Shown here: one piece after another, positions 1-42,077 of the stretch
How the letters are laid out: every line of letters starts with the position of its first letter
How positions within the stretch are numbered: the first letter of the stretch is position 1
Source: Monosiga brevicollis MX1
Taxonomy: Eukaryota > Opisthokonta > Choanoflagellata > Craspedida > Salpingoecidae
Assembly: GCF_000002865.3 (NCBI RefSeq)
Contig: NW_001865041.1
Location: 1,704,979 to 1,747,055 of the forward strand
Length of the DNA: 42,077 nucleotides
Direction: 5' to 3'
The notes under the pieces: model-generated
Told to the model about the DNA's origin: nothing
The model's input: the letters and a program-made list of their open reading frames with translations, nothing else
The model's database searches: none
Position numbers and translations under genes: made by a program

Positions 1-776
1 CTTGGGACACTATGAGTGAATCTGAGACAATTAAATTCATGTTCGCCATCCAGAAAGACATCCAGATCCAGCTGGAGTGCTATATTGATGTCCACATTGG
101 TGTACCATTTGAATCCCAATGGACGTCCACTCTGAGTGTTTCTCATAAGTGGATGCTGTCCCGAGATCTCAGCCAGGTAAAATGCGGGACGTTCCAGATC
201 AGAAACTTCAATGGCATCCAGTCGCCTGAAGACTGGTTTGCCTAAAGGAAATTTATTGGCACTGTTCATGATGCTAGGATAGCAGCTGGTAATGTCGTAT
301 TTCCAAGCCTGTCCCTGCCAGTCCTTCTCGGCATACATGATTCCACCCATGAAGGCTTGCTTGACAACATGTTGTACCTCACAATCGGCATCATGTAAGT
401 GACTGCGGACATTCTTGCTCATGGAATTCATCAGGGCAGCAACTAACATATTATTGATCGAACCCTGGGTAGGATCTAAGAAGCCGTTGGTTTTTAGGGT
501 GAGTTGGTAGAAGCTACGGTATTGCTTGACGACGTCCCGAAAGATGATCCTCTTATCCCCAATGGGTATAAAGGTGATGTTTTCAGAACAGGCTTTCCTC
601 CAGCCCCAAAAGGACTCACGACGTCGCGGTGACCAAACTATTTTTCTCCGATCAGTTTCAAATTCACCAACCAATTGGCGCTTGGTATTTCGGTTGTATT
701 TGTAGAAACGACCGATTTGCATGCGATTATCCGGGTCTTTGGGATGGTCGCGATAAAACACTATCTCCTTGTCCAT
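1..776 (-). CDS. Family B DNA polymerase, partial (runs off left edge)
   Basis: Reading down from an ATG at 774-776 the minus strand stays open for 258 codons to the window edge. The product has the palm motif A of family B polymerases, DITSCYPSIM at residues 161-170, where the first Asp binds catalytic metal. A conserved GG (residues 144-145) lies about 16 residues before it, and after it comes a segment like the W-T-x-V-D/E-L stretch of protein-primed PolBs (near residue 225). Motifs B and C (DTD) would lie off the window. Only about 160 residues precede motif A, too few for the usual 3'-5' exonuclease domain. Either the enzyme lacks proofreading, the domain is encoded elsewhere, or this ATG is internal to a broken gene. 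The start sits directly below an AT-rich promoter-like segment (778-819), like the other genes here, so a true short N-terminus is plausible. Role: viral genome replication. Confidence 0.82.
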   Translation of the reverse strand, partial: MDKEIVFYRDHPKDPDNRMQIGRFYKYNRNTKRQLVGEFETDRRKIVWSPRRRESFWGWRKACSENITFIPIGDKRIIFRDVVKQYRSFYQLTLKTNGFLDPTQGSINNMLVAALMNSMSKNVRSHLHDADCEVQHVVKQAFMGGIMYAEKDWQGQAWKYDITSCYPSIMNSANKFPLGKPVFRRLDAIEVSDLERPAFYLAEISGQHPLMRNTQSGRPLGFKWYTNVDINIALQLDLDVFLDGEHEFNCLRFTHSVP

Positions 777-777
777 G

Positions 778-819
778 ATTTCTATATTAAATAAATCATT
801 TTTTCTTTAATATAGAAAT
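778..819. promoter_or_regulatory. 14-bp perfect inverted repeat upstream of PolB
   Basis: The arms ATTTCTATATTAAA (778-791) and TTTAATATAGAAAT (806-819) are exact reverse complements with a 14-base spacer. The site lies between the end of the upstream minus-strand gene (856) and the PolB start (776). It could form a transcript-ending hairpin for the upstream gene, act as the PolB promoter, or both. The function is inferred from position only. Confidence 0.6.
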
Positions 820-855
820 TTAAAAAAAAAGCATTAAGCACTGGAGTGATGAATT

Positions 856-1230
856 TTAAGCAAGCTTGAAGTATATGCGAGCATCAACTGCCTGAAAATC
901 CTCGGCAAAGTCCTCGCCATCGTCCTCTAAATCATCGTAGTCATCAGGACTCCAAATGTAAATGCTGGGTTCACTGGTGGCAAGGAATTTACCACTCCGC
1001 CACTGTCCGTTATGCCCATGTTTTACCGCCACTGACATCTCGTACTGACCTGGACGATGTTTGTCAACTAGCAGCCTTACCTGCTGGCTGGCGTGCATAA
1101 TATCATTGTAATTGAAACTGGTCTTGTTGGCTGGCATTTTGACCTTAAGTTGTTTGATTGACTCTCCCTTAGAAGCTACTTTGGTATCCGTAGCCTTGTT
1201 CCACACCCTTTGAAAAGCATCTTGATTCAT
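856..1230 (-). CDS. Hypothetical viral protein with acidic C-terminal stretch
   Basis: This 124-residue ORF begins at an ATG (1228-1230) embedded in an inverted repeat and TATAATAATAT-like sequence. The N-terminal half is basic (Lys-rich around residues 15-35). Residues about 94-110 are a dense Asp/Glu run (DDYDDLEDDGEDFAEDF), and the end returns to a hydrophobic strand (ARIYFKL). There is no signal peptide or membrane segment. I do not recognise the family. The basic-to-acidic layout would suit a nucleic-acid or basic-protein binder, but that is a guess. It lies head-to-tail between the zinc-finger gene (1263-1631) and PolB, so it may be co-expressed with replication genes. Confidence 0.7.
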   Translation of the reverse strand: MNQDAFQRVWNKATDTKVASKGESIKQLKVKMPANKTSFNYNDIMHASQQVRLLVDKHRPGQYEMSVAVKHGHNGQWRSGKFLATSEPSIYIWSPDDYDDLEDDGEDFAEDFQAVDARIYFKLA

Positions 1231-1257
1231 TATAATAATATGATTTATAATGAATCA
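1223..1257. promoter_or_regulatory. 13-bp perfect inverted repeat over a start codon
   Basis: TGATTCATTATAA (1223-1235) and TTATAATGAATCA (1245-1257) are exact reverse complements with a 9-base loop. The left arm contains the start codon of the 856-1230 gene and the right arm lies just past the stop of the 1263-1631 gene. The position suits a hairpin that ends or processes the upstream transcript and also contains the promoter of the next gene. Confidence 0.6.
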
Positions 1258-1262
1258 TTTTT

Positions 1263-1631
1263 TTAAGTGCTTTGATTTAATTGTTCCTCTAATGTAGCCA
1301 TTTGTTCTTGAAGACCCGAGACCTGTTCCTGGAGTCCAGAAAGCTGTTCCTGGAGCTCTTCAAACTTGCCTAAGCTTTCTAAAGTTTTAAAGGCTGGTTT
1401 GATGGGTTGTATGTTGACCTTGGTAGTTACTTTTGAATCTCGTCCCGCTAGGCATTTCTTCGACCCCTGGTGGCGCTTCAGGTTCACTTTGCTAATCCAC
1501 TTGCCACAGTGTTCGCAAGCTACTTTCTGCTTCAGACGCTCAAGCACCTGCCTTCTAAATTGTTCATCAGTTCGATATCTTTGTCCATAGTCGGATTTCA
1601 CCTTTTCAATCTCGCCAGCTTTTCTTGGCAT
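1263..1631 (-). CDS. Small C2HC zinc-finger / coiled-coil protein
   Basis: This is a 122-residue protein. Residues 13-37 are a charged helix (YRTDEQFRRQVLERLKQK). A zinc finger follows: C39-x2-C42-x11-H54-x5-C60. The last 35 residues are a coiled coil built from near-identical heptad-like repeats (LQEQ-x-SG-LQEQ). This arrangement is common in small zinc-finger proteins of large and polinton-like viruses. Binding to nucleic acid and self-association through the C-terminus are likely but inferred. The start (1629-1631) directly abuts an AT-rich TTATTATATTAATAA element. Confidence 0.75.
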   Translation of the reverse strand: MPRKAGEIEKVKSDYGQRYRTDEQFRRQVLERLKQKVACEHCGKWISKVNLKRHQGSKKCLAGRDSKVTTKVNIQPIKPAFKTLESLGKFEELQEQLSGLQEQVSGLQEQMATLEEQLNQST

Positions 1632-1692
1632 GTTATTATATTAATAATAAAATCATTTTTAAGTCAAGTCAATCTATGATTGTTAATTATTA

Positions 1693-2767
1693 TCATGTTT
1701 TAATGCCATTTCGTTTTGCTGACTCGGTGATTAATTTGCCAAACACATCCTTATTCAACTTACCATTGACCCGAGATTGTACAGCTTGCACAAAGTCTGA
1801 ATCAACCATCTCTTTAACAGACTCTTCATAGCTGGGCGGAACTTTGGAATGAAAAGAGGGTACGAAAGTAAGCATGTCTGTTAATTGATTGACAATGTCT
1901 GTCTTTGCATCCGCTACCGATTTGCTCACAACTTTCTTCATGGCGTTCTTAAATTGCTGGGCATTGTACTGACTCCTCAGAGTGTTCTTGTAGTCCCCGA
2001 ACTTATTGCGCCACTCAGAACTATATACCTGTTTTTGAGTTAGGATGGCAGCTTGTAAGTCAGCATCACCGTCTTTAATAGCCTGAGCTAGCGCATCTGC
2101 ATCCATACTCATAAGCCCATCCGCCGCGCTCCGAATCTTTTCTTGAGCGCCAGCTTGTAGCCACAGAACAACCCGTTGCAAGTTGCCATTGAATATCTTG
2201 ATGGCATCGGCATCTCCTGAATTTAGGGCGGCATCACGGAAAGCCAAAGCCGTATCCGCACTAGATTTACTCTTTGCTAAAGCCTTTTCCAGAGATGTAT
2301 CATAAATAGCCCGTGCTGCCTTTTCCATGGCGCCGCCTTTATTCAACTCAGATAGAGTTTGCTTCTCGGTTGGTGTCATGGTAGAAAGGCTATTTTTGAG
2401 GCTAGCAGCGGCGGCTTTCGAATATTGGGCTTTGCTGATGTCTTGCAATCGATTCCCTAGATCTTGAATTTCTTTGTCAAGGTCATCTTCCTGTTGCTGG
2501 GTCATTCCTGTACGATCTAGATTGACTTTTTGATTGTACTCTTGATACTTTTGGGCAAATTCTTGATTCTCGTTAGGAGCTGGAGTAGGAGTGATTGGTT
2601 TACCTGGAGCAGGAGCTGGAGTAGGCGTGATTGGTTTACCTGGAGCAGGAGCCGGAGTAGGAGTGATTGGTTTACCTGGAGCAGGAGCAGGTTTGATTGG
2701 TTTACCTGGAGCAGGAGCAGGGGTAATTGGTTTACCTGGAGCAGGAGCAGGGGTAATTGGTTTACCT

Positions 2768-2836
<69 letters not shown>

Positions 2837-3390
2837 ACAGGAGCAGGAGCAGGAGCAGCGAAATCACTCATGACCGTTTTTTTTAAAGGTCTGCTAGGAA
2901 TACCGTAAAGCTTTTTCCAAGCGCTTACCACTTCGGACTTGGTGGTGGGAAATAGGGGTTGACCGGTCACGCGGATGGGAGGCGTAGTCATCATAATGGG
3001 AATGGTATCGCTGGGCAGTTGCCAGGGTTTAATGCTTTGATGAGAATCTCCCTGGAATAAGCCATCCGGAGGGGATTTAATGGTATTATCAAAATTACCC
3101 AGATTCTTCAGACTTCCCGAGTCCTGTCCCGCGTTTTTTTTTGGCGGTTCTGAGTTGGCTTTGATGTGTCGACCGGCTTGTCCCATCTTGGGCAGCCCCG
3201 AAAACTTGACTGATTCCGCTATTTTAGTACGTCTTTGCGTGATACCTTGCTCAGGACGATTGCCTTGCACTTGCTTGAGAGGCTGGGTACTGCCATCACC
3301 GTGCACTTCCCAGTTGAAACTATTTTTAATTTGTTTTGCCTTGCGTTTATCCTTGAGGCGTTGCAGATATGCATGATAATTACCTTCCAT
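1693..3390 (-). CDS. Large structural-type protein with Pro-Ala repeat linker
   Basis: This 565-residue protein is the longest complete viral ORF in the window. Residues 1-175 are basic and low in hydrophobics. Residues about 176-270 are a Pro/Ala linker made of (PA)n followed by six GKPIxPxPAP units, encoded by short tandem DNA repeats at about 2581-2862. The rest (275-565) is predicted mostly helical and charged, with no signal peptide or membrane segment. I do not recognise the fold. The long rigid (PA)n linker between two domains suggests a virion-associated or scaffold protein, as inference only. It is divergent from the gene at 3404 and shares a 13-base gap with it. Confidence 0.75.
2581..2862. 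repeat. Pro-Ala-coding microsatellite and GKPI minisatellite
   Basis: On the plus strand, GGAGCA hexamer-like repeats (about 2768-2855) merge into about six units of a 30-36 base repeat containing TTGGTTTACCTGGAGCAGG. The units sit inside the 565-residue ORF and encode its (PA)n and GKPI repeats. Every frame through this tract is open, which produces spurious ORFs. Such tracts change length by slippage. Confidence 0.85.
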
Positions 3391-3403
3391 ATATTATATA
3401 GCA
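3391..3403. promoter_or_regulatory. Shared divergent promoter (13-base gap)
   Basis: The minus-strand start codon (3388-3390) and plus-strand start codon (3404-3406) are separated by ATATTATATAGCA. The TATATTATAT core recurs at the other divergent pairs. Both transcripts must have almost no 5' leader, or start inside the neighbouring gene. Confidence 0.65.
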
Positions 3404-3667
3404 ATGTCAGAATCTTTACGAAAGCAACAATACCACAACCGCCTTGAGCACCACAAAAAGCAGTTTGAAGACCAAGCGCATAACCAGAAACAAGGTCTAG
3501 GCGCTTGGAATTATAGTTTTGAGGAATACGAGGACGATGCCTGGAGCTACTACCATAAACATACGGCTCTCGTCCTGGCTGCCATAGGTCTTACTGGATT
3601 GGGGCTGGTATATTTCAATCAAAATTATCGAGAGAGATGGGAGAACATAGCATTCAGTTCATGGTAG
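3404..3667 (+). CDS. Small single-pass membrane protein
   Basis: This 87-residue protein has a charged, His- and Gln-rich N-terminal half (residues 1-53) and then one hydrophobic segment (about 54-72, TALVLAAIGLTGLGLVYF). It ends in a short basic/aromatic tail (NYRERW). There is no cleavable signal. The topology suits a virion-membrane or assembly-membrane protein. It is divergent from the 565-residue gene, and its 3' end overlaps the end of the convergent MORN-like gene by 9 bases. The family is not recognised. Confidence 0.65.
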   Translation: MSESLRKQQYHNRLEHHKKQFEDQAHNQKQGLGAWNYSFEEYEDDAWSYYHKHTALVLAAIGLTGLGLVYFNQNYRERWENIAFSSW

Positions 3668-4270
3668 CAACTCAGTATTATCTACCCACTGTTCAAACAG
3701 TTGGGGTGGCAGGGCATACCAACTGCCATTATTTATTTTAAGTATATATTTGCCATTTTCTACCTTCAAATAAATACCGCTGGTAGTATGAACGTAATCA
3801 ATCAAACCACCTCGATATTGAATGAAAAAACATTCCTTTTCGTCTTTCCCTTTTTCTCGCTCAGAAATGGACAGTATAGTTCCGTCCTTGTCATATTTTT
3901 TCTCTGTCACACGATGAAGATACTCCAAATAATAATAATATTTGACACCATCTTTGGAATACTTTTCTTTCCGTTCCTTGTACTTACGAACAAAATCATA
4001 TCTGTTGCCATCTTCATCGTAATCGCAGTCAACCCGCCAAACCCAATTCTTCTCCTTAACACCACCATTGGGGTAATATGAGATAAATGCCGGATCGTCC
4101 TCATTCCTAAGTATCGACCCATTCTGGTACCAAATCTGGCATCCCATACTGCCGTCTTTGTTATAGATAGTAACGGCAGGTTCATCATCGGACCGATGAT
4201 ACTCTCCCTTGTCATTGAGCCATTCAATACGAAGTGTTTTACCATTTCTTGTACTTACACGCTTCGTCAT
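3659..4270 (-). CDS. MORN-variant (NG-W / hR-dePA) repeat protein, copy 1
   Basis: This 203-residue protein is made of about 20-residue repeats of the type dePAvtiYnkdGsmgcqiWYqnGsilR (clear at residues 27-75), followed by more Tyr/Lys-rich repeats. Such YwqK/MORN-variant repeats are often expanded in giant-virus genomes. Their function there is not established; protein or membrane binding is usual for MORN-like folds. A paralog lies at 14117-14725 and shares the order of repeats and the phrases FISY..NG..KEKNW and the C-terminal QWV(D/E)NTE. The start lies next to a TTATATAA element. Confidence 0.75.
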   Translation of the reverse strand: MTKRVSTRNGKTLRIEWLNDKGEYHRSDDEPAVTIYNKDGSMGCQIWYQNGSILRNEDDPAFISYYPNGGVKEKNWVWRVDCDYDEDGNRYDFVRKYKERKEKYSKDGVKYYYYLEYLHRVTEKKYDKDGTILSISEREKGKDEKECFFIQYRGGLIDYVHTTSGIYLKVENGKYILKINNGSWYALPPQLFEQWVDNTELLP

Positions 4271-4432
4271 TATATAAGTAATATGATAATTTTTTTAAAT
4301 CAATTAAAAATGAAATGCTATGCCATGTTATATGGGAGATTATATAAGAAAATATAACCTAGGGGAATTATTACAATACTTTATTGTATATGATAATGTA
4401 TAATGACGAGCTTGCAAGATTTCAATACTCCC
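4271..4432. other. AT-rich gap in the viral region
   Basis: This 162-base gap is unusually large for the viral part. It is very AT-rich with several TATATAA-like words and no ORF. I see no strong inverted repeat. Confidence 0.5.
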
Positions 4433-4651
4433 TTACCACTCATATGGTAGATTAGACATTGGTTGCCGTGTCAAGCCAGCGAGTATGCTTCGCTTATGAT
4501 AGGTGACTTTATTGTTGTTCAAATTAGTATATTTCACGAATCCGTCTTCTACTATCCAAATAGGAACGTCATTACCAATTCGATATTCCCTAACAATACC
4601 CTGACCATAAGTTCGTAACCAAGTATCTGCTATAGTGAAAGAACCCTCCAT
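4433..4651 (-). CDS. Small hypothetical protein
   Basis: This 72-residue ORF has mixed composition, with several Trp/Tyr residues and a basic centre (NNNKVTYHKRS). It has no membrane segment or known motif. It is supported only by its position in the series of minus-strand genes and an AT-rich upstream segment (TTACTTATTGTAATTAG). It could be a remnant. Confidence 0.45.
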   Translation of the reverse strand: MEGSFTIADTWLRTYGQGIVREYRIGNDVPIWIVEDGFVKYTNLNNNKVTYHKRSILAGLTRQPMSNLPYEW

Positions 4652-4707
4652 TACTTATTGTAATTAGTTATTTTTTTACATTTTAAAACCCTTAGTTAAT
4701 TTAAATG

Positions 4708-5286
4708 TTAAATCAACAAATCAATGAGGTCGATTAAGAGCTCGAGGGTGATGTATGCCCCCAAACCCAATGCACCGTACAAAATTATTTGTTGGGTGGA
4801 TTGTGGTTGTGAGTAAAACCAGTACTCCAATCTTTGTTCCGCTGTGGCATCATCGGGTAGTTGCTGCCCATTGTTAAGGGCATCCTGCACAGAGGGATCT
4901 GGGGGCGTGACACCCAGAAAGCTGCCTAGTAAACCCCCTACACCGGGAATCTTGGTTGCTAAGGACAACCCAACCCCCACCACGGGTCCCACGACAGGAA
5001 TCTGACTGGAGACCTGCAGGGCGCTTTGCGTGGTACTCCTAACAGAATCATAGGCGTCTTCATATATGCTGCCTGAATGCGCTTTTTTGCTACCGCAGCC
5101 GCCACCATCACATTGCCCAAAGGTGACGGCAGAAACCGCGGCGTCACCTAGGTCTTTATATACGTTACCTGAATGCGCTTTGCTACTGCCACAGCCCCCG
5201 CCATCACATTGTCCTGCCGTCACACCGCTAACGAAATCATCGCCCACCTTTTTCCATGAACTAGCTGAAAATGGATTCCAGACCAT
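4708..5286 (-). CDS. Membrane protein with duplicated CDGGGCG motif
   Basis: This 192-residue protein carries a duplicated block near the N-terminus. Each copy reads about GDD/AA-x-VS-x-V-T-x-GQCDGGGCGS-x-KAHSG (residues about 16-42 and 46-73). A Gly/Val-rich amphipathic or hydrophobic stretch follows (about 90-120), then a C-terminal transmembrane segment (about 168-190, LYGALGLGAYITLELLIDLIDLLI). The paired Cys could form disulfides or bind metal. It is probably virion or membrane associated. It sits directly upstream of another small membrane protein (5321-5551) and may share its transcript. I do not recognise the family. Confidence 0.65.
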   Translation of the reverse strand: MVWNPFSASSWKKVGDDFVSGVTAGQCDGGGCGSSKAHSGNVYKDLGDAAVSAVTFGQCDGGGCGSKKAHSGSIYEDAYDSVRSTTQSALQVSSQIPVVGPVVGVGLSLATKIPGVGGLLGSFLGVTPPDPSVQDALNNGQQLPDDATAEQRLEYWFYSQPQSTQQIILYGALGLGAYITLELLIDLIDLLI

Positions 5287-5320
5287 TACTACTATACTTT
5301 ATGCCTTACAAGCACATTAA

Positions 5321-5551
5321 TTAGATCCGGTCGATGATTTTAAACAAGAGTTCCACCCCGACAAAGATAAGCAAGCCTTCCATGGCTAATTGGGGCAGAC
5401 CAGTGAGGTCTAAACCGGCACCCAGCAGTCCACCACTACCTCCAAGGAGAGATGACCCTCCAACACCTCCTAGTAGTTGTCCTGGAACTTGCACAATTGC
5501 ACCGATTGGTTTAGTAAGATCGCTCATAAAATCAGAAAACGAGTAGCCCAT
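5321..5551 (-). CDS. Small Gly/Leu-rich membrane protein
   Basis: This 76-residue protein has a Gly-Gly-Leu rich centre (QLLGGVGGSSLLGGSGGLLGAG, residues about 24-46) and one C-terminal hydrophobic helix (about 54-73) ending in a short basic/acidic tail. Composition and size resemble small virion peptides or membrane-active capsid components, but no family can be named. The start lies next to ATACTATTATAT, the recurring upstream word. Confidence 0.6.
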   Translation of the reverse strand: MGYSFSDFMSDLTKPIGAIVQVPGQLLGGVGGSSLLGGSGGLLGAGLDLTGLPQLAMEGLLIFVGVELLFKIIDRI

Positions 5552-5567
5552 ATACTATTATATTTGT

Positions 5568-5990
5568 TTAATCTAGTTCATCCTCTAAGGCGGCTCGGGC
5601 AATGGCATGACCGGTTCTGAAGAATGCAGTACCCGTCTGGCTACGCTGCAACAGTTCACGGGCGCGATCAGCAAACATGCCGTTTAGTTTGTTTTGGTAT
5701 TGGTCGGCTAAATTTTGCATGGCTTCCTTGTGAACATCGACCAAGTCACTCCTGATTTGGTTGGCAAAGCCGGTGAGATCGGGCATCGGAGTCGGCGCTG
5801 CTTGAACTTGGTCCTGCAATGTCGGACTAGATTCCGAAGCATCAGGTACACTATCAGCGTCCCCCCCATCACTATCAGGAGGGAGTCCCGTAGCCTCTGT
5901 AGCCACGTCCGCAGTCGTCTCAGGAATCGATTCTTCAATGTCTTCAGGTTTCTCAACGCTTTGTGCAGTCTGAATATTTGTATCATCCAT
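5568..5990 (-). CDS. Acidic hypothetical protein with C-terminal helix
   Basis: This is a 140-residue protein. Residues 1-70 are acidic and Pro/Ser/Thr-rich, likely disordered. Residues about 75-138 form charged helices ending in ALEDELD. It has no membrane segment. It is divergent from the packaging ATPase gene across a 9-base gap, so the two are expected to be expressed together. I do not recognise the family; a scaffold or chaperone-like role would fit but is a guess. Confidence 0.6.
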   Translation of the reverse strand: MDDTNIQTAQSVEKPEDIEESIPETTADVATEATGLPPDSDGGDADSVPDASESSPTLQDQVQAAPTPMPDLTGFANQIRSDLVDVHKEAMQNLADQYQNKLNGMFADRARELLQRSQTGTAFFRTGHAIARAALEDELD

Positions 5991-5999
5991 ATATTATAT
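5991..5999. promoter_or_regulatory. Shared divergent promoter (9-base gap)
   Basis: The whole space between two outward-facing start codons is ATATTATAT, giving the near-palindrome CATATATTATATATG. The same nine bases separate the start codons at 12916 and 12926. This repetition argues for a real bidirectional viral promoter core rather than chance. Confidence 0.7.
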
Positions 6000-6776
6000 A
6001 TGGAGGAAATATCGGAAAGTCAAGCCCGCCAAGAGCTCATGAATGTTCAAAATCTTAACCTGGAACGGGATACCTTTATCACACTGATGTCACAACGCCG
6101 TAGCGGCAAATCAGTGCTTATCGCCAGCCTGATTCATTATTTCATGGAAGCGGCACCGCCAGACCAGCGATGTCATTTTGCCTATCTTTTTAGTGCCACT
6201 GCCGCCTTAAATCAGACCACCAACCACAGTTACAGTTTTTTTGATCGTAAAGCCATTTTTAATCCCAAACCAGAAATTATGAATAACTTTATATCCAACC
6301 TGATCCGGTCACAGACGCAAACAAAAATGAAGTATCATGTCCTGCTGGTTTTTGATGACATTGTGGTCACCAAGCGTTACGAAGTCCTGGAATGGTTAGC
6401 TAGTGCTGGTCGGCATTATAGTATTACCGTGATCCTTAGTAGTCAGATCAGTAACAACGCCGTCAGCCCGACTATTCGTAGCAATGTGGATTATATTTTC
6501 TGGCGTAAGTTAGGTAAAGCCGCGATCCAAAATAATATTTTCCCGTTTATGAGCATCTCCGAATTTGAGGATTATAAACAGCTGCATGAGTTTACCCTGG
6601 CAAACACCCAGGACTACCAGTTTGTTTTTTACAACAACTGCACTGATGCAACTGAAGACAAGGTCAAGGTAGTCAAGGCTTATCCCATCCCTGAGCATTA
6701 CCGCTATACGATCAGAGCTCCCAGTCAGCAGCAAAGGCGGCAACGACGTCATGGTAATATAGCTATTAGGTGGTAA
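6000..6776 (+). CDS. A32/FtsK-HerA-type genome packaging ATPase
   Basis: This 258-residue protein starts at the ATG at 6000. The frame is open further upstream, but that stretch belongs to the divergent gene. It has a Walker A loop SQRRSGKS at residues 31-38 and Walker B VLLVFDD at 114-120. A strand SITVILSSQ (141-149) follows, where A32-type ATPases carry a sensor Gln. R160 in PTIRSNVDYIF matches the usual arginine-finger position. The short single-domain form agrees with packaging ATPases of polinton-like viruses, virophages and nucleocytoplasmic viruses. It pumps viral DNA into the capsid. The Walker A lacks the usual first Gly (S instead), as seen in other divergent members. The C-terminus is Gln/Arg-rich. 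Confidence 0.85.
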   Translation: MEEISESQARQELMNVQNLNLERDTFITLMSQRRSGKSVLIASLIHYFMEAAPPDQRCHFAYLFSATAALNQTTNHSYSFFDRKAIFNPKPEIMNNFISNLIRSQTQTKMKYHVLLVFDDIVVTKRYEVLEWLASAGRHYSITVILSSQISNNAVSPTIRSNVDYIFWRKLGKAAIQNNIFPFMSISEFEDYKQLHEFTLANTQDYQFVFYNNCTDATEDKVKVVKAYPIPEHYRYTIRAPSQQQRRQRRHGNIAIRW

Positions 6777-6787
6777 TTAGGTCTTTA

Positions 6788-6820
6788 ATAATAAAAATGA
6801 TTCAAAATCATTTTTATTAT
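6788..6820. terminator. 15-bp perfect hairpin between convergent genes
   Basis: ATAATAAAAATGATT (6788-6802) and AATCATTTTTATTAT (6806-6820) are exact reverse complements with a 3-base loop. The site is 12 bases past the ATPase stop. A hairpin here could end or mark 3' processing of transcripts, as described for mimivirus hairpins; its role here is inferred. Confidence 0.7.
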
Positions 6821-6857
6821 GATTTCTCTTAGAAGAAACACAATAGGTAGAGTATAA

Positions 6858-7036
6858 TGGAAAACCAATGGACAAGATTGCCAGAGCCCAACTTGCCTGC
6901 AAGTTCCTGGAGTCGCAAATATACCAAAAAGAGAATTAAAAGATTCGTATTTTGATTCAGAGGGAAAGTATATTTCTATTGAGCGGCTAGGACAGATGCG
7001 CAAGATCAATGGCGTCATGATGATTCCCAGGGTATG
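6858..7036 (+). pseudogene. Possible small plus-strand gene, frameshifted
   Basis: An ATG at 6858, just below the promoter-like GTAGAGTATA, opens a 32-residue frame (MENQWTRLPEPNLP...). The +1 frame then continues as credible protein (LKDSYFDSEGKYISIERLGQMRKINGVMMIPRV) to a TGA at 7034-7036. The frames could join near the A-run at about 6930. This may be a decayed gene, a sequencing error, or a real frameshift site. A minus-strand ORF over the same bases looks less natural. Confidence 0.35.
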
Positions 7037-7041
7037 AGCTG

Positions 7042-7464
7042 CTAACACAACCCTTCGCAAATTATATATCCATTGCAGTTTTGATGGAAAAGTGAAGTTA
7101 CCTCTTTGATAATTTCATTTGCACTAAAACCTCCGGCGGACTCTTTCAGAACTACCCCAATTGCAAACCAGTTGCAGTCGATAAATTCCAGTTTAACATC
7201 ACGCTCGTCAGTCAGCTTATGATTGTAATCGAATATAATCGCATGTTCTAACTGCTCCTTTAATTTGAGACGAGCGTTGAAATAATCTATGGTGTTATGT
7301 TCTAATTTGTATATCTCCGGGGTCATGGGTGTAAGTTTGTGCTGTTCTATTATGAATCTTAATTTCCCATCCTCAGCCCCAGAAACATACATGTCTAATT
7401 CTAGATCAGTGTGATGATCATGCCAAAGATAAGAACGGAGTTTTATGTCTTTCATTGTATTCAT
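7042..7464 (-). CDS. Hypothetical viral protein
   Basis: This 140-residue protein has mixed alpha/beta composition. It is rich in His near the N-terminus (WHDHHTDLELDMYV) and has two Cys close to the C-terminus (NCNGYIICEGLC). It has no membrane segment or recognisable motif. The start (7462-7464) sits directly against AGTATATTATAT, the recurring upstream element, which supports it as a real gene and supports this ATG over the one four codons in. Confidence 0.65.
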   Translation of the reverse strand: MNTMKDIKLRSYLWHDHHTDLELDMYVSGAEDGKLRFIIEQHKLTPMTPEIYKLEHNTIDYFNARLKLKEQLEHAIIFDYNHKLTDERDVKLEFIDCNWFAIGVVLKESAGGFSANEIIKEVTSLFHQNCNGYIICEGLC

Positions 7465-7518
7465 AGTATATTATATTTGAATACAGCTTTCAATTTTAAT
7501 GAATGCCCTCGATTGACA

Positions 7519-7818
7519 TTACTTGATCGCCTTGTCTGCTGCGCCCATTGCACCAGGCTTCTTCCCGGGAGCTTCCCCTGAGGCTAGTTTTGGCAGTTTT
7601 TGTGTTAGCCCCTGATCGGGTTTCTTGCCCGAAATTTGCTTGAAGGCTCTGTAACCTTTACCTCGGGTTTCGGCGTAAAGACTCGCTAGTATGCCCCCAG
7701 CAAATGTATTTGGATCTAACTTGGGCTTTTTGGTTTTCTTCGTTTTCCTACAGCCGTGTTCAACGTATCCCTGCCTGGTCTTGAAAAACTTGCCGCACTT
7801 TTCACAAAAATATTTCAT
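7519..7818 (-). CDS. Small zinc-finger protein with basic tail
   Basis: This is a 99-residue protein. The N-terminus holds a C2HC-like finger: C5-x2-C8-x12-H21-x-C23. A Lys-rich stretch (about 24-36) and a Gly/Lys/Pro-rich tail (60-99) follow. Likely a nucleic-acid binder, possibly a transcription or virion DNA-associated protein. It is divergent from the gene at 7828 across only 9 bases (CTATAATAT). Confidence 0.7.
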   Translation of the reverse strand: MKYFCEKCGKFFKTRQGYVEHGCRKTKKTKKPKLDPNTFAGGILASLYAETRGKGYRAFKQISGKKPDQGLTQKLPKLASGEAPGKKPGAMGAADKAIK

Positions 7819-7827
7819 CTATAATAT
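7819..7827. promoter_or_regulatory. Shared divergent promoter (9-base gap)
   Basis: CTATAATAT fills the space between the minus-strand start (7816-7818) and the plus-strand start (7828-7830). Spacing equals that of the pairs at 5990/6000 and 12916/12926. Confidence 0.6.
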
Positions 7828-8109
7828 ATGGATCAATATTACTACAATTTGAAGAGACAAATGGATGCAATGGCTGCCCCCAACCAGTTCACACAAAACG
7901 CCTGCGGCTGTCAATGCGGGGGAATATGCCAGTATGTCCCTGGTGAATTTAAGAAGGCATTGGAGAAGAGTGTGGATCCGGCTATATTGTTATTGGTTCT
8001 AGGACAGGCTTATGTCATGACAGAGGCACAAAGGAGGGAGCGAAACCAGTTTGCCTATATGGCTTTAGGTAGTTTTATGAATCTGGTGATCTACAATCTG
8101 AGCAATTAG
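7828..8109 (+). CDS. Small Cys-cluster membrane protein
   Basis: This is a 93-residue protein. A Cys cluster CGCQCGGICQ spans residues about 26-35. A hydrophobic helix (about 50-63, AILLLVLGQAYVM) and a second hydrophobic C-terminal segment (about 75-90) follow. It may bind metal or form disulfides at a membrane. It is followed 24 bases later by the 8133 gene in the same direction, whose own ATTATAGTAT element fills the gap. The family is not recognised. Confidence 0.6.
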   Translation: MDQYYYNLKRQMDAMAAPNQFTQNACGCQCGGICQYVPGEFKKALEKSVDPAILLLVLGQAYVMTEAQRRERNQFAYMALGSFMNLVIYNLSN

Positions 8110-8132
8110 AGTTGCTGAATGCATTATAGTAT

Positions 8133-8684
8133 ATGCCAGGACTATTTTTGTCAGATATCTACTACAACTTCATGATGCTTACAGGCGATCCTTTAGGAAT
8201 GATCAGCACTGAACAGCATGCCCTTGGTGAACCCTATGCTCTCAACTTCATAGACGGCACAGAGGTTTGGACACACCAAGCAGATCCTGAAACCGCCTTA
8301 ACTGAACACGGTGAATTATGGGACAAGGACAAGTACCCCCAGATTGCCCCTTCAATAAGTGCGTACGAGGCTGGCGAGCATATTTGGGCTGCGGAATTCA
8401 CCCAGGAACAATACGAGAAAAGTATGCAGGAGGGCGCGCTGCTTGGCTTGTCCTTTTTACCCTGGAGCACCCGTGTACTAGCCGGTAGTGGCAACAGCAA
8501 GGGACGTTATTTTGGACGTGCCGATTACCATTGGAGAAACAGTGGTGACCTCACCTATGCCCTTGCCTTCAATGAATGGAGCGGTCAGCTCTTGACCATG
8601 AAACTGCAAACTATGGCAATTCTGACAGCGGTTTCAGTAGGAGGCTACTACGGAGGCAAATATCTTTACAATAAATATGGTTAA
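8133..8684 (+). CDS. Hypothetical protein with C-terminal membrane helix
   Basis: This is a 183-residue protein. The N-terminal 150 residues are soluble, rich in aromatic and acidic residues. The C-terminus (about 157-178, KLQTMAILTAVSVGGYYGGKYL) is a Gly-rich hydrophobic helix with a short basic end, giving a tail-anchored layout. It could be a virion surface or membrane protein. It ends in convergence with the capsid gene across a hairpin (8694-8728). No known family was recognised. Confidence 0.65.
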   Translation: MPGLFLSDIYYNFMMLTGDPLGMISTEQHALGEPYALNFIDGTEVWTHQADPETALTEHGELWDKDKYPQIAPSISAYEAGEHIWAAEFTQEQYEKSMQEGALLGLSFLPWSTRVLAGSGNSKGRYFGRADYHWRNSGDLTYALAFNEWSGQLLTMKLQTMAILTAVSVGGYYGGKYLYNKYG

Positions 8685-8693
8685 AATTTAATT

Positions 8694-8728
8694 GATAATA
8701 ATAAATCATCAAATGGTTTATTATTAAC
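8694..8728. terminator. Imperfect hairpin between convergent genes
   Basis: GATAATAATAAATCA (8694-8708) and TGGTTTATTATTAAC (8714-8728) pair at 13 of 15 positions around a 5-base loop. The site is 10 bases past the stop of the plus-strand gene and 18 before the end of the capsid gene. It is the second convergent junction with a stem-loop, matching 6788-6820. Confidence 0.6.
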
Positions 8729-8745
8729 ACACTAAGCTAATTTAA

Positions 8746-9975
8746 TTATTGAACAATGAGTTGTCCGCCTTGGACGCGGCAGTGCTTATAGCACATGGCT
8801 ACAACGGTGCAGTTATAGTTTCCAGTCGCCTGGGCAGTAATACGTAGTTTCATGTTACGAACCAGAGGCTGGGCACCGGACATAACACCTTCGCGGTAAT
8901 CGGCTTGGGGGTCGGTGGCTGGGCAGTAGACCAGATAGAGACCGTGGCTTTGGCTGGCGGTGTTATTAAAGTTATCGGGATAGTTGATAGCCAGCAGCTC
9001 AGGAGCCTTCCATTGGATGCCGTTGGTCAGGTTGTGCCCGGATTCGTCCTCCAACCAGATGCGGTCAATAACATCACTCAACATGGTATCACGGTTGGCA
9101 CCAGCTAGGTTGGTGTTGCGGACAAAAACCCACATGTGGGAGCACAGGTCATCCGGGCTAAAGTTGTTGAGCACCCAGGTGGTGGTAGACCCGTCGGTCA
9201 AGCTCAGGGTCTTTTCCTCGTGCTTGGGCTCTAGGAAACGCCAGTCCAGGTTGGGTTTGGAGATCTGCTGCAGGGCGCTGTCATCACCCCGGATTTCCCG
9301 AAGCATGAATTTAAACTCCTTAAGGGCTATGTTACCTGTATTTAGCACGTTGCTAGCCACTTGGGAATAAAACCGGAGCGTAACTTGCTCGTCACACGTA
9401 GCCAAGGGAATGCCGCATTGAGTCAGCAATGAGGTGATGGGGATGCGAATAGTGGGACTGTCCGACAAGGCGCCGAAAACAGCGGTGGAATCCACGGCAT
9501 AGTTAGCAGCGTCATACACCTTAGCCTCTTGATGGCGTTCGTGTTCCCAGGGATCTTTGTAAATTACGGCATCCATCCACTGCTCCAAATCAGTAACGGT
9601 TTGCTTAATTTCATTGCCGACCCGGATGTCGATACGCGAAAACAAATTGCTGGGCATGCTATTAAAGTTGTCACCAGCCATGTCATTGTTGGTCAAAACC
9701 AGATGAAGATCGGTCTGGTTAACGTAGTGGATGTGCTTGGGCAGGTCCACATCGATATACTGGTTGACACTGTTGAAAAAGGTAGCTGGTGGAGCTACCT
9801 TGGGTTGTAATTCGTGAATAACGTGCCTTAAGCTGCCGGCAGTGACGGCATGTTCAGGTCTCTTGAAGCGATACAAACCATTAAAAACGGGGGTCACATT
9901 TTTCTCGAGATCCACTAACGACTTAAGGTGGGGAAAGTGAAGACGACTGTTTCCTTGTCTTTCTGAGACACTCAT
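8746..9975 (-). CDS. Candidate major capsid protein (double jelly-roll)
   Basis: This 409-residue protein has no membrane segment and is rich in beta-forming and Asn/Asp/Thr residues. The N-terminal half has FFNSVNQYIDVDLPKHIHYV (about 63-82) followed by lvltNNDmag and SRIDIRVGNEI, the kind of strand pattern that begins a jelly-roll. A second similar block starts near residue 230 (WRFLEPKHEEKTLSLTDGSTT), and the end is a beta-rich KLRITAQATGNYNCTVVAMCYK. The size suits a compact double jelly-roll capsid protein of the polinton-like/Yaravirus range. I assign it by size, composition, duplication and company with the packaging ATPase, not by a strict motif. Confidence 0.6.
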   Translation of the reverse strand: MSVSERQGNSRLHFPHLKSLVDLEKNVTPVFNGLYRFKRPEHAVTAGSLRHVIHELQPKVAPPATFFNSVNQYIDVDLPKHIHYVNQTDLHLVLTNNDMAGDNFNSMPSNLFSRIDIRVGNEIKQTVTDLEQWMDAVIYKDPWEHERHQEAKVYDAANYAVDSTAVFGALSDSPTIRIPITSLLTQCGIPLATCDEQVTLRFYSQVASNVLNTGNIALKEFKFMLREIRGDDSALQQISKPNLDWRFLEPKHEEKTLSLTDGSTTTWVLNNFSPDDLCSHMWVFVRNTNLAGANRDTMLSDVIDRIWLEDESGHNLTNGIQWKAPELLAINYPDNFNNTASQSHGLYLVYCPATDPQADYREGVMSGAQPLVRNMKLRITAQATGNYNCTVVAMCYKHCRVQGGQLIVQ

Positions 9976-9992
9976 ATATTCTTAACAAATAT

Positions 9993-10028
9993 GAATGCCT
10001 CGAGCACATTGAATGCCTAGAGCACATT
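9993..10028. repeat. Two tandem 18-bp units
   Basis: GAATGCCT[C/A]GAGCACATT occurs twice head-to-tail (9993-10010, 10011-10028), just upstream of the capsid gene and past the end of the 10043 gene. It may be a regulatory duplication for the capsid gene or a simple replication slip. Confidence 0.7.
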
Positions 10029-10042
10029 GAAAATTAAATTAC

Positions 10043-10492
10043 TTAAGCCTCAAATCGTTTAGCCACGCGATTGCGGCGACGCTTGTCAAGAAGGAAATTG
10101 GTTACCTTAGAACTTAATTCCCAGATGGATTCGGTTTCGAACTCGGCAAACATTTGCTTTAAATCAGCTTCATTAAGCTTATTGATTTTGACAATGACAG
10201 CGCGACGGGCTTGTTCAAACTCACTGCGTTTGGGCAGTAATTCAGTGATTTTTACGGTTTTCTTTTCAACCGTGCCATCTGCCTTTATTTCTGTCATCTC
10301 AACTGAAGTGGGGTCACCGGGATCTCTAACGCGGGCTTCTGTTTCCAAGGTTTCTAGATACATTTTGTAAGCTTTCATCTCGTCGTATTCGGTATAAGCC
10401 GCCGCAATATCCTTAGCCCTTCGATCCATTTGGAGATCGGCATTATCATAGCGATTGTCAAAGTCCTTGTTGAGTTTTGGATCACTTGCCAT
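10043..10492 (-). CDS. Hypothetical helical protein
   Basis: This 149-residue protein is strongly charged and mainly helical, with long stretches of alternating Lys/Arg and Asp/Glu. The C-terminus is basic (LLDKRRRNRVAKRFEA), which could bind nucleic acid. It lies immediately upstream of the capsid gene on the same strand. The start adjoins ATACTATTATG. No family was recognised. Confidence 0.65.
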   Translation of the reverse strand: MASDPKLNKDFDNRYDNADLQMDRRAKDIAAAYTEYDEMKAYKMYLETLETEARVRDPGDPTSVEMTEIKADGTVEKKTVKITELLPKRSEFEQARRAVIVKINKLNEADLKQMFAEFETESIWELSSKVTNFLLDKRRRNRVAKRFEA

Positions 10493-10535
10493 ATACTATT
10501 ATGTTTCATAAACTCATTCAAATTCCAGAAATGCC

Positions 10536-10994
10536 TTATTCCATGAGCTTCTCTATAGGCAATACTGTCAGCTTAGCTGCCAAGTTGTAACCTGCACCCT
10601 CTAAAAACCCATTTTCAAAAGTATACGTGTGAACCGGGGGGACTGTGCGGACTCGACCGGTGGGGCGTAGGGCAGTGGGTTGCACCTGCTGGAAACCCTG
10701 TTCCACAAAACTAATGGCATTAAGACTGTCAGTGTCGATAAATTGATGCTTGATAGCACCGTTAATTGCGCCGTGAAACAGGGGTTCTATCCAGGTAGCC
10801 AAGGGCGTGGTATAGGGCACTAGAAACTCGACCGTTACCACAGCTGACACTAACTTAGCAAACATGTTGGTGGCGACGTCAATTAACACATGTGGATTAT
10901 CGGGTAGGTATTCGTCGTATAAAACATCTTTACCTAGGACATAGAGACCCACCAGGGCTGGTTGTACCAGATAGTCAATCATGAATGTGCTCAT
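10536..10994 (-). CDS. Hypothetical protein with hydrophobic N-terminal half
   Basis: This is a 152-residue protein. Residues about 4-25 (FMIDYLVQPALVGLYVLGKDVL) and 43-63 are hydrophobic and could be membrane segments. The C-terminal half is soluble (PTGRVRTVPPVHTYTFENG). It is divergent from the 11007 gene across 12 bases. Unknown family; a virion membrane role is possible. Confidence 0.6.
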   Translation of the reverse strand: MSTFMIDYLVQPALVGLYVLGKDVLYDEYLPDNPHVLIDVATNMFAKLVSAVVTVEFLVPYTTPLATWIEPLFHGAINGAIKHQFIDTDSLNAISFVEQGFQQVQPTALRPTGRVRTVPPVHTYTFENGFLEGAGYNLAAKLTVLPIEKLME

Positions 10995-11006
10995 ATAATA
11001 TATAGC
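10995..11006. promoter_or_regulatory. Shared divergent promoter (12-base gap)
   Basis: ATAATATATAGC separates the minus-strand start (10992-10994) from the plus-strand start (11007-11009). It ends in TATAGC, like the 3391-3403 gap. Confidence 0.55.
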
Positions 11007-11285
11007 ATGTTCAGGGCTTTAAAAAATCTTTTCAAATGCCGATGGGAAGGTAACCAAGTAACTATCTCTAGTAGCTGCTGTCGTAGTCAACGCGTCACCT
11101 TGACTTTTCACAATGTGGACGAAACAACGGCTGAAATTGTGCGTGCTTTGATCGCCACTCAGCGGGGAACATTGGCTCTAACTCAATCCAATGGTCATCT
11201 AGTTCTGACCGACGAGCACCCACTGGCAATTCCGGTCGAACCGCCCAAACCCACATCAGATAACGAGAGTCCGTCTCAGCAATAA
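11007..11285 (+). CDS. Small hypothetical protein overlapping a convergent gene
   Basis: This 92-residue product starts at the ATG at 11007, directly below the shared AT-rich promoter; the frame is open upstream but that lies in the divergent gene. It has a basic N-terminus (FRALKNLFKCRW) and a Pro/Ser-rich C-terminal tail. It overlaps the 3' 190 bases of the VLTF3-like gene on the other strand. Such a long overlap is unusual here, so either this gene or the C-terminal extension of the other may not be expressed as drawn. Confidence 0.45.
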   Translation: MFRALKNLFKCRWEGNQVTISSSCCRSQRVTLTFHNVDETTAEIVRALIATQRGTLALTQSNGHLVLTDEHPLAIPVEPPKPTSDNESPSQQ

Positions 11286-11700
11286 TTTTAGCCAAACGAT
11301 ACAAAGTATATTTGTTACCAAAAAGATTACGCTGCCTGCCCGCTGGCTTGCCCCTTTTCATGAAACGGGTTCTGAAATTTTGAATACACTTGGCGTAGGC
11401 ATCCATAAAACGAATATAAGCTTGTCGGATAGGCTGGTACTCGGGTAGCTCAGGAAATCGGCATTGCCAACTCTCTAAATGTTTAACAAAATTCTTAACC
11501 GAGGAATATTGATTGTTGTAACACTGCATATCTACAGGGAATTCTGTCACCATTTCTTGATAGGGAAAATAATCCCGGCATTCATGGCAATAGATCCATC
11601 CATTAATGTCGTCAATGTCGCTACATTTATCGTGAAGACATTCCACTATCGGTGCGGGTTTCCGGAGCAAGGTGGATAAGCGTTCATAGTGAATTTCCAT
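11095..11700 (-). CDS. VLTF3-like late transcription factor
   Basis: This is a 201-residue protein. A zinc-binding cluster near the N-terminus reads C21-x4-C26-x11-C38-x2-C41 (CLHDKCSDIDDINGWIYCHEC). A helical region follows with KNFVKHLESWQCRFPELP and a basic RQRNLFGNKYTLYRLAKII at about residues 121-140. This order and spacing resemble the VLTF3 (A2L-like) family of nucleocytoplasmic and some polinton-like viruses, which activates late gene transcription. Sequence agreement is moderate and I could not align it. The last 60 residues overlap the 11007 gene and look less conserved. The start sits by an ATAATAAC element. Confidence 0.55.
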   Translation of the reverse strand: MEIHYERLSTLLRKPAPIVECLHDKCSDIDDINGWIYCHECRDYFPYQEMVTEFPVDMQCYNNQYSSVKNFVKHLESWQCRFPELPEYQPIRQAYIRFMDAYAKCIQNFRTRFMKRGKPAGRQRNLFGNKYTLYRLAKIIAETDSRYLMWVWAVRPELPVGARRSELDDHWIELEPMFPAEWRSKHAQFQPLFRPHCEKSR

Positions 11701-11734
11701 ATAATAACTTTTCTATGGAAATTTATTTTTAAGT

Positions 11735-12100
11735 CTAATCGCACTCAAAGCGGAGCACCATAAAGCTATCGCTTTGCAAAGCCAGACCCCCGATCCCCTC
11801 AACTTCCACATTTAATCGTTCTAAAGGCTCATTGGGAGCACCGTTGATAATGACTTGCTGGGGAGGATGCGTGGAATCATCGTCCGTGACGAAAAATGAG
11901 ACCGCCTCTTGAGTTGGATCGCCATCACCGGTCAGGACACAAGCCCTGGTAATCTTGTCGATACATACCTTCACTGCTACGGCACTGGATTCCGCAGTGG
12001 ATTTCAGGTTGGTGCTCTCCAGATAACACCTGTTCCATATTAGCGAACCCGGCAATTCCGCCGTAAAACTGGAACTTGAAACGTGTAGGAATACGATCAT
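11735..12100 (-). CDS. Small beta-rich protein, possible minor virion protein
   Basis: This 121-residue protein is rich in Val, Ser, Thr and Asp with many short alternating strands, and ends in a hydrophobic strand MVLRFECD. It has no membrane segment. The composition suits a small beta-sandwich, perhaps a minor capsid or fibre-like component, but no motif proves it. It lies 3 bases from the neighbouring minus-strand gene (12104), so the two are probably co-transcribed or have overlapping control elements. Confidence 0.6.
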   Translation of the reverse strand: MIVFLHVSSSSFTAELPGSLIWNRCYLESTNLKSTAESSAVAVKVCIDKITRACVLTGDGDPTQEAVSFFVTDDDSTHPPQQVIINGAPNEPLERLNVEVEGIGGLALQSDSFMVLRFECD

Positions 12101-12103
12101 ATA

Positions 12104-12568
12104 TTAATTACCTTTATTATTATTCTTGCTGAAATAATAGTTGGCAGCATAACCTGTCACGGCACCCACCAAGGCTTCGACACCGTTGTTTTGATTAAAT
12201 TGTTGGAGGTTGCCGCTCATGCCAGTTAGCAAATAATAACCCCCAGCAAAGGCAATATTATCGACATGCTCTGAACCCACGGCTAGACCTACGTTGATAC
12301 CAAAGATTTGAGCCAGGGCAGCGTAAACCGCCTTGAGCCCAAGCTTGGCTACTTCGTCGGTGCCATGGTAATAGGCTGTAGCGCAAGTAGCCAGGACAGT
12401 CAGTGCTAGGCTGTAGCCGATATTGGGTCGTGTTAGGATATCCTCTTGATCCTTAAACACCTGCTCAATATCACTCTGTAATTTGCCAGCATCCGCGATC
12501 AAGTTTTGCTTCATAACTAGCATGGAACCTGAGTTTTGACCTACGACACTCGTTTTGTGTGCTTTCAT
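12104..12568 (-). CDS. Multi-pass membrane protein
   Basis: This is a 154-residue protein. The soluble N-terminus (1-48) is followed by hydrophobic Ala/Gly/Leu-rich segments at about 50-66, 78-98 and 105-145, giving two to three membrane helices. It ends in an Asn/Lys-rich tail. A possible virion-membrane component. No family recognised. It sits in a tight minus-strand run with the genes at 11735 and 12584. Confidence 0.6.
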   Translation of the reverse strand: MKAHKTSVVGQNSGSMLVMKQNLIADAGKLQSDIEQVFKDQEDILTRPNIGYSLALTVLATCATAYYHGTDEVAKLGLKAVYAALAQIFGINVGLAVGSEHVDNIAFAGGYYLLTGMSGNLQQFNQNNGVEALVGAVTGYAANYYFSKNNNKGN

Positions 12569-12583
12569 ATACCTTAAGGAACT

Positions 12584-12916
12584 TTACTTATTTTCCATAG
12601 CCATGATCTTTGCTAAATGTTCCTCATACGTCAATTGTTTTGGCTCTTCGTCACTAGGAGCTTCGCCTACCAAATACTCAATGAAAAATGCTAAATAGCG
12701 CTTGAACTTGCCCTTGTGTTCATCATCAAAATCCAGTTTCTTTTGCATTTCGCCCACTACCATATCCAAATTGTGGCGCTGTGGGATTAAAAGCACATAA
12801 GCAAGACCCTGCATCTTCAACCAGCTTATGTTTTCATATTCCTTAATAGTCTCGCCATTCCGAGACACCTCTTTTACAAACCTCTTAAAATTGTCCAGTT
12901 TTTCATTGACGTCCAT
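12584..12916 (-). CDS. Hypothetical helical protein
   Basis: This 110-residue protein is charged and helical, with a hydrophobic patch (WLKMQGLAYVLLIP, about 31-44) and an acidic C-terminus (GEAPSDEEPKQLTYEEHL). No signal peptide. It is divergent from the 387-residue HTH gene across nine bases identical to those in front of the ATPase, so it is likely expressed in the same phase. Function unknown. Confidence 0.65.
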   Translation of the reverse strand: MDVNEKLDNFKRFVKEVSRNGETIKEYENISWLKMQGLAYVLLIPQRHNLDMVVGEMQKKLDFDDEHKGKFKRYLAFFIEYLVGEAPSDEEPKQLTYEEHLAKIMAMENK

Positions 12917-12925
12917 ATATTATAT
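12917..12925. promoter_or_regulatory. Shared divergent promoter (9-base gap)
   Basis: ATATTATAT again fills the whole gap between two outward start codons, identical to 5991-5999. Confidence 0.7.
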
Positions 12926-14089
12926 ATGCCTAAAAACTCTCAAGAATATGCTCAGGCTCTCCAGGACTACCAATCGGGAAAACCCCTAAAAGACATACTT
13001 GCCGAAAATCCCGGAATCAAAAGATCCACATTTTATACCTACAAAAAACAAAATCTAAACCCGGAATCGGTGGAGGAACCCCAGCCAAAACCAATTTCTA
13101 AGCAAACCGTCACTGTGACCAAGAAACAGCCCGAGCAAGTAACTCAGGAAATTCCCATCAATTACTCCCAACCGGAAAATGTCGGAACTGCTCCGGCAAT
13201 CCAGGACGACTTTTTGGCGGGGGAGAGACCCGAACTGTTCATGGACGTGGGAGCCGATGCTCGAAAGGAAAGTATGTTAGGATCCTTAATGTCAAAATCC
13301 AGCGGAGGAAAAGCTGCCATGGTGGACGAATTATTTGGCGACATAGATCTGTTTCAGCCCAAGACCTTAGCACAACCACCCGTATCCAAACCACAACAAG
13401 ACCCAGTGGTCAAAGGCAGCACCATCTTGGGACACGGCAAGTCTTGGTGGACTAAAATGCCCAAACTCAAGAAGGAAAAGACACCGGAACAAGAACGCGA
13501 TGAACAGCAAATGGTCACCGTACAAAAAATTAGGCTGTACTTAATGCATTTCCCTCAACTGGAACAACTCCATATTATTCCTAAAAAGAAAACCAAAGGT
13601 CATGAGGGCGAACCCGACACTGAAAAGTGGCTTGTTAGTCTTTACACCAAAAACCAGACTGATCTGGATAAAATGCTAGACTTTATACAATTCCATGTCC
13701 GCAACAGCATCAATGAACAAACCAGTATGAAGTTAGCCAATAACGTGGTTACCACCGGCAGTAAAGTTATCGAGCACATCCTCGTTGCCTTGGGTCTCAA
13801 AGTACAAGGGCTAACCAAAACCCTGATGGAGGATGAGGACGTCAAGCGCTGCATCAAAGAGATTATCATCGAAAACGGCGTCAACACATTAAACTATGGA
13901 CCAAAAGCCGATCTGGGTCTCAAACTGGTCATGAAGATTGTGCAAACCGATAGCCAAAATCGCATAGAGGAAACCGTCAAGCAAAAGGCACTGGAAAAGG
14001 CACTGGAAATACAAAAGCAAAAGGCACAAGAAAAGGAGAAACCTAAGCCAGTGCCCCAGGAGCTAGCTGACAAGTACGATGACTTATAA
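12926..14089 (+). CDS. HTH-containing viral protein with long helical C-terminus
   Basis: This is a 387-residue protein. Residues about 17-40 (SGKPLKDILAENPGIKRSTFYTYKK) read as a psq/homeodomain-like helix-turn-helix. A Pro/Gln-rich disordered linker (50-175) follows, then a folded helical domain (about 190-340) and a Lys/Gln/Glu-rich coiled-coil tail (350-375) ending in ADKYDDL. It probably binds DNA or is a virion core protein; I do not recognise the central domain. The last 14 codons and following A-run are duplicated exactly at 15351-15398, near the element's right edge. Confidence 0.65.
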   Translation: MPKNSQEYAQALQDYQSGKPLKDILAENPGIKRSTFYTYKKQNLNPESVEEPQPKPISKQTVTVTKKQPEQVTQEIPINYSQPENVGTAPAIQDDFLAGERPELFMDVGADARKESMLGSLMSKSSGGKAAMVDELFGDIDLFQPKTLAQPPVSKPQQDPVVKGSTILGHGKSWWTKMPKLKKEKTPEQERDEQQMVTVQKIRLYLMHFPQLEQLHIIPKKKTKGHEGEPDTEKWLVSLYTKNQTDLDKMLDFIQFHVRNSINEQTSMKLANNVVTTGSKVIEHILVALGLKVQGLTKTLMEDEDVKRCIKEIIIENGVNTLNYGPKADLGLKLVMKIVQTDSQNRIEETVKQKALEKALEIQKQKAQEKEKPKPVPQELADKYDDL

Positions 14090-14092
14090 AAA
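14045..14092 (+). repeat. 48-bp direct repeat, copy A (inside the HTH gene)
   Basis: This 48-base stretch covers the last 14 codons, the TAA stop and following A residues of the HTH gene. An identical copy lies at 15351-15398. The two copies bracket the genes at 14117 and 14743. Confidence 0.9.
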
Positions 14093-14116
14093 AAAATGTT
14101 AATAATAAATATAGTA

Positions 14117-14725
14117 ATGAGTGGACAAATGACAGAACGTGAAATCAAAAAAGATGGCAAGGTCGAACGTATTGAATTGTTAGGTAGAGGGGGTAGGTTA
14201 CATAGTTTTGCTGATAAACCTGCGCTAACCGTTTATAATAGTAACGGTAGCGTTGATTGTCTTATTTGGTATCAGGATGGAACCATTGCGAGGCACAGCA
14301 AGGAACCTAATTTTATTTCTTATCATAAGAATGGTAGTGTGAAAGAGAAAAACTGGAATGCATATGATAAGGAAAATGAGGAATACAGTGACAATATAAA
14401 CATAGAGCGATACAATAAAAATGGAGTCCTGACTTATTGCAAGAAATACTCTAATAAAGATTCATTTGAAGAGACATCATGGGACAGTAATGGTGTGATA
14501 CAGTCATTTTGCAGGGATGATTATGGAGAATTTGAAGTCTCATATAAAGGGGGTAAAATCAATTATATCTCAGGATATCTCGATGAGTACTATTTTTCTA
14601 GGGAAGGAAAGATATATTTCAATGTGGACGATGTGCGGTCCAGTCGTGTGTATGCAGACTTTGAATTGCCCCTTGAATATCTATCACAAGAGTGGGTAGA
14701 GAATACTGAACGTGAAGAAAATTGA
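14117..14725 (+). CDS. MORN-variant repeat protein, copy 2
   Basis: A paralog of the 3659-4270 protein: 202 residues from the ATG at 14117, chosen because the AT-rich AATAATAAATATAGTA element lies right before it. Repeats of the type kPAltvYnsnGsvdclIWYqdGtiaR are clear at about residues 32-58, then NFISYHKNGSVKEKNW and further variants, ending LSQEWVENTE. The shared C-terminus and repeat order show duplication followed by divergence. Repeats like these are common in giant-virus accessory proteins; role unknown. Confidence 0.7.
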   Translation: MSGQMTEREIKKDGKVERIELLGRGGRLHSFADKPALTVYNSNGSVDCLIWYQDGTIARHSKEPNFISYHKNGSVKEKNWNAYDKENEEYSDNINIERYNKNGVLTYCKKYSNKDSFEETSWDSNGVIQSFCRDDYGEFEVSYKGGKINYISGYLDEYYFSREGKIYFNVDDVRSSRVYADFELPLEYLSQEWVENTEREEN

Positions 14726-14742
14726 TCATATTAAATCATCAA

Positions 14743-15213
14743 ATGGATGAAGTAGAGTTATTGAATCGTGTACTGGGATATTTGGAGGATATCTCCCAAT
14801 CACATATGTCACCTGATGTTGAGCTGTTATCTATTAAGGAACAGCTGAGGGATCGGTTTGACGCATTGGCAAGAAGTTTAGTATCAAGGTTTCCACTAAA
14901 TACTGATGTAGATATGATAGATCGTATATTGAATCATCTGGAGGAGCATATCCAATCACCTGAATTCAATGGTGATATTATGGATTTTATGGAAGTAACG
15001 GAAGTGCTCAACAATAGGTTTGATCGAATGAGCGACCAATGGATGCAAGTCGAAGAAGATATTGCCAATGATTCCGGAGTAGAGGATGACATTATTTGCA
15101 TGGCATGTGGTGGTGATGTGGATCTGGATTATGTGTTACAGGCGAAAGAGGACTGGGATGCATCTGGTAATATCCCTGCGGATTACGAGGCATTGTGCCA
15201 AACATGTTCTTAA
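14743..15213 (+). CDS. Duplicated helical domain with C-terminal zinc ribbon-like motif
   Basis: This 156-residue product uses the ATG at 14743. Two related helical units are visible: LLNRVLGYLEDISQS...LRDRFDAL (residues about 5-42) and MIDRILNHLEEHIQS...LNNRFDRM (about 60-100). The C-terminus has C-x2-C (CMACGG) and a second C-x2-C (CQTC) about 29 residues on, a possible zinc ribbon. It may be a protein-protein or DNA-binding accessory factor. It is the last viral gene before the repeat-rich edge. Confidence 0.6.
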   Translation: MDEVELLNRVLGYLEDISQSHMSPDVELLSIKEQLRDRFDALARSLVSRFPLNTDVDMIDRILNHLEEHIQSPEFNGDIMDFMEVTEVLNNRFDRMSDQWMQVEEDIANDSGVEDDIICMACGGDVDLDYVLQAKEDWDASGNIPADYEALCQTCS

Positions 15214-15254
15214 TGCCCCAGACAGTTACCAATTCAGATGTATTTCACTTTGTT

Positions 15255-15347
15255 ACCAAGCTTCATTTGCCACGTTATAATTTTTACCAAACTTCATTTG
15301 TCACTTTGTAATTTTTACCAAACTTCATTTGTCACTTTGTAACTTTT
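15255..15347 (+). repeat. Three 31-bp tandem units at viral edge
   Basis: Three head-to-tail units of 31 bases (15255-15285, 15286-15316, 15317-15347), each with ACCAA[A/G]CTTCATTTG then [T/C]CAC[T/G]TT. Copies 2 and 3 are nearly identical. The next ACCAAG leads straight into the 48-bp copy. They lie outside any gene. Confidence 0.85.
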
Positions 15348-15350
15348 ACC

Positions 15351-15398
15351 AAGCCAGTGCCCCAGGAGCTAGCTGACAAGTACGATGACTTATAAAAA
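15351..15398 (+). repeat. 48-bp direct repeat, copy B
   Basis: This is an exact copy of 14045-14092, out of any gene context and fused to the 31-bp repeat array. It shows a recombination or template-switch event during replication, or the scar of an element end. Confidence 0.9.
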
Positions 15399-15453
15399 CA
15401 AAGAGTCATCACCCCCTTATTTTAAGTACAAATAAGAGAGTGCGGACATTGAT

Positions 15454-15573
15454 AGGGTAAAAAATTGGGTCGAGGTTTGAACTCATTGCGGACACGTTTT
15501 ATAATCGATTATAAGGGTAAAAAAATGGGTCGAGGTTTGAACTTATTGCGGACTCGTTTTATAATCGATTATA
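15454..15573 (+). repeat. Two 60-bp tandem units
   Basis: Units 15454-15513 and 15514-15573 match at about 57 of 60 positions; both contain GGGTCGAGGTTTGAAC and ATAATCGATTATAA. The second unit runs into the palindrome at 15547-15586. Confidence 0.85.
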
Positions 15574-15586
15574 AAACAAGTCCGCA
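15547..15586. repeat. 40-nt near-perfect palindrome at viral/host edge
   Basis: The sequence is its own reverse complement around the centre of ATCGAT (15566/15567), except for one mismatched pair (15555 C opposite 15578 A). Arms begin TGCGGACT and end AGTCCGCA. A palindrome of this length beside direct repeats suggests a replication origin, resolved hairpin end, or integration site of the viral element. The role is inferred. Confidence 0.8.
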
Positions 15587-15688
15587 CTATTGCAGTTCGG
15601 ACTCATGTTCGGACTTCGCTGAGCTCAGCATGACACTAGCTTCTTGAGGCGGTCTGAGCCAGTGGCATTTTTTTCTTTCCCCCCCGCC
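15587..15688. other. Putative virus-to-host boundary
   Basis: Between the palindrome and the first spliced gene the composition changes from AT-rich viral to GC-richer host. GTTCGGACT occurs twice (about 15595-15616). No clear target-site duplication can be assigned because the left end of the element is outside the window. Confidence 0.5.
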
Positions 15689-16901
15689 ATGTCTAGCCGC
15701 TTTTCCGCTCCCAAACCGCGCCGCGTTGTTCGCGACTTTTCAGCTGGGAAAGACCTCCTGGAATCCCTGCGAGTGCTCAACGATGCACTCGAGGATGACG
15801 TCGCCAAGCTTAGTGTCGCCAAGGCTTTTGACAACCTGTCCAAGAAAAATGCTGAGGACAGCAAGTTGTTTAGGTCCATGATGTTGGAACTCCGTCAGAT
15901 TGCTCAAGAAGGCCTGGAAGAGTCCCGCGATGCCTCACAGATAGACTACCCAAGCAAGAACAAGAACAAACAAAAAGGCAACTCAATCAAGCCTCCCCCA
16001 GTTTCCAAGAAGAGCGCGCTCACGGCGTTGTTCATGAAGATTGAAGACGAGGCTCAGCAGGCTGTTCACAACGCTGAATATGAGATCTCAGTGGCTTGCA
16101 CAGAGCAGGTGAGTATTAGTGCTATCCCCCCCCCGAGCTTCTTGAGCCCCAGTTGGCAATGACTAAACACCAACATCATCGTGGCAGGTAACACTTGATG
16201 GCGTCAAGTCGGCAGCTGAATTCATGCAACGTTTCAAGGAGAACGAGATCAACATCCAGCAATTGGAGACTCAAAAGCGCATTCAGATTCTCAATTCCGG
16301 ACATTTCCTCCAGCAAGGAATGAAGGCATTCCCGCCCCCCGACACCTTCCTCTGGGGCGTTTCACGAGAGCTGCAGCTGTCGATCAGCACCCTCAGGAAG
16401 AGAATGCAGTATTGCCATTTGCTTACTCAAATGCCAATCCTCTTGCTCTGCCCATCAGCCAACTATGCCTTCGTGACGTCACACGTGAAGGCAATCCAAA
16501 ATTACGTCAAGGATACCCCCGGCACTGCTTTGCTAGGATGCCGCCCGTCTTTTACCAAACGGGGCATCGCGTCGGAGACCGAATTTGACGCTGCTTTACC
16601 AGCTCCTCGTGTGGAACTGAAACCAATCGAGGGGGGTAGAGAAGGCTCTCTCGATGAACCCACGGCGCAGCTTCAAGAGCAGGATGAAGAGTATCGTCAT
16701 GCAAGTCTTGGCGCGGCAGTTGACGCGCTTCAGACAGTCTCACTCGAGCAACTTACTTTTCTTTCGTACAAGGTGACTCCAGTGAAACTGCCTGATGTGC
16801 CTGGTGCAGCTGATCGTTTGAGTCGGATGGACATTGGGTCTGATGTCGAACCCCAAACCTCCCAGAAGGGTAGAATCAAACCCATCGTGAAGAAGAAGTA
16901 A
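15689..16901 (+). CDS. Unknown two-exon host gene
   Basis: Exons 15689-16108 and 16188-16901, joined by a GT-AG intron (GTGAGTATT...GTGGCAG) in phase 0, encode 377 residues. The ATG at 15689 is preceded by a C-rich stretch. The protein is soluble and mostly helical. It has a basic N-terminus, a Lys/Asn-rich linker (about 95-110), a long amphipathic helix near the splice site, a hydrophobic patch (MPILLLCPSANYAFV), and a basic C-terminal end (KPIVKKK). I recognise no domain. It starts only about 100 bases from the viral palindrome, so its promoter may lie within element-derived sequence. It could also belong to an unrecognised mobile element. Confidence 0.6.
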
Positions 16902-17003
16902 TAGACGTGACGCTTGCGCCAATTGATCTTGATACCAATCCCTTTCAATGTTCCCCCGAGCCAGTGAACGAGACGGGAAACCCCGCTGAAATGTAAAGGG
17001 AAG

Positions 17004-17345
17004 TTGAGAGAGCAATGTTCCAGATTCTGAAATTTTTTTTTTATTTTTTTTTTTTTTGAGACAGAATACTACTATCCATCCTTTACACTCAAGAGAGATG
17101 TGAAAGGTTAAAATTTAAAAGAGAGGAAGAGAGAGCAATGTTCCAGATTCTGAAATTTTTTTTTAATTTTTTTTTTTTTTGAGACAGAATACTACTATCC
17201 ACCCTTTACACTCAAGAGAGATGTGAAAGGTTAAAATTTAAAAGAGAGGAAGAGAGAGCAATGTTCCAGATTCTGAAATTTTTTTTAATTTTTTTTTTTT
17301 TGAGACAGAATACTACTATCCATCCTTTACACTCAAGAGAGATTA
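17004..17345 (+). repeat. 123-bp tandem array with poly-T
   Basis: About 2.8 copies of a 123-base unit. Each has AGCAATGTTCCAGATTCTG (at 17011, 17134, 17257), a broken poly-T run, then GAGACAGAATACTACTATCC. Copies are almost identical, so amplification is recent. It lies just downstream of the unknown gene and outside genes. Poly-T plus tandem form could reflect duplicated short-element tails. Confidence 0.85.
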
Positions 17346-17423
17346 ATCTATTGGGAACCCCCAGAGGGAAACCCTACCTTATTGACGCCGTAGGCGGCTT
17401 GGCTTGAGCTGGTCTGATGATGT

Positions 17424-17792
17424 CTAGATGGTCGATGGTCGCCGATTTTGTTGAAAAAAATTGGGTATATGCTTCATGCTTTAACGTGCCGTGTCTGTCT
17501 GTCTGTCTGTCTAGATGGTCGATGGTCGCCGATTTTGTTGAAAAAAATTGGTTATACGCTTCATGCTTTAACGTGTCATCCTTGCGCAGGGACTACCTCG
17601 ATGAAACTCGCGCCCTCGCCGTCGAAAAAAATTGGTTATACGCTTCATGCTTTAACGTGTCATCCTTGCGCAGGGACTACCTCGATGAAACTCGCGCCCT
17701 CGCCGTCGAAAAAAATTGGTTATACGCTTCATGCTTTAACGTGTCATCCTTGCGCAGGGACTACCTCGATGAAACTCGCGCCCTCGCCGTCG
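17424..17792 (-). repeat. Tandem array of truncated U6 snRNA 3' ends
   Basis: Four copies of the last 35-50 nt of U6, each ending in its own seven-T stop (A-runs at 17454, 17541, 17625 and 17709 on the plus strand), lie downstream of the full U6 gene. The last three boundaries are spaced exactly 84 bases; the oldest is 87 away and divergent. Each copy lacks the ACAGAGA box, 5' stem-loop and promoter, so they are unlikely to be functional. Confidence 0.85.
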
Positions 17793-17796
17793 AAAA

Positions 17797-17904
17797 AAAT
17801 TGGTTATACGCTTCATGCTTTAACGTGTCATCCTTGCGCAGGGGCCATGCTAATCTTCTCTGTATATAATCCAGTTTGATATGCGGTCCCCCCGAGGGGG
17901 GACC
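17797..17904 (-). ncRNA. U6: U6 spliceosomal snRNA
   Basis: The minus strand shows a complete U6. The 5' stem-loop is GGTCCCCCCTCGGGGGGACC (17885-17904). The ACAGAGA box follows, then the U4-pairing/AGC region (GATTAGC) and the internal stem-loop segment beginning CCCCTGCGCAAGGATGACAC. The 3' end GAAGCGTATAACCAA is followed by a seven-T pol III stop (17793-17799). Length about 107 nt matches U6 in most eukaryotes. The core is almost identical to that of animals and many protists. Ends are placed by structure, so they may be off by one or two. The ORFs that run through this region are spurious. Confidence 0.95.
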
Positions 17905-17927
17905 GACAGAGGGTGCCATGCGGTTGG

Positions 17928-17937
17928 ATATAAATTT
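17928..17937 (-). promoter_or_regulatory. TATA box of U6 gene
   Basis: AAATTTATAT on the minus strand lies about 24-33 bases upstream of the U6 start, the usual position of the TATA element of type 3 pol III promoters. A proximal sequence element would lie further upstream, but I cannot identify it. Confidence 0.7.
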
Positions 17938-18289
17938 GGGTAGGGGCAGCGGCACCTTGAAGCGCGGACAGGCCGGCGGCGGCGGCGGAAGCGGGGTACC
18001 GTCACTGCGTTCGCGTCAGTTGGGGTAAAGTGTGACAAAGTGGGATGGAGGGGTCGTTCAGCAAGAAATGGGGGTTCTTGCAGCTTGTTTGGATTGGGCC
18101 TATCAGCGGAAGCAACCAATGACACAATGGGTCAAGGGATGCAGTCAACTTGTGTCAGTCGACTGGCCTTACCGTCTGACAATCCATTTTGTCTTACATT
18201 AGATGTCCCGACCGTTACAGAGCCAAACGTCAGATGTTTTGGGTGCAAAATATGACCAGCAGTGAAAATACAAAATAATAGTATGATAC
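17938..18289. other. Region upstream of U6, no gene seen
   Basis: GC-rich, with a GGCGGC run near 17973. It may hold the U6 proximal sequence element. I see no convincing coding sequence or RNA. Confidence 0.5.
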
Positions 18290-18660
18290 GTGTGAGGCGC
18301 AGTCAAAACTCCTAGTAACTTGTTTTTCTGACGAATGGACACGACCATGAGCGTTGGTGAGGTGAGAGGAATTCGATAGGGTACTCCCACCACGACGCTG
18401 CCACCACGACTGCCAAAAAAGTCTGACATTTTCATTTCGTTCGCGTTCTCGATCTTTGATGAGTCAGAGACAACTACCCCTTGCATAAAACAACCATAAC
18501 TTGTCTCAGACATCAAGCCCAGAAAAAAAAATTTACATGATCAGATGCGCAAAACCCAACTCTTCAAAAGTCGTTTGCAGGTGTTTTTGGCTTGTTTGGG
18601 AAAGAGACAGCTGTTTCTCGAGTCTGACTAGTTCATAGGAATTTCGACTGCGCCTCACAC
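18290..18660. mobile_element. MITE-like element, copy 1 (complete)
   Basis: This 371-base element has terminal inverted repeats GTGTGAGGCGCAGTC (18290-18304) and GACTGCGCCTCACAC (18646-18660), a perfect 15-bp match. The interior is non-coding but shares blocks with copies 2 and 3: AACTTGTTT, GGGTACTCC, CATTTCGTTC, CGATCTTTGATGAGTCAGAG, and near the right end GTGTTTTTGGCTTGTTTGGG with CTGTTTCTCGAGTCTGA. It looks like a non-autonomous DNA transposon. No clear target duplication is visible. Confidence 0.8.
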
Positions 18661-18968
18661 AATTATGTTCTGTCCGCAGAAACGTATCATATCATTTAGA
18701 TGTGACTTTAGGTACACTTCAAGGACTCTATTTGTGACTTAAATCACACTGTGTCTTGCCATGTAGTAAGTGATTTCGAGCACACTTTGGGTTGCTAGTT
18801 CATCTGATGCTCATTAAAATTCAAAATTTAAAATTTGTTGAGTTTCCGGGAAGCACTTCGCTCCAGCATATTTGGCACTTCTTCAAATTCAAAATTCAAA
18901 TTCAAAATTCGATTGGGACACCTAGAATTCGTGAGGGTTTAGGCTCTCAAACTAACTTGTGCAATTAT

Positions 18969-19170
18969 CACGCACGGGCTGCGACGTGCACAAATGTCCA
19001 TGTCCGACACCAAACCCTCAACAACCCCTCCCCCGCCTAGATCCAACCCCCGCCCCAACCAGGCTCAGAAATCACGCACGGCCCGCGACGTGCACAAATG
19101 TCCATGTCCGACACCAAACCCTCAACAACCCCTCCCCCGCCTAGATCCAACCCCCGCCCCAACCAGGCTC
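18969..19170 (+). repeat. Two 104-bp tandem units
   Basis: Units start with CACGCACGG at 18969 and 19073 and run through GACGTGCACAAATGTCCATG to AACCAGGCTC, almost identical. They are non-coding. Confidence 0.85.
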
Positions 19171-20370
19171 TGGCAAAATGGTCCCGAGCCGTGATTTTTC
19201 TTCTTTCTTCTTCTTCCATTCTTAAACCACAATCGACTGAATCTCAAATCGACAAAAATGACACCAACCCGCACACTCAAACTCGAGCCGACACAATTGT
19301 TGTTGTAAATTCATGTGCATGGCCAACCGTCACGCTTTCCGTCGCAGCGCCAACGCGAGGGGCCTCCAACTTGTTCGTCTGACAGTTGCAGCACGACCAT
19401 CCGACGGGCCCGACCCTCACAATCATATCCCTCGGCTCTTCTTCATCCGACACCAGTCCTCCGTCTGTTGAGCGTGTTCACCCGGCCCAAGAGGCTGGCA
19501 AATCATCCCAAAGTACGCTTCCGTCTGCACAGGCCGAGTGTCAGCTGCTTCCCTGGTCGTGGCCGCCACCAGTCAATGCCGCACATCAATCAAGACCACA
19601 GTCCAGAAAGCATAGCCAAAGTAGCGGCCTCAAAGTAGCGTCATACTGCATCGCATGCCAAGGGAGAAACATGTCCAACAAAAAAATAAAAAAAACCCTC
19701 AAATGTGTAGGCTTTGACATTTCGCCAAACGGCTCGTCTCGTACGGCCTCCCAAGTCAATGACAGTGGCTGCCAACAGGTTGGTGCTAGGCCGCGCCGGG
19801 CCATCGCGCACAATGATTTCAAGCTCCGCCCACAAAACAGCCTTGTCCACCCTCGCTCACAAAGCTCGAGCTCACACAAACGTGGTCACCGCAATCTTTT
19901 TTTTCCAAGCGCGCCAACGACCTCGATCTCCGTTCAGCCAACATCACAATGCCCTGATCCTGGCTTGAACCAGACACATGGCACTGCCTTCGCCGCTCTT
20001 CAACACATCAATGCACTTCAAACCCCCAGCTCCAACAAGCCTGCCGTTCACGCTCTCGACACCACGACCCCTCAGAAAGCAAGCACAACCAGAGTAAGTT
20101 GTTTTTTTGGGCTCCAGACCCAGTGACAAATTCAAGTGTTTTATTTAAACGACACTGCGTCCAAATCATCCCGACAGCGCACGACGCCGTGGCACCCGGC
20201 ACCCGCCTGGCTCAACGCCCAGCTTGTCCGCAGCATCGCCTAGGCCTGGCCGCTTGGAGAAAAAAAGCCCACCTTGGTCTTTGGCCCTCGGCTAGCACCC
20301 ACAGCACCCAATGCAGAGCGCCACACCACCCCTCGGGCCGACACCAGAGCCAGCGGAATAGGGTTCAGAC

Positions 20371-20728
20371 TTCAAACACCCAAGCAACATCCCGACGCCA
20401 TGGCACACATCTCCCACAACTGGTGCCTTGGGCACCTCGAGCCAGCCGCTGTAGCCCACGACACCCGAAGAAATCCCCCCTCGCCACCTCGCGCCCCGAT
20501 CCCTCCCCCCGCAGTCGCAGTCCGCCTCAGAGTCGCCAGCCAGAGTTCAGCCAGAGCTGCCAATATCCGTGTCCGCTCAAGACCCCGCCAGATGGAGCAC
20601 CAGCGCAGCATCGTCGCCGTCTGGTGCTCAAATCTGGCTCACATATAAAACCAAGCAAGATCACCTCAAAGTTCAAACACCCAAGCAACATCCCGACGCC
20701 ATGGCACACATCTCCCACAACTGGTGCC
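20371..20728 (+). repeat. Direct repeat pair, 57 bp
   Basis: TTCAAACACCCAAGCAACAT and the following 37 bases occur identically at 20371-20427 and 20672-20728, about 300 bases apart. This is a local duplication in non-coding sequence. Confidence 0.8.
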
Positions 20729-20864
20729 TCGAACCAGCCTCCAAAGCCCACGACAACCACAAAAAGTCCCCTCAGACAACCGCCCCCATGGGGATCGAGG
20801 GGACGTGGCCATGGATTGGAATAAAAAAAAAATTCCAAAAAAAAGACCATCGGTTTACATGTAA

Positions 20865-21188
20865 GTGAGGTGCAGTCAAGATGTCTCTCAACTTGTTTAT
20901 CTGTGACGAATGGAGTTGGCCCCGAATTTGATCGGGTACTCCGGTGACGCGCCACGACTGCCGTCATAGTTCAACATTATCCATTTCGTTCACCTTCTCG
21001 ATCTTTGATGAGTCAGAGTTACAGCTCGCATGCTCAGACAGCAAGCACAAATTTAACTTTTTCTTCTCCAAATGCACAAAACCCAGCTCTTCAAAAGTCG
21101 TTTGCAGGTGTTTTTGGCTTGTTTGGGAGTGAGACCGCTGTTTCTCGAGTCTGAATAAAAGTTCATAGGAATTTGGACTGCACCTCAC
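20865..21188. mobile_element. MITE-like element, copy 2
   Basis: This 324-base relative of the 18290 element has ends GTGAGGTGCAGTC (20865) and GACTGCACCTCAC (to 21188), a perfect 13-bp inverted repeat. Both flanks carry ACATGT (20857-20862 and 21189-21194), a possible target duplication, though ACATGT is itself palindromic and two bases separate it from the left end. Internal blocks match copy 1. Confidence 0.75.
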
Positions 21189-21559
21189 ACATGTTCAATT
21201 GCTTCTTCTTGAAAGCCAGAGCAAAACGCCGCACCAACCCAACGCCCAGATCTTAAAGATGAGCCGCCCGTGGTGCATCGCCGCCGTCATCTGCTCGCGT
21301 CACCATGACCTGGGGCTAGAGCCAGCGTGGTAAAGTTGGGCCGGATCTAGGGCCAGAGCTAACCTAACTTACATGGTTACAGCACAAGAATCATCACGAC
21401 AACAACTACAAAATAGGGTGACACCTGCACGCTCTGCCCAAGGACAGCTGTAACGGGACTGGATGAACGTGTCTAGTCGGTCTGATGGAGACGTCGTGCA
21501 AAGAGAGGCAAACGATATGTCTCTGTTCAATACCATCCAAGGTGGTGCGCCAGCACAAT
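21189..21559. other. Gap downstream of the TPR gene, no feature seen
   Basis: Unique-looking GC-balanced sequence between the MITE copy and the 3' end of the TPR gene. It probably includes the 3' untranslated region of that gene. No ORF of note. Confidence 0.5.
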
Positions 21560-23521
21560 CTACCTGGCTGCCTTTAACCGGCCAACAGCCGCTTGAACTT
21601 GGCGCGTAAGCGGGTGCGCCTCCCCCAGCGTCGCCAATTGTATCTGCAACGCCTTGCCGTAGAACTCGAGCGCCTGCTCGTACTGGCCCTGCTTGTCGTA
21701 GACACTGGCCATGTTGTTGTAGGTGGTGGCCGTGTACGGGTGCGCCTCCCCAAGCGTCGCCAAATAGATCGTCAACGCCTTGCCGTAGTACTCGAGCGCC
21801 TGCTCGTACTGGCCCGGCTTGTCGTAGACAAGGGCCATGTTGTTGTAAGTGATGGCCGTGGCCGGGTGCGCCTCCCCAAGCGTCGCCAAATAGATCGTCA
21901 ACGCCTTGCCGTGGTACTCGAGCGCCTGCTCGTACTGGCCCTGGCTCTTGTAGACACTGGCCATGTTGTTGTAGGTGGTGGCCGTGTCCGGGTGCGCCTC
22001 GCCCAGCGTCGCTAACTTGATCTTCAAGTCCTTGCCGTAGTACTCGAGCGCCTGCTCGTACTGGCCCTGGCTGTCGTAGACACCGGCCATGCCATTGTAG
22101 GTGGCGGCCGTGTCCGGGTGCGCCTCGCCCACCGTCGCCAAAGAGATCGTCAACGCCTTGCCGTAGTACTCGAGCGCCTGCTCGTACTCGCCCTGGTTGT
22201 CGTACACAAGGGCCATGCCTGTGTAGGTTCTGGCCGTGGAGGGGTGCGCCTCGCCCATCGTCGCCAAAGAGATCGTCAACGCCTTGCCGTGGTACTCGAG
22301 CGCCTTGTCATACTGGCCCTGGCAGATGTAGGCGTGGGCCATGCCTATGAGCGTGTTGGCCGTGTCCAAGTGCTCCTCGCCCAGCGTCGCCAATCGGATC
22401 TTCAACGCCTTGCCGTGGTACTCGAGCGCCTGCTCGTACTGGCCAAAGTCGTACAAGACCCGTCCAATCTGCATGCAAAAGTCTGCAAACCCCGCCCCCT
22501 CGCCGTCCTCCACCTCTCGCGCTCTGCCCGCCACAAGTGCCTGCTCCAGGCACCACCCCCGCAGCTTCGCCTTGATCCGGCCGTTCAGCTCCGCAAACCC
22601 CACCGTCGCCTCCACCGTCTGGAAGATCATGGCCCGATCGCTGGCCTTGAACGCCTCGGCCTTTTCCGCCTGCACCCGCACCAGCATGGCCATCACCTCG
22701 TCGCTGTCCCGTGCCAAAGCCTTCAAAAACCCGTCGACCTCGGCCTCGGGCAGCCGAATGTCCAGCTGCACCTCCCCGTTCAAGGCGTTCATCATCTCAA
22801 ACAGGCACCAGGCCCGTGTCATGGGCACGGGGTCGCGCCAGGGGCTCATCACCAGCAACACCCGCCCAATCGCCTTGATGTTCTCCTGAAACGTCTTGCA
22901 CCACCTGCCACACCCAACGCCCCGTCAGTAATCACGAGCAGCCCCCACCCCGACAAACACCGACAGACGTACCACTCGTACGGGCGGTCAGCAGCAACGT
23001 GTTGGTTGTTGGGCACGAGGTCGAGCCAGTAGTAGGCCCCCGGCACCTCCGTCCGCTCGTGGTACAGCACCGTAGCCAGGGTCGTGGCAAAGCTGTACTT
23101 CCAGGCATGGGACACAAACACGGTGGCCGGCGCCAGGTGGGGCCGCTGTCCAGGATCCTCGAGGAGCAGATCGACCCAGGCGCAGGCGCGGGCCTTGGTG
23201 AGCGGCATGACGTAGCGCGTGCAAATGTCCGAGGTGGTCAGCTTGTCAAACTCGTCGCCAAACTGCTGGCGGAGTTGGGTCTCGAGTCCTCGGAGAAAGG
23301 CGGCGCTCACCCCAAGCAGGGCGCGCTCCGAGCCTGGGATGGGAATGGGGTGGGGTTCACGACCATCAGTTGGTGGGGGCAGGGGCGGGTGGAGAGAGAC
23401 GGAGACAGAGACAGAGACGGGGTGACTGACCTGCTGAAAGGTCGGCCTTCGGCCCTCGAAGGGCCCCGTCGGGGTCCACCGTGGGCGGATCGCCTCTTGT
23501 CCGGCTCTGATAGCTGCTCAT
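21560..23521 (-). CDS. TIR-like (FVSHAW) domain plus tetratricopeptide repeats
   Basis: Exons 23521-23431, 23333-22973 and 22904-21560 (introns GTCAGT...CCCAG and GTACGT...GGCAG) encode 598 residues. Residues about 100-190 form a module with FVSHAW (103-108), YYWLDLVPNNQH, a WW pair formed across the second splice, IGRVLLVMSPW and TRAWCLFE (180-187). This pattern is typical of a TIR-like domain often joined to TPRs in protists. From about residue 305, seven 42-residue kinesin-light-chain-type TPRs follow (yeqALEYyGKALtI-LAtlGEaHPdTA-TYnnMA-VY-qGQ). The repeats are also near-identical at DNA level (126-bp units), showing recent expansion. A role in signalling or protein recognition is likely; the substrate is unknown. 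Confidence 0.85.
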
Positions 23522-23653
23522 GATGGAAGAAAAACAACCAGTGGGCGTGTCCCGCGGTGAAAAACACGCCCGAGACCTGACATGTAAGCGAGCGTCATGT
23601 TGAAAGCACAGTCCGCCAGTCCGAATGAATGACGCATGACGTTAAAGGGTACA

Positions 23654-23938
23654 GTGTGAGGTGCAGTCAAGATTCCTATCAACTTGTTTTCTGACACGAC
23701 CATGAGTGCTGATGAGGTGAGAGGAGCCTCCAAAAACAACCGAGCTTGATACGGTACTCCTGTGACGCGCCGCGACGCTGCCACCACGACTGCCATAATA
23801 GTTCAACATTATCCATTTCGTTCACGTTCTCGAGTTACAGCTCAATCTTTGATGAGTCAGAGACAACCACCCTTCCAGCTCGCATGCATAAAATGCGCAA
23901 AGGCGCTGTTTTTTTCGAGTCCCACAAAAACAAGACTT
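23654..23938. mobile_element. MITE-like element, copy 3, right end lost
   Basis: Starts with the left terminal repeat GTGTGAGGTGCAGTC (23654-23668) and shares AACTTGTTTTCTGACACGAC, CACGACTGCC, CATTATCCATTTCGTTCACG and TTTGATGAGTCAGAGACAAC with the other copies. No right terminal repeat follows, so the copy is truncated or rearranged near 23938. It lies in the upstream region of the TPR gene. Confidence 0.7.
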
Positions 23939-24332
23939 AGTGCTTTTAATAAAGCGTCATCTTGAATATACCTCTCCTTTGTGTAACAGTATGTTGTTCA
24001 GTGTGCTTGGCAAAGGCGTCTACTATTATGGCAGTCAGTGTTTCGGAATTTGCTCTGCCGTCCCGGCAGCCATGCGTCTCAGACTAGCCTCGATAGCAGC
24101 CCTGAATTTTGGCCAAATTTTTGACGCTGCTATCGTAAAGATCGCTTCTCTGTGGCGGCCATACGACCATAAAACATGATTTAGAGACAGTTCATTGAGA
24201 ATTTGTTCGAGGATCGGATCCTTCTTTTAGTATCCGAGACAAGACGGCTACACGCTCCGCTTTGATGTTCGCAAAAGTTCTTTGCTTCCTGAGATACCCC
24301 CGAGGGGTGTATTTCACTGTGCAGATGCCTTA
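23939..24332. other. Gap before the transposon, no gene seen
   Basis: Mixed composition, with no convincing ORF or RNA. It ends with the TTA flanking the transposon (24330-24332). Confidence 0.5.
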
Positions 24333-26449
24333 CAGTGGTCGAGCACTTTTTTTGTAATAGATCACGACACCCCTGTTTCTCACATTCGTTTGAAAGCGGC
24401 TTGTCTCACGAGCGACACTCACTGTAACTTCCTGGCAAAAGTTACAAGGGATTTCCCGAGGGCGGGTCAATTTTTCCATGTCAATTATTTCCCCGCCCCT
24501 CCCGGGGGCAGGGATGGGGAGGATGGGAAGAGAGGACAACCTCGCTCGGCTGAAAGCATTGCGACAGGAGAGTGTGACACAGGGCCAATCCCCGTCTCGG
24601 TGGCGCGCCTAGCCTTCGTCGTCAACATCCGCACCACCACCTGTGACGGTAAAACCATCGTCGGATTCCGAGTCCGAGTCCGAGTCCGAGTCCGAGTCGT
24701 CCGAGGCATCGGAAGCATTAGACTGGGGCAGGGCAATGGATGTTGCCAACCGCTCGAGCTGCTTAAAGGAGTGATCGATGCAACCGGCCACGTCGCCAGG
24801 CGTCAGCTCCTCGAACGCGGCGAGTAGCTCTGCTTTGACCTCGTCAAAGGTTCGATCAGCCCTGTCTGCGCGGCCAACCTTTTCTTTGACCTGCGCCCAA
24901 ACCAATTCCATGGGCTGCAGATCAGAGTAGTGCGGCGGGGAGAATAGAACCGTGTGCCCCATTGCCGCTGCCATGGCCACAATCACCGGCTGCACCTTTG
25001 TAGCGAGTTGCGGATGTGCACCCAACCAGATGCTCTCCCTGCTCGCGGCGGGGTCAACCTCAATGTCGTACGCCTGGCACGCAGCGATGAGCTCGGCTTT
25101 CGTCATGTCCTTGCGCGGGGCCCCCCGTGGCAGGGACCGATGGTAAGAGGCGCTGTCCATGACAATCACCGTGTCCTCGATCCCTCGCCGCCGCAGCGCC
25201 TCCAAGAGCTTGGCCATCCACGCTTCAAAGTATTCGCGGTTGAACATGCCATGATAGTCTTGCGGCTGCTTGCCCCCCACAAAGATATCCAACGTGTCGT
25301 CAAGAAGTTGTGCCTCATGAACAGGCTGGCGTAGGGGACCGGGAACCCTGGGGTCCTCACCAATGATGGCGGCGATAAAACAACACCGCTGCCCTTTCTG
25401 TGCGGCGCGCCTGCTGGGACCGTCACCGAGCGACTCATGCATCGTGTCGTGATGGAGCTTGTAAGGGTGATGGATGTAGCTCTCGTCCATAAAGACAAAC
25501 CGCTTCCTGTAGCGCAAGGCCAGTGCGGTCCCCACGTAGGCATCGCGGCGCATCATGTTCTGCTCCCTCTCACGGTACAGCAGAGTTCCGGTTCGACGCT
25601 CGCGGCGGAGCCCGAGCTCGCGAATGAGAATCTGCACGTAACGGCGCACCGCGAGCTTCTCCTTGCCGCCCGCGTCCTGCAGGTGGGCTGGTAGGTATCC
25701 CCGACGCGCAGAGAAAATCCGTCAGGGTATCGGCGACCACGCGCTCGCCTTTTTGCTCCTTGTCCAAAAGAAAGTTGCGGATATCCACGCGCAGCTTCTT
25801 GGTGCGGCGGATGCGCCGGGGCTTGTAGCCGCGTGCGGCCCCACTGGGCGTGTGCTGCGGTAGCCGTCGATGCAGCACAAATTCCTTCCATGCGGCACCG
25901 CAGGCATTGGCATTGCGGCCCAGCACGGCAGCGACCTCCTCGGCCCACACGTGCTTGGCCGTGCGCCCACCGCTCGCCGCCTGCTCCGCTTTCCAGGCAT
26001 TGTGGCGAAGGTGGAGGTGGACGGAGATGATGTCAAGCAGCTCATAGGCCGAGAGCGCCTTCTGCAACATCTGTCGGCGCTGGTCCTGGACCCACTTGCG
26101 GCCCTCGGCCAGGTAGGCGTCGTCGACCACGACGGTCGGGACGCGAGAGCGGGTGGCCGCCTTGTCGCCCCCAGATGCGCCCGCAGAGGCGCGCCGCTTC
26201 GCACGCTGGTCATCCGCATGTGCCATCAGCTCCTCCCGATCCTCCGCGGGTGGCTCCCAGGCGGGATCGGCCGGCGGCCGCCCGCGCCCTCGCCCGCGCC
26301 CTCGCCCTCGCCCTCGCGGCATGCTGGTGGAAAAAGCCGCGCCGGCGCCATTTCCGAGCGTTTGTTCACTTGGTAGCCAGCATCCCGAGGGGCCACGAAT
26401 TGACATGTGTTGCATTTGCTATAATATTACAAAAAGTCCTCGACCACTG
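24333..26449 (-). mobile_element. Tc1/mariner-type DNA transposon
   Basis: The ends carry CAGTGGTCGAG inverted repeats (24333-24343 and 26439-26449). One mismatch follows, then ACTTTTT and GTAATA on both sides (the left copy has two extra T). The element is 2,117 bases and is flanked by TTA at both ends (24330-24332, 26450-26452). That is either a 3-bp duplication or the classical TA with one extra T. Its transposase is on the minus strand. The inner ends are non-coding. Confidence 0.85.
24609..26322 (-). pseudogene. DDE transposase (Tc1/mariner-like), frameshifted
   Basis: The N-terminal part begins at the ATG at 26322 with an RG-repeat stretch. It continues through a helix-turn-helix-like region (AKHVWAEEVAAVLGRNANACGAAWKEF) and a basic segment to about 25690. 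Homology then continues in another frame (KEKLAVRRYVQILIRELG) to the stop at 24609. The total length leaves one extra base, so there is a single +1 change near 25670-25690. The catalytic domain has FMDESY (first Asp), VIVMDSASYH (second Asp) and YSDLQPMELVW (Glu). An insert of about 50 residues (KAELIAACQAYDIEVD..., SAP-like) widens the last spacing to about 83. The C-terminus is a Ser-Asp run. No intron fits the shift (candidate is under 30 bases), so the copy is probably inactive unless it is a sequencing error. Confidence 0.8.
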
Positions 26450-26452
26450 TTA

Positions 26453-27506
26453 GGAGATTCGGGAGCGCATTGGCGCCCTCGACAAATCCCGTGACAGGTT
26501 GGTGCACCGGCAAAGGACCCAGAGGCACAGTGAGAAAATGCCCAGCCCTCGATGCACAAAACTCGAAGCACGTTTTAGGTGGGTCACGTTGGTTCAAGCT
26601 CATCGGCGAACCGGCGAGATATCACCACAGGCACCCTCATCATCGCAGTCGTCTACGCAGTCCTTGATGTCGCTGTCGCCGACGTCACATTGTTTGGCGC
26701 GGGTAGAACCAGTTGTGTTCGCTTCTCCCGTGTCGAGTGTACTTGGCGGGGCATGTTAAAGGCTGCGCAGTTGGCGTGTGCCGAAGCGACTTCAGAACAC
26801 GTGCAAATCAAGAGAGGAGAAAAGTGTTGCAGGCAAATGTCGCGGTGACCCTTGCCGGACGAGGTTGGCTCGAGATCAGGGCTGCCCAAAGTTGCCGTTT
26901 CGACGATTCGAGTCGAGTCGATTGTCAAAATTACAAGAGGTCACTGCCCCTTGTGACTGTTCATCAGATTCGTGCTGTAAAACATGATTTGTGTGAGTTC
27001 GAGCTTTGATTTGCACAAGCGTGCATTTCTGATGTTCGGTTGCCTAATTGTTGGTCCTTGCCTGGAGCAGTCAAACACCGGCAAACGCCTTTTAAACAGC
27101 TCGATCCTGTGCATCTGGAGAACCCCCCCTCCCTCCCCCCCCCAAAAAAAAACCCCCAGCTCGATCCTGTCTTCCTCTCAAAGGTTGTTGGATGCATGCG
27201 AGCGTTGTCACTGTACCCGACATCCTGAACAGATCATGTCATGTTTTTGATGGCAGTCGTCCCAATCGCCTCTGGCCCACAGCAAAGCAAGTGAATCGGC
27301 ATGTCGACTGCACCCCACCCTGGTGTTGTACATGCAGCCATCTCGACCAACTGCAGCACCGTGTCCCGCTAGAGTCTGATTAGCCTCGGGCCCACACTTT
27401 TGCGTACAACAGTACAACAGAGCCATCGGGTCAATTCAAACCGACACGTGTGCACGACGCATGTGCACGTCTCGACCCCCCCCTCTTCGGCCCCAACCCA
27501 GCCCAC
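26453..27506. other. Intergenic region, no gene seen
   Basis: Contains short homopolymer runs (C and A runs near 27124-27156) and no ORF with protein-like composition. The left part borders the transposon; the right part probably holds the GST gene's 3' region. Confidence 0.5.
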
Positions 27507-28458
27507 CTACTCGGACGCCGCGGCCGGAGCGGGAAACACAAAGTTGTTCATCTTGGCCACCTTGTTGTTAACGAGCGTGCAGTGGTGGGGCGAGGCACGA
27601 AAGGCCACAATCTCGGGCAGGGCAAAGAAGCGCTCCCAGTACGCCTTGACGCTTGGGAATTCGTCCAAGAAACCGGGGATCAGTTCCACCGCATGGTCCA
27701 GTTCCTCGGCCACATAAAAATCCGCGTACGTCAGATGTCCACCCAAAAACGGGCCCTCGGCCTTCTCCAGATACTTTTCGAGCAACGCCAGCTGGGTCGG
27801 AAACACCTCCTCCCGCATGCGCTTGGCCTCGTCCTCTGACGCCCGGTAAAAGTAGGAGGACAAATTGCTGTGCAGGTCCATGACCTATGTATGACCCGCG
27901 CCAGGAAAAACTTTTCATGAATGCACAGGCGTGCTCGGCACGGCGCATGCATCGGGCGGACGACAACAGGGCTCGGCTCGTAACAAGATCCGGGGCCTCC
28001 GGGATCCCCCGGCCGACACTTACAAAGTTGAGGACCATGGTCAGGCGGGGCGCATCGCGGCCAGAGCCCGTCAAGAGTTCGGGCTTCAGCTCACGGCTCA
28101 CGTGCTCCAGAATGGCCATGGTTTGGGTCAAACCGAGCCCCTTGACACGGTCAAAAAGGTAGGGGAGGTTGGGAAAGTCGAGCCCCAGTGTATACTTCTC
28201 GTCGTACCACTCCTGGCGTGACAGCGCTGGGGGGTCGCCCTGCTCGTACATGCGATCCTCAAAGTCCCGCTCGCCGCAGTACCACAAGAGCATGCGGCAG
28301 CCTGGTGCAGCACAAGTACATTGGATGAGAGGCCGCGTGCCCACGCCGCCATTCCTAGGAGCCAATCAGAGCCCTGGACAAACATCCCCAGCCGCTCACG
28401 TACATGCGCCCAGGCCGCGGATCTTCCAGTAACCAAACTTGAAACGGGTCTCTGCCAT
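27507..28458 (-). CDS. Glutathione S-transferase, mu-like
   Basis: Exons 28458-28404, 28301-28024 and 27884-27507 (introns GTACGT...CACCAG and GTAAGT...ACATAG) give 236 residues. The N-terminal thioredoxin-like half reads FGYWKIRGLGA-C-RMLLWY, with the catalytic Tyr in GYW, then YDEKYTLGLDFPNLPYLFD, the glutathione-binding cis-Pro region, and LTQTMAILEHVSRE, the usual QS-x-AIL site with Thr for Ser. The helical C-terminal domain has GPFLGGHLTYADFYVAEELDHA, the conserved N-capping/hydrophobic-staple motif. Mu-class enzymes are about 218 residues, so length fits. It conjugates glutathione to electrophiles in the cytosol. The splice at the first exon adds a Cys in the helix after the active Tyr. 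Confidence 0.9.
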
Positions 28459-28614
28459 CTTTGATTTGGATCTTATTTTTGCAATTCAGACAGTGTGTGT
28501 GCACAAGACAAAATGATGGATCAAAAAGTTGAAATACGAGGAATCTATTAAAAAACAACAACAATCGTCCACATCTCCATTATGACTGTCAAGCAGGCGG
28601 CGGGGCCGCGCCCG

Positions 28615-29145
28615 CTAGGCGGGTAGCTTGTCAAACCAGGTGCGCATTTTGAGTGTGACGCGATCGGCTTTGCGCCAATACAAGCTCTCATTCTGTTCCG
28701 CTAAAGCAAACAACTGGTCCTGGCGCCGGCTGTTGGCGAGCGCAGCGCCCTCCAGCATGGTGATGGAGCCGAGGGCGGCATGGGGGGCAAAGGACATGTG
28801 CTCGCTGAAAAAGGCTTCCGCTTCATGGTCGCTCTCAAAGACATTCTCATGCCGTGCAGTATGTAGCAGCTGATGGCGCCATGCCTCCAGGGACGGGTCA
28901 AAGTAGTTCGACTCGAGCTCGACGGCAAAGCTCGGCCGGTGATTCAGCTGACCCTGCTCCTCTGTTTGCACCACCCCACGAATCACAAATGCCCGGCTGC
29001 CAGGTGCTCTGCTTTGCACCACCCGTCGCAGCACCATGGCCGCCCCGAGGCTTTGCAGGCTGTCATCCATGCCACGCTGAACCATGTACTCGGCCACCTC
29101 GCTGCACGCCCGCCGCGCCACGGCGAATGCTTGTCGAGCAGTCAT
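28615..29145 (-). CDS. Hypothetical host protein
   Basis: An intron-free 176-residue frame from the ATG at 29145; an upstream ATG at 29190 is possible. It reads MTARQAFAVARRACSEVAEYM..., is mainly helical, has no signal or membrane segment, and ends RTWFDKLPA. No family recognised. Composition and codon use agree with nearby host genes, and no stop interrupts the frame. It lies upstream of the GST gene on the same strand. Confidence 0.6.
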   Translation of the reverse strand: MTARQAFAVARRACSEVAEYMVQRGMDDSLQSLGAAMVLRRVVQSRAPGSRAFVIRGVVQTEEQGQLNHRPSFAVELESNYFDPSLEAWRHQLLHTARHENVFESDHEAEAFFSEHMSFAPHAALGSITMLEGAALANSRRQDQLFALAEQNESLYWRKADRVTLKMRTWFDKLPA

Positions 29146-29264
29146 CTTGCCGCAAGACCGCTCAATATGGATCTGATGGATGATTATCAAAAGAGGAAAG
29201 AAAAGAAATGATGCTTTTGTTTGAATTATGAGAATCTAGATCAGATGAAACATCTCATGTTAAA

Positions 29265-29347
<83 letters not shown>

Positions 29348-29714
29348 GACTTTGTGTTCACATGTCAAGCATGAATTTGTAAAAAAGTCCTAGTCATGCG
29401 TAAAACGGCGGTTGGTGCACACGAGCTGCTGCACGGTCGCCAAATCCAACAAACCAAGCAGATGAAAAACAAAAAACGAAAAAGAGAACGAAGAGGGAGA
29501 AAACAAACAAACAAAAACTACAAAAAATCAAAACACCTTTCATGGAAAACAAAGTAGCGATAAGCCTCGCTCAAAAGAAAGCAGGTGCGCGCTGTAAGAT
29601 ACGTCCCAGCGCAAAGCATCCATTGCCTCACTGTTTTCAATGCTACAAAGCGGGCACCAAATAACACAGGGTGAGAGGATCATGGATCAGAGCAAACCCT
29701 GAGAAAAGTGCAAG
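29146..29714. other. Gap with (CA)n and AT-rich stretch
   Basis: Apart from the microsatellite (29269-29346) and an A-rich segment near 29460-29530, I see nothing. It probably includes the 3' untranslated region of the WSC gene. Confidence 0.5.
29269..29346 (+). repeat. (CA)n microsatellite
   Basis: Uninterrupted CA dinucleotide run of about 39 units, non-coding. Confidence 0.98.
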
Positions 29715-32261
29715 TCAACGTACATCGCTCTCAATGGGCGTGTATGCGTCTTGGCGAGACCAGGGGGTGAAAGAGCCCGTCTTCCATCGAATGATGCCAA
29801 AGACGAGGCCCACGCCGGCAATAGCACCAATAATACCACCGGCAATGGCGCCGCCCTTGTTCTTGTGCTTCTTGCTGCTTGGGGAGCTCGTGGTGCCCGG
29901 CGAGCCAGTGGAAGAGGTCGAGGAGGTCGTGGGTTGGTCGGCAGCGCATGGGACAGGAGGAGCAAACGTGGCATTGCCCACAGAGTCGGCCTGATACTGG
30001 AGGGGAGCGATGGCCAGGGTTGCGGCACTCAACTTTTCCATTGCACCGTTGTAGAGTGTACCCTTGACGTTGATATGTGAGCAGGCGAACGAGTGCTTGG
30101 GTTCAACCACCTTCATGATGTTGGCCAGGTCCGCGCCATTGAAGACAATCGTAAAGAGGGTTGCGTTGCCCACAGTGTGAGCAAACGTAATGCTAGTTAT
30201 GGCCTTGGTCTTGCGGCTAAACTCGATTGTCATTTGATTGATGCGGACCTCCGCCGGCAATGGCATGGCCGTTGTGGTGGACATGGGGGCGGTGGTCGAG
30301 TTGCTCGGTGCAAGAGTGGTGGTGGTGGTCGAGTTGCTCGGTGCAAGAGTGGTGGTGGTGGTCGAGTTGCTCGGTGCAAGAGTGGTGGTGGTGGTCGAGT
30401 TGGCCGGGGCAGGAGTGGTGGTGCTGGTCGAGTTGGCTGGGGCAGGAGTGGTGGCGGCCATGTCGGCATCAAACACGTGGCGCTGGAGAATGATGGAGGA
30501 GTCAGAGGCGGCAAAAATAGACCAAGAACCGGTCTCGGTGCAGTTGGCGGGTTCAAAGGTGGTGTGGGTAGCATGAGGCGTGCACGGCACGGTCATGGGG
30601 ATACCCTCGACGTAGCTGATAATGAGATCAGTAAAGGCCACAGCAATGTGGCCCTCTGCTACAAGCGTCTGCTTATTTGCCGTAGGGGACACTGTCGTGG
30701 TCGGCGCGGGTGCGGTGGTAGAGGCGGGTGTAGCGGTCGTGTTGGGGTTGGAGGTGGGTGTGGCCGTGGCGGTCGTGTTGGGGTTGGAGGTGGGTGTGGC
30801 CGTGGCGGTCGTGTTGGGGTTGGAGGTGGGTGTGGCCGTGGCAGTCGTGTTGGGGTGGGGCGCGGCATGACAGGCAAAGGCAAACTCAGTTAAAGCAAAA
30901 AAGCCGCCGCATTTCTCCGTCGGTGCATCGGCACAGGGCTTATCACAGGCACCTGTTTGCGAGCAAGCCAACGAGCATGAGCGGGCGCAGAATTGAAGAA
31001 AGCAAGGAAAGGAGTCATGCAACATACTGGGGTCGGCCGAGTTGCCAATGGCACCCGCTTGCGTGGCCATGGAGCACCAGCATTCATTGCCGTTCTCAAT
31101 GCCAGCCACAAACTTGCTTCCAATAGCATAGCAGGCGGCAGCGCATTCCACTTGGCTGCGGATGCAGAGGTGGAACACCAAATTGTGAGCCAGACATACC
31201 AAACGCATCAGCCCCTCTCTGTACTGGTCAGAGCAGCCAAAGGCCCACGCTCGGCAGCTCACCTGTTCGCCACACCAGCCTTGGTGTCCAGAGTACGGTT
31301 CTACAAAAGCAGTTAAGGAGCGGGTGCGGTGGAGGCAGAAGTGAGCAATGTCTCACGCCAAAGAGAACAGCCTCATTGGTTCGCGCTCGTTGTGGCGTAC
31401 AAGAGCATGGTCTTGGATGCATCCGTAATCTACCAGCGAGGAAGAAGTTACAGTGAGCGCAATACAAGCATGTCGAATATTGCATAACATCAGCATTGAC
31501 TGACCAGCGTTGATGATACAGCTCACACCGGCCGGTGTCATGGTGGTGGTGGGCGCAACAGTAGTGGAAGCAGCAGTAGTGGAAGCAGCAGTAGTATTAG
31601 CGGAAGCAGCAGTAGTGGTGGTGGGCGCAGCAGTAGTGGAAGCAGCAGTAGTATTAGCAGAAGCAGCAGTCGTGGTGGTGGGAGCAGCAGTAGTGGAAGC
31701 GGCAGTAGTATTAGCGGAAGCAGCAGTAGTGGTGGTGGGCGCAACAGTAGTGGAAGCAGCAGTAGTATTAGCGGAAGCAGCAGTCGTGGTGGTGGGAGCA
31801 GCAGTAGTGGAAGCGGCAGTAGTGTTAGCGGAAGCAGCAGTAGTGGTGGTGGGCGCAGCAGTAGTGGAAGCAGCAGTAGTATTAGCGGAAGCAGCAGTAG
31901 TGGTGGTGGGCGCAGCAGTAGTGGAAGCAGCAGTAGTATTAGCAGAAGCAGCAGTCGTGGTGGTGGGAGCAGCAGTAGTGGAAGCGGCAGTAGTGTTAGC
32001 GGAAGCGGCAGTAGTGGTGGTGGAAGCAGCAGTAGTGGAAGCAGCAGTAGTATTAGCGGAAGCAGCAGTAGTGGTGGCGGCAGTAGTGTTAGCGGAAGCA
32101 GCAGTAGTGGTGGTGGGCGCAGCAGTAGTGGAAGCAGCAGTAGTGTTAGCGGAAGCAGCAGTAGTGGTGGTGGGCGCAGCAGTGGAAGCAGCAGTAGTAT
32201 TGGTGGCAGCGCTGGCCGCCATGGCAGCCAGCAAAAGTGCGAGCATGGTCAGAGCACGCAT
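29715..32261 (-). CDS. Mucin-like WSC-domain single-pass membrane protein
   Basis: Five exons (32261-31505, 31429-31401, 31300-31263, 31155-31028, 30952-29715) make 729 residues. The signal peptide is MRALTMLALLLAAMAASA. Residues about 20-240 are 19-residue Thr/Ala repeats (TTTTAASANTTAASTTAAP), encoded by 57-bp units and surely O-glycosylated. A WSC domain follows (about 253-350): YGCIQDHALNRTLD, ECAAACYA, FVAGIENGNECWC, CDKPC, KCGG. It crosses four introns, one exon being only 29 bases. A second Thr/Pro/Asn repeat region, a beta-rich domain, a Gly/Ala/Ile membrane helix (about 684-707) and a short tail complete it. WSC domains bind glycans and sense wall stress in fungi; here it is likely a cell-surface adhesion or sensor protein. 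Confidence 0.85.
31545..32205 (-). repeat. Thr/Ala-coding 57-bp minisatellite
   Basis: About eleven variably complete 57-base units within exon 1 of the WSC gene. Both strands stay open, so a large antisense ORF (31510-32280) is spurious. Confidence 0.85.
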
Positions 32262-33435
32262 CGTGTCGATCGATTCTTGAAAAGGGCACCAGAAAATCTA
32301 AAGAGCCAAGTATCAGCAACACAAGAAGAGCATCCGAGGATGAGGGCAGTACGAGAGCACATGCAGTCTACACTGTCCCGATCAAGCGGCTTGATCGCAA
32401 CGGCGGACTGCACGGCACGGCCGCGATCGCAGCACAAGCCAGAATCGGACTCGCGATGGACAAGCGGCACCACCAGCAGCCTTCCAACCACAAGCAAGAC
32501 CAGGCCACGCGCCAACACGAGGGTTCGGCAACAACATCAAAAACGCCAAGAGCGGGGATCATGATGTGTGCGATCGGAATCATCATCATCAGAGATGATG
32601 ATCGTCTGGACAGCACCACCAGCAGTACTCGATTCCGATCGCAAGCGTCCCCAAAACGACATGGCACAACGCCAAGTGGCCAACATATTGATGGATTCAC
32701 ATACCTCAGAGGGTGTCAGCTCGTAGACAGGATCCAGCACCTGGTTGAGGTGATTGGATGCCTTGAAAGATGCCAGCCAGTAGAGAGGCCGCGGAAAAGA
32801 GGGCAACAGGGGGGCTGCCAAAATCACACGCCGAGTCTCTCTCAAGGAGAAAAATACCAGCGAGAAAACAAGTTACGGCACGTTTTGGTTTCGTGTTGTT
32901 GTTGCTTCAGTGGAGTTCTCACAAGAGAGGAAAGAAAAGAAGAAAAGAAAAGAAAAGAAAGAGCGTAAGACGTTGTCCAAAGTTGTACATGTGCGTCTGA
33001 CATTGACGCGATACCACTTGGTAGTAAGCCAGACCTCGCCAAGATTGGCCAAGGGTCGCTAGTGCAATGTGCTACATGTGTGCGCGTCTGCTACATGTGT
33101 GTGCGTCAAAGCGCAACACGTGCGAAAATCGCGCCAGTCAGTCTCCCTCCAGACCACCAGTCTTCTCCAGTCTCTTCCCAGACCGAGTCTGCTGGTCTGC
33201 GAGAAGACTGTCCCGAGTTTCCCGCCTTACCCTCGTTTTCTCGTTTTCGTGCGACACCTGCTGTGACTCGTTTTGCGGTGTGCCGTTCCGTCTTCGGTTG
33301 CCCTCGGCCCATTTGGCCATCGTTGGTACTCTTGGTTTCGACAACGTTCCTCGACCGTCTGTGCGCGAGGCCTTCAAACACCTTTTTGTTGCCACCGCTA
33401 CCACCCGCAACCAAGACCAACCCGACCCGCCAATC
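32262..33435. other. Divergent upstream region of WSC and LAMTOR1 genes
   Basis: The two genes point away from each other across about 1.2 kb. It includes a GAAAAGAA-rich stretch near 32930-32960 and a repeat of CTACATGTGTG near 33067-33100. It may hold non-coding first exons of one or both genes. I see no TATA box or coding sequence I trust. Confidence 0.5.
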
Positions 33436-34831
33436 ATGGGTTGCGATCAATCTCGTCAGAAAGGTTCGTTGAGCTCAGGGCCGACCAAAGGCGGTCATGT
33501 TGCCGAGCCTCTGCACCAATCACGCTCCGTCCGAGTTCCTACCTGCTTTCCGTGCTCACTTGCACCTGTTTCCCCCCCCCTTTTCCCACGCTATGCGTTG
33601 TTTTCCTCCGATAGTGGTCGAAGAGTCGAATCGCCCACGCCAGGCCAAGGCCAACAATTCATCCGATGGTACGACACCAACAGCTCGGTCACTTGGGAAA
33701 AGACAGGTCTCCCTGTCGTGTGCGCTCTTTTTTCTTGTCAAGGGTGTTGGCTGCGCTGGGTCACTTGGATCCGAACCCTGGTATTGGGCCGTGGCGGCTC
33801 CTGCCTCACCCTGTGGTTCTGGTGCACCGACTCATAGCCATCAGCGTGCCTGGCGGCCCCCTGCCCAAGTGTGTATATGATGGTGACGCTCTCAGAACAG
33901 CACTGTCAAACCCCAGCCTCCTTGGCCTGCTTGGTCGTTTGGTCACAGCCCGCTTTCACCACTGCGTGCGTCTCCTAGGTTGCGCGATGATAACCTAGGC
34001 ACTTCGTACACCGAGCAACGCATCAATGAGGAACAGTTTTTCACAGACATTGTAGCCAACACTGAAAAGTGGGTCCCCGCCCCCTGCGCATTGGATGTGC
34101 TGGACGTACCCTTCCTCGAGTGCCTGGAGCGACGGCTGGCTCCCCCTGCTTGGGCTCACTGTTTGCTCTCCGACCAACTGCATCCGCGCTGGGCAGGAAT
34201 CTGATCAGCACGAGCGACGCTCCTGAAACCTTGGACACGAATGAAATCTTGCAACGGACGCGCGAATACAGGTGTGCCCGCCCCGATCACTCGTTCCGTT
34301 CCTTTTCCTTTGCGCAAATTGTTTTGCACATGCGCGCCTGCGCGTGGCAGTCACAGGTTGCATCTGGGCATCATCACCCAGTGGTGTATACACTTCAAAC
34401 CTTGCTGGACTATTCGTGGACACCTTCCCTCACAACCTCAATGTCCTGGCCCTGCATTTTCTACAGCACACTAGTGGTACAACACGGCAAGGTGGACATT
34501 GTGACTTCGGATCTTTACCCGCGACCCGCCGTTCACGACGCCGAACACGCTGTGGCCATTCTCAGCGAGTCGCCACTTGCCACCGCCGATCTTTGCGTGC
34601 GTTTGCCTATTGTTGAATCGGGGTAGCCGAGTTTGCCTTGCCGTTGACCAAACCCAGCGGGGCCGCTCATCTCCTTGTGGCTCTCATTGATTTATCTCCC
34701 GTATCTGTTGCTTGTAGGCCGACGCTCTCGCTCGCGCCCGCGTGGTTGCTGAAGAATTGGCAGCCATGACGACGGGCGGCAAGACCGCCGAGCCCCTGGT
34801 CGCCTTCCTGCCCGACCTGGCCCTGCCCTAG
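33436..34831 (+). CDS. LAMTOR1: LAMTOR1 (p18)-like Ragulator subunit
   Basis: Exons 33436-33463, 33615-33668, 33999-34068, 34197-34271, 34467-34596 and 34718-34831 make 156 residues; human LAMTOR1 has 161. The N-terminus MGCDQS fits N-myristoylation at Gly2 and palmitoylation at Cys3. The core FFTDIVANTEKNLISTSDAPETLDTN with EILQRTREYSTLVV matches the LAMTOR1 pattern of SSILAKTA-NIIDVS and EYMDRARQYSTRLAV. ILSESPLATADL and RARVVAEEL match the C-terminal helices. The protein anchors Ragulator (with LAMTOR2-5) and the Rag GTPases on late endosomes/lysosomes for mTORC1 control. The exon 2 end is the least certain; a longer exon 2 would break the frame. A poly(A) signal AATAAA occurs at 35159. 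Confidence 0.85.
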
Positions 34832-35904
34832 AGCCCCGGCGTTGATTGGTGGTTTTGATTCGTGTCATCTGCAAGCAAGTCAATCGTGTTAGGCTCAACC
34901 TCTGCTCTCCATTCCCCTGTCCTCCGGCGGGCCATCCACGGATCGTCTCTGGTTTTCCCAGAGTGCAAACAAAAAGGAGGGATCCACCGCAGCAAAATCG
35001 GGCATGCCATGAGGCGTACAAAGCCGTCTGGCCGTGTTGCCAAGCCGTGTGGCTTGGGTGCCATGTCAAGGATCCAACGTGCTGCCGGCCAACCGCGCGT
35101 TTTGACGCTCTTGGTGCCTCAGTTGAATTCGCTCTCCAGTTTTTGTCCAAACAATGTTAATAAACACCCTCCAACATAAAATGTCAGATAATACATGTAA
35201 TTCTGTCACTGCGTTCGCGGCGGGGAACATGTTTGCATGTTTGCAATCGTCTTTCGCGCATTGTCAGCATGATGATGGCGATGAAGGTTGCGCGCGCGCG
35301 CATGTTGACCAGGATGCCAGCGTGATGGCGGAGAGCGGCGGCGGGCAACGGCTAGCATGGTGTACAAATACCGGTAGTGTGCGTTTGTGTAATGGTGTGA
35401 TTTCGAGGAGAAACCTCTGGGGAGGATTGAAAACGTGTTGTGATCCTGAGCTTGATCTGTGATCGTGCGCACCAGGAAAGAGGCAATCAACAGGCTGTGA
35501 TGGCCACAACTGATCAGCTTTGCCCTGCTCATCCGTGATCACGGCCACATCCATGCACTCCTCCAGCTTCTTTCCATGCGTTCGAGGCAAGGTGACTCGG
35601 TGATCAGGGGGTTAGCACTGGCCGCAATGCCCATGGATCAGCCCTGACTGAAGCACGCTCAATATTCGCTCGCAGTCTTCTGCCGCGCTGGCATCCACTT
35701 GCCCCGCCGGCGTGATACAAGTGTCGCCGTCTGGCGTCAATCAAGCATTTTACATCAATCACTTCAACTATCCAACAAGTACTACTTTACTATATTGGAG
35801 ATCTTTTATTGCCAGCCTTGACGTCATCAGTCGCTCAAGGCCCATTGCAAGTTTTACTTTTCCGTGCTCTTTGCTTCATATTTCTTTGACAGAACACCTG
35901 CACC
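34832..35904. other. Intergenic region
   Basis: Contains AATAAA at 35159-35164, probably the LAMTOR1 3' end, and a CG-rich GCGCGCGCGC run near 35290. The part before 35905 is the promoter of the NmrA-like gene. No convincing ORF. Confidence 0.5.
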
Positions 35905-37144
35905 ATGACATCTCTTGCGCAAAACGTCGTCGTGATCGGCTCATCCGGTCAGGTCGGCACTGCCACCATCAAGGCCCTCGCCGCCAAGTATGCCAGCAAT
36001 ACCAACGTCAAGGCCGGAGTGCGCGACCCACAGTCGGCCAAGGCCCGCGAAATCGAACGCCTCGGTACCAACATCCACGTTGTCCATGCCGACATGAACG
36101 ACAAGCCGAGCATCCGCACCGTCTGCGCCAATGCCGACGCCGTCTTTGGTACGTTGTGACGCCCGCCGTGTCTCTGGGGATGCGTCACGAATGACCGCGC
36201 GCGTGCACTCTGCTCCCTCCCCGTACTCACTTGCAATGATGATGCGCTCGTCCGCTAGTCGTTGTCCCTGGCCACATTGACCGTGAGCGCCTGGCTCAGA
36301 ATGCCATTGAAGGTGCCGTGGCAGCCAATGCCAAGTTCATCCTCTTGCTCAGCGTCATCACCGCGGACACTGATACCATTTTTGGACGCCAGTTTGGCCC
36401 CATCGAACGGTATCTGAAGAACAAGATCGTGGATTACGCCATTCTACGTGTGCCATTCTTCATTGACAACCTGTGGTCGTCGCAAGGTACGCCTCGCTCG
36501 ACTGCATGTATGCGTGTCTGAGCGTCATCCCGTGAGTTGTTGTTTGATAGCCGACGCCCTTTCTCATGCGCTTGCTTCGTTTACCTCTCTTTCTTCTTCT
36601 TGTAGCCACCATTCGCAGCCAGAGCAAGATTTATGCCCCGGTGAATTCGCGCAAGAAATTCTCCCCCGTGGCCGTGAGCGACGTGGGTGAGGCTGCTGCT
36701 GCCATTCTGGCCAACCATGAGCCTCACCATGGCAAGACATACAAGGTGTGTATGCCATCCCAATTGGCAGTCGTGGTTGCGTGCATGGCCACACCTGTTA
36801 CACCGCTACACCGCAGGCTTGGCACTCACACACGGGGCTCCATCATGTTTGGCTCGTAGGTGGCTATGAAGCCGACCTCGTACAGCAAGATTGCCAAGAG
36901 TGTGTCCAAGGTGCTGGACAAGGACGTAGACTACGTTCAAGTGTCATGGGATGAGACCAAGCAGGCCTTCCTGCAATTGGGTTATCCTGAATGGCAGGTG
37001 AATGGCATGATGGAGCTCCTTCGTTACTTTGACAAGGGCAGCAAGGTCACCAAGGAAAAGTCGTCAGACGTCAAGGAGCTGACCGGCCACAAGGCCACGG
37101 GCGTCAAGAGCTGGATGCGCCCCAAGCAGGCTGCTTTCCACTAA
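35905..37144 (+). CDS. NmrA-like NAD(P)-binding protein
   Basis: Exons 35905-36148, 36259-36486, 36606-36745 and 36860-37144 (all GT-AG) make 298 residues. The N-terminus holds the Rossmann loop VVVIGSSGQVGTATIKAL (GxxGxxG, residues about 8-25), with R39 in GVRDP suggesting NADP(H) contact, then HADMND at the adenine side. VVVPGHIDRERLAQNAIEGA and FILLLSVITAD follow the usual strand order, and YAILRVPFFIDNL is the region after the (lost) active-site Tyr/Lys. This is the atypical SDR NmrA/HSCARG-like group, which often act as redox sensors rather than enzymes. An extra possible terminal exon lies at 37329-37568. Confidence 0.88.
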
Positions 37145-37328
37145 ACCGTGCTCTGCCCGTCTGCATCTGATCAAGGTCAAATCTCGATCATCAGCCTACT
37201 TGTGGTAGCGAATCAAGCCAATCCTGTTTGCGCCTCGCTGCGGTCGGGAACCGACGGCTTTGTGTGTTGCTACACGTGTTTCGTGTTTAGTTAATATGTT
37301 CTTGACCTTACTCTTCCCGTCTTGCCAG

Positions 37329-37568
37329 ATGATCGGTCATGTGTACCGGTCTGTGTCGCCTCGTGCTGTGCACAGAGCAGTTGGCAAGATGTGTGTGATT
37401 GAACCTGTCGTTATTCAAAAGTTGTTGGCTCAGGCTGGTTACCCTGATTGGTCTACAACGTGCACTTTTTTGCACCATGTGAAAAATCGACATGACAAAT
37501 TGGCGGCACTAGTCGAGTTGACAGCGAAACACCTTCAATTTACAAGTAATGAGCCTAAGAGAATGTGA
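37329..37568 (+). CDS. Possible alternative last exon (duplicated) of the NmrA-like gene
   Basis: A strong acceptor (polypyrimidine then TTGCCAG) at 37327-37328 opens an 80-codon frame in phase 0, the same phase as the donor after exon 3 (36745). Its product resembles that of exon 4: KLLAQAGYPDW against AFLQLGYPEW, and VELTAKH against KELTGHK, with similar spacing. It could be spliced in place of exon 4, giving a different C-terminus. The alternative is a decaying duplicated exon. Confidence 0.5.
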   Translation: MIGHVYRSVSPRAVHRAVGKMCVIEPVVIQKLLAQAGYPDWSTTCTFLHHVKNRHDKLAALVELTAKHLQFTSNEPKRM

Positions 37569-37927
37569 AAATATGCATCAAATGCACTGCACAGCACAAC
37601 TACACAATCTTGGTTCCGTGTCTGCACGGCGTATGATCGGGGTGGTATTGGACATGTCTAGAACAGGATCTAAATTATTCTAAACTAAAAGTAGCCTACT
37701 AATCAGAGGACAAATAAAACGCCTCGCATAACCTGTTGGCTTTGTGACATGCCGTGTTTGCTAAGCACCATTGGCCGTAGACCAGCATGCGCCTCAGGTA
37801 TGCATCCGCCGGAATGCAAAAGAAGAAAAAAAAAAAAACTTGGCGGATTTCACCATGACAGCAACGGCTGCATGGGCTGGCGATTTGACTTGGTGTAACC
37901 ATAAAGTTTCTTAAGCACATTGGTACA
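37569..37927. other. Gap between convergent genes
   Basis: Contains an A-run near 37828 and no ORF with features. Probably 3' untranslated sequence of both neighbours. Confidence 0.5.
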
Positions 37928-38703
37928 CTAACGGTGACGCAATGGGCGGGCAGAAAAAAACCATAAACAGGGATGGTGATGAGCATCGAGCATCAAGTTG
38001 TGGGTGGGGGTCCGAGCCGTGCGCCTTACCACGTTTGTATTTTCCAGGACCAGAATGTTGACGCGAAGGTGGGTGGCTGTGGCGCTGGAGGACTGCCGCG
38101 CATGCGTTTCTGGGGCCAGAAGGAGGAGGCACTCCCCGTGGGCCAGAACGGTTTGAATGTTGCGCATGTTAAAGTGGTGGGGTGTGCGGGTGTCAACGTC
38201 GGTGGACGAGCGCCAAAACCAGCGAGCTTTGGGCTTGGACGGGCGGGGCATCAGCGTGGCGCTGCCTTCGGTCACGCTCAAGGTCCAGGTAAAGCGACGG
38301 CTTGAAGGTCGGTGGCAGGAGACGTGCTTTGCCATCAGCTTGTGCAGGGCGGTTGGCGAGCAGGCGTAGGGAATCACGAAGCTGCCACGGTAGGCACAGG
38401 GATGGGCGTTGACGGCAATGCAGCGACAAACGGGGCAGCTCGAATGTTGATCGAGCCAGCCCTGGAGGCAGCCCGTGTGAAAGACATGCTTACATTCCTC
38501 CAGCATCGTCATGGGCTCATGAACGGCATCGTCATCCCTGGAGGACAGCGAGCGAGGGGTGAGGCTTGGTAAACCTGGCATGAACAGCACCGATGAGGGG
38601 GAGTTTGTCGGGGTGCAACGTACAGACAGATGACGCAAGACGTGTGTTCCTCAGGATGGGCAGGCATGTTAGCGTGGCAAGACTGAGCGGCGGTGGCAGC
38701 CAT
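37928..38703 (-). CDS. RING-H2 finger protein
   Basis: Exons 38703-38624 and 38537-37928 (intron GTACGT...CTCCAG) give 229 residues. The RING-H2 is split by the intron: C-V-I-C at the end of exon 1, then [38 protein letters not shown]. That is C-x2-C-x14-C-x-H-x2-H-x2-C-x10-C-x2-C, complete. Such proteins are E3 ubiquitin ligases recruiting E2 enzymes. The 140-residue C-terminus is unfamiliar, rich in His/Arg/Ser, and may be a substrate-binding region. No membrane segment is visible, unlike many RING-H2 ligases. Confidence 0.85.
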
Positions 38704-38825
38704 GGCCGGTGGTCAAGTCAGGCGCACGTCAGAGAACTCGTGGGGCCCAGGGGAAAAGCTGCTTTTTTTTTATTTTATGTGGAAGGCGGTCGGGTTATAA
38801 CCAGGGGTCGGGGGGGGGGAGCAGC

Positions 38826-38826
<1 letters not shown>

Positions 38827-38900
<74 letters not shown>
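38827..38900 (+). repeat. (GT)n microsatellite
   Basis: Uninterrupted GT run of about 37 units; non-coding. Confidence 0.98.
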
Positions 38901-38904
<4 letters not shown>

Positions 38905-39832
38905 GGATGCCGATTGACAGGAAAATGCGGGTGGGCAGATGTGAATGGCCTGTCGGCAGCGCGTCTGAACAAAGTGTGAGTATAGCACGAGGAGCAATTG
39001 GAGGCAAAATTGTGGGCGGTGCACGGGCGGCATTGGGTTGGTCAGTCAGTCCCTGCCTGGTTGGGAGGAGGGGGTTGATGGGGGTTTCGCACATTCGGTG
39101 GGTTGCTGAAGTTGTGGTCATGTGTATTCGCCACGTTCAAGTGACCCACACCCGCACGACCCGAGTTCTTGAAATTATGAACCGGCACCCGCCCGATATG
39201 CCTCTCTACCAGAACCAGAGCGCCATATGTTGGCTGGGTAAGCGCCAGCATCTCCATGTGGCTGCCATATCGGATCGCTTATGCTCACTCATACTTTATC
39301 CTTGGTGACCCAAGCTCCCATGATGACGCCGCACACACACACATCTCTCTCTCAAAAAGTTATTTCAACGTTGTTAGGTTATGGCATTGAGTAATTCACC
39401 GGTTGTGCTGCTTATCGCAGCATGTCATCCCACAAAGCACCTTTTTTGCTTTGTGCAGCTGCTCACACTTTGTGTGCTGGCCAAAGTACATGTAAAAGTA
39501 TTTTACCTTTTTGTTGATGTACCGAGGGCGAAAGCAGTGAGAAAATGGCATCCTTGGGATGCAGGTCTGTGATGAAAGACGCGCGCTTGGAGCTGATCGG
39601 TTGCAGCTCCGGCATCCCATCTGGATCATGAGGTCCTGGGAGTACCATCAGATCAGAACACGGGGCCTGATGGCGCTGATGGCGATCAAGTGCTCGCATG
39701 CACCCTATCCGTTACTGCTTCAAACCGCAGGGGAGAGAGATGGCACGGCATCGTCATCACCACATCAGTCCAACAGTCAACAACACAAGCAGAGCCGCAA
39801 GCAAGCAGAGAATGGAAAAAGCTTGCTTGCTT

Positions 39833-39890
39833 GTTGATGTTGATGTTGATGTTGATGTTGATGTTGATGTTGATGGTGATGATGTTGATG
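39833..39890 (+). repeat. (TTGATG)n microsatellite
   Basis: About eight TTGATG hexamers with minor variation; non-coding. Confidence 0.9.
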
Positions 39891-40130
39891 TGTGTGCCTT
39901 GATGATGATGACCTTGTAGCCAGTGCCTTGCATCAGCAAAACCCGCCACCCCAGCAACGGAACACGGAAACAGAACACTCTGGTACGTGCGAGGCGTCAG
40001 GGTAGCTGGCCAATACGCGGGCGTCATTTTGTGCTTGAGCGTAAACTGACACGTTGACACGCGCAGCCCTCCCTGCCATCCCTCGACTTTGTCGCCCCGC
40101 AGCACCACAATAACACCTGCCGACCTTGAC

Positions 40131-41670
40131 ATGGCGCTGACCATCTCTCCGGCGTCGCCGGTGGCGACCACCACCGCTGATGAATTGCTCGGACACAAGG
40201 AGCAGCTGCAAGCTGCCTTTGCCCGCACCAGTGCCAAGGCCTTCCCCACGGCGGCTCGCGATGCCGTGGTGACGCTCGCTGATACCACGCGCCTGGGCGA
40301 CGCCTGTGCGACTCTGGCGGCAAACCACGTCTCGGCCATACCTGGTAACTTGTTTCCGCTGGTCAAAGATTCTTGCCCGAGTTCATCTCTGGACACTGCC
40401 CGTTTCATCTGACCCCATTTTCCTGGCCCGCATTCATACACAGTCCATCGCCATGACCAGCCTCACAATTTTGTGGGCGTATTTGATCTCTTGACCCTTC
40501 TCAAGTACGTTTGAGACTGAGCCAAAGCTACTCGGTCAACTCCCGTACCGCCCCCTGCACCCTCATCGCCAATGTGGGCCACCCCCTCCCACTCCTGCTC
40601 TGCCAGCACCCGCAAATTTCTCTCTCACACGCGCTCGTACAATGTGCCAAATAACGTTCGCCTCGAATTCTCTAGCTTCCTCTTGGATCACTGCGATACT
40701 CTCCGCCACTGCTGCAGCGAAGAGCCCGAAGACCTCTACGTTGACCTTCACTCCTTCACCTTGGGTGATCTCAACGGCGACTCATACAGCCTCCTCAGCG
40801 ATCTCGTCACTGTGGAGGAGGACGCCCACCTCATGTCCGTCCTTGCTCTCCATGGCGACATTGCCATCTCCACCGTCTTTGTTCGCGCCGCTGATGGCCA
40901 TCTCGTCAATGGCATCACACGCTCGGACATTGTCAACGCCCTACTGTACGCCGTGGGCCCCATTCGCGAGCTTCTCTTCCAACCCATCAGTGGCCTCGGC
41001 CTCAGCCTGCACTTCAAAACCGACACCGTTGCCGGTACTGCCACGCTCTGGAGCGCGCTCCAAGCCATGCGCGAAAAGGTATGAACGTCGTCAGAAAAGT
41101 CATCATACCACACGGCATTGCTGTTATTGTTGGGCTGCTCGGCACAACCTTCACTGGGCTGACCGTGCATGGTCCACCGTCGGGCCATTGAACGCAGCGT
41201 CAAACTGCCGTGGCCGTCGTTGACCCAGACGGCCAGCTCATGGGCGTCATCAGTCTTTTGGATGTCATGTACGTTTCGTTCGCCTCTGGGGTCAAAGGCG
41301 GTCGTGTCATCAACGACAACAGAAGACTGTTTGGTGGTACCTGGTTGCGTTGGCACACAATTTTCTGCTGTCTGTGAGAGGTAGGAAAGGTCAGGTAGAT
41401 GTCTCACATCCACCACGGCTGCCTCCGCCTCGCATACACAGAGCCCTGTTGTTGAACAAATCTGCCATTCGCCTGATGGACCAATCGCTGGAGCGTTGTC
41501 TACACAGCCGCCGACCAGAGGCCCCGGTGACCGCTCTACTCCAAGATAGTCTGGACGCAATTGTTCGGCGCCTGCACGGAACGCAGCAGGAACACGTGCC
41601 CCTCGTTGATCGCAGTCAACGTGTGCAAGGCTATTTTGAAGCCAGCGACATTATCGCTCTGTTCTTGTAA
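40131..41670 (+). CDS. Four-CBS protein, AMPK-gamma / SNF4-like
   Basis: Exons 40131-40344, 40444-40504, 40607-41078, 41198-41268 and 41442-41670 (all GT-AG) make 348 residues; animal AMPK gamma-1 has 331. The CBS signatures are split by introns but clear: VSAIPV...FVGVFDLLTLL; DIAISTVFVRAADGHLVNGITRSDIVNAL; TAVAVVDPDGQLMGVISLLDVM; HVPLVDRSQRVQGYFEASDIIALFL. They occur in the order and spacing of two Bateman modules. This is the fold that binds AMP/ATP in the AMPK gamma subunit. Sequence divergence means it could be another four-CBS regulator, so I give no symbol. The protein ends one residue past the last CBS strand. Confidence 0.85.
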
Positions 41671-42077
41671 AATAAGCTTGAAAAGGTGAAGCACCCCTTC
41701 TTACTGCCAAGGGTTCAAGGCACGCGTCGTCTTGAGGCTTGGCTTTTCATCACAATCCATTGTATTTCGGTCAAAGACCCATCAACTTTCTCTCTTTCTC
41801 TCTGCCAGTCGTGACAAGCATAACCTGCCATTTGATTCACATGTCAATTGGTACCTCAGTATGCTCATGCAGCGCGCAGCGCCGCCCAACAGGAATTGGA
41901 GCCAGAGTAAAATAATAAAGGCCCCGCCTTGGGACAGGCTAGGAGGGATTGAAGACAATACAAAAAAGCAACTAATAACAAAACCAATAACCAGGCGAAA
42001 CCACGCTCGCCTTTGGCACATCTCTCAGCGCCAGGCGCAGACAACTCAAGTCCAGCCTTCACGTGCCCCCCCCCCCC
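41671..42077. other. 3' flank to window edge
   Basis: Contains an AATAAA at about 41911 that could end the CBS transcript, and a terminal C-run at the window edge, probably an assembly end. No gene seen. Confidence 0.5.

What the first reader, a model, noticed from the sequence alone, without database searches (positions are those of the whole stretch)
1..15620. Small DNA virus embedded beside a protist nuclear genome
An intron-free, AT-richer block with PolB, packaging ATPase, candidate capsid and VLTF3-like genes abuts spliced host genes with no assembly gap. The mixture of PolB, ATPase, VLTF3 and many small unknown membrane proteins does not match a named group that I can pin down. It may be a new polinton-like or small nucleocytoplasmic lineage, possibly endogenous.
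Basis: partly seen in the sequence, partly recalled or inferred. Interest (0 to 1): 0.9.

Follow-up and report, generated by a model that had tools for sequence, protein, structure and literature searches.

The report
Small virus inside choanoflagellate genome
A chromosome of the choanoflagellate Monosiga brevicollis, a single-celled relative of animals, carries part of a small DNA virus that seems to have its own capsid family and giant-virus-like gene switches; it may already be listed by name in a public database.

Summary
The block is real. Window 1 to about 15,590 lies in a 2.07-Mb contig of a 39.5-Mb genome, which a 100% protein match identifies as Monosiga brevicollis. It holds 24 kept ORFs at 43.6% GC against 55.0% in the host half. 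PolB and an A32-type packaging ATPase are confirmed. The 409-aa capsid candidate belongs to a conserved environmental family, but its fold is untested. VLTF3 is not supported. The 12.2 kb left of the window reads N, so integrase, left end and target-site duplication cannot be judged.

New here: 13 of 24 starts have TAT directly before ATG, five divergent gene pairs share a 9-13 bp AT-only or nearly AT-only promoter, and PolB and two neighbours carry AAAAATGATT 18-23 nt upstream. This resembles late and early promoters of large nucleocytoplasmic viruses. Best reading: an endogenous small varidnavirus, probably using a giant virus's transcription machinery.

It differs from a polinton-type element on contig C49. 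NCBI taxonomy lists 'Monosiga MELD virus 1' and '2', so it may already be catalogued; I could not compare sequences.

The parts
3..776 (-). PolB, first 258 residues (runs off the window's left edge); motif A YDITSCYPS at residue 160
   Evidence: PF03175 E 5.9e-8, over the cut-off; 31% over 104 aa to the C49 PolB piece; motif position (motif name recalled); no PDB match
794..803 (-). early-type promoter motif AAAAATGATT, 18 nt upstream of the PolB ATG
   Evidence: 5 exact copies in the window, all in the viral part; 0.22 expected; spacing
856..1230 (-). 124-aa ORF, early-type motif at 1253-1262
   Evidence: no Pfam hit over a cut-off
1263..1631 (-). 122-aa zinc-finger-like/coiled-coil ORF, early-type motif at 1651-1660
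   Evidence: 16 Pfam hits, none over its cut-off; best T3SS_TC E 7.6e-5, which I take for a coiled-coil match
1693..3390 (-). 565-aa ORF with PAPAPGKPIT repeats
   Evidence: no Pfam hit over a cut-off, best PHROG E 0.018
3404..3667 (+). 87-aa ORF with a hydrophobic stretch (by eye)
   Evidence: no Pfam hit
3659..4270 (-). 203-aa ORF, paralogue of 14096-14725
   Evidence: 35% identity, E 9e-32; no Pfam hit
4708..5286 (-). 192-aa ORF
   Evidence: no Pfam hit
5568..5990 (-). 140-aa ORF
   Evidence: weak hits only
5988..6002 (.). bidirectional late-type promoter CATATATTATATATG, 9 bp between two divergent start codons (others near 3388, 7816, 10992, 12914)
6000..6776 (+). A32/FtsK-HerA-type DNA packaging ATPase, 258 aa
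   Evidence: PF04665 E 4.4e-6; 34 hits, up to 79% identity over nearly full length; best solved structure by profile: STIV B204 ATPase, E 0.0096
7042..7464 (-). 140-aa ORF
   Evidence: weak hit only
7519..7818 (-). 99-aa C2H2-like zinc-finger ORF
   Evidence: PF00096 E 0.045, below cut-off
7828..8109 (+). 93-aa ORF
   Evidence: no Pfam hit
8133..8684 (+). 183-aa ORF with a C-terminal hydrophobic stretch (by eye)
   Evidence: no Pfam hit
8746..9975 (-). candidate major capsid protein, 409 aa
   Evidence: 14 environmental relatives, 40-69% identity; UniRef name of the host gene model begins 'Capsid protein'; Capsid_N E 0.12 only, and unrelated CBM49 (0.01) and PAS_10 (0.064) score better; no PDB match better than E 1
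10043..10492 (-). 149-aa ORF
   Evidence: weak hit only
10536..10994 (-). 152-aa ORF
   Evidence: no Pfam hit
11007..11285 (+). 92-aa ORF overlapping the next on the other strand
   Evidence: no Pfam hit
11095..11700 (-).
   Evidence: no Pfam hit at E 10, none in NCBIfam at E 1, best PHROG E 0.017 of unknown function
11735..12100 (-). 121-aa ORF, possible minor capsid (guess from size and make-up)
   Evidence: no family hit
12104..12568 (-). 154-aa ORF with hydrophobic stretches (by eye)
   Evidence: weak hits only
12584..12916 (-). 110-aa ORF
   Evidence: no Pfam hit
12926..14089 (+). 387-aa ORF
   Evidence: no hit over a cut-off
14096..14725 (+). 209-aa ORF, paralogue of 3659-4270
   Evidence: no Pfam hit
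14743..15213 (+). 156-aa ORF
   Evidence: weak hits only
15253..15352 (.). 3.2 x 31-bp tandem repeat
15351..15402 (+). second copy (98%) of the 3' end of the 387-aa ORF (14045-14096)
15454..15574 (.). 2 x 60-bp tandem repeat
15546..15587 (.). near-perfect palindrome at the right edge of the element
   Evidence: single-stranded DNA fold of 15480-15600 z -5.65

Best explanation
It is the right-hand 15.6 kb of a small dsDNA virus (varidnavirus) integrated just upstream of what looks like a host gene in Monosiga brevicollis. Shown: PolB of the organellar/viral type, an A32-like packaging ATPase, a conserved capsid-sized protein, ORFs without internal stops, and two over-represented start-proximal motifs. 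Inferred: PolB and its two neighbours are switched on early through AAAAATGATT; ATPase, capsid candidate and most other genes are switched on late from TATATG-type promoters that overlap the start codon, giving leaderless mRNAs. That layout is like that of nucleocytoplasmic large DNA viruses, so I infer transcription by an RNA polymerase of that type. None is seen in the readable part, so most likely a co-infecting giant virus supplies it: a virophage-like life.
For: PolB and ATPase families. The ATPase family has 34 hits; in a quick 90-row tree the window sits in a 32-row set with SH-aLRT 100 on a stem of 1.04. TAT|ATG at 13 of 24 kept ORF starts vs 8 of 580 other ATGs, p 2e-15, and p 7e-12 against intergenic composition. 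TATWATATATG with up to one mismatch 13 times vs 0.39 expected. AAAAATGATT 5 exact copies vs 0.22 expected. Late promoters that overlap the transcription start are described for vaccinia (TAAAT followed by G or A) and ASFV (TATATA at -1 to +5) in PMC5294985 (passages). In the C49 element 0 of 9 ORFs checked have TAT|ATG.
Against: No transcription start is mapped; the motifs are statistics from one element. AAAAATGATT is not enriched when one mismatch is allowed (8 vs 4.2, reached by 8 of 100 shuffles). I know of no giant virus isolated from M. brevicollis. About 12.2 kb reads N and could hide RNA polymerase subunits. No fold was predicted, and no profile match over a cut-off ties the 409-aa protein to a known capsid. 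Mriyaviruses are small, have NCLDV-type genes and are thought to replicate in the nucleus (PMC11253617, passages), so such a virus need not need a helper.
Confidence: 0.55

Rival explanations
1. An ordinary polinton/eupolintovirus (one of the 'Monosiga MELD viruses') that replicates in the nucleus with host RNA polymerase II, with diverged capsid and ATPase.
For: PolB piece aligns with the C49 PolB piece; NCBI files Monosiga MELD virus 1 and 2 under Eupolintoviridae; the C49 670-aa ORF has no second copy better than E 0.2 in this genome, so one of the two names may be this element.
Against: A1 and A2 match the C49 capsid-sized ORFs and ATPase poorly (weak test, single sequences); start-codon motif and GC differ; no protease or integrase recognised in the 24 readable ORFs, though Pfam also missed the C49 ORF that I take for a protease.
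Confidence: 0.25
2. A separate small relative of Nucleocytoviricota (mriyavirus-like), integrated by chance.
For: ATPase profile matches a set inferred to be NCLDV-like (lopsided test); NCLDV-like start-proximal motifs.
Against: Mriyaviruses lack DNA polymerase (PMC11253617, passages) and this has PolB; no VLTF3 match and no capsid-model match over a cut-off; genome searches with PF04947, PF16903, PF04451 were silent but had no positive control.
Confidence: 0.15
3. Not integrated: a viral contig wrongly joined to host sequence in the assembly.
For: The left side is a long N run, so only one joint is visible; the capsid candidate and ATPase are found once; no target-site duplication can be checked.
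Against: The NCBI gene model P0001 places the 409-aa protein on a 2.08-Mb scaffold (perhaps the same assembly); no N at the right joint.
Confidence: 0.05

Closest known systems
Polintons / Eupolintoviridae (C49 element of the same genome as yardstick)
   Same: PolB of the PF03175 family, PF04665-type ATPase, integrated
   Different: No detectable match of the capsid candidate; ATPase match weak (E 0.0036); different start-codon context and GC; no protease or lipase gene recognised in the readable part
Mavirus-type virophages
   Same: Small, integrated, PolB with little room for an exonuclease domain (mavirus: PMC11071308, section 11 read); promoters resembling giant-virus ones (mavirus side recalled)
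   Different: No match to a capsid family over a cut-off; the ORF also leaves little room for TP and vOTU domains (159 residues before the YDITSCYPS motif)
Mriyaviricetes
   Same: Small genome (PMC11253617: 35-45 kb), A32-type ATPase
   Different: PolB present; VLTF3 and NCLDV capsid models not matched
Monosiga MELD virus 1 and 2 (NCBI taxids 2713456, 2713457)
   Same: Host genus; probably one of the two
   Different: Sequences not available here, so identity could not be tested

Membership tests
Polinton/Eupolintoviridae | PolB of the protein-primed family | tested here: met
   PF03175 E 5.9e-8, alignment to the C49 PolB piece; protein priming itself not shown, and only the first 258 residues are readable
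Polinton/Eupolintoviridae | capsid homologous to polinton capsid | tested here: inconclusive
   hhalign probability 0.4 and 0.2 against two C49 capsid-sized ORFs; single-sequence targets, weak test
Polinton/Eupolintoviridae | adenain-type protease and RVE integrase | tested here: inconclusive
   none recognised in the 24 readable ORFs, but about 12.2 kb reads N
Polinton/Eupolintoviridae | terminal inverted repeats and target-site duplication | not testable with these tools
   left end reads N
Virophages | virophage capsid | tested here: inconclusive
   no Pfam family over a cut-off for the window protein and best E 0.01 among 15 members of A1; no virophage record was held for comparison
Virophages | dependence on a giant virus | not testable with these tools
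   inferred from promoter-like motifs only
Mriyaviricetes | lacks DNA polymerase | tested here: not met
   PolB present
Mriyaviricetes / Nucleocytoviricota | VLTF3 | tested here: inconclusive
   no match in readable ORFs; genome search without positive control; 12.2 kb unread
Nucleocytoviricota | A32-type packaging ATPase | tested here: met
   shared with other bamfordviruses, so not diagnostic
Nucleocytoviricota | NCLDV capsid domains PF16903/PF04451 | tested here: inconclusive
   Capsid_N E 0.12 in 1 of 15 members, below cut-off; genome searches silent without a positive control

The most novel reading that the evidence does not exclude
A lineage of small DNA viruses without a described parent group, combining a stripped-down polinton-like PolB, an NCLDV-type ATPase, its own capsid family and start-codon-overlapping bidirectional late promoters, integrated in a close relative of animals and living as a virophage-like guest of an unknown choanoflagellate giant virus.
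Probability: 0.3. Interest if true: 0.75.

Novelty: new variant of a known kind. Interest (0 to 1): 0.5.

Why it matters
M. brevicollis is a model for the origin of animals and for antiviral immunity such as STING (PMC12911909, passage). A published ViralRecall screen reported no reliable hit in this genome (PMC11244446, passages; that the tool is tuned to giant viruses is recalled). Two different virus-like elements in it give a concrete starting point for asking which viruses choanoflagellates meet. The start-codon motifs make a testable prediction about whose RNA polymerase reads the genes.

Tried and rejected
Searched for relatives in IMG/VR viral contigs with the ATPase, A1 and A2, and in GTDB genomes with A2 and A1: no confirmed relative. 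Three queries from the wider ATPase set, P0083, P0113 and alignment A3, also found nothing in viral contigs, so that absence says little. Phage records: nothing useful. VLTF3 reading: dropped as unsupported. Defence role of the two paralogues and of two neighbouring ORFs: no PADLOC hit. No tRNA in 1-17,000, no Rfam match in 1-16,000. A weak second PF03175 hit on C55 (E 0.04) was looked at only by ORF list. One search did not list the C49 PolB piece (itself only E 7e-4 and below cut-off), so these genome searches miss things and copy counts are lower bounds.

Literature: ten searches, of which I saw listings, several of them capped, and passages or a section of nine papers. None of what I saw describes this element, apart from the mention of 'Monosiga MELD virus 2'. 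Bellas 2023 (PMC10120064) has no choanoflagellate term in its main text; supplements could not be opened.

Dropped rows: P0001 (fused gene model) left out of A1; P0029, P0035, P0039, P0047, P0049 left out of A2; nine rows under 205 aa left out of the tree (90 of 99 used). Promoter counts use 24 of the 34 ORFs that one search lists in the block; the ten left out overlap kept ones or are antisense. Nine of these ten were checked and 1 had TAT|ATG; the tenth, at the window's left edge, has no start codon.
Full report
Place. The window is C54:1704979-1747055 of a 39.5-Mb, 57-contig genome. The best protein hit names the host: P0001, MONBRDRAFT_23653 of Monosiga brevicollis MX1, a 611-residue gene model that runs together sequence of three of the ORFs here and covers 91% of the 409-aa protein at 100% identity. 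Left of the window, C54:1,692,743-1,704,978 reads N; whether this is an assembly gap or a withheld stretch I cannot tell. Beyond it lie host-like sequence, TPR-repeat ORFs and a DDE_3 transposase ORF.

Gene content. One search lists 34 ORFs of 80 aa or more in the block; I kept 24, which cover 90% of 1-15,213. All 23 that lie wholly in the window read from ATG to a single stop. PolB and ATPase are firm. The ATPase has 34 hits with E down to 5e-133. The 409-aa protein has 15 hits: P0001 and 14 others of 382-419 aa. No Pfam family reaches its cut-off for the window protein, and a profile search of the PDB gives nothing better than E 1. I think it is a double-jelly-roll capsid because of its size, its family-wide conservation, its probable linkage to the ATPase on two contigs (same lengths, 11,036 and 5,874), a weak Capsid_N match (E 0.12; two unrelated families score better) and a UniRef name. 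A resemblance of its conserved stretches to NCLDV capsid signatures is recalled, not tested.

PolB. The ORF begins at 776, with the early-type motif 18 nt upstream, and motif A lies at residue 160. Pfam aligns residues 81-191 to profile positions 153-265. There is thus little room for the TP, vOTU and exonuclease domains that polinton PolBs carry in front of the palm (PMC11071308, section 11 read). [quoted passage not shown] For the window this is inference from ORF length; the rest of the gene is outside the readable sequence.

Promoters. 13 of 24 starts have TAT directly before ATG against 8 of 580 other ATGs in the block (p 2e-15); given intergenic composition alone the chance is 7e-12. Five divergent gene pairs are separated by 9, 9, 9, 12 and 13 bp, and the gap is almost wholly the AT motif. 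TATWATATATG with up to one mismatch occurs 13 times in the window, against 0.39 expected, and all 13 lie in the viral part. AAAAATGATT occurs exactly five times, all in the viral part: three times 18-23 nt upstream of PolB and the two ORFs next to it, and twice as an inverted pair at 6793-6815. With one mismatch allowed the count is 8 against 4.2 expected, which 8 of 100 shuffles reach, so the signal rests on the exact form. Eleven of the 24 ORFs lack TAT|ATG; three of these are the ones with AAAAATGATT. The two classes recall the early and late split of NCLDVs; the passages I saw in PMC5294985 describe TAAAT followed by G or A at the initiation site of vaccinia late genes, TATATA at -1 to +5 in ASFV and AAAATTGA for early mimivirus genes.

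Right end. Before the ORF at 15,689 the element closes with a 31-bp tandem repeat, a 52-bp copy of the 3' end of the 387-aa gene, two 60-bp repeats and a near-perfect palindrome. Palindromes of this kind (arms of 19, at most 2 mismatches, loop up to 4) occur at two places in the window, here and, with 2 mismatches, at 778-819 beside the PolB promoter, and in 0 of 60 simulated sequences. The strand at the right end folds with z -5.65. It may be a terminus or a recombination site; nothing here decides. DNA searches find no other copy of the right end in the genome.

Second element. Searching the genome for PF04665 found C49:880970. Around it lie a PolB piece (PF03175 E 7e-4, below cut-off), a lipase-like ORF (E 1e-3, below cut-off), a 190-aa ORF that looks to me like an adenain-type protease (recalled, no Pfam hit), 407- and 670-aa ORFs without Pfam hits, and two tandem ATPases (E 5e-8 over and 1.6e-4 just below the cut-off). 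I read this as a polinton; the capsid roles are guesses from size. Its 670-aa ORF has no second copy better than E 0.2, GC is 47-58%, and 0 of 9 ORFs checked show TAT|ATG (for the second ATPase I took an inner ATG). Its first ATPase aligns with A2 only weakly (probability 9, E 0.0036), whereas A2 against A3 gives E 8e-23. The comparison is lopsided twice over: A3 is a 14-sequence profile and the C49 ATPase one sequence, and the members of A3 were picked from the hits of A2. That A3 is NCLDV-like is inferred from two members on contigs of 396 and 315 kb.

Tree. In the quick 90-row ATPase tree (of 99 rows; nine short ones dropped) the window lies in a 32-row set with SH-aLRT 100 and a stem of 1.04. 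No hit shows a virus name, so the tree shows a distinct family, not its parent group.

What is known. A published ViralRecall screen of M. brevicollis found no reliable hit (PMC11244446, passages). A Monosiga protein appears in a TVpol tree of 2013 (PMC3671162, passage); I take that for another gene but did not compare it. A virome paper mentions 'Monosiga MELD virus 2' (PMC10134843, passage), and NCBI taxonomy lists numbers 1 and 2 under Eupolintoviridae. MELD is the term of the adintovirus paper (Virus Evol. 2021, veaa055; seen only as a reference; not held, not read). Since I find two places with an A32-type ATPase in the readable genome, the simplest guess is that these are the two names. 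That guess lowers the novelty; it does not change the anatomy.

Verdict. A real fragment of an integrated-looking virus with an unusual mixture of parts. Interest is moderate because it may already be catalogued and because its capsid, left end and helper dependence are untested.

Noticed in passing
L014 1-10000, L012, L015 1-2100 (C49 about 871,001-883,100): A second virus-like element, read as a polinton, in the same genome: PolB piece, lipase-like ORF, 407- and 670-aa capsid-sized ORFs and two tandem A32-type ATPases, followed by an N run.
   Followed up: partly
L012 1480-2166 and 2236-3021: The C49 ATPase gene is duplicated in tandem, with the same GATATCTCTTCACTCATCGAAAAAATG stretch before both copies.
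   Followed up: no
P0039 (559-base metagenome contig): A metagenome protein of 151 aa identical to the window's ATPase at 122 of 123 aligned residues, so the host or a near-identical virus is present in a sampled environment.
   Followed up: no
window 6793-6815: Inverted pair of the early-type motif in a convergent intergenic region; could be a terminator, a promoter or a remnant of a gene.
   Followed up: no
L003 565-1209, 2523-3593: Two similar transposase-like ORFs left of the N run; DDE_3 matched in the second, the first was not scanned.
   Followed up: no
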